Below, piece after piece: positions 1 to 64,000 of a DNA stretch of 64,000 nt (the first letter of the stretch is position 1; each line of letters begins with the position of its first letter). The translations under genes were made by a program, and so were the position numbers. The notes below the pieces were generated by a model, which saw only the letters and a program-made list of their open reading frames with translations, was not told the DNA's origin and did no database searches. The stretch is from Membranipora membranacea (taxonomy: Eukaryota; Bryozoa; Gymnolaemata; Cheilostomatida; Membraniporidae): assembly GCA_914767715.1 (NCBI GenBank), contig OU612065.1:36394001-36458000 (forward strand), in the 5' to 3' direction.

Positions 1-977
1 GTGAATTGAACTACTGCAATTCTTATCGTTTGGCTTTGGTGGGGTGGGGTGGTGAGAAAAGGGTCACAGCTTCATTATAACATAAGTATATCTCAGTAAT
101 CTGTACGGTATGTATGTCTGTTGTATACAGCAGTTTTGTGGCGGATATTTGAATTGCATAAATGTTCGTGATCAAGTGCTGACCATATAGCAGACAAACA
201 AATTCTTCGCCCATCTTTTGTATAAAAATACAAAAGAGGATCAAGCCATCAAAATTAGAGGCCTACTAGATTACGTTGCTTGCCTCACTAAACTTGCTGT
301 CACAGCATGCTTTAACAGCAAGTATAGTGAGCCAAGACAGTGTTCTTATGGCGCATACAAGCCCAATAACTTTTGATCATTTTGGTAACAAATTGGAGAG
401 AGGACAACGCATACAAAAATAACGTGTCCATTGGCCACTCAGAGAATATTTTCCCTTTTGAGTTTTAATCTTTTTCCAACATCGCATGTTAATTCCAGTT
501 TGTCTGATATATTGATTAGAATATCATTCGGCATCACCTTAACATCAGGTTGAGCGGTTAGTATTGACAGCAGCTGATGTCAGCCCAATGAACATGAAAC
601 TTTTTCTCCGGTGTACCATATAGCCGGCAAACATGGGAACATAGATATGCTTGAAAAAAAAACATTCAAGACTACTGGGAAGTAGATGTTATCAGACAGC
701 GCTTATCACCGACTCAGTTCATACCCAAATTAGTAAGTCTGGAATGACCGTGTCTGCAAGAATTTAAAAATCTAGTTAGGAATTTGTTGAGTTCATTTAG
801 ATGTATGTCAAGGTTTTGTGTTACCCTTGTCTTCGTTAGTCACTGTAACACAAAAGAGTCAAAGTCGCAGAGTTATTCATAAATGAAAATATGCATAATC
901 ATATCAATGTTCGCTTAATCTTTAAGATGCTGGTCTGGTCTAATTAGTACAACAGATCAGCCTTAGCTGACCATATC
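1..977. other. Upstream region of the LRR-Roc-COR-caspase gene, no gene recognised
   Basis: I see no convincing coding region or RNA gene here. Open frames are short and have no recognisable domain. If the ATG at 978 is the true start, the promoter and 5' UTR of the following gene lie in this stretch. I cannot point to a TATA box or initiator with confidence. Confidence 0.4.
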
Positions 978-2245
978 ATGGTTCCTCCACCAAAATACTC
1001 TGCTAGGAGAAGAAGACTTAACACACAAGGGGCAGAAGACAATGAGGAAGCTCAGGCTCCGGGAGCGAGACATCGTGCTATTGATATGCAGAGTAAGTTT
1101 TGGTTTATTCACAATGCAAAGACCCCAATTATAAAGATTATAATTATTTTTCAGTGGATTCAACCATTTACTCTTTTATCCACAGCGCTAAGACACTTAA
1201 CAATTTTCTCTTCTGAGTAAACATTATGCCTGCTCCATATATCATAATATCACTAATTTCAATTGCACCTGGACGGAACCTGAAGAAGAATGAAATACTC
1301 CCTAATAGGACGTCACATTTCGTTGTTTTCCTCTCTTCACAAACAGGAAGACAGCCCTTGTTATTGCCAAAGCATGCAAATGTTTTATTGTAGTGTTAAG
1401 TCACACCGGGTGTCACATTGTCAAGGCTCTCAGGCTCTCCGCTATAATAACTCCTCTCATCACGTAAACTTTCTATGGATACAATATTGCACAACCGATC
1501 AACCATTTCCCTGTTTCTATATGAGATAACACTGATATTATTTGACACAAACTCTCTTCTGTTTTAATGTTGATTGAAGGAAAGAAGACATATTGTGCCA
1601 CTGTCTTTTCACCATAAGTTACAATCTTGTTCTAGAACATAATATATTAAGTGATGACCAAGCTGCTGTTGATATTTATCAAATGTGAAGATATCGGGTC
1701 AAAAAAATTAAATAGTTAAGGTAGCCCTATCAATTTTGTGAGCTAGTTTCTAACCATAACATCATATCAATAGTTTTAATATCCAGAATATTTCCTATAT
1801 GATTGGCTGGTCAGCTTAGGTGTGGTGAATATACCCCGATTTCGTTTATATTCTTTTCATATGCTATTGCTGAAACTTCTTTGGTGCTAACATCAACCAA
1901 ACTAGGTGGTACGTTATGATGATTCAGGCAAGTTATCGAAGTTAAAATTTTAGGGAAAACATGTACCATCTTATAATCAGAGAACTTCTCTATTTTTTCT
2001 ATATTGATGTTCACAGAGTATTATAGAATCTGGTATCGAGATGACAGTGAACCAGATATAGACAAGATACCTTATAGACCAGAGTTCAGGAGATTTACAC
2101 TAGAAGAGCTTATATCAGCTACACAGGATCTCACTGTGACTCATATGTCTATCAGTGGAGATATACCACCAGAACTCAGTCAGATAGCACCTCATCTAAA
2201 AGCGCTGAAGATAAGGGATATAACTTATCATGACCAATTAGAGAA
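978..2245 (+). CDS. N-terminal exons 1-2 of the LRR-Roc-COR-caspase gene
   Basis: Exon 1 (978-1092) starts at an ATG and encodes 38 residues with an early basic run (ARRRRL), then an acidic/alanine stretch. It ends in phase 1 at A|GTAAGT. Exon 2 (2017-2245) begins after TTCACAG and ends at GAGAA|GTAAG in phase 2, the phase every LRR exon needs. Exon 2 encodes a charged, Tyr/Trp-rich leader (YYRIWYRDD) and then the first LRR-like turns (ISGDIPPELSQIAPHLKAL). No signal peptide or membrane segment is visible, so the product should be intracellular. The start is the only ATG I can link by phase to exon 2; an upstream non-coding exon cannot be excluded. Confidence 0.6.
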
Positions 2246-5200
2246 GTAAGTAGATTAAAATCTATATAACAGACTGTATCGGAATCGCGCTAACCGATTG
2301 CGCCATCTCACCATCCCCAAAAAAGAATGGGTCGATTACACTAATTAGATAGCCCGCTATTCACTACTCGGAGTTGTGTTCTCTCATCCCACAGCCCGTT
2401 ACAATCCACCATTGCCACCCTATGAAACACAGCGTATGTGTTAGGGTTATTGGCCTTACATGGCCCATTGCTGGGACCCCTTGTAGTAGGTTTAGCTGTC
2501 TTTCCATGCTGTCACATGTCTTTCCATGAGTCAGTCAGTAGACAAGTACACAGTAGAGGTATACACCCGAGGGTGCTGGGGGGTGGAACAATCAACAATG
2601 AAAGCTCCCCCAGTGGGACTCGAACCCACAACTCCTGCAGCACTAATCACCTGGCAGTGAATAGCAAGGGCGCTAACCGATTGCGTCATCTCACCATTCC
2701 CAACAAAGACTGTGTACTACTGTGTACTTGTCTACTGACTGACTCATGGAAAGACATGTGACAGCATGGAAAGACATGCTGACAAGCTGGAAAGACAGCT
2801 AAACCTACTACAAGGGGTCCCAGCAATGGGCCATGTAAGGCCAATAACCCAAGCTGCATAATTGAACAACACCGACTGTTGGCAGTAAATGTCGGTGTAA
2901 TAATATAGGTTATAACGATTTTGCATTTACACTAGATTTGTCGGTCTAATAACTCTACCCTGATCTATCAATCAAGCAACTATATTGACCAATCATTACT
3001 ATTACTATCAATCATTACTATCAATCATTCTATCATACTATCATTATATCAATCATTACTATCATCAATCATTACTATCAATCATCTTGATTAATCTGGA
3101 CACCTCAGTTTTTGGTACAGTTTTGTTGACATCAGGTGGCTGCTCCATTGTTACCATCTTGTTCCCTCTGGCATTTAACCTTGTGTGTTCATTCTGTGAC
3201 ATGATCACAGAGCAACGATTCCATTAAACATTTAATCTTTCAGTGTGCGTGCTAATGCAATATCAAGACAAATATCCTAAACTCCTTGCACTGACTCCGA
3301 TCAACGCAAACATCATCTCTTTACCGTTACATTTGAGATCTAAAGAGAAGTTCAATTCATTCAAAACTTTGCTATTCAACCATTTATTATCGACTTGACC
3401 AACATCATTGATGATATTATTTCCTTTCTGTTTCTGTTTCTGTTTTTTTTTTCTGGCACTGAGTGCAAAACATTTCGAATGAGATGACTTCGGTTGCCAA
3501 TAAAAAGTATGTATATCTCATCAGAAACCAATGAGATAACAGTGTCCTTACCAAAAAAGCTTGTCAATACAGGCTAGAGTTGATGTTAAACATAATTTGA
3601 ATTTGTATGCCTGCTTTTAAAAGACCCATTGAGGCGGCTTGGGGGCAAGGGGTAACCTCTAGAGATTGAATCCACTTCATTTGGAAACATAGGTATTCAC
3701 TTATAAGTCAGGCAAGGTAGTAGAGTAATGTGTAGTTGTGTGTTGATTTCATTGCTCGAGAAGTATCTATCCCCTTGAGTTAATCCTGCCAATCCGAGGG
3801 TGCGGATGGTCTTATGCTTAAATTTACTTTCTGGTGGAAACTACCAGTTGTGTTGGTATTTGGGACGGGCGTTAGCATAAATTTATGTTTTTGTGTGCTT
3901 TTACCCCATTTTGAAACTGTAACAACTGTTACAAAAAAATTATCCTTTAATAATCAATTGCACTCAGAAATAATGGTGGTGAAATATTCACCTCAAAATA
4001 GACAAAAAATGAAGGCAGTCAACACCAAATAACTCTTAACTTAATGTATAGATATGAATTATATTGGTTTTTTTTTCAAAAAATTTCCCAAAATTGATGC
4101 TTCTTATAATTGAGATGACTTACAAATTTAGCAGTAGGAAACCAGATAATATACACATCGGATTATATTATATACTTATAAACTTATATTTGTGTATAAG
4201 AGAGCATAAACCATCTTAACCTCACTTAGTCATTCTACTTGTTGCAGTATGAGAACACTAACCAGTATAGAGGAAGTGAATTTACATCTGAATGAGAAAC
4301 TGATATCCTTACCAGAATGGATTGGAGAACTCACGAGTCTTAAGAAGCTATATGTGTCTTATTGTGGCCTCACTCACCTGCCTAACAGGTAAGTAAATAT
4401 TATGATTTCATTTTTCTCAATAATAGTTCATACATCAGTGCCTTCATCAGTGATAAAATGACTCTTCATGTGATTTTAGATATGTCAAAGGTAGTTTACA
4501 ATGTGTTTATAATATCATATCAGTTAAAACTTTGATACTGGTAGGTATAAAACCATGTAAAAACCTTTCTGTCTTAATATTTGGCATCATGTATGAGTTT
4601 CTGATAAAAGAGTAGCACTGGTACAGAATATGAGTATCATATTCTGATAAAATTGTAAGCAGTATTTTCGTTCCTATTACACATTAAAAATTCGGCATAG
4701 GAAAAGTAGGGAGCAGTTTCTCTATATTACCCTGGGTAAAGCAGTATAACCTTGTCCTGAGCCTTCTATAGATATAATGAGTGTTCTAATGCCACTATAG
4801 GTCGTAGCTAAAATATGTACATAAATACTCAAAATGCTCCACTAAACGAGATAAACCTGACAGTCCAACTCTAGAATTAAATGGTGTGGAAATAGATTGT
4901 TGTGACAATGTTAAATATTTGGGAGTACTCTTTGATAACAAATTACGTTTAAAAAATCATGTTAATAATGTTGTAACAAAATCTTTGTTAGTTTGACCAA
5001 GGAGTAGTCCTTGGTTGGACTTTTTGATTCTTCCTTCTTATTCCATGTGATTCCCTTATCATGTGGCATGTCATACTGTTTGAAAAACTACTTCTTTCTT
5101 AGTCTTAGCTCATGGGCCCCTGGGACTTACATGCCTTACTTTACCAATGTCCAGTATCAACCGCGTTTTTTTTATGGGGTGGTTGATACTGGACATTGGC

Positions 5201-8200
5201 AAAATGAGGCATGTACGTCCCAGGGGCCCATGGCTTAGCTAGTAGAGATTACCTTGAGTAAGTAGATTTTTTAAAATTCAGTATTGTGATCTATAGGCAT
5301 CGACACACAGACATCAATTTAGTCCCTTAGTCATGTTGTGATCACATGATCAGAGTACGTGTACCAGCAACCTTTTTCTCACAACTTTTACAGTTAGTGA
5401 TGGATACCAATCAGTCAATCAAAACTCCATGCTACAACCAGTTGTGGAATGAATAGATGATGAATAAATAGCATTGAAAGTAGAATGTTTATTATTTTGA
5501 TGAGGAGTGCTGATACCACCACAATATAGAAAACAAAGCCTATATTCTGGACAGACAGGTTTCCGGGAGATTATGACCTAAAAATCATCTATCAATCATC
5601 ATTCTATCTCCTTGTTACAGCATGAGAACACTAACCAGCATAGAGGAAGTGAATATATCTGATAATAAGCTGGAATCCTTACCAGACTGGATTGGAGAAC
5701 TCACGAGTCTTAAGAAGCTAGATGTGTCTGAATGTGGCCTCACTCACCTACCTAACAGGTATGTGAACACTATGATTCCATTATTCTCAATAATAGTTTT
5801 TACTTCAGTGTCTTTTTTAGTGACTCTAAATGCAATTTTAGATCACTCATCTTGTACTTTTAATACAATATTGGCTTCAATTAGCATACCTGAAACCCAG
5901 CCACAATATGATAATAGGATATGATATTAACTAATGACTTCTTGAGCGTGGAGAATTTTACAGATATACATTGACTAATGTAATATAGCTACTTAATTTT
6001 TGCGGTTTTCGTTTCTGCTGGGTAGTATTCATCAGTGATAGCAGTTGATTTTTTTTTTCAAATTTGGATATAAATTAAAAAGTCACTAACATAACAGAAG
6101 CAACATTGTTGCAGTAAATAGTCTGGTTGCAGTGTACTGGGAAAATAACAAGCTTTATTAAATACACCCAAAATTGATTTGAGAAACTAAGAGACACTTT
6201 GCGATCAAGATACACTGATTTCATAAACTGGTAATATTCACAAGTCGAGAGAACATAACAAATAACTATTAAGTGTGCGATAGTGTCGCAACATATATCT
6301 CAAACATGTTTACAATGTGTTTATGATATCATATCAGTTAAAACTTTGAGACTGGTAGGTATCAAACGATGTGAAAAAATTTATCTCTTAATATTTGGCA
6401 TCCTGTATTTTCCGATAAAAGAGTTGCACCGGTTCAGAATATAAGTATCAAAATTGAGAAAATTGTAAGCAGTATATTTATTCCTATGACTCACCAAAAA
6501 TTCGGCTTAAAAATAGTAGGAAGCAGTTTCTCTCTATTAACCTGGGTAAATCAGTGAAACGTTATCCTGATCTTTCACAATTAAAAAGAAACAAAGGAGG
6601 AGGATTTTTGTCTTTTGTTTTTTTTTATTATCTAATTTCTTTGCTGGTGAACATTTGCCTGATCAGTTGACTTCAGGACACGTACTTTTATCTTATATTT
6701 GCTTGTTACCATATTAATCAAAGAATTTAGAAAATTGTCAATTAGTTGGAAAGGGATTTTTTCTCGTATATCTTTCAGTGTGCGTGCTAATGCAATATCA
6801 AGACAAATATCCTTAACTCCTTGCACTGACTCCGATCAACGCAAAACATGATCTCTTTACCGTTACATTTGAGATCTAAAGAGAAGTTCAGTTCATTCAA
6901 AACTTTACTATTCAACCATATATTATCGACTTGACCAACATCGTTGATGATATTATTTCCTTTCTGTTTCTCTTTTTTTTCTTTTAAAATTTTTTTTTCT
7001 GGCACTGAGTGCAAAACATTTCGAATGAGATGACTTTGGTTGCCAATAAAAAGTATATATATCTCATCAGAAACCAATGAGATAACAGTGTCCTTACCAA
7101 ACAAAGCTTGTCAATACAGGTTAGAGTTGATGTAAAACATAATTTGAATTTGTATGCCTGCTTTTAAAAGACCCATTGAGGCGGCTTGGGGGCAAGGGGT
7201 AACCTCTAGAGATTGAATCCACTTCATTTGGAATCATAGGTATTCACTTATAAGTCAGGCAAGGTAGTAGAGTAATGTGTAGTTGTGTGTTCATTTCATT
7301 GCTCGAGAAATATCTATCCCCTTGAGTTAATGCTGCCAATCCAAGGGTGCGGATGGTCTTATGCTTAAATTTTCATTCTTGGGGAAACTACCAGTTGTGT
7401 TGGTCTTTAGGACAGGGCGTTAGCATAAATTTATGTTTTTGTGTGTTTTTATTCCAGTTTGAAACTGTAACAACTGTTACAAAATAATTATCCTTTAATA
7501 ATCAATTGCACTCAGGAATGATGATGATGAAATACTCACCTCAAAATAGACAAAAAATGAACGCAGTCAACATCAAATAACTCGTAACTTAATGTATTAG
7601 ATATGAATTATAATTATTTTTTACAAAATTTCCCAAAATTGATACTTCTTATAATTGAGATTACTGACAAATTTAGCAGTAGGAAACCAGATAATGTACA
7701 CATCGGATCATATATACTTATAAACTTATATTTGTGTATAAGGGAGCATAAACCATCTTAACCTCACTAAGTTATTCTCCTTGTTGCAGTATCAGAACAC
7801 TAACCAGTATAGAGGGAGTGAGCATATCCTGGAATAGGAATCTGAAATCCTTACCAGACTGGATTGGAGAACTCAAGAGTCTTAAGATGCTATCTGCGTC
7901 CGAATGTGGCCTCACTCACCTGCCTGACAGGTAAGTAAATATTATGATTTCATTTTTCTCAATAATAATTCTTACATCAGTGCCTTCATCAGTGATAAAA
8001 TGACGCTTCATGTGGTTTAAGATCTGTCAAAGGTAGTTTACAATGTGTTTATAGTATCATATCAGTTAAAAATTTGATGCTGGTAGGTAGAAAACTATGT
8101 AAAAACCTTTCTGTCTTAATATTTGGCATCTTAACCTCACTTAGTTATTCTACTTGTTGCAGTATGAGAACACTAACCAGTATAGAGGAAGTGAATATAT

Positions 8201-11200
8201 CTGAAAATTGGACTCTGAAATCCTTACCTGACTGGATTGGAGAACTCACGAATCTTAAGAACCTATATGTGTCTGGATGTGGCCTCACTCACCTGCCTGA
8301 CAGGTAAGTAAATATTATGATTTCATTTTTCTCAATAATAATTCTTACATCAGTGCCTTCATCAGTGATAAAATGACTCTTCATGTGATTTTAGATCTGT
8401 CAAAGGAAGTTAACAATATGTTTATAATATCATTTAAAACTTTGATACTGGTAGGTATCAAACTATGTAAAAACCTTTCTGTCTTAATAATTGGCATCAT
8501 GTATGAGTTTCCGATAAAAGAGTAGCACTGGTTCAGAATATGAGTATCATATTCTGATAAAATTGTAAGCGGTATTTTCATTCCTATTACACATTAAAAC
8601 TCGGCATAAGAAAAGTAGGAAGCAGTTTCTCTATATTACCCTGGGTAAAGCAGTATAACCTTGTCCTGAGCCTTCTATAGATATAATGACTGTTCTAATG
8701 CCACTATAGGTCGCAGCTAAAATATATACATAAATACTCCACTTAACAAGATAAACCTGACAGTCCAACTCTAGAATTAAATGGTGTGGAAATAGATTGT
8801 TGTGACAATGTTAAATATTTGGGAGTACTCTTTGATAACAAATTACGTTTCAAAAATCATGTCAATATTGTTGTAACAAAATCTTTGTTAGTTTGACCAA
8901 GGAGTTTTCCTTGTTTTGACTTTTTGATTTTTCCTTCTTATTTTATGGGATTCCCTTATCATTTGGCATGTCATACTGTTTGAAAAACTACTTCTTTCTT
9001 AGTCTTAGCTCATGGGCACCTGGGACTTACATGCCTTACTTTACCAATGTCCAGTATCAACCGTGTGTTTTTTGGGGTGGTTGATACTGGACATTGGCAA
9101 AATAAGGCATGTAAGTCCCAGGGGCCCATGGCTTAGCTAGTAGAGACTACCTGGAGTAAGTAGATTTTTTTAACTTCAGTATTGTGATCTACTGGCATCG
9201 ACACACATACATCAATTTAGTCTATTAGTCATGTTGTGGTCACATGATCTGTAGACCATAGAATAAAATCGGACAACTCTTATTCTATTCCAAATTCACA
9301 ACTATTGCAATTTATTTTTGACTTGTGCTCTTTTTCCAAATGGATTTACCCTGGCTGTGCGCCCTCCCCATCAACCCGCCCACCCCAACAGCCTGCCAAG
9401 GCTACCTTTTTTGGATCAGAAAGATTATGGGAGAGTAATTTCTAACTCTTATTGGGCTGGATATTTACATTTTGTCAATAATTAAATGTTTTAAATCTCC
9501 AGCATGTTCATAACGAGGGATCAGTTCTCAACTACAGTAGTGTATAAAACAGTATTTTAGTTCAGTAAAACCTCATTTGATGTAAATCACATAATAATCC
9601 GTGGGCTGAACAATTTTGTTTTGGTTATGATTTCATGATTCCCAATATTAGTTCTTACATCAATGTCTTCATTAGTGATCAAATCACTCTAAATGTGATT
9701 TAAGATCTGTCAAAGGTAGTTTACAATATCTTTAAAATAGCATTTAAAACTTTGATACTGGTAGGTATAACACTATGTAAAAACCTTTCTGTCTTAATAT
9801 TTGGCATCCTGTATGAGTTTCCGATAAAAGAGTAGCTCTGGTTCAGAATATGAGTATCATATTCTGATAAAATTGTAAGCAGTATTTTCATTCCTATTAC
9901 ACATTAAAAATTCAGCATAGGAAAAGTAGGAAGCAGTTTCTCTATATTACTCTGGGTAAAGCAGTATAACCTTGTCCTGAGCCTTCTATAGATATAATGA
10001 GTGTTCTAATGCCATTATAGGTCGTAGCTAAAATACTCAAAATGCTCCACTAAACGAGATAAACCTGACAGCCCAACTCTAGAATTAAATGGTGTGGAAA
10101 TAGATTGTTGTGACAATGTTAAATATTTTGGAGGTCTCTTTGATAACAAATTACGTTTCAAAAATCATGTCAATAATGTTGTAACAAAATCTTTGTTAGT
10201 TTGACCAAGGAGTAGTCCTTGTTTGACTTTTTGATTCTTCCTTCTTATTCCATGTGATTCCCTTATCATTTGGCACTTCATACTGTTTGAAAAACTACAT
10301 CTTTATTAGTCTTAGCTCATGGGCACCTGGGACCAGTGGCGTGTATTACCACTCACGGCCCATGGATTTCCGTGAGTGGCTGAATAGCTCAGTGAGTAGA
10401 GCGTCCGCCTAATAATCACTGTTAAAAAGATGGTTGGGGGTTCGAATCCCATCGTGGTCAGTTTTTTTCAAATTGGTGCTTTATAACTGGAGCATTTTTA
10501 CCGTAATCTTCTACTGCTATTGAGTTGTTTTCTGAAAGCACCCAACAGCTCAGTGAGCTATTGAAATACCTCTCTGCTTGCACTATTTTGCTACCGATAT
10601 GCAAAAATTTCCGTGGTGGGAGGGCGCTTAAGCGCCCCTCCCACACCCTCCCCGCCACGCCTACGGCGTGTGGATCGGGCTGTGCCCGATCATTATGCTC
10701 ATCTCTAAAAAGTCAGTGAGTTAAATTTTATAGAATATACGCCCCTGCCTGGGACTTACATGCCTTACTTTACCAATGTCCAGTATCAACCGCGTGTTTT
10801 TTGGGGTGGTTGATACTGGACATTGGCAAAATAAGGCATGTAAGTCCCAGGGGCCCATGGCTTAGCTAGTAGAGACTACCTGGAGTTAGTAGATTTTTTT
10901 AAATTCAGTATTGTGATCTACAGGCATCGACACACAGACATCAATTTAATCTATTAGTCATTTTGTGATCACATGATCTGTAGACCATAGAATAAAATCG
11001 GACAACTCTTATTCTATTCCGAATTCACAACTATTGCAATTTATTTTTGAGTTGTCCTCTTTTTCCAAATGGATGATGATGAGTCGGAAGCAACTTGTAT
11101 GCCCACTTTTAAAAGACCCAGTGAGGCGGCTTTGGGGGTGCGGGGTGACCTCTAGAGATTGAATCCACTTAATTTTAGAACATAGTCACTTATAAGTCAG

Positions 11201-14200
11201 GCAAGGCAGTAGAGTAATGTGTAGTTGTGTGTTGATTTAATTGCTCGAGAAGTATCTATCCCCCTGAGTTAATCCTGCCAATCCGAGGGTGCGGATGGTC
11301 TTATGCTTAAATTTTCTTTCTGGTGGAAACTACCAGTTGTGTTGGTCTTTGGGACGGGGCATTAGCATAAATTTATGTTTTTGTATGGTTTTACCTCAGT
11401 TTGAAACTGTAACAAATTTTAGAAAATTTCCCAAAATTTATATTTCTTATAATTAGGATTACTCACAAATTTAGCAGGAGGAAACCAAATAATAGACACG
11501 TCAGATTATATATACTTATAAACTTATATTTGTGTATAAGAGAGCATAAAACATCTTAACCTCACCTAGTTATTCTACTTGTTGCAGTATGTATCAACCC
11601 GCTTGTTTTTTGGGGTGGTTGATACTGGACATTGGCAAAATAAGGCATGTAATTCCCAGGGGCCCATGGCTTAGCTAGTAGAGACTACCTTGAGTTAGTA
11701 GATTTTTTAAAATTCAGTATTGTGATCTACAGGCATCGACACACAGACATCAATTTAGTCTATTAGTCATGTTGTGATCACATGATCTGTAGACCATAGA
11801 ATAAAATCGGACAACTCTTATTCTATTCCGAATTCACAACTATTACAATTTATTTTTTAGTTGTCCTCTTTTTCCTCATGGATTTACCCTGGCTGTCCCC
11901 CCCTCCCCATCCGACCCCCGACAGCCTGCCAAGGCTTCCCTTTGTGGAACAGAAAGATTATGGGAGAGTAATTTCTAACTCTTATTGGACTGGATTATTA
12001 CATTTTAACAATAATTAAATGTTTTAAATCTCCAGTATGTTCGTAAAGAGGGATCAGTTCTCAACTACAGTAGTATATAAAACAGTAGTTTTTTGAGGCG
12101 GTCACAATGGTGATGATGTACATTACACAAAGTTGCACCATAGGCAGCAAATTGCCAAAAACGCTGCAGAAAATGGGCAAAATTTTGTTTTGGTTATAAC
12201 TAATTCTTATTGGACAGCATTACAACTCTGATAAATTTGGAGATTATGATATTAGAGAATCACAAGAGACATTACCTGATGGTATCGGGGGGGGGGGGAA
12301 TCAAGAGTCTCAGAGTGTTATCTATAGTTGAGTGTCTTATCAGACACCTACCTGAGAGGTAATTATATACTGAGTCACTCGGGACTATGATGACTGTATG
12401 TGGATATTCTTAGTTCAGATCAGCATACTTTTCTACACACAAATCCCTGTCTTTGTAATCTGATAGAGTTTATGTTGAGGCTGGGCAACATCGAAAGATA
12501 TTTTTACCTCAATCCAGGTTAATAGAATACCTATTGCTGTTCAAATACTGACTAGTCAAAATAAGTTGGAAGTATATTTAATAAAAATATTGATTGCACT
12601 GCTTGTTAGATTTTGGCAAAATTTTAAATCTAAGCTTATCTCGAAGATTTAAAGAATCAAAACTTGGTAATTTTTCAATCCCAGACGTCGAACATGCCTC
12701 TCCCGCACCCTCCCATGTGCCAAGCACTTGCTGCCCTAAATAACTGCCAAGTTGTCTAGAACTCCAACAAAATCTAGTATTTATCAACAAAATTAGTTGG
12801 GAGCCCTGGGCATGAATGGTACATTTCACATCCATGACACAATAAGCATATAAAACCAAGGAGTCCTTTCTCCTCTTCCCTATTACTTGCATTTCATTGT
12901 CGAGCTTCCCTTCACTCAATCCTGCTTTGCGAATTCATTGTGTCACTACTGGGATATTAACCAGTAACCTGCTAACCATTAACTATTATTCCATATGGGC
13001 ATTCATATTAATAGTACCATTTTTTAACCCTGTTTTTGCATGCAAGGCAACTTCATTATTTTTAGCAGAGTAGTGTACCAGCAACTTTTTTCTCTCAACT
13101 TTTGCAGTTAGTGATAGATACCAATCAGTCAATCAAAACTCCACGCTGCAACCAGCTGTGTAATGAATAGATGATGAATAAATAGCATTGAAAATAGAAT
13201 ATTAATTAGTTTGATTAGAAGTGCTGATACTACCACAATATAGAAAACATAGCCTTAATTCTGGACAGACAGGTTTCTGGGAGATTATGAAGTAAAAACA
13301 TCTATCAATCATCATTCTATCTCCTTGTTACAGTATGAGCACACTAACCAGCATAGAGGAAGTGAATATATCTGGTAATGAGCTGGAATCCTTACCAGAC
13401 TGGATTGGAGAACTCACGAGTCTTAAGAAGCTAGATGTGTCTGAATGTGGCCTCACTCACCTACCTAACAGGTATGTGAACACTATGATTCCATCATTCT
13501 CAATTATAGTTTATACTTCAGTGTCTTTATGCAATTTTCGATCACTCATGCAATTTTCGATCACTCATCTTGTAATTTTAATACAATATTGGCTTCAATT
13601 AGCATACCTGAAACCCAGCAACAATATGATAATAGGATATGATAATAACTAATTCACTCACTCACCTGCCTGATAGGTATGTAAACATCATGATTTCATT
13701 AATATCAATAATACTTCTTACATCAATGTCTTCATTAGTGATCAAGTGTCTACAAATACGATTTTAGATCTATCAAAGGTAGTTTACAGTTGTTCAAAAA
13801 GGCTATGTCTTTATAATGGCATATCATTTAAAACTTTGATACTGGTAGGTATAAAACTATGTAAAAATCTTTCTGTTTTAATATCTGGTATCCTGTATGA
13901 GTTTCTGATCAAAGGGTTGCACTTGTCCGGAATATAAGTAACAAAATTCATAAAAATTGTAAGCAGTATTTTCAATCCTATTACACACCAAAAATTTGGC
14001 ATAACAAAGCTTGAAGCCGGTTCTGTCTATTAACCTGGTTAAAACAGTAAAACCTTGTTTTTTGTTTTATTTTTTTCTTTAATTCTTTTTTATTATTTAA
14101 TTTCTTTGCCGTGAAACTCTTTGTAATGACAACAGTGTCCTGTGCGTCACAAATAAACCATCAAAGTTCCTTCGAAAGAAAAATTGCTTAGTTAAGGGTA

Positions 14201-17200
14201 GAAATTATTTTGTTTCTTCTAAATGTTGATGCTAGTCATCGGATATTTACAGGCAATATTTGCCTGGTACACATATTATGTGAGGTTTTACTGACCAAGG
14301 CATATTTATAAAAAGTGACGCACGGGACAAAAAGCAATAATATCACATTTAATGAGACAAAATGTTTTTTTGTCCAGTAAACACTACCGATATCCCACAA
14401 CAGGCCCAATCCCATCACAAAATATATTTGAAAAGAGTTTGTTTGCTCCATTCTGCCTTGGATGTGAGATCTTATGGAAAAAAAACAGGGTGTTTAATAA
14501 GGCTTAAAATTTGTTGCCATAAAGCTACTATCAGATTTATTTAATTTTGTTCAATTTCCATAATTTGTCGCAAAGAATATGTAAGAACTCTTAACGAGTC
14601 AAAAATAGATATGATTTTCTAGTTTTATTTTTGTATTTATCAGTATGACAAATATAATGAGAACGTGATTTAGTGTTCTGTTCCGCGTCCTGCGCGTCAC
14701 AGCTGGCAGATCGATAGGGTGATATATTACAGCAAACACAATAAGATTAGATAATTTTGTGTTACACCACATACTTCTAATTCCATACATCCACATCATT
14801 TGAAATAAAAAATATCAATCTCACTGTACCTTAACTTCCGTAGTAATAATACAAAGTCAGCATTTTTTGTAAGATTTCTGTCCCGTGTGTCACAATATAA
14901 TTTCACTTTAGCCATAATCCTAAATTTTGTGCAAATATTCTGTTAGAAGTTGTTTCCAATGCATAACAGCTTAGATACCTGTATTAGCCTAATGTTTCCT
15001 TTCAGTTTTACGATTTTAAACAGAACCAAACTTTCTTTCCCAAGCGTCACGTCCCAGGCGTCACAGGTTGGAGGCAACTTTCACGGCTAATCATGGCTAT
15101 CACAAAATGATGCGGAATTCTTTTGTTGTAGCATTTTCACATCCTCATTAGAATGAATCAAAGGTTTTTATTTTAACAGCATCTCTATTCTGAAGAGACC
15201 ATAATTATGCAAAGTATCACCATATTTTATGAGTTTTCTGGTCCTGTGCATCACAACACTGAAAAGGCTCTGTAAACTTAAAGTTGTTTTTGAGTATGTA
15301 TATGGGTGGAACAGATGTAGCAAACTAACGCTTTCCTCATTATACATATGCTAAACATACAACATTGACCTGATGTTGCGTATGTGCTGTCCGTCACACC
15401 CCCTTAAAATTGGCCTGGCCCATTTTAGATAAGTCAAAGATAGTTTACAATTATTCAAAGGGCTATGTGTTTATAATATCATATCATTTAAAACTTTGTT
15501 ACTGGTAGGTATAAAACTATGTAAAAATCTTTCTGTCCTAATATTTGGCATCCTGTGTGAGTTTCTAATAAAAGAGTAAAGACTAAAATTGTAAGCAGTA
15601 TTTTCAATCCCATAACACACCAAAAATTCGCCATAAAAAGTAGGAAGCAAGTTCTCTCTATTACCCTAGGTAAAGCAGTAAAACCATGTGGCGAGCTTTC
15701 TATAGATATAATGAGTGCTCTAATGCCACTTTAGTTCGTAGCTAAAATATGTACCTTAATAATTGAAATGTTTCACTTTCTCAATAGGTTGGCTTTTTAT
15801 AAAAAAATATTATCATAAATAGCATATGTTCTGATATAAAGATCAGCACCATCTCCTTTGTTATCTTAGCATTGATTGTTAACTGATCTGCACTGGTCTG
15901 AAAATTGTTTGGCTACATCAAAATAAAATTCTTCTAACTTTTTTAAGTCCAACAATAGCCCTGTCATCAGATAATACAAAAAATTGACATTGTCATGTCC
16001 TGAGCAAATTGAATCTGTGTATATAAAAAAAGCACTGGAGATAAAACACACCCTTGAGGGTACCCTATATTAAAAGATTAAACATCAGATTTACTGTCAC
16101 CAACTGGCACATGTTGTTGCCTATCCTCAAGAAAGCCCAAACCCCATACGGTTAGTCAGAGATAATATATATTTGCACATTACGGTCTCTTAGGTTATCT
16201 AATATAATATTTGGCACAATAGTAATAAAAGCTGATATGAAATAAATCTACATGAAACACTTTAGCATATGAACTTGGATTCTCTAAATGTGATCCTAAA
16301 TGGAGTGCAAAGAAATACAAGCATCCGTAGTGCTGCTGTCTTTCCTATATACAAATTGAATATTATCCAAAGATAAGATAGATAGAAGTCTAGCTTTGAT
16401 GAGCTGCTCAGAGCACTTCATAAAATCAGACTTAAGGGCAATTGAACAGAAATATATCGATTATACCTAATGTTTACTGTTATCGCTTCTGCTCGGTAGT
16501 GGCAGCATTTGATTTTTGTTATTTTTGGATATATATTATTTCTAAAAATACTGAATCACAATTTGAAATACTTCTCAGATTCAGTCAGTCAGTCAGATTT
16601 AGTCCAAAATCAGAAACATAATAGAAGCAGCTTTGTTATCCAGATACAGTCTAGTGGAAGATTACTGGAGAAAATCTGTCGACTAATATACTTTTTTCAC
16701 CTATTTAGCTGGAGTTTGAATGCCATTTAAGGCTAACAAAGGCCATTCTCCAAGATAAAACACAATGGAAAAAAAACAAAGGAGCAGAATTTTTTGTTTT
16801 ATTTTTTTAATTAATTTCTTTGCTGGTGAATATTTGCCTGTTAAGTTGTCTTCAGGACACCTTTTTTTATCATTTACCTTATATCGGCTTGTTTCCATAA
16901 TAATCAAGGAATTTGAAAATTGTCAATTAGTTGGAAAGGGATTTCATCTCGTTCAACTATCAGTGTGCTAATGCAACATCAAGACAAATATCCTAAACGC
17001 CTTGCACTGACTTCGATCAGCGCAAACATCATCTGCATCAGAAACCAATGAGATAACAGTGTCCTCTTAAAAAAGAGAGGAAGCCTGTTGAGAGCCAGAA
17101 TACAACAATATAATATTGATTTATCTCATTGCCTATTTTATATGGATTGTTACAATTCACACCATTCTTGCGGCCAACTTCTTATTTGTCTAGAAAGTAA

Positions 17201-20200
17201 GATCACTACTTCATGCAGCTCACAGACTTAATTCTGCATTAGGAACCTTCTAGTGTTTACCCTAATATTCATACCAGAACTGCAAGGGTTCATTGAAAAT
17301 TAATAATATTTGATTCCTGAATATCACCCCTAATGCATGCACCTGTGCATTGTAATTTCATTTGTGCGTCATCCATTATTGTATGACTGCGCCTATTACA
17401 GAATTAGTTGAGAGTATCCTTATTGTAGAAACTCTTCACCTCACTTAGTTATTCTCCTTGTTACAGCATGAGATCACTAACCAGTATAACGGACGTGACT
17501 ATATATGGGAATGAGGAACTGATATCCTTACCAGACTGGATTGGAGAACTCACAAATCTTGAGAGGCTAGATGTGTCTGATTGTGGCCTCACTCACCTGC
17601 CTGACAGGTAAGTAAATGTTATGATTTCATTTTTCTGGGTAAATCAGTGAAACCTTATCCTGATCTTTCACAATAAAAAAGAAACAAAGGAGGAGGATTT
17701 TTGTCTTTTGTTTGTTTTTTTATAATTTAATTTCTTTGCTGGTGATCATTTGCCTGATCATTTGTATGCCTGCTTTTAAAAGACCCAGTGAGGCGGCTTG
17801 TGGGCAAGGGGTAACCTCTAGAGATTGAATCCACTTCATTTGGAAACATAGGTATTCACTTATAAGTCAGGCAAGGTAGTAGAGTAATGTGTAGTTGTGT
17901 GTTGACTTCATTGCTCGAGAAGCATCTATCCCCTTGAGTTCATCCTGCCAATCCGAGGGTGCGGATGGTCTTATGCTTAAATTTTCTTTCTGGTGGTCTT
18001 TCTGAGTCTTAAGAAGCTAAATGTGTCTAAATGTGGCCTCACTCACCTGCCTTACAGGTATGTAACTATTATGATTTCATCATTTCCAATAATACTTCTC
18101 ACATCAATTTCCTCTAAATGCCATTTTAGATACAAGTGTCTTTCATACAATATTGGTAAAAATGATGCTTAGAATGCATGAAAACAAATGAGAGAAAAAA
18201 CAAATGTTTCAATCAAATGACCCTAAAGGCTTGATGTTTGTTATTGTGACTTCAATAGCCTACCTGAAAACCAGCCACATTAAAATAATATGTCATAATA
18301 TTAACATATGATCATTCTTATGACTGCTTGGTCGTAAACAATTTACAGATGTATATTGATGAATATATGGCTACCTTATGTTTGTTTTCATTTTATGCTG
18401 GGTAGCCATCATCAGTGGCAGCAATTGGTTTTTGTTTCATGTGGGTATAAATTACGTCTGAAAATTCTTAATCATGATTGGAATTAATTCTCGTTCAATT
18501 TTAGTCAGATATATGTCTATGTCTGTTAGTCTATGCTATACTGCCTTTAGAAGTCTCTTTGGCGATTAGAGAAAAATATCACAGGCTACATAAAATATAC
18601 CCAATAGTGATTCGGGTACTTGGCATCACTTTATGATCAAGATACACTGATATCACGAATTGGTAATATTCATTAGTTGAGAGGACATAACAAATAACAT
18701 GCAAATGAATAAATCCTGGTGAAATTGCCCTCTGTGCCACCCTACTCCTAATTGTTCAACTGGTTCTACTGATAATAATTGTGTAAACACTGTGTTAAGT
18801 CTGAAATACTGGCGATTTATAGAGGATTCAACAACAAAAATGATGAAAAATATCAAATATTGGAATCATGAGCAGTTAACAATTCAAGATGACAAATGTT
18901 CTGGTGAAACAAAAATATGATACATCTGTTTGAGATGTCCTGTTACCTAATACCTAATACAGTGTGAAATGACTGCTTGTGAAAATCTGATATTTGTTGA
19001 CCGTAGTGCCTTGTAAGTATATCATTGACAAACCTCTGCAGAAGTTTGCCTCTGAAATGGTCGGTAATAGTCCAAACTATGTCATTTTGGGAACATTAGC
19101 AAGAAATCAAACTGTTCTACCAAGAGGTCGGTAGTTGATCATAAGCTGCACCAACCAAAAAGCTGATACTTTGTGGCTCCATCGACCACATTTCTGTCCA
19201 TTTGTTTGGTATATTATTCCTCCTCTCTAATACAAGATAATCAAGACTGGTATCTGAACTTATTTCTCTTTTTCTAGCATGTCAAAACTGGTAAATTTGG
19301 AGGAACTTGAGCTCAGATCTAACACCTCTCTCCTCTCAATCTCTTCTGGTGTTTGTCAACTCAGTAAACTGACGTATATATTCTGTGATAAATGTAAAGC
19401 ACTGACGAGTCCTCCATATGCTGTCTGTACACAGGGGCTTGCTGCAATGAGAAAATACTTTACAGATCTGGAAGAAGATAGGGAGATGAACATTAAGTTT
19501 GTTCCAATCACTGTATTTGGTCAAACCATGGCCGGAAAAACCAGTCTTGTTCGGTCGATGCAGAAAAATGTACGTGTTTTGACCTTGCGATGTGACAATA
19601 GCAAGCTAGATGAGGCTACCAAAGTGTTCAAGGTGTGCGAGGCAGAGGTCGATGAAAAATACAAATTAGTATTCCATGACTTTGGTGGGCAGGCGATTTA
19701 TCAGTTTGCCTACCAATTGTCAGATAGATCCCAGTACATTCCCATGCTCGTCATAGACATTGCTGAATTTGACCGTCTGATAACTGAACAGGGAGAAGAA
19801 GTTGCCTGTGAAACAGTTTGTTTTCAATGGCTCTCCCACCTCTACCTTGCAAGCCCCAAGGCAGGCCCGCCATTTGTAGTGTTGACCCACTGTGATGTTA
19901 TCGATAGCCAGATCTGCGAAACTAGGCTGAGATTGCTGATAGAAGTAACAGAACGCTTACGATCAATATTATTAAAGGAGGAGAAAGCCATGGTACCAGA
20001 GAAAAGCCCAATTTTGATCATGAAAAGTTTCCAGGATACATCCCAGCCCCTTCTCACTCAGCACACACCACGCTTCTTTTACAAAGATTCTACCACTGAA
20101 GTAATTTGTGGTCTGAAAACCTTCCTCGTGTCTATTGGATTATCGCTGCTCACAGAAATTCCAGGTAGCTGGTATGTTCTGATGGAACTGTGTGCGTAAT

Positions 20201-23200
20201 TCTTCAATACCTGAATGAAATAGGAAGAATCAAGTGGTACAGGAATAGAGAAAACCTGTCCAATATAGTGTTCCATCGAATCGAGCTGCTCACACACCTG
20301 ATCGAGTTGCTCTACGACCATTCCAGAAAGGATACCTGGGATCAGCGGATAAAGAGTTTCCAAGCTTTTGAGGATGTGAGTCAGGATGTGAGAATAAACA
20401 AAAGGAAATACAACGACATGATTAGATCCTTCCTAGACACTGGGGTCATAAGGGATATTCTGCTACATCATCTAATCAGCCAAGAGTCTGAGGTTAGACC
20501 TGAGGTGGCAATAGAAGTATTGAAGGTGTTCCATCTGATCTGCGGTCCAGTACAGAAGGGTAGTGAGAGTCACTACGTCATCCCATACTTCAGTCCGAGA
20601 GTAATCACAGTAGAGGAATCTGGGAAATACATCCCTTTGAAAGTTGACATTTGTTTCAATGGATTGGCACTTCCAAGCTATGCATATGATCTGCTTACAG
20701 CAATATACGTCAACCTCCATATCACTCCTTCCAATCACATTGATGTCGGCTGCAATGGTGCTTGTGTTAGTGAAGACAACGGCACAATCAAGTATTTATT
20801 TCACGACCATATTGAGAAAACCGTCACACTTATCATACTATCACCATCAGAAGAAATAGCCACATCCTGGGACAGCCTGTTGAACACTTTGCAACATCTG
20901 ACATCACAACTAGAAAAAGTATGGAAGGGAGCTCACTGGGAGAAGGTGTTTTACTGCTCACACTGCCTGCTTGCTAAACAAGACAGCCTACACACTCAGG
21001 TGGATCCAGAATGGCTGACCCTTAAAAGGCCACCCTATACTGGCAAAGAAGTTTCTGTCTGCAGTGAACCCCCTACAGCCCAAGGCCGATTATCAGTTCC
21101 ACGTCCGTTCATCTATCCATGTTAGTACCGCTAGAATTATGTTTATAAACTCATGTGCAGTTGGCGTTTAAGGCATGATTTGAATGTTGCTGGTTGCATT
21201 TTTATGTCTCTTTCTGTATCTGTATTCTCTCTGCAAATCTACATAAATGTTATAATTAATAGGCGGCAGCATTACTGAAAGAGGAATTAAAACTTTGGAC
21301 GAGTACTTGTCAAATATTGAAACAGGACAGCATCAGGCAGGTAGGTAATTACAGAGTTCATGTTCGGTGATCGAGGAAAAAAAATCAAATTTAAAATTCT
21401 AATATATACCTCTGTCAGAACAATAACCATGGAATTGTCAATGGTTGAACATGTCCACCTTTCCGGACTTTTATTGCTGTCACACAGGACAAGCAAAGTT
21501 AGGTATTGGATTGGGGCATCGGTTGATCTACAGTCTGGAAATGCTTTTATTCCCAGCCTTAGCCTGAGTACTCAACAAGTGCGTTTGAGTTGCTGTTGCC
21601 TCTTTTCAATCTTAATCTAGTTTCTGTTGTTGCTCGCTTGTGACAATTCAACAACAATAATAATTTCACAATCTGAAAACCCCGTTTTGTCATTTTTTTT
21701 AACACATATCATGTTTTTTTAGCGCAGATGCATTATTTTCTCAATCTTTTTCCTTTTGTCACATGTTATAGTATTCATATTTTTTGTCTTTACAGCCTCA
21801 GCAACTTCACAGTCCGGTAGTTCACACGATCAACTTGCTGTACAGGTATCACAAATTGATGATATCGTGAATGAAGTGAACTCTGATCAGGTTCTGATCA
21901 GTCATGAGCCAGTTACAGCTGATCCATCGAGCACATATCTGAAGAATCAGGTAATTGAGTTGTCCAGCTTTTGCTATCAAAAAAGGCATGCTGACCTGCG
22001 CGATTCATTTTGCTGTCTTAGAATTGCCCTCTCACATTATCATCATTTCTGTTAGTTCAGTTAAGTCCATACTTCCCATGCGTCCTCAACAATCTTATTT
22101 AAATTGAAAGCTTTGCCAAGACAGACTAAAATGCGAAAATGAACACAGTGCAATATAAAATGCGCACTACATTTTACAACTTTGTTGATGTTATGTCTGC
22201 ATGTCTTCATTGATCGGTTTTAGAGTGTGTATAGTGTGTCTAAAACTCGTGGAAGAGCACTGATAATATCAAACAGAGACAGGAGAACAGGCTCAGATCA
22301 TGACAACGACAATATTAAACGAATGCTAGGCAAGTTCGGATTCATTACTGTTGGAGGACATGACAGCTACACTGCGCAGGTAATGAATCTTCCACACAGC
22401 ACTGCAAAATCCCGATACATTCAGTACATGACAATAAATGTGTCGATTGAAACCATTACAGTTGGGAGAAATTAATTTGAACACTGAAAACTACTTAATT
22501 TAAACTTTGCTGATTTAAATGATGCATGAGTGAAACCCTGGCCAATGATCATTAATTTTGATGAATCACCCAAATATTTCCACTGACTTCATGAAATGTG
22601 TACAATGAAAAATATTACCACGGTTATTTACACTGTTGTGGCACCTAGCCTAACCTGTCTGGAATCAATATATCCATATATCAAACTTCATAGTATCATT
22701 TAACTTGGAGAGATAGATGGATGTAATGATCCGGTGGGGATTAAGTGGAATTTACTCCTTGTTTTATGCTCTTTGCTTAGGAAATAGTTGCCGCTATTCA
22801 TTCAGAGACACAACTAGTAGACCCACTGACAAATGAATCAGTACACAAACAGCTACACTCATTTGTGCTAGTCATCGCGAGTCACGGACATGAGGGATCT
22901 GTATCTGGTTCTGATCGTAGACATCTCAAAATTACAGAGGTTATAGACCTACTCTCCCCTAAAAACTTCCCTGCTATGAAAGGGAAGCCAAAGCTGGTGA
23001 TTATACAGGCTTGTGCTGGCAGTAAGTCTGTAAATCTGTATGAGAATATAAAGACAGCTATCTAAGCTTTCAAAATACCTGCAAGTCTTCATTAAACTCT
23101 AGTAGAAAACTCATTTTTATATGCTCAATAGAAATATGATTGATTATCAAATACTATGAGCAACGCTGAGAAGTTGGCTATCTAGTCTAATTAGTATACA

Positions 23201-24590
23201 TACAACCTGTTAACATCCTACACTATTGTTAAGTGAACCACAGTAAGCTCTGAGCTATTAAAGTTTTGAAGAAAAAGTTAACTTTACCATCTGGACACAT
23301 TAAATCAAGTTCTTTGGATTTTCATCTGCAACCGTTCTGAATTGTTTGATAGATCCTTATTGGATTGGGTCACTAAAAGCCAAGATAACATGACTTTGCA
23401 GGTAAGAGAGAGATGTTTCTCATGGACCCACCCCCTCCAAGACCTGCACAAATTCAGAATCGACCGGATGTCGGTAATATCAATCAGTCTTCTGCCCACA
23501 CTTCTGATGATGACAGTGATATCAATGAGGAAAATGATGAAGCAAGCAATCAAGACAGTGACGAAGACAGCGGTGAAGACAGCAGTGAAGACAGCGGTGA
23601 AGACAGCGGTGAAGACAGCAGTGAAGACAGCGGTGAAAATGGAACTGAGTCACATACCCTCGACCCTAGTGATATCTCTACATCAGACTTCATGATCATG
23701 CAGTCCAGCTTTGATTGTAAGTAGAGAACAATTTCCAACCTTGGTAACCTAAAGAAAATGAATACAGCGATTGGTCAGCTGTAGCATTACTGATTTAATA
23801 CACCAAAAAGAAAGCTCTAAGTTGGTCCTTTTCCACACAAAAACAAACAAGTTTCCCGATCCATGCATTGCATGCATGTTTGGTTCTAGAAACAAAGTCA
23901 ATTTGCTAATCTAAAAATTGATTCAGCACTTCAGCCATTGAGACGCAGGAACAGTGAAGGTCGAGTTAAATACAGGGGCAGTCACAGCATGATTGTTTTA
24001 TGACCAAATTTACTTTGACGAAATCAATTTAGATTGTTTTAGTTTTCATATTATGATGTTCTTTTCATACAGTGTTCAAGTCACCCCGGAGACATACAGT
24101 TGGCTCGACGTTCATTCGATGCTTGGTATCAGTGTTCTACAGATATGCTGATAGATATCATCTCAGGGAGCTGGCAAAAATGGTAAGTGATTGTACGATT
24201 AACATGTCGATTACCTTTCCTTGGTGAAAGTGCATAACATCAATTTTAGCATGAGTTGATGATAACTATATTCATTCCAAATCATTGGAAGATTCATACT
24301 TAGCTCTAGTCACATCCCTTGTTTCTCAGGTAGGGGAGGCTGTAGCTAAAGCTGGAACACAGAGAACAGAATATCTGCTGAGGACTCGTAGATACAATGG
24401 AAGTTTTGAGAATGCTTTTCGTGCCTCGATGCCGCAGACCAGGTGTACATTCATTGAAAAGGAGTTCTATCTACAGCCTGGTATCAATATGAGAACAGAG
24501 GATGGGCCAGAGGATCATCCAGAATCACTGAGAAACCCTGTGCTCCCGGATAACACGTATACTAAAATAGAGCAGAAACCTAGTGAGTGA
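978..24590 (+). CDS. LRR-Roc-COR-caspase multidomain protein (16-17 exons)
   Basis: Predicted cytosolic sensor-protease with no signal peptide. Exons: 978-1092, 2017-2245, 4248-4388, 5621-5758, 7790-7930, 8163-8303, 13334-13471, 17467-17607, 19278-21120 (frame break inside), 21263-21340, 21796-21950, 22224-22379, 22781-23021, 23402-23716, 24073-24182, 24330-24590. All junctions are GT-AG and phases agree. With a 59-nt intron at 20165-20223 the sum is 4284 nt, 1427 codons plus TGA. Domain order: basic N-terminus, LRRs, Roc GTPase (GQTMAGKTS, DFGGQ, THCD), COR, a short linker, caspase p20 (SHG, QACAG), an acidic linker, caspase p10. Roc-COR always occurs as a tandem in Roco proteins; caspases are Cys-His proteases that cut after Asp. 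Fusion of the two is my inference from exon phase and spacing. The alternative is two adjacent genes split near 21.1-21.8 kb. No transcript evidence is available to me. Confidence 0.72.
2280..2330 (-). repeat. Fragment of a tRNA-derived SINE head
   Basis: On the minus strand the sequence reads like a tRNA D-arm (GGCGCAATCGGTTAGCGC), the same sequence as in the loop of the foldback element next to it at 2590-2700. Too short to be a tRNA gene. Confidence 0.5.
2444..2851. mobile_element. Foldback element with a tRNA-like loop
   Basis: Two long inverted arms, about 2444-2556 and 2718-2851, are nearly perfect reverse complements. The right arm holds one extra copy of a short internal repeat ending GTCTTTCC. 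The loop on the minus strand contains a tRNA-like block: D-arm GACGCAATCGGTTAGCGC and T-arm/B box GGGTTCGAGTCCCAC. I read it as a non-autonomous foldback or SINE-SINE inverted pair in intron 2, not as a functional tRNA. Confidence 0.6.
2987..3092. repeat. ATCATTACT-type simple repeat
   Basis: Short-period low-complexity tract made of repeated ATCATTACT/ATCA blocks, inside intron 2. Confidence 0.7.
4248..4388 (+). CDS. LRR exon A (phase 2-2, 47 codons)
   Basis: Acceptor TTGCAG, donor AACAG|GTAAGT. The exon encodes two leucine-rich repeats of about 23 residues, with SLPEWIGELTSLKKL followed by YVSYCGLTHLPN. The repeat resembles the LPxxIGxLxxLxxLxVxxCxL type found in Roco proteins and Ras-group LRR proteins. 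It differs from its sisters by Glu instead of Asp in the PxW motif and by Tyr at both exposed positions of the LxVSxC strand. Confidence 0.75.
5107..5236. mobile_element. Foldback MITE copy 1 (GGGCCCCTGGGACTTACATGCC arms)
   Basis: Arms of about 55 bp (CTCATGGGCCCCTGGGACTT ... and its complement ending GGGGCCCATGGCT) flank a short T-rich loop. The central part, AATGTCCAGTATCAACC, is mirrored by GGTTGATACTGGACATT. Other copies lie at 9007-9134, 10315-10867 (interrupted by a hAT MITE) and 11588-11672 (half). Confidence 0.7.
5621..5758 (+). CDS. LRR exon B (phase 2-2, 46 codons)
   Basis: Acceptor TTACAG, donor AACAG|GTATGT. Encodes ISDNKLESLPDWIGEL and LKKLDVSECGLTHLPN. It is one codon shorter than the 141-bp exons. 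The exon and about 300 bp of flanking intron on each side are close to identical to 13334-13471 and its flanks, so one is a recent copy of the other. Confidence 0.75.
7790..7930 (+). CDS. LRR exon C (phase 2-2, 47 codons)
   Basis: Acceptor TTGCAG, donor GACAG|GTAAGT. Encodes ISWNRNLKSLPDWIGELKSL and a divergent second strand (MLSASECGL). The first codon after the junction is ATC where sister exons have ATG; inside a spliced exon this has no consequence. Its introns are duplicates of those around exon A. Confidence 0.72.
8163..8303 (+). CDS. LRR exon D (phase 2-2, 47 codons)
   Basis: Only 232 bp downstream of exon C, the shortest LRR intron in the gene. The intron is truncated relative to its copies: sequence jumps from the TTTGGCATC repeat directly to the CTTAACCTCAC segment that precedes an acceptor. 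Encodes ISENWTLKSLPDWIGEL and LKNLYVSGCGLTHLPD. Confidence 0.73.
9640..12100. repeat. Duplicated intron block 3, LRR exon lost
   Basis: Parts of the same block are reshuffled here without an intact LRR exon. A segment beginning GTAGACCATAGAATAAAATC occurs near 9245, 10978 and 11785. At 11580 an acceptor (TTGCAGTATG) is present, but an LRR exon has been replaced after 6 bp by half a foldback MITE. Confidence 0.6.
10334..10747. mobile_element. hAT-type MITE with 8-bp target-site duplication and a tRNA-like Pol III promoter
   Basis: 414 bp bounded by terminal inverted repeats CAGTGGCGTGTATTA and, on the other strand, CAGGGGCGTATATTC (12 of 15 match). It is flanked on both sides by CCTGGGAC (10326-10333 and 10748-10755). 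An 8-bp duplication with CAG ends is typical of hAT transposons. It sits inside a foldback MITE and so is younger. Positions 10374-10460 read like a tRNA (A box TAGCTCAGTGAG, B box GGTTCGAATCC). A hairpin GGGAGGGCGCTTAAGCGCCC follows near 10617. No transposase is present. Confidence 0.8.
12217..12358 (+). pseudogene. Dead LRR exon
   Basis: LRR remnants can be read only by changing frame: TLINLEIMILEN, then TLPDGI, a run of twelve G, then SLRVLSIVECLIRHLPE before GAGAG|GTAATT. Frame is lost once before the Pro-Asp motif and again at the G run. It is older and more divergent than the six intact exons. Confidence 0.65.
13334..13471 (+). CDS. LRR exon E (phase 2-2, 46 codons), duplicate of exon B
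   Basis: Acceptor TTACAG, donor AACAG|GTATGT. Differs from exon B by only a few residues, clustered in the turn (ISGNELES against ISDNKLES) and at the start (MST against MRT). The second repeat is identical. Confidence 0.73.
13655..13677 (+). pseudogene. 3' stub of an LRR exon
   Basis: Only the end of the cassette (CTCACTCACCTGCCTGATAG followed by GTATGT) survives, with its downstream intron copy. Confidence 0.5.
14136..15398. repeat. Dispersed GTCC-cGTGCGTCACA motif cluster, nature unknown
   Basis: A 14-16 bp motif close to TGTCCCGTGCGTCACA occurs at 14136-14151, 14315-14329 (inverted), 14686-14701, 14879-14894, 15050-15065, 15240-15255 and, shortened, 15388-15398. A half copy lies at 15042-15050. 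Sequence between the copies shows no obvious homology. The region interrupts the duplicated-intron pattern and has no recognised gene. Confidence 0.55.
15780..16445 (-). mobile_element. Decayed LINE reverse transcriptase (CR1/L2-like)
   Basis: Minus-strand translation across several frames and stops gives FVYRKDSSTTDA, then an FITIVPNIILDNL block, FLEDRQQHVPVGDSKSDV, and GYPQGCVLSPVLFLYT. These are the ordered blocks of a non-LTR reverse transcriptase (the last matches GVPQGSVLSPLLF). The YADD core that should follow is degraded. It lies in the intron before LRR exon F. Confidence 0.75.
16920..18060. repeat. Duplicated intron block 4 around LRR exon F
   Basis: Partial repeats of the 3.2-5.4 kb block appear before (16920-17075) and after (17630-18000) exon F. 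At 18003-18057 a stub of another LRR exon (SLKKLNVSKCGLTHLP, donor ACAG|GTATGT) is fused directly to intron repeat sequence with no acceptor, so it is not a usable exon. Confidence 0.6.
17467..17607 (+). CDS. LRR exon F (phase 2-2, 47 codons)
   Basis: Acceptor TTACAG, donor GACAG|GTAAGT. Encodes IYGNEELISLPDWIGEL and LERLDVSDCGLTHLPD, the most divergent intact copy in its first repeat (RSLTSITDVT). It is the last intact LRR cassette before the Roc exon. Confidence 0.72.
19278..21120 (+). CDS. Roc GTPase and COR domain exon, with a reading-frame break at about 20165-20223
   Basis: Opens in phase 2 after TTTCTAG with a final LRR (LVNLEELELRSN). From 19500 it encodes a Ras-like Roc domain: P-loop GQTMAGKTS (GxxxxGKT/S) near 19519, switch II DFGGQ near 19678 and the guanine-specificity motif THCD near 19885. 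COR begins with EIPGSW. At 20199 the frame meets TAA, and COR homology resumes one frame over (YLNEIGRIKWYRN, then YVIPYFSPR). Either a frameshift and a deletion of COR residues have occurred, or a 59-nt intron (20165-20223, GTAGCT...GAAATAG) is removed. That intron restores the frame but discards COR-like residues. Donor CCAT|GTTAGT at 21121. Confidence 0.75.
21263..21950 (+). CDS. Linker exons between COR and caspase
   Basis: Exon 21263-21340 (78 bp) encodes GSITERGIKTLDEYLSNIET. It ends GCA G|GTAGGT and joins 21796-21950 in phase, giving a Ser/Gln/Asp-rich stretch (ATSQSGSSHDQLAVQVSQID). No death domain, DED or CARD is apparent, so the protease seems attached by a flexible linker. Phase is the main support for continuity between the Roco and caspase halves: 21340 leaves one base and 21796 needs two. 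Confidence 0.6.
22224..23021 (+). CDS. Caspase p20 exons (catalytic His and Cys)
   Basis: Exon 22224-22379 (phase 0-0) encodes YSVSKTRGRALIISN and NIKRMLGKFGF, the p20 start with the RG that helps form the Asp pocket. Exon 22781-23021 encodes the catalytic His in IASHGHEG (His codon 22883-22885), and the catalytic Cys in KPKLVIIQACAG (Cys codon 23012-23014). The usual pentapeptide is QAC(R/Q/G)G, so the Arg is replaced by Ala. Both catalytic residues and the KPK lead-in are intact, which argues for an active peptidase rather than a pseudo-caspase. The exon ends A|GTAAGT. Confidence 0.85.
23402..23716 (+). CDS. Caspase inter-subunit linker exon with acidic minisatellite, start of p10
   Basis: Phase 1-1 exon of 105 codons. 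Starts SKREMFLMDPPPPRPAQIQN, then a very acidic Ser/Asp/Glu run made by a 12-bp tandem repeat coding for DSGE/DSSE (about 23560-23637), then HTLDPSDISTSDFMIMQSSF at the p10 boundary. Caspases are matured by cuts after Asp between p20 and p10, so an Asp-rich linker offers many candidate sites. In other caspases the linker is much shorter. The start of p10 (FMIMQSSFD) corresponds to the DFLxxYAT strand. Confidence 0.75.
24073..24590 (+). CDS. Caspase p10 exons and C-terminus
   Basis: Exon 24073-24182 encodes SPRRHTVGSTFIRCL and FYRYADRYHLRELAKM, matching the p10 pattern SWRxxxxGSxFIxxL with the Trp replaced by Pro and the Arg kept. Exon 24330-24590 encodes VGEAVAKAGTQRTEYL and MPQTRCTFIEKEFYLQPGIN, the usual p10 end, followed by about 34 acidic residues and TGA. 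It enters in phase 0 after TTTCTCAG. Confidence 0.8.
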
Positions 24591-25980
24591 TAAGAGCTAT
24601 TTTGAGCTGGTATTTATGTTATTTATTTGCTTATGCTTATTATTGATTTTGGTAATTAACCCTTGTGTGGCTTCTCTTTCTGAGGGGGGATGGGGTAATT
24701 CAATGATTCAAACAGTGACAGTAAATAACAAAATACAAAATGAATACGCAAATAATTATGTTGATGGCAATCTCGCATGATATATTTTATACCATATCTT
24801 CCGTTTTTCAAGATTTGATACAACGATTTGAGAGAGCAGGAGAGATAAACCTGAAGAAAACTTATTATCAGTGGAGAGTGAGAAAGAACCCAACATGAAG
24901 TGCTCTTTCTCTCCACTGTAGGCAGCAGTAAATATCACTTTTATCAATTTTCTGTTGATTATTTGTCAGTTAATTCATCACGTATATCGAATGTATAAGC
25001 TAAAGTGCTAACTGTGATAAGCCTTATTTGAGTCTTTTTAGTTACTAAACAGATAATGCTAATCTGATCTACTGATGCTAAATATGCTGAAATCAATTGT
25101 AAGGTCATTAATCAGTTACAGCTAGTAAGCAAGCATCAATTTTATCTTATCTTATTGTGAATATGGTTTTATATGCATATTTATGTTGTATTCGACATAT
25201 TATACTATTCATGAGCTATAAATATTATTATGTATATTTGAGTGATTCACAAACGGTGGCAGTAAGATCTACCGACAATTGAAACTGCCCAGACCATGAA
25301 CTCCTCCATCCGATCGGATTGAGTTTCATTGCCAACCGATCTTCGACAAGCCTCCAGTGTGAGCTGAATTGCTATTCCCTAAATACCGCACCTCGTTTGT
25401 TCAAGAAAACAGAATCCATGGTCTGCTCAATCTAATTCAGATCTTCTTACAACTTCTTTTTTGTTATTATCCTTTTTTATTTTGTAAATAAACTGTAAAA
25501 TTTCAAATTTCTGGCGTGGTTACGGTAAAGAGTTAGAGACAACTCTGTCTCTTACCCCTTGGTCACGACAACAGGGACAATGATCTGCATGTGCAGTTTA
25601 GTTCTCGTGTCAGCAATTTGTCATGCCGGAAAAGTGTTGTCTTCTATTTTGATACATTCTTGTGGTGGGAGAGGATGCAGGTAATGAGATGGACACTCTT
25701 TGAGGTTGCAGAAGTCAACTGCAAATTCCATGCTCCATATTGGCGGGCCTGGCTTCAAATAATGATCTAATGTTGTAATGTCGTAATTATGTCCCACCAA
25801 CAAATCGATTCCTAACGCCCAAAATCAAGAATCAGACGTGTCACTCAAATTCTGCTAAACATAAAAATTATTAACTGACCGGTGTATACTGATGAACATA
25901 GGTAATGAGAACTGTATAATAAAGACCAATGACCCTGATAAAATTTTATTGTGTTCTTTTTATTTATATGTTATGACAGG
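24591..25980. other. Intergenic region with possible retroelement scraps
   Basis: No intact gene. The first part presumably includes the 3' UTR of the caspase gene. At 25621-25830 the minus strand reads LGIDLLVGHNYD and onward, vaguely like the flap end of a retroelement aspartic protease. A stretch near 25240-25570 with AATAAA at 25487 and TTGGTCACGACAACA could be the end of an LTR and a primer-binding site. Neither is secure. Confidence 0.3.
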
Positions 25981-26390
25981 ATAATAAAACTTAATTTACC
26001 CTAATGTTTAGTGAATATTGAGAAACAACAATTGAAGAAAAAATCCAGTGCACAATATTGAAATGCATCATGTCAGTCTACACAAGTGTGTGCAGTTACC
26101 AGTAAGACTACCCAAATGTATGTGTAAGGACTAGTGAGCCAAACCTCACTGAGTTACCTAGACAATAAACATAACTAGCAAAGGTGGACACCAGAATTAC
26201 AATGAGGTACATGGATTTAACTGCTATAAATTTAAACGCCATGATATGCCTATGAACGGATAATTTTGAATTTATTGGGTTTTTTTCCAGCAGATTGAGC
26301 CTTGAGATTGAGCCTAAACTCACTCTTGCATCATCTCTATTTCTGTATAAGATGGTCCTGGCTCTTACTATATTATTCACTACAAAATAT
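25980..26390. repeat. Dispersed repeat shared with both SMARCA4 flanks
   Basis: Diverged copy of sequence also found at about 32400-32960 and 58570-59115 (for example TGTATAAGATGGTCCTGG near the end of each copy, and AATGTTTAGTGAATATTGAG near the start). It marks a repeat family rather than a gene. Confidence 0.6.
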
Positions 26391-26559
26391 TAATTGCCAA
26401 GCTGTACGTCCTTCTTGTGGTATGCGCGAATGTGTTGTGTATCAGGTTATCAGCTCACAAGGCTGACAAAATAAAGGTTTTTAGTGTGGTAGCCTCTGTA
26501 GGGTGGGGTATGATGGGCCGGGATTTTGTATTGCGTGTGGGTGGTGTAAAATTTGCAAC

Positions 26560-27160
26560 CACATTCCAGCTTTCTTGATAGCTTATCTGCTATGATGTTC
26601 AAACTACCGGCTATGTGGCAACCTCGCAAAACAAGGCCAAATCTTTCAGTAAGGTGTTGATCATTGCCACCAGAGCTTGATTGTCAGTCTGAATAGAAAG
26701 TACCGTATCACTTATATTGTCGCCCCAGAGATTAACGGCCATGTAGGTGGGAATCTGTTATAAAAAGAGCGATATTCTGTTTCGACCACCATTCATCTTG
26801 CCATACCCTGTTGAGCCACCAGTTGTCAAACACACATCCCATAGCCAACCGATCCTGAGGCGTCAGATATGGCAGAATGTGTGGCTTCCTGAGATCCTGC
26901 AAAAATGAAATTAAATGGTTTTCTCTCCGGTTGAGACAGGAGGAATGCCACACTCGCAGATCTGCACGAACGTTTTCATTTAATCTGTGGTGTGCCCACT
27001 TGTTTGAGGATAGAATACCAGATAGATTTTGGTATAATCCCGTCAACAGCGCCTTTCTGGGTAAAAATGCGATACAAAGAAATGAACGCGGGCCCCTTCT
27101 TAGCGATGATGTTAGTTGTTTCCCTTCCATAATTTTCTCTTTTTGACAGAGGCACAAATA
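26560..27160 (-). pseudogene. RNase H part of the DIRS/Ngaro-like element
   Basis: One frame gives ENVRADLRVWHSSCLNRREN, the connection block v.aDL.vW..FL typical of these elements, followed by LFITDSHLHG. Downstream, after stops and a frame change, it reads GCHIAGSLNIIADKLSR, the vpG.lNviAD.LSR motif that ends this RNase H type. Confidence 0.65.
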
Positions 27161-27196
27161 ATAACAGATTCATGCTGTCGATACCCAGCCCTAGGA

Positions 27197-27760
27197 CTAT
27201 ATATGGGTGCAGGTCTTTTGTGGGCTGATAGGGAAACCTAAATACTTTAGACATGAGAGAAATTCTGACAATGCCTCTTGGTATCGCTGATGGCTCAACG
27301 CTAATATCAAAAAGTTATCAATGTTATTGGAAATTTCACAGTCTGGATGGGCTTTCTCAAATAACCAAGCGAGGCGCTCAGGCCCATAGGCAGACGTAAT
27401 ATATCGATAAACAACTTTACTTCGAATTGCATCCCCAGATATCTCCATTCTTCTTTGTTTATTGGGCAGCACCGATACGCATCTTTGTCATGAAGGTTGG
27501 GGCCTGCTCTTTCTCTTGTCTTCTTGACAGCGATTCTGCCACCTGCATAACATTACAGAAGCTGACACCTTTAAGTTCATTGGGAATTTTACCATTGACA
27601 GATGTGCCATAAGGTTTACTCATATAATGAATGAGACGAAACTTTCCCGGAGCGCTTCTCGGTATAGCATATAATTGACATTGTTAATCGTGAAACATGG
27701 TATGGCCCTAAGATGCGGCCTTCCTCCAGCTCACAGTTTAGCTTTTCAATGACCACCCCG
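27197..27760 (-). pseudogene. Reverse transcriptase part of the DIRS/Ngaro-like element
   Basis: Blocks seen across frames: KDAYRCCPINKEEWRYLGMQ, FIDILRLPMGLSAS, NNIDNFLILALSHQ (the catalytic Y/F-x-D-D is degraded to NIDN), and LKYLGFPISPQKT, with VLGLGIDSMN after a frame change. The pattern FDIKxAYR..LGMQ..LPMGL..S is typical. The damaged catalytic motif and the frame changes mean the enzyme is dead. Confidence 0.65.
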
Positions 27761-28059
27761 CGGTTCCTGGCGGGTTTTTGTCTTGGATTACATTATCGAA
27801 AGAAAAGGAGTTTACAGAAAGCCCCCCTATGCGACTGGTGTTATGATTCTCGATTCCGCTATTTATTTTAAACTTTGCACTAATTCTTAAAATGGAAAGT
27901 GTAAATAATGTTAGCTCTTAGTGAATACAGTAGTCACAAAGTTGTCACTGAAAAGGCGAGAGGGTGATTAGAACCTTCCACACTCGTCGATTCAATTCTA
28001 ATTTGTCAAGACTATTCATGCACAGACGAAGCAGTATAATTGAACTGAGCTGGTTATTC

Positions 28060-28940
28060 TATGCACATTTAAACTTTCCATTTAAACTTTCCTACACTTG
28101 TAAATTTACAGCCCGTACAAGTGCATTTGCGTGCGTTGAAGTAAAAACACCTAAAGGACCTAACTACGTTGGATGGTTGGTATGATAGTGCCCAATAATG
28201 AGCCTGGCTTGTACTCCTTGGGCCTTCAGGTTCCATGTAAGCATTCTTTGACACAAACTCTGCCATATAACAGCCCCATGGTACGCTTGGATTATTAGCT
28301 TTCATAAGTCGGAACTTTTTATCATATAAGGTTCCATCACCATTTCGAAAAAATATATGTTTTACCGTCTCGAGGTGTTCATTAGGGTAAGCTTTATCTC
28401 TGACTGTCATGTAAATCAGAAAAAAAATCAATAAATAGGTTGCATGAGAATATATCAGCCTTTTTGATGTTAGAGTCAAACTTTAATTGCCCATCTTTGA
28501 CAATGAGGACCTGGTCCATCTCTTGCTGATTATCCGTGCGGAATAGCTTTTATTGCTCTACATCCTCTCCTTGTACTTTTTTCAGTTTGATCTTACTTGG
28601 CACATGGCTAGTATGGGGGGCATCTGACGCCACTAAGTAAGGAGTGTAGTCATTGTCAATAGCTGCCATAGTCATACCGTTGTTAGGTTGAAGGTCAACC
28701 GATGAATCCTCCTCCTCCTCCAGAGACATCTGTACTGAGGGTATTGTCGGAAGCTGAGCATGACTGACTGCCTGAGGCCGTTGATATCAGCTCTGTCACT
28801 GCTGGTCTTGCTAGCGTAGGTGAAGGGCTCCGTGACAATCCTGGAATCGGGTCCGGTCGCAGCAACCAACCGTCATGATCCAGTCTCGTCTTGAGCCGAG
28901 GTTCCAAGCCCCGAGTTGCACCATCAGCTAAACAAAGGGG
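28060..28940 (-). pseudogene. Gag-like ORF1 fragments of the DIRS/Ngaro-like element
   Basis: 28695-28907 encodes a Ser/Pro-rich segment with a Gly run (GGGGGFIG). 28069-28479 ends in FRCFYFNARKCTCTGCKFT, close to the C-x-FN-x-G-x-C-x4-C-x-F-x-H knuckle of ORF1 proteins, with the His region lost. A related coding scrap (KLEKFVRQIRQGAGEGAV) lies upstream at about 29010-29080. Confidence 0.5.
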
Positions 28941-29329
28941 TTTTTTGCAAGGAATTTTTCTCCTCTCTGACTATTAACTAGAGTTGATTTAAGAAATTCG
29001 GTTTTGTTACAAGCTCCTTTACTGCACCTTCTCCAGCTCCTTGTCTGATTTGTCTAACAAATTTCTCAAGCTTACGCTTCTTTGAGGCCTAAACTTTTTT
29101 GCTTGCCTTTAATAGAGAGAGAAATGGTATTAGACAACCATGAAGACGTATGTCTTGTTCTAGCAGACAGCTTAATCAACAGCACAATAATCTGGTTTGG
29201 ATTTCTGGTAATAAGATCATTTAGCGCAGTCAATCTATTCATATAATTTGTCCATAGACAGGGAAAAACTGTTATAATAATAACTTTGGCGGCAAATTGG
29301 TCAAACAGGTTGGCATGGCCCCTCAAATT

Positions 29330-29560
29330 AACTTATAAACCGCTTGGAGTAATCCCATCTCCCAGACCGTTCATTCCTATCACCAGGATGATGCCGTCAT
29401 AATGCTGTTGGTTAGCTGGGACCTCTAAATAGTTGGTCAGAGCTCCTCGGCGGCACCTTAATTCTACTGACAGATCTCTACTGCTGAAGTACACCCCAGC
29501 TTGATCTTTCAGTCATCGTGCATGTGAGTCCCCCACGACAAGTACCTACAGGTAGTTACA
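29330..29560 (-). pseudogene. SGNH/GDSL hydrolase-like fragment
   Basis: Minus-strand reading LVVGDSHAR (block I, nucleophile Ser in GDS), stop, then GVYFSSRDLSVELRCRRGAL and YDGIILVIGMNGLGDG, which fits block III (GxND replaced by GMNGLGD). SGNH domains of this kind are carried by several tyrosine-recombinase retrotransposons. The stop after GDSHAR makes this copy dead. Confidence 0.55.
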
Positions 29561-30585
29561 GGCTTTCCAAATTAGTATAAATTCAGGAATACAGAATATC
29601 TGAATCACCCCATAATCGTTAGCGAACACCCAAATATCACTAAATCTAGTTATTAAGTTCATGAAGTTGTTCTATTATCTGTTTCATTACCAATCCACAG
29701 GGCTTATTATTTCCGTCAGCACCAGAATGAAGCCAAGGACAAGCGAGTTGTAGTGGCAGTCTGCCTTAAACAATGAACTCATTCATTAGGCAGAGGTTAG
29801 GAAGTTTTTTTAAGGTGTGCCTTGGGAAGTAATGACAATGAATGATAGTGAAATGATCGGAGTTACAAATGGAAGTTGGGTAGGAAAGTTCAAGGCATAT
29901 CTCATAAAGAAGCTTGTCGTTGAATATATTATTATTTTGTTTGATGCTCTCAGATTATGATATCATTTCCACAGGTAACATCAAATCACAGCTCAATATA
30001 AACAGTATGAAACATTGACGAGGTTTAGCCAAACATTCTCTTACTTACTCTTATAATAGAAGACATGTTTAGTAACAGTTGAGATTCAGGATCTGACAGA
30101 GACAAAATAGACAGACAGTGTTCACTGTCTCAAGGCTAGCAATCAAAGGATTGATGAGTTTAAATCTCCCACAATTCAATACAAAGTGATCACATAACTT
30201 CCTTGTTGCCAGATCAGTATTTTATATAACATGCTGGAGTCGTCGGGGCTTGTTGGGAAGGCCAGACGACTTGAGGAAAATTTGATTTCTTTTATTGTAT
30301 ACCAATTTTACTGAAACTATGATATCATATTTTGTCAATCATGGCAGCAAACATTTTGGTTTGGCTGCAATCTAGCCGCTGCATGTATTTGATACTCTAT
30401 TCTGATATTCAGTAACAATATAAAGGGCATAGTTTAGAGAAAATATAGGGGAGGCAGAAATTGCTGAAGGCACAAAGGAACACCAACTGTGATGCTGTAC
30501 GCTTGTACGATGTGTTTGAAGGTGAATAAATAGCAAATGGCAGCTGATTCCATCCAAGATTATTCAATAATAGTATTAATTGGGC
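29560..30585. other. Intergenic, nothing recognised
   Basis: AT-rich DNA without a supported coding region or RNA gene. The open frames present are short and without a domain signature. Confidence 0.4.
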
Positions 30586-30587
30586 TA

Positions 30588-30895
30588 GGGAGCGGCTGTG
30601 GTGCAATGGGTAAGGTATGGGTTTTATCATTCGAGAGGTCCCGCGTTCGATTCCCGGTTGGTCTTGTTGGTGTCAGGAAGAGCATCCGACCTCAAATGCT
30701 TCTCACACGGTATCACAGGGTATTGAGACTATGAATGGACGTGAGTTTTAGTATTAAATGGGCTACCTTACTTCGCATTCTAGAGGAGGATGTGCCACCC
30801 TGCCTCCCCTAGGACTCAGGCCTCATTGTCGTATATGTATTAGTACTAGTTGCATGTGCATTACCTGTGTATATATATATAAAATATATTGGTGT
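30588..30895 (+). repeat. tRNA-derived SINE
   Basis: Head with Pol III boxes (A: TGGTGCAATGGGTAAGG; B: GCGTTCGATTCC) at 30598-30655. A body containing GGTGTCAGGAAGAGCATCCG follows, a sequence shared by many animal tRNA-SINEs. An AT microsatellite tail lies near 30875-30892. Confidence 0.75.
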
Positions 30896-30899
30896 GACC

Positions 30900-32400
30900 T
30901 ATATGCATTTGACAGAGCAGCATGAAGCAGGTTCTGGGACTGTCATGTGACCTTTTTATAAGGCTATTAGCTAGCTTTACCTTTATTCTGCTGTCATTGT
31001 GTTGAGCGTCAATCTGCTCACCAAAATCTGATCGACCTTCCCCAAGTTTTGTCAGCTTATATATTCATATCCTCTCAAGCCATCCACTTCTATGGTCTTC
31101 ATAGCTGGAGATATAGACAGTTTTCTGAGCTCTGATTAAGGCCTCAATTCGGAGTTGTCCTCTCTCCGGTTTGGTACTTCTAACCCACGCCGCATAGGAA
31201 AAACGTGCTAAAAAGAGGGTTATCTTGATAACAGCCTATAACATGATAAAAATTATTTTTGATTCAGAATCTGCAGTATTGAAAACTTTGGGAAATAATT
31301 TTAGTATTTGGATAGTCAATTATAGCATTTTCTGCCTGTTTTGCGGACAATTTGGCAGAATTTTTCATGAGTCTCGTCACTAAAATTAAGATTTAACAAC
31401 ATTCAAGCCTCCAATGATTCTTTAGACCAGGTTCAATCATTAACAAACGAAGAGAAAGTGCAGACGAAGACTTATTATCAGTGGTCGGTTGAAAAGACCA
31501 CACCATGAGATTTTCTTCTCTCCATCTTCTGACAGATGATGATGATCACCTGATTATATCTTCTTAGGTACAAACTAGTAGTATTACATATTCGTTGTAT
31601 TTTCAAATTTCGGGGCTGTACAATCTATGGAAATACCTCCCGGTTCGCGCGAAGCTCGAAGGTTCAGTTTATGCTGCTGAGCTGTGTGGAATGGCGTGGT
31701 CATCATCTAGGGCGGCAGATCGGGAGGCCCAGTGTCAAGTCCTGGAGGTAGATGTATTCGAAGTTTCGACTTGCACTGAGCTCGAGCTCAAAAAATTCAG
31801 GAGAACACACTGAAAAGAGGCGAATTTGTCAGTTTTGTTAATGCCCTTATGCTGTAAGATGCCTTCTACTCATCCAATTGATTTTCTCAGCTATCTTTAA
31901 CACGTGAATCCAACTGGGCCAGTGAGTCTTCAGTTACATTTTATCATACTACAGCAGACTTGCACCATTGTTTCATCTACTTTATTTCTATCAGAAAATA
32001 TGAGGTTTTTTTTAAGTTTTATTTTCCGCAGCTCTTTCTTATTGTGCGTTGATACCAAATTATATAATTATCAATCCTCAACAGTTCATGACTGGGAGAC
32101 AAGAAATAAAAATAACATGATACGTATAACAGATATATCGTATATCTCGAGTTCTGAGTTTTATATGTAGATAACTTAAAATTGTGGAAAAAGTTAATTT
32201 TAGTTAAATCCCTTTGAAGGCATTGTGCGCAAGCGCACTATATTCAGCCACGCCGCCAATTAGGAAATAAGTCGAATAAACATGGTATAGATATTCGCGT
32301 CCAAAAAGTCATTCGTCACGATCGGAATTTGACTTTAATGCCATTTCCATGGGGCGATTACTCCCGAAATCCTTACATAATCGATCCATGGAACCATAGT
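30900..32400. other. Intergenic, no gene recognised
   Basis: A 72-codon frame at 31595-31813 has somewhat higher GC, but no domain or splice context that I recognise. A short segment near 31465-31490 (GACTTATTATCAGTGG) resembles one at 24857-24875, suggesting another dispersed repeat. Confidence 0.35.
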
Positions 32401-33246
32401 GAATATAAATTTATCTAGCCTACTGTTTAGTAAATATTGAGTTACAACAACAAAGGGAAAATATCACTGTACAGTAAATGGGCAAAGAAAGTTTAAGTGT
32501 TTGAAGATTGGAAAGTTGAGACAACAAACCTATCTAATACACTATCCCAGACAGTAAGCATAGAGAGCAGAATTACGATAAAGAGTTACAGGGATTAGAC
32601 GATTTAAATTTAGATGACATAATTCATCCGAGACACTAAGAATTGAGTATATATTTCTTTTTATCCTGCATGATCAGCCCTATCTCACTCCTGCATTGGC
32701 TCCATATCTGTATAAGATGGTCCTGGTTCTGACTATATTAATAAATATAAAATATGAGGTCAATAATAATCTGAGTAAATAAAGGTCAAAATCAGGCATT
32801 GCAGGTCTGTCCTGTGTATTTTGGGAACTATATCCTGTAAAATACAGGCAGCATATGACTGATTATTTAGGACAATAGATATTAAAACTTTACACAGGAT
32901 ATTTTGTAAGTAGAATAATGTATTACCGTTCCAATATCTCAATGAGTTACTTCATGTCTACAATCAGCAATGCATGTTACTCAGTCAGTTACTGATGATG
33001 AAGGTATATAGGATTTGCATGGGAAAAATGAAAAATTTCTTCTGGGCGTGAATTACTGATGGCAGTAAGAATTCTCCCCACAAGGGAAGGCGACTCCCAT
33101 ACACTACCAAACGCATATCCTCTAACCAAGAGTTAGAGTCAGTTAGAGTTAGAGTTGCTCATACTGATCATTATATGCAAAAAAAACAAGTTATAGCTGC
33201 TTTAGCCAATCACAAAAATTACTGAGTGACATCATTTTTCAAGGTA

Positions 33247-33301
33247 GATGAGCCCTTACATACTTATACTCTCTAGAGAAGTATATGTATGTAAGGGCCC
33301 A
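33247..33301. repeat. Palindrome at the end of the SMARCA4 duplicate
   Basis: Arms of about 24 bp (GATGAGCCCTTACATACTTA and its near complement ending GGGCCCATC) around CTCTAGAG. One arm is genuine SMARCA4 exon sequence and the other is its inverted copy, so this is a rearrangement breakpoint. Confidence 0.8.
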
Positions 33302-33362
33302 TCTTCATCTGACTCTATAACTACCTTCTGTTTACGGGGCCTGCCCCTCTTCTTTTTCTCTC
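33271..33362 (-). pseudogene. SMARCA4 last-exon copy, 3'-truncated
   Basis: Copy of the first half of exon 59170-59363 (EKKKRGRGRPRK region and the acidic stretch). It breaks off at CTCTAGAG, where the sequence turns back on itself (palindrome 33247-33301). The stop codon and the Ala/Ser-rich tail are missing. Confidence 0.8.
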
Positions 33363-33890
33363 CTTTAAATCATAGAAACATAAAACTTCAAGTCAAGCTG
33401 ATTTCTGATTTGAGTTTTTGTTCCAGTTCCATACACAATGACTTTAATAGGATTATCACATTTTCTTTTGGTTTTAGTAGAGAGGTTACGAAATTTTGTA
33501 TTTGTCTTTTCTCAATACGTGAACTTGTTGTCATGTATACGTTTTCTTGATTGGTCAGTTGTGAGGTTTAATGTGATCTGGAGTTACACTCTCACGACAG
33601 TGGAAAATACTACTTGGTATAAATAAAAAATAATACACCCTGACAGGTAGAAGTTTTCATATCATATTAAATGTAATATTTTAACAGGTGCCATGAAGTT
33701 GTCATATCATGTATGCTTTCACATTCTCGGTCAGATTTCGAAACCTCACTAAAGTTTGGCAATTATCTATTGTTAACTAAGAACTTTGGGTGTTGTCCTG
33801 ACAATATATAATTGAAAACTTCAATAGAAATATTCATAAGATACATTAGAAGATGGCGCGGAAATAGGAATATCCTATCACACCGCCTAC

Positions 33891-34094
33891 CTCTATCATC
33901 TAGGTCTCGTTCGGGTTTTCTCTTCTTAGTGGTAGAGTTCCCGCCTGATGGAGTTTTAGCTGGCGTTGGAACCGGGGTGATCTTTCTTCCTCCTTTTCAT
34001 CTCTGGAGTTTTCTAGAGTCTTGAGCTTACCCTTCTGCAGTAACTCACGAGCGTTAGACCAGATAGACTGCTGACGTATACTGTCCTCATAGAT
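33891..34094 (-). pseudogene. SMARCA4 penultimate-exon copy with 1-bp deletion
   Basis: 204 bp against 205 bp in the functional exon (59956-60160). The loss falls in the acidic DEEEDEK stretch and shifts the frame. Splice dinucleotides remain. Confidence 0.8.
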
Positions 34095-34219
34095 CTAATA
34101 AAACAGCAACAATATCGACTGTCACAACACAAGAGATTCAGTGCTGCATTTAACTCATAGGTTCTGTAAAGTGGCGTACTGAATGGAAGCATCTATTTAT
34201 CATAAAAAAAATTACAAAC

Positions 34220-34430
34220 CAAAGAGCCCTGTATGTTGTAGTTCTATGCGTTCTTGCATGGTAAGGCCATATCAGCATCAATATCATCCAGACATCTGTA
34301 CTTGTGAATCTTGATATTTTTACGGATTTTCTTGGAGTCCATCTGTTTCCTGATCACATCATAGTAGTCAGTTAGTTCTCTACGACTTGGTAGCTGGTAG
34401 AATGGTTCACTTAGTATACAACCATCACTA
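34220..34430 (-). pseudogene. SMARCA4 bromodomain-exon copy with stop codon
   Basis: Same length (211 bp) as the functional exon 60295-60505. A TAG (34244-34246 read on the minus strand) replaces the Gln codon in KNAQNYN, right at the acetyl-lysine-binding Asn loop. Several conserved residues are also changed (KPID to KQMD, LLCK to LPCK). Confidence 0.85.
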
Positions 34431-35722
34431 CTGAGAACAGAGAGGACATATCAAGATGTCAGGTTAGTCAGTTAAATTAGAGAAACTATCAAAAGTACTA
34501 AAACCTAAATTCCTCCAGGGTGAGTGGCATTTACTGCTACAATCATTTTGTTTTAACAGTCAATGAGTAACCCCACAGAGTTGATTAACAACTCCTTGAC
34601 TACACACAGAAACCACAAATTGGAGTTCCGATTTATTTCGTTTTATCATAACAACTCTCACACACTATCAAGCCGCTCCAATGAACTTAATGTTCCGTTC
34701 TGGTACTGTTCATTATATCTTTCATCTATTATAGAACATATATTTCTCTTCCATAACATTGTTAGTATGCAATTTACCTTTTTTATTTTATTTGAGGAGG
34801 GACTGGTTGGATTGGCTGCCAGGTTTCAACCAAGCTGCCGGGTTTGATGGCTCATACAAGCATCTATTAACGGCTTTGGACTTTTTGCGGAGAATTTGTA
34901 GCATGCAATCAAATGAACTATGTGGCAACACTCATTTTGACGCGACATCACGCTTAGCTCCATTGTTTAACATTCTTTCGGTCTAAACGCCCCACTCACA
35001 GCGCAGGATTAAAAGCGCAAGTTATAAGCTGGCAGCAAGTAGCGGGCTCTGGTAAGTTACTCTTTTGTTTGATTGTGACAGTACCAGCAGTAATCTAAGC
35101 ACTAGACTGGACTGTAGGGCAAGGGAACTAAAATTTGACACTCGTGTGTGATCCATCGTACAGCCACAGATATTCTGATTTTATGAAATCTATACCTGTT
35201 TAGTTAGCAAAATCTGATGTCCGCGGCTGGATTTTGATAATTATGTGCGCATCGACACACTTAACCGAGCTAGTGAACACCAGCCATTATCAGGATTACC
35301 GCCTAAAAGTCATAATTGTTATGGTTTCTGGAGTAATGTCCAAAATTGATAGCAAAGCAGCACCAGTCAAACATCTTATCCGGCATCCTCTTCTTGGCAT
35401 GGGGGACAAACCTCTGGTAGTACCAGCGATCCCCTACGCTGAGCTTCTCAAGGATCGCTGTTTCCAAATTCAAATGGGGATTGACACAAAACGCAGGATT
35501 TTCTGGAATTTATCTTCTCAAAAATTGCACTTTTCGTCTTCTTTTTTGTTGCAATACACAAGCTTGCATATGCTGCCGTTTAGGAATAATTTGGGGGTGG
35601 GGCGAAGAAGGGGGAGGTGCTGAGCTGACCCTCGAAAATTCACTTCATGCAGCTCATATTGATGGTAGAGCAAATAATATAACATGTTGTTTTTAGGTTG
35701 TAAAAATGGAAAATAATCAAAA

Positions 35723-35840
35723 GTCTACAGCACCCAGTATTCCCAGGCGGTCACCCATCAAAGTACTAACTGGGCTCGACGTTGCTTAGCTTCAGTGATC
35801 GGACGAGAACTGGCGTTTTCAACGTGATATGGCCGTAGAC
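35723..35840 (-). rRNA. 5S rRNA: 5S rRNA, unit 1 (edge copy, G81T)
   Basis: 118-nt core, GTCTACGGCC to GCTGTAGAC. One difference from the array consensus at nt 81, in box C (CTTTGATGGG for CTTGGATGGG), the TFIIIA-binding part of the internal promoter. The flanking spacer is the most diverged of the array. Confidence 0.9.
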
Positions 35841-36655
35841 AATTATGGTGATTAATTTTAGCAGTTTTATGCTTGGATGCAGGAATAACTAAACAAAGGC
35901 ATGCAACTCTTGTTTTGATTTGCATGTTTATAGTCTTATTCCTAGAGATTTTAACTTGTTTCTCTATATGACAACAGAATCATCCTTCTCCTTCTTCATT
36001 ATATCTTTCATCTATTATAGAACATACATTTCTCTTCCATAACATTGTTAGTATGTAATTTACCTTTTCGATTTTATTTGAGGAGGGACTGGTTGGTTTG
36101 GCTGCCAGGTTTCAACCCAGCTGCCGGGTTTGATGGCTCATACAAACATCTTTTAACGGCATTGGACTTTTTGCGGAGAATTTGTAGCATGCTATGAAAT
36201 GAACTCTGTGGCAACAATCGTCTTGACGCGACATCACGCTTAGCTCCATTGTGTAACATTCGGTCGGACTAAGCGCCGCACTCACCGCGCAGGATTAAAA
36301 GCGCAAGTCATAAGCTGGCAGCAAGTAGCGGACTCTGGTAAGTTACTCTTTTGTTTGATTGTGACAGTACCAGCAGTGATCTAAGCACTAGTCTGGACTG
36401 TAGGCCAAGGGAATTACAATGTGACACTCGTGTGTGATCCATCGTACAGCCACAGATATTCTGATTTTATGAAATCTATACCTGTTTAGTTAGCAAAATC
36501 TGATGTCCGCGGCTGGATTTTGGTAATCCTGTGCACATCGACACACTTAACCTAACTAGTGAACACCAGCCATTATCAGGATTACCGCCTACAAGTCATA
36601 ATTTCTGTTGTCAATAACAATAGCCTATAATGGCTGCTGCAATCTTCCAATTTCG

Positions 36656-36910
36656 CTAGCTTTCCTTCTGGTTATCATTTCTGGAGTATCGTCCAAAAGT
36701 GATGGCAAAGCAGCACCGGTCAAACATCTTTTCCGGCATCCTCTTCTTGGCATGGGGGACAAACCTCTGATAGTACCAGCGATCCCCTACGCTGAGCTTG
36801 TCAAATATCGCTGCTGCCAAATTCAAATGGGGATCGACACATAATGCAGGATTTTCTTGAATCTTCTCAAAAATTGCACTTTTCGTCTTCTTTTTCCTCG
36901 CAATACACAC
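36656..36910 (-). other. Conserved 84-codon open frame in each 5S spacer (probably not a gene)
   Basis: An open frame with ATG (VGDRWYYQRFVPHAKKRMPE in its middle) is found on the minus strand in sixteen units, from 36656-36910 to 56867-57121. I do not recognise a family. Its uniformity follows from array homogenisation. In the diverged first unit a 4-bp insertion breaks it. My hand count of differences there is about 10 amino-acid-changing to 5 silent, which gives no sign of selection on a protein. Confidence 0.5.
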
Positions 36911-37068
36911 GCTTGCTTAGCTGCCGTTTAGGAATAATTGGGGGGGGGTGAAGAAGGGGTGGTGCTGAGCTGACCCTTAAAAAATTCGCTTCATGCAGCT
37001 CATATGGAGTGTAGAGCAAATAATGTAACATGTTGTTTTTAGGTTGTAAAAATGGAAAATAATCAAAA

Positions 37069-37186
37069 GTCTACAGCACCGAGTATTCCCAGGCGGTCAC
37101 CCATCCAAGTACAAACTGGGCTCGACGTTGCTTAGCTTCAGTGATCGGACGAGAACTGGCGTTTTCAACGTGATATGGCCGTAGAC
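37069..37186 (-). rRNA. 5S rRNA: 5S rRNA, unit 2 (A74T, G106C)
   Basis: Two differences from consensus, at nt 74 and nt 106. The spacer downstream on the + strand carries a 19-bp tandem duplication (TTTCAACCCAGCTGCCGGG) that lengthens this interval. Confidence 0.9.
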
Positions 37187-38433
37187 AATTATGGTGATTA
37201 ATTTTAGCAGTTTTATGCTTGGATGCAGGAATAACTAAACAAGGGCATGCAACTCTTGTTTTGATTTGCATGTTTATAGTCTTATTCCTAGACATTTTAA
37301 CTTGTTTCTCTATATGACAACAGAATCATCCTTCTCCTTCTTCATTATATCTTTCATCTATTGTAGAACATACATATCTCTTCCATAACATTGTTAGTAT
37401 GCAATTTACCTTTTTGATTTCATTTGAGGAGGGACTGGTTGGTTTGGCTGCCAGGTTTCAACCCAGCTGCCGGGTTTCAACCCAGCTGCCGGGGTTGATG
37501 GCTCATACAAACATCTTTTAACGGCATCGGACTTTTTGCGGAGAATTTGTAGCATGCTATGAAATGAACTCTGTGGCGACAATCGTCTTGACGCGACATC
37601 ACGCTTAGCTCCATTGTGTAACATTCGGTCGGACTAAGCTCCGCACTCACCGCGCAGGATTAAAAGCGCAAGTTATAAGCTGGCAGCAAGTAGCGGACTC
37701 TGGTAAGTTACTCTTTTGTTTGATTGTGACAGTACCAGCAGTGATCTAAGCACTAGTCTGGACTGTAGGCCAAGGGAATTACAATGTGACACTCGTGTGT
37801 GATCCATCGTACAGCCACAGATATTCTGATTTTATGAAATCTATACCTGTTTAGTTAGCAAAATCTGATGTCCGCGGATCGACTTTGGTAATCATGTGCA
37901 CATCGACACACTTAACCTAACTAGTGAACACCAGCCATTATCAGGATTACCGCCTACAAGTCATAATTTCTGTTGTCAATAACAAAAGCCTATAATGGCT
38001 GCTGCAATCTTCCAATTTCGCTAGCTTTCCTTCTGGTTATCATTTCTGGAGTATCGTCCAAAAGTGATGGCAAAGCAGCACCGGTCAAACATCTTTTCCG
38101 GCATCCTCTTCTTGGCATGGGGGACAAACCTCTGATAGTACCAGCGATCCCCTACGCTGAGCTTGTCAAATATCGCTGCTGCCAAATTCAAATGGGGATT
38201 GACACATAATGCAGGATTTTCTTGAATCTTCTCAAAAATTGCACTTTTCGTCTTCTTTTTCGTCGCAATACACACGCTTGCTTAGCTGCCGTTTAGGAAT
38301 AATTGGGGGGGGGTGAAGAAGGGGTGGTGCTGAGCTGACCCTTAAAAAATTCACTTCATGCAGCTCATATTGAGTGTAGAGCAAATAATATAACATGTTG
38401 TTTTTAGGTTTTAAAAATGGAAAATTATCAAAA

Positions 38434-38551
38434 GTCTACAGCACCCAGTATTCCCAGGCGGTCACCCATCCAAGTACTAACTGGGCTCGACGTTGCTTAG
38501 CTTCAGTGATCGGACGAGAACTGGCGTTTTCAACGTGATATGGCCGTAGAC
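38434..38551 (-). rRNA. 5S rRNA: 5S rRNA, unit 3
   Basis: Consensus 118-nt gene; the first unit from the left edge with a perfect internal promoter (AAGCTAAGCAACGTC box A region, box C intact). Confidence 0.95.
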
Positions 38552-39782
38552 AATTATGGTGATTAATTTTAGCAGTTTTATGCTTGGATGCAGGAATAAC
38601 TAAACAAGGGCATGCAACTCTTGTTTTGATTTGCATGTTTATAGTCTTATTCCTAGACATTTTAACTTGTTTCTCTATATGACAACAGAATCATCCTTCT
38701 CCTTCTTCATTATATCTTTCATCTATTGTAGAACATACATTTCTCTTCCATAACATTGTTAGTATGCAATTTACCTTTTTGATTTCATTTGAGGAGGGAC
38801 TGGTTGGTTTGGCTGCCAGGTTTCAACCCAGCTGCCGGGTTTCATGGCTCATACAAACATCTTTTAACGGCATTGGACTTTTTGCGGAGAATTTGTAGCA
38901 TGCTATGAAATGAACTCTGTGGCAACAATCGTCTTGACGCGACATCACGCTTAGCTCCATTGTGTAACATTCGGTCGGACTAAGCTCCGCACTCACCGCG
39001 CAGGATTAAAAGCGCAAGTTATAAGCTGGCAGCAAGTAGCGGACTCTGGTAAGTTACTCTTTTGTTTGATTGTGACAGTACCAGCAGTGATCTAAGCACT
39101 AGTCTGGACTGTAGGCCAAGGGAATTACAATGTGACACTCGTGTGTGATCCATCGTACAGCCACAGATATTCTGATTTTATGAAATCTATACCTGTTTAG
39201 TTAGCAAAATCTGATGTCCGCGGCTCGATTTTGGTAATCATGTGCACATCGACACACTTAACCTAACTAGTGAACACCAGCCATTATCAGGATTACCGCC
39301 TACAAGTCATAATTTCTGTTGTCAATAACAATAGCCTATAATGGCTGCTGCAATCTTCCAATTTCGCTAGCTTTCCTTCTGGTTATCGTTTCTGGAGTAT
39401 CGTCCAAAAGTGATGGCAAAGCAGCACCGGTCAAACATCTTTTCCGGCATCCTCTTCTTGGCATGGGGGACAAACCTCTGACAGTACCAGCGATCCCCTA
39501 CGCTGAGCTTGTCAAATATCGCTGCTGCCAAATTCAAATGGGGATTGACACATAATGCAGGATTTTCTTGAATCTTCTCAAAAATTGCACTTTTCGTCTT
39601 CTTTTTCGTCGCAATACACACGCTTGCTTAGCTGCCGTTTAGGAATAATTGGTGGGGGGGGGTGAAGAAGGGGTGGTGCTGAGCTGACCCTTAAAAAATT
39701 CACTTCATGCAGCTCATATTGAGTGTAGAGCAAATAATATAACATGTTGTTTTTAGGTTTTAAAAATGGAAAATTATCAAAA

Positions 39783-39900
39783 GTCTACAGCACCCAGTAT
39801 TCCCAGGCGGTCACCCATCCAAGTACTAACTGGGCTCGACGTTGCTTAGCTTCAGTGATCGGACGAGAACTGGCGTTTTCAACGTGATATGGCCGTAGAC
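39783..39900 (-). rRNA. 5S rRNA: 5S rRNA, unit 4
   Basis: Consensus gene. The G run of its spacer is interrupted by a T (GGT then nine G). Its spacer carries the G variant (TTATCGTTT) that recurs about every third unit. Confidence 0.95.
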
Positions 39901-41129
39901 AATTATGGTGATTAATTTTAGCAGTTTTATGCTTGGATGCAGGAATAACAAAACAAGGGCATGCAACTCTTGTTTTGATTTGCATGTTTATAGTCTTATT
40001 CCTAGACATTTTAACTTGTTTCTCTATATGACAACAGAATCATCCTTCTCCTTCTTCATTATATCTTTCATCTATTATAGAACATACATTTCTCTTCCAT
40101 AACATTGTTAGTATGCAATTTACCTTTTCGATTTTATTTGAGGAGGGACTGGTTTGGTTTGGCTGCCAGGTTTCAACCCAGCTGCCGGGTTTGATGGCTC
40201 ATACAAACATCTTTTAACGGCATTGGACTTTTTGCGGAGAATTTGTAGCATGCTATGAAATGAACTCTGTGGCAACAATCGTCTTGACGCGACATCACGC
40301 TTAGCTCCATTGTGTAACATTCGGTCGGACTAAGCGCCGCACTCACCGCGCAGGATTAAAAGCGCAAGTTATAAGCTGGCAGCAAGTAGCGGACTCTGGT
40401 AAGTTACTCTTTTGTTTGATTGTGACAGTACCAGCAGTGATCTAAGCACTAGTCTGGACTGTAGGCCAAGGGAATTACAATGTGACACTCGTGTGTGATC
40501 CATCGTACAGCCACAGATATTCTGATTTTATGAAATCTATACCTGTTTAGTTAGCAAAATCTGATGTCCGCGGCTGGATTTTGGTAATCATGTGCACATC
40601 GACACACTTAACCTAATTAGTGAACACCAGCCATTATCAGGATTACCGCCTACAAGTCATAATTTCTGTTGTCAATAACAATAGCCTATAATGGCTGCTG
40701 CAATCTTCCAATTTCGCTAGCTTTCCTTCTGGTTATCATTTCTGGAGTATCGTCCAAAAGTGATGGCAAAGCAGCACCGGTCAAACATCTTTTCCGGCAT
40801 CCTCTTCTTGGCATGGGGGACAAACCTCTGATAGTACCAGCGATCCCCTACGCTGAGCTTGTCAAATATCGCTGCTGCCAAATTCAAATGGGGATTGACA
40901 CATAATGCAGGATTTTCTTGAATCTTCTCAAAAATTGCACTTTTCGTCTTCTTTTTCGTCGCAATACACACGCTTGCTTAGCTGCCGTTTAGGAATAATT
41001 GGGGGGGGGTGAAGAAGGGGTGGTGCTGAGCTGACCCTTAAAAAATTCACTTCATGCAGCTCATATTGAGTGTAGAGCAAATAATATAACATGTTGTTTT
41101 TAGGTTTTAAAAATGGAAAATTATCAAAA

Positions 41130-41247
41130 GTCTACAGCACCCAGTATTCCCAGGCGGTCACCCATCCAAGTACTAACTGGGCTCGACGTTGCTTAGCTTC
41201 AGTGATCGGACGAGAACTGGCGTTTTCAACGTGATATGGCCGTAGAC
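41130..41247 (-). rRNA. 5S rRNA: 5S rRNA, unit 5
   Basis: Consensus gene. The upstream region has GATCAATT instead of GATTAATT, a variant shared with units 8 and 12. Confidence 0.95.
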
Positions 41248-42478
41248 AATTATGGTGATCAATTTTAGCAGTTTTATGCTTGGATGCAGGAATAACTAAA
41301 CAAGGGCATGCAACTCTTGTTTTGATTTGCATGTTTATAGTCTTATTCCTAGACATTTTAACTTGTTTCTCTATATGACAACAGAATCATCCTTCTCCTT
41401 CTTCATTATATCTTTCATCTATTGTAGAACATACATATCTCTTCCATAACATTGTTAGTATGCAATTTACCTTTTTGATTTCATTTGAGGAGGGACTGGT
41501 TGGTTTGGCTGCCAGGTTTCAACCCAGCTGCCGGGTTTGATGGCTCATACAAACATCTTTTAACGGCATTGGACTTTTTGCGGAGAATTTGTAGCATGCT
41601 ATGAAATGAACTCTGTGGCAACAATCGTCTTGACGCGACATCACGCTTAGCTCCATTGTGTAACATTCGGTCGGACTAAGCTCCGCACTCACCGCGCAGG
41701 ATTAAAAGCGCAAGTTATAAGCTGGCAGCAAGTAGCGGACTCTGGTAAGTTACTCTTTTGTTTGATTGTGACAGTACCAGCAGTGATCTAAGCACTAGTC
41801 TGGACTGTAGGCCAAGGGAATTACAATGTGACACTCGTGTGTGATCCATCGTACAGCCACAGATATTCTGATTTTATGAAATCTATACCTGTTTAGTTAG
41901 CAAAATCTTATGTCCGCGGCTCGATTTTGGTAATCATGTGCACATCGACACACTTAACCTAACTAGTGAACACCAGCCATTATCAGGATTACCGCCTACA
42001 AGTCATAATTTCTGTTGTCAATAACAATAGCCTATAATGGCTGCTGCAATCTTCCAATTTCGCTAGCTTTCCTTCTGGTTATCATTTCTGGAGTATCGTC
42101 CAAAAGTGATGGCAAAGCAGCACCGGTCAAACATCTTTTCCGGCATCCTCTTCTTGGCATGGGGGACAAACCTCTGATAGTACCAGCGATCCCCTACGCT
42201 GAGCTTGTCAAATATCGCTGCTGCCAAATTCAAATGGGGATTGACACATAATGCAGGATTTTCTTGAATCTTCTCAAAAATTGCACTTTTCGTCTTCTTT
42301 TTCGTCGCAATACACACGCTTGCTTAGCTGCCGTTTAGGAATAATTGGGGGGGGGGGGTGAAGAAGGGGTGGTGCTGAGCTGACCCTTAAAAAATTCACT
42401 TCATGCAGCTCATATTGAGTGTAGAGCAAATAATATAACATGTTGTTTTTAGGTTTTAAAAATGGAAAATTATCAAAA

Positions 42479-42573
42479 GTCTACAGCACCCAGTATTCCC
42501 AGGCGGTCACCCATCCAAGTACTAACTGGGCTCGGACGAGAACTGGCGTTTTCAACGTGATATGGCCGTAGAC
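42479..42573 (-). pseudogene. 5S rRNA pseudogene, unit 6 (23-bp deletion removing box A)
   Basis: Only 95 bp. Nucleotides about 40-62 of the 5S gene are missing, including the AAGCTAAGCA box A. The deletion lies between short TCG matches, as expected for a microhomology or slippage event. Box C, the 3' end and the terminator are intact, and the rest of the unit is like its neighbours. Confidence 0.95.
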
Positions 42574-43802
42574 AATTATGGTGATTAATTTTAGCAGTTT
42601 TATGCTTGGATGCAGGAATAACTAAACAAGGGCATGCAACTCTTGTTTTGATTTGCATGTTTATAGTCTTATTCCTAGACATTTTAACTTGTTTCTCTAT
42701 ATGACAACAGAATCATCCTTCTCCTTCTTCATTATATCTTTCATCTATTATAGAACATACATTTCTCTTCCATAACATTGTTAGTATGCAATTTACCTTT
42801 TTGATTTCATTTGAGGAGGGACTGGTTGGTTTGGCTGCCAGGTTTCAACCCAGCTGCCGGGTTTCATGGCTCATACAAACATCTTTTAACGGCATTGGAC
42901 TTTTTGCGGAGAATTTGTAACATGCTATGAAATGAACTCTGTGGCAACAATCGTCTTGACGCGACATCACGCTTAGCTCCATTGTGTAACATTCGGTCGG
43001 ACTAAGCTCCGCACTCACCGCGCAGGATTAAAAGCGCAAGTTATAAGCTGGCAGCAAGTAGCGGACTCTGGTAAGTTACTCTTTTGTTTGATTGTGACAG
43101 TACCAGCAGTGATCTAAGCACTAGTCTGGACTGTAGGCCAAGGGAATTACAATGTGACACTCGTGTGTGATCCATCGTACAGCCACAGATATTCTGATTT
43201 TATGAAATCTATACCTGTTTAGTTAGCAAAATCTGATGTCCGCGGCTCGATTTTGGTAATCATGTGCACATCGACACACTTAACCTAACTAGTGAACACC
43301 AGCCATTATCAGGATTACCGCCTACAAGTCATAATTTCTGTTGTCAATAACAATAGCCTATAATGGCTGCTGCAATCTTCCAATTTCGCTAGCTTTCCTT
43401 CTGGTTATCGTTTCTGGAGTATCGTCCAAAAGTGATGGCAAAGCAGCACCGGTCAAACATCTTTTCCGGCATCCTCTTCTTGGCATGGGGGACAAACCTC
43501 TGACAGTACCAGCGATCCCCTACGCTGAGCTTGTCAAATATCGCTGCTGCCAAATTCAAATGGGGATTGACACATAATGCAGGATTTTCTTGAATCTTCT
43601 CAAAAATTGCACTTTTCGTCTTCTTTTTCGTCGCAATACACACGCTTGCTTAGCTGCCGTTTAGGAATAATTGGGGGGGGGGTGAAGAAGGGGTGGTGCT
43701 GAGCTGACCCTTAAAAAATTCACTTCATGCAGCTCATATTGAGTGTAGAGCAAATAATATAACATGTTGTTTTTAGGTTTTAAAAATGGAAAATTATCAA
43801 AA

Positions 43803-43920
43803 GTCTACAGCACCCAGTATTCCCAGGCGGTCACCCATCCAAGTACTAACTGGGCTCGACGTTGCTTAGCTTCAGTGATCGGACGAGAACTGGCGTTTTC
43901 AACGTGATATGGCCGTAGAC
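43803..43920 (-). rRNA. 5S rRNA: 5S rRNA, unit 7
   Basis: Consensus gene. Spacer with the TTATCGTTT variant and, upstream, GGCATGTAACT instead of GGCATGCAACT. Confidence 0.95.
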
Positions 43921-45149
43921 AATTATGGTGATTAATTTTAGCAGTTTTATGCTTGGATGCAGGAATAACTAAACAAGGGCATGTAACTCTTGTTTTGATT
44001 TGCATGTTTATAGTCTTATTCCTAGACATTTTAACTTGTTTCTCTATATGACAACAGAATCATCCTTCTCCTTCTTCATTATATCTTTCATCTATTATAG
44101 AACATACATTTCTCTTCCATAACATTGTTAGTATGCAATTTACCTTTTCGATTTCATTTGAGGAGGGACTGGTTGGTTTGGCTGCCAGGTTTCAACCCAG
44201 CTGCCGGGTTTGATGGCTCATACAAACATCTTTTAACGGCATTGGACTTTTTGCGGAGAATTTGTAGCATGCTATGAAATGAACTCTGTGGCAACAATCG
44301 TCTTGACGCGACATCACGCTTAGCTCCATTGTGTAACATTCGGTCGGACTAAGCTCCGCACTCACCGCGCAGGATTAAAAGCGCAAGTTATAAGCTGGCA
44401 GCAAGTAGCGGACTCTGGTAAGTTACTCTTTTGTTTGATTGTGACAGTACCAGCAGTGATCTAAGCACTAGTCTGGACTGTAGGCCAAGGGAATTACAAT
44501 GTGACACTCGTGTGTGATCCATCGTACAGCCACAGATATTCTGATTTTATGAAATCTATACCTGTTTAGTTAGCAAAATCTGATGTCCGCGGCTGGATTT
44601 TGGTAATCATGTGCACATCGACACACTTAACCTAATTAGTGAACACCAGCCATTATCAGGATTACCGCCTACAAGTCATAATTTCTGTTGTCAATAACAA
44701 TAGCCTATAATGGCTGCTGCAATCTTCCAATTTCGCTAGCTTTCCTTCTGGTTATCATTTCTGGAGTATCGTCCAAAAGTGATGGCAAAGCAGCACCGGT
44801 CAAACATCTTTTCCGGCATCCTCTTCTTGGCATGGGGGACAAACCTCTGATAGTACCAGCGATCCCCTACGCTGAGCTTGTCAAATATCGCTGCTGCCAA
44901 ATTCAAATGGGGATTGACACATAATGCAGGATTTTCTTGAATCTTCTCAAAAATTGCACTTTTCGTCTTCTTTTTCGTCGCAATACACACGCTTGCTTAG
45001 CTGCCGTTTAGGAATAATTGGGGGGGGGGTGAAGAAGGGGTGGTGCTGAGCTGACCCTTAAAAAATTCACTTCATGCAGCTCATATTGAGTGTAGAGCAA
45101 ATAATATAACATGTTGTTTTTAGGTTTTAAAAATGGAAAATTATCAAAA

Positions 45150-45267
45150 GTCTACAGCACCCAGTATTCCCAGGCGGTCACCCATCCAAGTACTAACTGG
45201 GCTCGACGTTGCTTAGCTTCAGTGATCGGACGAGAACTGGCGTTTTCAACGTGATATGGCCGTAGAC
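45150..45267 (-). rRNA. 5S rRNA: 5S rRNA, unit 8
   Basis: Consensus gene with the GATCAATT upstream variant. Confidence 0.95.
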
Positions 45268-46497
45268 AATTATGGTGATCAATTTTAGCAGTTTTATGCT
45301 TGGATGCAGGAATAACTAAACAAGGGCATGCAACTCTTGTTTTGATTTGCATGTTTATAGTCTTATTCCTAGACATTTTAACTTGTTTCTCTATATGACA
45401 ACAGAATCATCCTTCTCCTTCTTCATTATATCTTTCATCTATTGTAGAACATACATATCTCTTCCATAACATTGTTAGTATGCAATTTACCTTTTTGATT
45501 TCATTTGAGGAGGGACTGGTTGGTTTGGCTGCCAGGTTTCAACCCAGCTGCCGGGTTTGATGGCTCATACAAACATCTTTTAACGGCATTGGACTTTTTG
45601 CGGAGAATTTGTAGCATGCTATGAAATGAACTCTGTGGCAACAATCGTCTTGACGCGACATCACGCTTAGCTCCATTGTGTAACATTCGGTCGGACTAAG
45701 CTCCGCACTCACCGCGCAGGATTAAAAGCGCAAGTTATAAGCTGGCAGCAAGTAGCGGACTCTGGTAAGTTACTCTTTTGTTTGATTGTGACAGTACCAG
45801 CAGTGATCTAAGCACTAGTCTGGACTGTAGGCCAAGGGAATTACAATGTGACACTCGTGTGTGATCCATCGTACAGCCACAGATATTCTGATTTTATGAA
45901 ATCTATACCTGTTTAGTTAGCAAAATCTGATGTCCGCGGCTCGATTTTGGTAATCATGTGCACATCGACACACTTAACCTAACTAGTGAACACCAGCCAT
46001 TATCAGGATTACCGCCTACAAGTCATAATTTCTGTTGTCAATAACAATAGCCTATAATGGCTGCTGCAATCTTCCAATTTCGCTAGCTTTCCTTCTGGTT
46101 ATCATTTCTGGAGTATCGTCCAAAAGTGATGGCAAAGCAGCACCGGTCAAACATCTTTTCCGGCATCCTCTTCTTGGCATGGGGGACAAACCTCTGATAG
46201 TACCAGCGATCCCCTACGCTGAGCTTGTCAAATATCGCTGCTGCCAAATTCAAATGGGGATTGACACATAATGCAGGATTTTCTTGAATCTTCTCAAAAA
46301 TTGCACTTTTCGTCTTCTTTTTCGTCGCAATACACACGCTTGCTTAGCTGCCGTTTAGGAATAATTGGGGGGGGGGGTGAAGAAGGGGTGGTGCTGAGCT
46401 GACCCTTAAAAAATTCACTTCATGCAGCTCATATTGAGTGTAGAGCAAATAATATAACATGTTGTTTTTAGGTTTTAAAAATGGAAAATTATCAAAA

Positions 46498-46615
46498 GTC
46501 TACAGCACCCAGTATTCCCAGGCGGTCACCCATCCAAGTACTAACTGGGCTCGACGTTGCTTAGCTTCAGTGATCGGACGAGAACTGGCGTTTTCAACGT
46601 GATATGGCCGTAGAC
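46498..46615 (-). rRNA. 5S rRNA: 5S rRNA, unit 9
   Basis: Consensus gene; spacer G run of 11. Confidence 0.95.
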
Positions 46616-47847
46616 AATTATGGTGATTAATTTTAGCAGTTTTATGCTTGGATGCAGGAATAACTAAACAAGGGCATGCAACTCTTGTTTTGATTTGCAT
46701 GTTTATAGTCTTATTCCTAGACATTTTAACTTGTTTCTCTATATGACAACAGAATCATCCTTCTCCTTCTTCATTATATCTTTCATCTATTATAGAACAT
46801 ACATTTCTCTTCCATAACATTGTTAGTATGCAATTTACCTTTTTGATTTCATTTGAGGAGGGACTGGTTGGTTTGGCTGCCAGGTTTCAACCCAGCTGCC
46901 GGGTTTCATGGCTCATACAAACATCTTTTAGCGGCATTGGACTTTTTGCGGAGAATTTGTAACATGCTATGAAATGAACTCTGTGGCAACAATCGTCTTG
47001 ACGCGACATCACGCTTAGCTCCATTGTGTAACATTCGGTCGGACTAAGCGCAGCACTCACCGCGCAGGATTAAAAGCGCAAGTTATCAGCTGGCAGCAAG
47101 TAGCGGACTCTGGTAAGTTACTCTTTTGTTTGATTGTGACAGTACCAGCAGTGATCTAAGCACTAGTCTGGACTGTAGGCCAAGGGAATTACAATGTGAC
47201 ACTCGTGTGTGATCCATCGTACAGCCACAGATATTCTGATTTTATGAAATCTATACCTGTTTAGTTAGCAAAATCTGATGTCCGCGGCTCGATTTTGGTA
47301 ATCATGTGCACATCGACACACTTAACCTAACTAGTGAACACCAGCCATTATCAGGATTACCGCCTACAAGTCATAATTTCTGTTGTCAATAACAATAGCC
47401 TATAATGGCTGCTGCAATCTTCCAATTTCGCTAGCTTTCCTTCTGGTTATCATTTCTGGAGTATCGTCCAAAAGTGATGGCAAAGCAGCACCGGTCAAAC
47501 ATCTTTTCCGGCATCCTCTTCTTGGCATGGGGGACAAACCTCTGACAGTACCAGCGATCCCCTACGCTGAGCTTGTCAAATATCGCTGCTGCCAAATTCA
47601 AATGGGGATTGACACATAATGCAGGATTTTCTTGAATCTTCTCAAAAATTGCACTTTTCGTCTTCTTTTTCGTCGCAATACACACGCTTGCTTAGCTGCC
47701 GTTTAGGAATAATTGGGGGGGGGGGGGTGAAGAAGGGGTGGTGCTGAGCTGACCCTTAAAAAATTCACTTCATGCAGCTCATATTGAGTGTAGAGCAAAT
47801 AATATAACATGTTGTTTTTAGGTTTTAAAAATGGAAAATTATCAAAA

Positions 47848-47965
47848 GTCTACAGCACCCAGTATTCCCAGGCGGTCACCCATCCAAGTACTAACTGGGC
47901 TCGACGTTGCTTAGCTTCAGTGATCGGACGAGAACTGGCGTTTTCAACGTGATATGGCCGTAGAC
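47848..47965 (-). rRNA. 5S rRNA: 5S rRNA, unit 10
   Basis: Consensus gene; spacer G run of 13. This unit breaks the three-unit rhythm: it has one diagnostic variant (CTGACAGTACC) but not TTATCGTTT. Confidence 0.95.
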
Positions 47966-49194
47966 AATTATGGTGATTAATTTTAGCAGTTTTATGCTTG
48001 GATGCAGGAATAACTAAACAAGGGCATGCAACTCTTGTTTTGATTTGCATGTTTATAGTCTTATTCCTAGACATTTTAACTTGTTTCTCTATATGACAAC
48101 AGAATCATCCTTCTCCTTCTTCATTATATCTTTCATCTATTGTAGAACATACATTTCTCTTCCATAACATTGTTAGTATGCAATTTACCTTTTTGATTTC
48201 ATTTGAGGAGGGACTGGTTGGTTTGGCTGCCAGGTTTCAACCCAGCTGCCGGGTTTCATGGCTCATACAAACATCTTTTAACGGCATTGGACTTTTTGCG
48301 GAGAATTTGTAACATGCTATGAAATGAACTCTGTGGCAACAATCGTCTTGACGCGACATCACGCTTAGCTCCATTGTGTAACATTCGGTCGGACTAAGCT
48401 CCGCACTCACCGCGCAGGATTAAAAGCGCAAGTTATAAGCTGGCAGCAAGTAGCGGACTCTGGTAAGTTACTCTTTTGTTTGATTGTGACAGTACCAGCA
48501 GTGATCTAAGCACTAGTCTGGACTGTAGGCCAAGGGAATTACAATGTGACACTCGTGTGTGATCCATCGTACAGCCACAGATATTCTGATTTTATGAAAT
48601 CTATACCTGTTTAGTTAGCAAAATCTGATGTCCGCGGCTCGATTTTGGTAATCATGTGCACATCGACACACTTAACCTAACTAGTGAACACCAGCCATTA
48701 TCAGGATTACCGCCTACAAGTCATAATTTCTGTTGTCAATAACAATAGCCTATAATGGCTGCTGCAATCTTCCAATTTCGCTAGCTTTCCTTCTGGTTAT
48801 CGTTTCTGGAGTATCGTCCAAAAGTGATGGCAAAGCAGCACCGGTCAAACATCTTTTCCGGCATCCTCTTCTTGGCATGGGGGACAAACCTCTGACAGTA
48901 CCAGCGATCCCCTACGCTGAGCTTGTCAAATATCGCTGCTGCCAAATTCAAATGGGGATTGACACATAATGCAGGATTTTCTTGAATCTTCTCAAAAATT
49001 GCACTTTTCGTCTTCTTTTTCGTCGCAATACACACGCTTGCTTAGCTGCCGTTTAGGAATAATTGGGGGGGGGGTGAAGAAGGGGTGGTGCTGAGCTGAC
49101 CCTTAAAAAATTCACTTCATGCAGCTCATATTGAGTGTAGAGCAAATAATATAACATGTTGTTTTTAGGTTTTAAAAATGGAAAATTATCAAAA

Positions 49195-49312
49195 GTCTAC
49201 AGCACCCAGTATTCCCAGGCGGTCACCCATCCAAGTACTAACTGGGCTCGACGTTGCTTAGCTTCAGTGATCGGACGAGAACTGGCGTTTTCAACGTGAT
49301 ATGGCCGTAGAC
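49195..49312 (-). rRNA. 5S rRNA: 5S rRNA, unit 11
   Basis: Consensus gene; TTATCGTTT and GGCATGTAACT variants as in unit 7. Confidence 0.95.
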
Positions 49313-50545
49313 AATTATGGTGATTAATTTTAGCAGTTTTATGCTTGGATGCAGGAATAACTAAACAAGGGCATGTAACTCTTGTTTTGATTTGCATGTT
49401 TATAGTCTTATTCCTAGACATTTTAACTTGTTTCTCTATATGACAACAGAATCATCCTTCTCCTTCTTCATTATATCTTTCATCTATTATAGAACATACA
49501 TTTCTCTTCCATAACATTGTTAGTATGCAATTTACCTTTTCGATTTCATTTGAGGAGGGACTGGTTGGTTTGGCTGCCAGGTTTCAACCCAGCTGCCGGG
49601 TTTGATGGCTCATACAAACATCTTTTAACGGCATTGGACTTTTTGCGGAGAATTTGTAGCATGCTATGAAATGAACTCTGTGGCAACAATCGTCTTGACG
49701 CGACATCACGCTTAGCTCCATTGTGTAACATTCGGTCGGACTAAGCTCCGCACTCACCGCGCAGGATTAAAAGCGCAAGTTATAAGCTGGCAGCAAGTAG
49801 CGGACTCTGGTAAGTTACTCTTTTGTTTGATTGTGACAGTACCAGCAGTGATCTAAGCACTAGTCTGGACTGTAGGCCAAGGGAATTACAATGTGACACT
49901 CGTGTGTGATCCATCGTACAGCCACAGATATTCTGATTTTATGAAATCTATACCTGTTTAGTTAGCAAAATCTGATGTCCGCGGCTGGATTTTGGTAATC
50001 ATGTGCACATCGACACACTTAACCTAATTAGTGAACACCAGCCATTATCAGGATTACCGCCTACAAGTCATAATTTCTGTTGTCAATAACAATAGCCTAT
50101 AATGGCTGCTGCAATCTTCCAATTTCGCTAGCTTTCCTTCTGGTTATCATTTCTGGAGTATCGTCCAAAAGTGATGGCAAAGCAGCACCGGTCAAACATC
50201 TTTTCCGGCATCCTCTTCTTGGCATGGGGGACAAACCTCTGATAGTACCAGCGATCCCCTACGCTGAGCTTGTCAAATATCGCTGCTGCCAAATTCAAAT
50301 GGGGATTGACACATAATGCAGGATTTTCTTGAATCTTCTCAAAAATTGCACTTTTCGTCTTCTTTTTCGTCGCAATACACACGCTTGCTTAGCTGCCGTT
50401 TAGGAATAATTGGGGGGGGGGGGGGTGAAGAAGGGGTGGTGCTGAGCTGACCCTTAAAAAATTCACTTCATGCAGCTCATATTGAGTGTAGAGCAAATAA
50501 TATAACATGTTGTTTTTAGGTTTTAAAAATGGAAAATTATCAAAA

Positions 50546-50663
50546 GTCTACAGCACCCAGTATTCCCAGGCGGTCACCCATCCAAGTACTAACTGGGCTC
50601 GACGTTGCTTAGCTTCAGTGATCGGACGAGAACTGGCGTTTTCAACGTGATATGGCCGTAGAC
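50546..50663 (-). rRNA. 5S rRNA: 5S rRNA, unit 12
   Basis: Consensus gene with both GATCAATT and GGCATGTAACT upstream, a recombinant combination. Longest G run (14). Confidence 0.95.
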
Positions 50664-51892
50664 AATTATGGTGATCAATTTTAGCAGTTTTATGCTTGGA
50701 TGCAGGAATAACTAAACAAGGGCATGTAACTCTTGTTTTGATTTGCATGTTTATAGTCTTATTCCTAGACATTTTAACTTGTTTCTCTATATGACAACAG
50801 AATCATCCTTCTCCTTCTTCATTATATCTTTCATCTATTGTAGAACATACATATCTCTTCCATAACATTGTTAGTATGCAATTTACCTTTTTGATTTCAT
50901 TTGAGGAGGGACTGGTTGGTTTGGCTGCCAGGTTTCAACCCAGCTGCCGGGTTTGATGGCTCATACAAACATCTTTTAACGGCATTGGACTTTTTGCGGA
51001 GAATTTGTAGCATGCTATGAAATGAACTCTGTGGCAACAATCGTCTTGACGCGACATCACGCTTAGCTCCATTGTGTAACATTCGGTCGGACTAAGCTCC
51101 GCACTCACCGCGCAGGATTAAAAGCGCAAGTTATAAGCTGGCAGCAAGTAGCGGACTCTGGTAAGTTACTCTTTTGTTTGATTGTGACAGTACCAGCAGT
51201 GATCTAAGCACTAGTCTGGACTGTAGGCCAAGGGAATTACAATGTGACACTCGTGTGTGATCCATCGTACAGCCACAGATATTCTGATTTTATGAAATCT
51301 ATACCTGTTTAGTTAGCAAAATCTGATGTCCGCGGCTCGATTTTGGTAATCATGTGCACATCGACACACTTAACCTAACTAGTGAACACCAGCCATTATC
51401 AGGATTACCGCCTACAAGTCATAATTTCTGTTGTCAATAACAATAGCCTATAATGGCTGCTGCAATCTTCCAATTTCGCTAGCTTTCCTTCTGGTTATCA
51501 TTTCTGGAGTATCGTCCAAAAGTGATGGCAAAGCAGCACCGGTCAAACATCTTTTCCGGCATCCTCTTCTTGGCATGGGGGACAAACCTCTGATAGTACC
51601 AGCGATCCCCTACGCTGAGCTTGTCAAATATCGCTGCTGCCAAATTCAAATGGGGATTGACACATAATGCAGGATTTTCTTGAATCTTCTCAAAAATTGC
51701 ACTTTTCGTCTTCTTTTTCGTCGCAATACACACGCTTGCTTAGCTGCCGTTTAGGAATAATTGGGGGGGGGGTGAAGAAGGGGTGGTGCTGAGCTGACCC
51801 TTAAAAAATTCACTTCATGCAGCTCATATTGAGTGTAGAGCAAATAATATAACATGTTGTTTTTAGGTTTTAAAAATGGAAAATTATCAAAA

Positions 51893-52010
51893 GTCTACAG
51901 CACCCAGTATTCCCAGGCGGTCACCCATCCAAGTACTAACTGGGCTCGACGTTGCTTAGCTTCAGTGATCGGACGAGAACTGGCGTTTTCAACGTGATAT
52001 GGCCGTAGAC
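51893..52010 (-). rRNA. 5S rRNA: 5S rRNA, unit 13
   Basis: Consensus gene; spacer G run of 10. Confidence 0.95.
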
Positions 52011-53240
52011 AATTATGGTGATTAATTTTAGCAGTTTTATGCTTGGATGCAGGAATAACTAAACAAGGGCATGCAACTCTTGTTTTGATTTGCATGTTTA
52101 TAGTCTTATTCCTAGACATTTTAACTTGTTTCTCTATATGACAACAGAATCATCCTTCTCCTTCTTCATTATATCTTTCATCTATTATAGAACATACATT
52201 TCTCTTCCATAACATTGTTAGTATGCAATTTACCTTTTTGATTTCATTTGAGGAGGGACTGGTTGGTTTGGCTGCCAGGTTTCAACCCAGCTGCCGGGTT
52301 TCATGGCTCATACAAACATCTTTTAACGGCATTGGACTTTTTGCGGAGAATTTGTAACATGCTATGAAATGAACTCTGTGGCAACAATCGTCTTGACGCG
52401 ACATCACGCTTAGCTCCATTGTGTAACATTCGGTCGGACTAAGCTCCGCACTCACCGCGCAGGATTAAAAGCGCAAGTTATAAGCTGGCAGCAAGTAGCG
52501 GACTCTGGTAAGTTACTCTTTTGTTTGATTGTGACAGTACCAGCAGTGATCTAAGCACTAGTCTGGACTGTAGGCCAAGGGAATTACAATGTGACACTCG
52601 TGTGTGATCCATCGTACAGCCACAGATATTCTGATTTTATGAAATCTATACCTGTTTAGTTAGCAAAATCTGATGTCCGCGGCTCGATTTTGGTAATCAT
52701 GTGCACATCGACACACTTAACCTAACTAGTGAACACCAGCCATTATCAGGATTACCGCCTACAAGTCATAATTTCTGTTGTCAATAACAATAGCCTATAA
52801 TGGCTGCTGCAATCTTCCAATTTCGCTAGCTTTCCTTCTGGTTATCGTTTCTGGAGTATCGTCCAAAAGTGATGGCAAAGCAGCACCGGTCAAACATCTT
52901 TTCCGGCATCCTCTTCTTGGCATGGGGGACAAACCTCTGACAGTACCAGCGATCCCCTACGCTGAGCTTGTCAAATATCGCTGCTGCCAAATTCAAATGG
53001 GGATTGACACATAATGCAGGATTTTCTTGAATCTTCTCAAAAATTGCACTTTTCGTCTTCTTTTTCGTCGCAATACACACGCTTGCTTAGCTGCCGTTTA
53101 GGAATAATTGGGGGGGGGGGTGAAGAAGGGGTGGTGCTGAGCTGACCCTTAAAAAATTCACTTCATGCAGCTCATATTGAGTGTAGAGCAAATAATATAA
53201 CATGTTGTTTTTAGGTTTTAAAAATGGAAAATTATCAAAA

Positions 53241-53358
53241 GTCTACAGCACCCAGTATTCCCAGGCGGTCACCCATCCAAGTACTAACTGGGCTCGACGT
53301 TGCTTAGCTTCAGTGATCGGACGAGAACTGGCGTTTTCAACGTGATATGGCCGTAGAC
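53241..53358 (-). rRNA. 5S rRNA: 5S rRNA, unit 14
   Basis: Consensus gene; last unit with the TTATCGTTT variant. Confidence 0.95.
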
Positions 53359-54586
53359 AATTATGGTGATTAATTTTAGCAGTTTTATGCTTGGATGCAG
53401 GAATAACTAAACAAGGGCATGTAACTCTTGTTTTGATTTGCATGTTTATAGTCTTATTCCTAGACATTTTAACTTGTTTCTCTATATGACAACAGAATCA
53501 TCCTTCTCCTTCTTCATTATATCTTTCATCTATTATAGAACATACATTTCTCTTCCATAACATTGTTAGTATGCAATTTACCTTTTCGATTTCATTTGAG
53601 GAGGGACTGGTTGGTTTGGCTGCCAGGTTTCAACCCAGCTGCCGGGTTTGATGGCTCATACAAACATCTTTTAACGGCATTGGACTTTTTGCGGAGAATT
53701 TGTAGCATGCTATGAAATGAACTCTGTGGCAACAATCGTCTTGACGCGACATCACGCTTAGCTCCATTGTGTAACATTCGGTCGGACTAAGCTCCGCACT
53801 CACCGCGCAGGATTAAAAGCGCAAGTTATAAGCTGGCAGCAAGTAGCGGACTCTGGTAAGTTACTCTTTTGTTTGATTGTGACAGTACCAGCAGTGATCT
53901 AAGCACTAGTCTGGACTGTAGGCCAAGGGAATTACAATGTGACACTCGTGTGTGATCCATCGTACAGCCACAGATATTCTGATTTTATGAAATCTATACC
54001 TGTTTAGTTAGCAAAATCTGATGTCCGCGGCTCGATTTTGGTAATCATGTGCACATCGACACACTTAACCTAACTAGTGAACACCAGCCATTATCAGGAT
54101 TACCGCCTAAAAGTCATAATTTCTGTTGTCAATAACAATAGCCTATAATGGCTGCTGCAATCTTCCAATTTCGCTAGCTTTCCTTCTGGTTATCATTTCT
54201 GGAGTATCGTCCAAAAGTGATGGCAAAGCAGCACCGGTCAAACATCTTTTCCGGCATCCTCTTCTTGGCATGGGGGACAAACCTCTGACAGTACCAGCGA
54301 TCCCCTACGCTGAGCTTGTCAAATATCGCTGCTGCCAAATTCAAATGGGGATTGACACATAATGCAGGATTTTCTTGAATCTTCTCAAAAATTGCACTTT
54401 TCGTCTTCTTTTTCGTCGCAATACACACGCTTGCTTAGCTGCCGTTTAGGAATAATTGGGGGGGGGTGAAGAAGGGGTGGTGCTGAGCTGACCCTTAAAA
54501 AATTCACTTCATGCAGCTCATATTGAGTGTAGAGCAAATAATATAACATGTTGTTTTTAGGTTTTAAAAATGGAAAATTATCAAAA

Positions 54587-54704
54587 GTCTACAGCACCCA
54601 GTATTCCCAGGCGGTCACCCATCCAAGTACTAACTGGGCTCGACGTTGCTTAGCTTCAGTGATCGGACGAGAACTGGCGTTTTCAACGTGATATGGCCGT
54701 AGAC
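54587..54704 (-). rRNA. 5S rRNA: 5S rRNA, unit 15
   Basis: Consensus gene. Units 15 to 17 share the CTGACAGTACC variant and form a monotonous block. Confidence 0.95.
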
Positions 54705-55933
54705 AATTATGGTGATTAATTTTAGCAGTTTTATGCTTGGATGCAGGAATAACTAAACAAGGGCATGTAACTCTTGTTTTGATTTGCATGTTTATAGTCT
54801 TATTCCTAGACATTTTAACTTGTTTCTCTATATGACAACAGAATCATCCTTCTCCTTCTTCATTATATCTTTCATCTATTATAGAACATACATTTCTCTT
54901 CCATAACATTGTTAGTATGCAATTTACCTTTTCGATTTCATTTGAGGAGGGACTGGTTGGTTTGGCTGCCAGGTTTCAACCCAGCTGCCGGGTTTGATGG
55001 CTCATACAAACATCTTTTAACGGCATTGGACTTTTTGCGGAGAATTTGTAGCATGCTATGAAATGAACTCTGTGGCAACAATCGTCTTGACGCGACATCA
55101 CGCTTAGCTCCATTGTGTAACATTCGGTCGGACTAAGCTCCGCACTCACCGCGCAGGATTAAAAGCGCAAGTTATAAGCTGGCAGCAAGTAGCGGACTCT
55201 GGTAAGTTACTCTTTTGTTTGATTGTGACAGTACCAGCAGTGATCTAAGCACTAGTCTGGACTGTAGGCCAAGGGAATTACAATGTGACACTCGTGTGTG
55301 ATCCATCGTACAGCCACAGATATTCTGATTTTATGAAATCTATACCTGTTTAGTTAGCAAAATCTGATGTCCGCGGCTCGATTTTGGTAATCATGTGCAC
55401 ATCGACACACTTAACCTAACTAGTGAACACCAGCCATTATCAGGATTACCGCCTAAAAGTCATAATTTCTGTTGTCAATAACAATAGCCTATAATGGCTG
55501 CTGCAATCTTCCAATTTCGCTAGCTTTCCTTCTGGTTATCATTTCTGGAGTATCGTCCAAAAGTGATGGCAAAGCAGCACCGGTCAAACATCTTTTCCGG
55601 CATCCTCTTCTTGGCATGGGGGACAAACCTCTGACAGTACCAGCGATCCCCTACGCTGAGCTTGTCAAATATCGCTGCTGCCAAATTCAAATGGGGATTG
55701 ACACATAATGCAGTATTTTCTTGAATCTTCTCAAAAATTGCACTTTTCGTCTTCTTTTTCGTCGCAATACACACGCTTGCTTAGCTGCCGTTTAGGAATA
55801 ATTGGGGGGGGGGTGAAGAAGGGGTGGTGCTGAGCTGACCCTTAAAAAATTCACTTCATGCAGCTCATATTGAGTGTAGAGCAAATAATATAACATGTTG
55901 TTTTTAGGTTTTAAAAATGGAAAATTATCAAAA

Positions 55934-56051
55934 GTCTACAGCACCCAGTATTCCCAGGCGGTCACCCATCCAAGTACTAACTGGGCTCGACGTTGCTTAG
56001 CTTCAGTGATCGGACGAGAACTGGCGTTTTCAACGTGATATGGCCGTAGAC
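55934..56051 (-). rRNA. 5S rRNA: 5S rRNA, unit 16
   Basis: Consensus gene; a private G to T change sits in the spacer (ATGCAGTATTTTC) at about 55694. Confidence 0.95.
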
Positions 56052-57279
56052 AATTATGGTGATTAATTTTAGCAGTTTTATGCTTGGATGCAGGAATAAC
56101 TAAACAAGGGCATGTAACTCTTGTTTTGATTTGCATGTTTATAGTCTTATTCCTAGACATTTTAACTTGTTTCTCTATATGACAACAGAATCATCCTTCT
56201 CCTTCTTCATTATATCTTTCATCTATTATAGAACATACATTTCTCTTCCATAACATTGTTAGTATGCAATTTACCTTTTCGATTTCATTTGAGGAGGGAC
56301 TGGTTGGTTTGGCTGCCAGGTTTCAACCCAGCTGCCGGGTTTGATGGCTCATACAAACATCTTTTAACGGCATTGGACTTTTTGCGGAGAATTTGTAGCA
56401 TGCTATGAAATGAACTCTGTGGCAACAATCGTCTTGACGCGACATCACGCTTAGCTCCATTGTGTAACATTCGGTCGGACTAAGCTCCGCACTCACCGCG
56501 CAGGATTAAAAGCGCAAGTTATAAGCTGGCAGCAAGTAGCGGACTCTGGTAAGTTACTCTTTTGTTTGATTGTGACAGTACCAGCAGTGATCTAAGCACT
56601 AGTCTGGACTGTAGGCCAAGGGAATTACAATGTGACACTCGTGTGTGATCCATCGTACAGCCACAGATATTCTGATTTTATGAAATCTATACCTGTTTAG
56701 TTAGCAAAATCTGATGTCCGCGGCTCGATTTTGGTAATCATGTGCACATCGACACACTTAACCTAACTAGTGAACACCAGCCATTATCAGGATTACCGCC
56801 TAAAAGTCATAATTTCTGTTGTCAATAACAATAGCCTATAATGGCTGCTGCAATCTTCCAATTTCGCTAGCTTTCCTTCTGGTTATCATTTCTGGAGTAT
56901 CGTCCAAAAGTGATGGCAAAGCAGCACCGGTCAAACATCTTTTCCGGCATCCTCTTCTTGGCATGGGGGACAAACCTCTGACAGTACCAGCGATCCCCTA
57001 CGCTGAGCTTGTCAAATATCGCTGCTGCCAAATTCAAATGGGGATTGACACATAATGCAGGATTTTCTTGAATCTTCTCAAAAATTGCACTTTTCGTCTT
57101 CTTTTTCGTCGCAATACACACGCTTGCTTAGCTGCCGTTTAGGAATAATTGGGGGGGGGTGAAGAAGGGGTGGTGCTGAGCTGACCCTTAAAAAATTCAC
57201 TTCATGCAGCTCATATTGAGTGTAGAGCAAATAATATAACATGTTGTTTTTAGGTTTTAAAAATGGAAAATTATCAAAA

Positions 57280-57397
57280 GTCTACAGCACCCAGTATTCC
57301 CAGGCGGTCACCCATCCAAGTACTAACTGGGCTCGACGTTGCTTAGCTTCAGTGATCGGACGAGAACTGGCGTTTTCAACGTGATATGGCCGTAGAC
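57280..57397 (-). rRNA. 5S rRNA: 5S rRNA, unit 17 (last)
   Basis: Consensus gene. The array stops about 250 bp beyond it (upstream of the gene in its own direction), so the TATA-like element and about 200 bp of upstream spacer are kept. Confidence 0.95.
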
Positions 57398-57645
57398 AAT
57401 TATGGTGATTAATTTTAGCAGTTTTATGCTTGGATGCAGGAATAACTAAACAAGGGCATGCAACTCTTGTTTTGATTTGCATGTTTATAGTCTTATTCCT
57501 AGACATTTTAACTTGTTTCTCTATATGACAACAGAATCATCCTTCTCCTTCTTCATTATATCTTTCATCTATTATAGAACATACATTTCTCTTCCCTAAC
57601 ATTGTTAGTATGCAATTTACCTTTTCGATTTCATTTGAGGAGGGG

Positions 57646-58180
57646 TGCAACAAACTGACCTGATTATTTGATCTCTGTTATTGGATAATCCATTTGTTGT
57701 GCTATTATTATGCTGTTTGCGGAAAGTTTTGATTTACTTATTAGAGTTGTCATTCTTTTTTCCGGAGGAAGAGAACTCTTCAAGATCAGGTTAGTTAAGA
57801 CAACATAGGGTTTATGTTTGTATCGGTCTTAATTTATAAGAAACTCTTTATTTGTGTATTTGTGTACTGCTTTGCACTTCACCACCATAAACTGCGCAGC
57901 TACAAACACAAACACAGCAGAAACAAACAACTTAAGTCCATAAGAACGTTTTTTATGTATCTGATTCTCAAATCGGCCCAAATCATATTGTCAATAAAAA
58001 CACAGGACTTAACCCTACACATCCATTTAAACGGATTTTTCACGGAATTTTGGCCTGTCAGTGCATTAGCAGTCTCCTCATACAACCCAACCCTCCAATG
58101 ACATAATGACAATATTTACATACAAATCAATATTTTGGCTTGCATCAACCAGTCCTTATTTGTTAATACCACCTATACTA
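57646..58180. other. Unique junction DNA right of the 5S array
   Basis: No gene recognised. It separates the truncated last 5S unit from a LINE fragment and shows no similarity to the sequence left of the array. Confidence 0.4.
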
Positions 58181-58189
58181 TCTTCTGTT

Positions 58190-58490
58190 GAAACTGCAGG
58201 AAAAGGTTCTAATATGGGAAATATGATGTCTATGTAACATTCTCTTGACTGTTGTGGGTGATGTGTGATCGAAAGCACCTTGTATATCAACAAAGCAACA
58301 CAAAACCTCTTGTTTTTTTAATCTTGATTTTTCGATATTAGTTATTAGGCTGTTTAATGCACTGTCAGTTGACTTTGAAGCCAAATATGCATGTTGTGCA
58401 TTGCTGGAGGGATGGTTAGTCAAGCAGACTTGACGAATATACCAGTCAACTAATCTTTCTAAGCTTAGCTTTATTGACTGATCTGCATTG
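58190..58490 (-). mobile_element. LINE reverse transcriptase fragment (Jockey/CR1-like)
   Basis: Minus-strand translation LERLVDWYIRQ, NAQHAYLASKSTDSALNSLI, then FVDIQGAFDHTSPTTVKRML, matching the LE.ild.yi, QyaF..g.ST..AL and F.DieGAFD blocks of non-LTR reverse transcriptases. Only the N-terminal palm/fingers part is present. It lies downstream of the SMARCA4 stop codon. Confidence 0.85.
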
Positions 58491-59169
58491 TGATCATTTA
58501 TACTAAATGGCTTGTTGTGGTAAGGGGTTTATGATATATGTCCATTTTATTGATATAATATGACATGATAATATTAAATTATCTACCCTTATGTTTAGTA
58601 AATATTAAGTTACAACAAAAAATCACTGTACAGTAGCTATATGCGCAAAGAAAGTCCAAGTGTTTAAATATTGGAGCAATGAGACAACAAACATTACTAT
58701 TATGCCTTCCTAGACAGTAAACATGAATACCAGAATTAAGATATAGAGTTACAGGGATTAAACAATTTAAATTTAGGTGACGTATTCATCCGAGACACTA
58801 AGATTGAGTGTGTGTATTGCTTTTATCCTGCTGAGTCAGCCCTGTCTCACTCCTGCATTGGCTCCATATCTGTATAAGATGGTCCTGGTTCTGACTATAT
58901 TAATAAATGTAAAATATGAGGTCGATAATAATTTGAGTAAATAAAGAACAAAATCAGGCATAGCATGTGCAGTTCGGGAACTCTGCCTTGTAAAACGCAG
59001 GCAGCACATAACTGATTATCTAGATAATCAAACTCTTTTTTGTAATTAATTCCACTAAAAGTAGCATTAAAATCAATTTGGCCATTGGTAATATATTCAG
59101 CCGCAAGATATTTTGTAAGCATAAAATATAAACCTTAAAACTTGTTAATAATTTACTCGAATAAGTTAT

Positions 59170-63601
<4,432 letters not shown>

Positions 63602-63666
63602 CTATATTACATCTAATAGCCCATTAAATACAAAAAGTTGGAAATTATAACCAGTACTAGTACTAC

Positions 63667-63890
63667 CTACCAGTGATTTCTCCAACTTCTCAGTTCCGTC
63701 TTTAGAGATACGTTTGACGGGAGGAGGTCAGCATATAACTGGGCTACATCGTACACAGTCTCATGCCATGTGTCATTGCTCTGCCAGCTGGGAGCAGTAG
63801 CTGCTGGAGGGAGTAAGTTCCGTAACGGGTACAGCTGCTCGGTTCCATCAAACCGTCCGTGGTACTCTGAGAGAAGATAGTCTACAAAGT
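63667..63890 (-). pseudogene. hAT-like transposase fragment (P52rIPK/THAP12 type) in a SMARCA4 intron
   Basis: Open frame with LYPLRNLLPPAATAPSWQ and YADLLPSNVSLKTELRSWRN. The block DLPs..sL.tEL..Wr.kW is characteristic of hAT-derived proteins of the P52rIPK/THAP12 group. It is bounded by a possible acceptor (TTTGTAG) and donor (CACTG|GTAGGT). It does not resemble the SMARCA4 helicase segment expected upstream of exon 63365-63552, so I take it as an intronic transposon remnant. Confidence 0.6.
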
Positions 63891-64000
63891 GATGCACAGT
63901 ATAGGTTATTATACTAAAAATAAATAAATAATTTTGCATCAATGATTAGGAAGGAGTTCCTAATCCTTGTTTGCATGGTGTTTCAATGTTGGAGTTGTTT

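Follow-up and report, generated by a model that had tools for sequence, protein, structure and literature searches.

A predicted LRR-Roc-COR-caspase gene in the bryozoan Membranipora membranacea: a likely single-chain receptor-protease

The 64,000-nucleotide stretch of Membranipora membranacea DNA analyzed here (hereafter, the window) holds, on its + strand, a predicted gene in which an LRR region, a Roc-COR GTPase and a caspase are joined, and strong indirect evidence points to a single-chain protein. The GTPase and protease residues of this architecture are conserved, the arrangement is repeated in Watersipora subatra, and the LRR region bears signs of diversification. In the reading that we prefer, to which we give a probability of about 0.62, the gene belongs to a family of receptor-proteases known so far from bryozoans, in which an LRR sensor, a Roc-COR switch for GTPase activity and dimerisation, and a true caspase would share one chain that is activated as a dimer without an adaptor. 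Its function is likely to be that of an adaptor-free immune or allorecognition receptor-protease.

Gene model and domains

All frames of 978-24590 were read, and GT-AG sites and phase were used to build a model, resulting in a gene of 17 exons on the + strand that encodes 1427 aa, with GT-AG at all borders and consistent phases. One exon each for the start and the LRR cap is followed by six for the LRRs, one each for Roc and COR, two for the linker and five for the caspase, and the spliced protein runs in the order LRR-Roc-COR-linker-caspase. The LRR, Roc, COR, p20 and p10 pieces named in the first-pass annotation were found by reading frames and gene model at the positions and on the strand claimed there, and the junctions that it proposed (21120-21263-21340-21796-21950-22224) were reproduced exactly from the GT-AG sites and phase.

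The weakest part of the model is exon 1 (978-1092, with the start ATG and a basic N-terminal segment), which had no tblastn match to any relative. Exon 2 (2017-2245) encodes the LRR N-terminal cap (IWYR...VTHMSI), where residues 46-121 of the Watersipora protein P0018 match 2025-2243 at 29% identity (tblastn, E 1.3e-5). The six LRR exons, at 4248-4388 (two repeats), 5621-5758, 7790-7930, 8163-8303, 13334-13471 and 17467-17607, were placed by the gene model and by comparison with one another, and each has phase 2 at both ends; exons 2, 4, 5 and 6 of this series are also recovered by tblastn, and its exons 1 and 3 had no tblastn match to relatives at 1e-4.

The last LRR and the Roc domain, identified by Pfam, tblastn and alignment, occupy 19278-20164, with P0001 matching 19264-20193 at 58% identity, and the remaining COR-A and COR-B occupy 20224-21120 (model, tblastn, alignment), up to a donor T/GTTAGT at an exon end common to the relatives. 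The linker is encoded by exon A (21263-21340, LTxxEIxxLxEYL-like), recognized by a profile of Watersipora linkers, and by exon B (21796-21950, ending in YLKNQ), placed by phase and alignment only. The caspase begins with the first part of p20 at 22224-22379 (RGRALIISN, RRTGSDHD; Pfam, model and PDB sequence match), followed by its catalytic part at 22781-23021 (Pfam, tblastn and alignment), by an exon of the gene model at 23402-23716 with the intersubunit linker and the start of p10, by p10 at 24073-24182 (SPRRHTVGSTFIRCL; model and alignment, with a Pfam E of 0.095 when taken alone), and by the end of p10 with a C-terminal tail at 24330-24590, which lies inside the whole-domain Pfam match and closes with the stop TGA at 24588-24590. 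The intersubunit linker is acidic and 89 residues long, and contains 12-bp repeats; these repeats, in tandem at 23538-23637, encode EDSGEDSS and are likely to form a length-variable site.

A Pfam search of the spliced protein (E <= 0.01) matched 11 families, with LRR families reaching 1.4e-32 and Peptidase_C14 matched along its entire profile (1-233) at 5.6e-28. The Roc match is sub-threshold, at E 0.0016 and 19.1 bits against a cut-off of 27 (22.2 bits in the other Pfam run), and Pfam made no COR call in the window protein, where COR-B is present by homology in tblastn and alignment and COR-A is damaged. Among the relatives, Pfam matched Roc in 20 of the 23 members of the first set (E <= 0.01) and called COR-A in 12 and COR-B in two of the 23. 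No NACHT, NB-ARC, CARD, DED or death domain was present among the 11 families of the window protein, which agrees with the adaptor-free arrangement that had been proposed for it, nor did any of these occur in the relatives among the best 25 of 32 Pfam families.

The motifs of both enzymes are present, and their residues are mostly conserved in the alignment with the relatives. For the GTPase, these are the G1, G3 and G4 motifs (P-loop GQTMAGKTS, DFGGQ and THCD), the P-loop Lys being kept in 31 of 32 aligned rows, with one gap. For the caspase, they include the His/Cys dyad motifs SHG and QACAG and both S1-pocket arginines, the first of which is Arg in 13 of 13 rows, while the second position is Arg in eight, Lys in two and a gap in three. 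The p10 part has GSTF where GSWF is usual, which we count against the preferred reading.

CED-3 is the best sequence match of the window caspase (2e-11), and also has the best structural Z for the AlphaFold model of Watersipora P0019 (VIA-align), in a match list that was filled by the caspase domain and that did not probe the rest of the chain. By fold, the P0019 model matches 6hlu (LRR-Roc-COR), 3dpu, LRRK1 and LRRK2, and its part corresponding to linker exon A is a helix (726-749). By sequence, Roc matched only CtRoco and a 4wnr chain in the PDB, and LRRK1 was matched weakly (0.0013), through the LRR part.

Relatives and the COR-A lesion

A query running from Roc to the end of the protein recovered 23 proteins, 22 of them at E <= 1.1e-66, comprising 17 Roc-COR reading frames (40-55% identity), five Watersipora subatra proteins, four covering 98-99% and one 80% of the query, and a weak match from Owenia (E 1.3e-4). 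A second search, from P0018, in which only the 7991 candidates with the most shared words were scored, listed 14 proteins, 13 from Watersipora and one from amphioxus. Across both searches, a caspase domain stands behind the Roc-COR sequence in 12 of the 14 Watersipora relatives, on seven contigs. Sponge sequences were absent from the matches of the searches with the window gene.

The Watersipora sequences come from automated gene prediction, and several of the models are incomplete: P0030 does not reach the catalytic part, most of p10 is missing from P0027 and P0021, and P0028 starts inside Roc; P0031 and P0032 are without a caspase domain. In a midpoint-rooted tree of 32 Roc-COR rows, the 14 Watersipora rows form one side of a branch and the window nests among the others. 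The caspase-bearing P0022, a long branch, lies with P0032, its nearest row, outside both main groups. The contigs of these two divergent members and of P0035, a SMARCA protein, each have a size of 61084640, and they may represent one chromosome, as in the window.

Searches for further copies were negative. Within the window, tblastn with 33 proteins (E 1e-4) gave no Roco or caspase match in any 500-bp bin outside 2000-23000. Pattern searches of genome contigs returned 10 stretches and a scan of viral contigs with the Roc-COR alignment 82, none of which was confirmed, by tblastn in the case of the genome contigs.

The window copy itself departs from these relatives in COR-A, at 20165-20223, where either a putative 59-bp intron or a frameshift with some 70 bp missing separates Roc from COR and the reading frame changes between the two at 20.2 kb. 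In 31 of 31 aligned relatives, IPxSW and ILQYLxxIG are connected by a stretch of COR-A; in the window, SWYVLMEL is followed by VILQYLNEIG in a different frame, with about 70 bp fewer when counted against P0005. Removing 20165-20223 as an intron with GT-AG ends would restore the frame at the cost of losing more of COR-A, and this intron would be less than half as long as the next shortest of the 16 in the model (142 bp); if the lesion is real and stays unspliced, translation would stop at 20199.

Given these features, it is about an even matter whether the copy is broken or misassembled or whether a shortened COR-A is made. In the strongest alternative, to which we give an even chance, the family is real and the window copy has lost its frame at 20.2 kb as a pseudogene, as a defective allele or through misassembly. 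In its favor, the stretch is present in every aligned relative, the missing length is not divisible by three, and the rescuing intron measures 59 bp against at least 142 bp for the other 15; on the other side, the remaining exons are open and bounded by GT-AG sites, the catalytic residues are conserved, and the 59-bp intron is itself bounded by GT and AG and brings the phase back. The window gene may therefore be a broken or a variant member of the receptor-protease family.

LRR diversification, linker and neighboring sequence

The LRR region grew by the copying of cassettes composed of an exon and an intron, with copies such as 3235-4588 to 6770-8130 and 4212-5351 to 8127-9249 at 92-93%. The exon differs more than the aligned flanks in four of five cassette pairs, and pN exceeds pS in the same proportion of them. 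The comparison of non-synonymous with non-coding change, with gapped columns dropped, gave p values of 1.8e-6, 2.4e-4, 0.034, 0.17 (in the opposite direction) and 0.16 for the five pairs, which share copies and are not independent. The amino-acid differences among the six LRR exons are concentrated on the exposed positions of the two beta-strands (mean 0.573 vs. 0.166, permutation p 0.00024), and the mask of exposed positions, chosen after the alignment had been inspected, gives the highest value among 46 rotations, ahead of 0.55, 0.547 and 0.543. These results are suggestive, and only that, of LRR exons that evolve fast at their exposed positions. Further fragments of LRR exons occur at 13640-13680 and 17990-18057 (SLTHLPDR, SLKKLNVSKCGLTHLPYR), and are perhaps dead or alternative cassettes.

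The MFHAS1-like names that some relatives carry at the NCBI would suit a signaling Roco of the MFHAS1 or LRRK kind, rather than a receptor of defense or death, in which the caspase would cut itself or a few substrates in signaling or development. We consider this unlikely, given that a lineage-specific expansion and LRR change on exposed positions both fit recognition better.

The evidence for one chain centers on the linker. A profile of 12 Watersipora linkers, cut from an alignment that also contained the window, was compared with 2919 six-frame pieces of the window, and the top match was 21256-21345 on the + strand (12.2 bits, E 0.028), followed by one of 4.7 bits. The window linker alone scored 14.8 bits with this profile, against 10.9 for the best of 500 shuffles, and within the full window protein the best stretch reached only 8.2 bits, with about 0 for the whole sequence. 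Exon A is covered far better than exon B, which the profile did not pick out alone. The joint alignment shows a colinear linker, with PC-x-LTxxEIxxLxEYL after COR and Y...VYxMS...RGRALI before p20, and the window protein has no Met between residue 985 (the end of COR) and residue 1101 (inside p20).

The relatives bear on the same junction. In the 17 Roc-COR reading frames of the first search, the ...PC of the COR end is followed by E in nine, K in four, R in one and nothing in one, and two are without such an end; elsewhere in these frames, 47 of 244 Cys precede E or K. As a donor T/GTGAG or T/GTAAG would read C-E or C-K, 13 of the 17 frames fit a shared COR-exon donor, and we take this pattern, seen in protein sequence only, to mark a donor shared at the end of a COR exon that would be internal family-wide.

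The single predicted LRR-Roc-COR-caspase chain of the first-pass annotation is borne out by the gene model and by its repetition in Watersipora. That a Roco gene ending at TAG 21125 and an adjacent caspase gene have merely been joined on paper is very improbable: an in-frame TAG, intronic in the model, directly follows the donor (21123-21125), and TATAAA (21144 and 22154) and ATTAAA (21286 and 22314) on the + strand leave room for separate transcripts, but AATAAA is absent from that strand between 20393 and 22433, exon A matches the Watersipora linkers at the expected place, no Met occurs from residue 985 to 1100, the exon-end residues of the relatives fit a shared donor, and 12 Watersipora models have the caspase behind the Roc-COR sequence.

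The remainder of the window holds other sequences. C-terminal SMARCA2/4 (brahma) exons lie at 59173-63550 on the - strand, with the earlier part beyond the window edge; one of them, compared with the protein collection, matched Watersipora first (80%) and then two insects (68% and 54%), these being three matches among 23 candidates scored. Over 59-64 kb the Watersipora SMARCA gives nine matching pieces, with more bits than Agrilus in seven of seven shared pieces and than Scirpophaga in six of six. This comparison, drawn from one neighboring gene with the two insects as the other comparators, agrees with a bryozoan source, as do the nearest named relatives of the receptor-protease gene; none of the sequences compared was from a sponge or from any lophotrochozoan besides Watersipora. 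A second, partial copy of the SMARCA bromodomain exons is found at 33271-34447 on the - strand (33417-34677 vs. 59481-60752, 90.6%), on the other side of a tandem array at 35900-57900 that contains 17 occurrences of a peptide-coding motif, about 1.35 kb apart, with no reading frame of at least 100 aa listed between 35.7 and 57.7 kb. The pieces at 4808-4996, 10028-10204 and 58178-58528 (-) resemble, by motif, what we take to be retroelement reverse transcriptase.

Proposed mechanism and known systems

Initiator caspases are activated by proximity, and this principle, together with CtRoco and LRRK, is the source from which we infer the steps of a mechanism. A ligand on the LRR would change the nucleotide cycle of Roc, COR-B would then pair two chains, and the paired caspase domains would become active and cut in trans without an adaptor. 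The first-pass annotation had supposed a dimerisation of COR driven by GTP, which does not agree with CtRoco, for the most part a monomer when GTP is bound and a dimer in the nucleotide-free state (PMC6337361). By this analogy, the dimer would be expected in the nucleotide-free or GDP state, so that the hydrolysis of GTP, rather than its binding, would be the trigger. The protein would be cytosolic, become active on dimerisation, cause cell death, and have a role in defense or allorecognition.

The Roco proteins MFHAS1, LRRK1/2 and CtRoco share with the window protein the LRR followed by Roc, with a P-loop, DxGG(Q/H) and THxD, and by a COR part whose COR-A is damaged in the window copy, DAPK1 being a Roco protein without LRR before Roc-COR. 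All of these end in a kinase, a death domain or nothing, in contrast to the caspase of the window protein. In particular, MFHAS1 is described as an LRR-Roc-COR protein with no C-terminal catalytic domain (PMC4104024, in part), whereas in our model the caspase follows COR. The window caspase resembles CED-3 and caspase-3/7/9 in p20/p10, the His/Cys dyad and the S1 arginines, and differs from them in having Roc-COR in the place of a CARD/DED prodomain, and in the length and acidity of its intersubunit linker.

NLR inflammasomes (NLRC4 or NLRP with caspase-1) work through a NACHT ATPase and recruitment by CARD/PYD. They too combine an LRR sensor and an NTPase switch that end in caspase activity, which for the window protein is predicted, with Roc-COR and direct fusion replacing NACHT and CARD/PYD.

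The view that this architecture is uncharacterized stands in one respect, given that no Roc-COR-caspase protein was found among the matches listed in the open-licence PMC full text; none is named in the available passages of two Roco reviews (PMC4104024, PMC6337361) or in those of surveys of conflict systems and death domains (PMC8195603, PMC7159879). It does not stand for the general idea, which has precedents, and the window gene is a new effector on the known Roco chassis. In amphioxus, hybrid genes of the LRRs-caspase and TNFR-caspase types have been described and proposed to give recognition a short route to apoptosis, with cDNAs reported for the TNFR-caspase type (PMC2575513, in part). 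The former likewise place receptor repeats and a caspase in one chain, and the words Roc and COR do not occur in the main text of that paper, although the comparison is one of descriptions and a Roc-COR part could have been missed. The LRR-Roc-COR-TIR proteins of anemones (NG1; PMC5094078) and the TLR-ROCO proteins of the mollusc Aplysia (PMC9334734), according to the passages available, resemble the window protein as lineage-specific unions of Roc-COR and an immune effector domain, which is TIR in their case and a protease here. The word caspase is absent from the available part of the Watersipora genome note, where the Ensembl annotation is drawn mainly from aligned transcript data, the proteins used here bearing NCBI names; neither "caspase" nor "leucine-rich" was found in that of the Flustra genome paper.

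In a wider proposal, which is tentative and somewhat doubtful, bryozoans would possess an expanded repertoire of single-chain receptor-proteases, with an LRR surface renewed by the duplication of exon cassettes and by diversifying selection, for defense against microbes or for the fusion and rejection of colonies, and GTP hydrolysis on Roc-COR would pair the built-in caspases, so that the whole would amount to an inflammasome that needs no adaptor and is built on a Roco chassis.

The Roco GTPases matter through LRRK2, and how Roc-COR controls a C-terminal effector is still debated; a caspase output would be a clean and readable effector for examining how the Roc-COR state exerts this control. 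To our knowledge, bryozoan immunity has been little studied. If the family kills cells, an inflammasome-like logic would have arisen with neither STAND ATPases nor death-fold adaptors, and its members would be candidates for bryozoan allorecognition.
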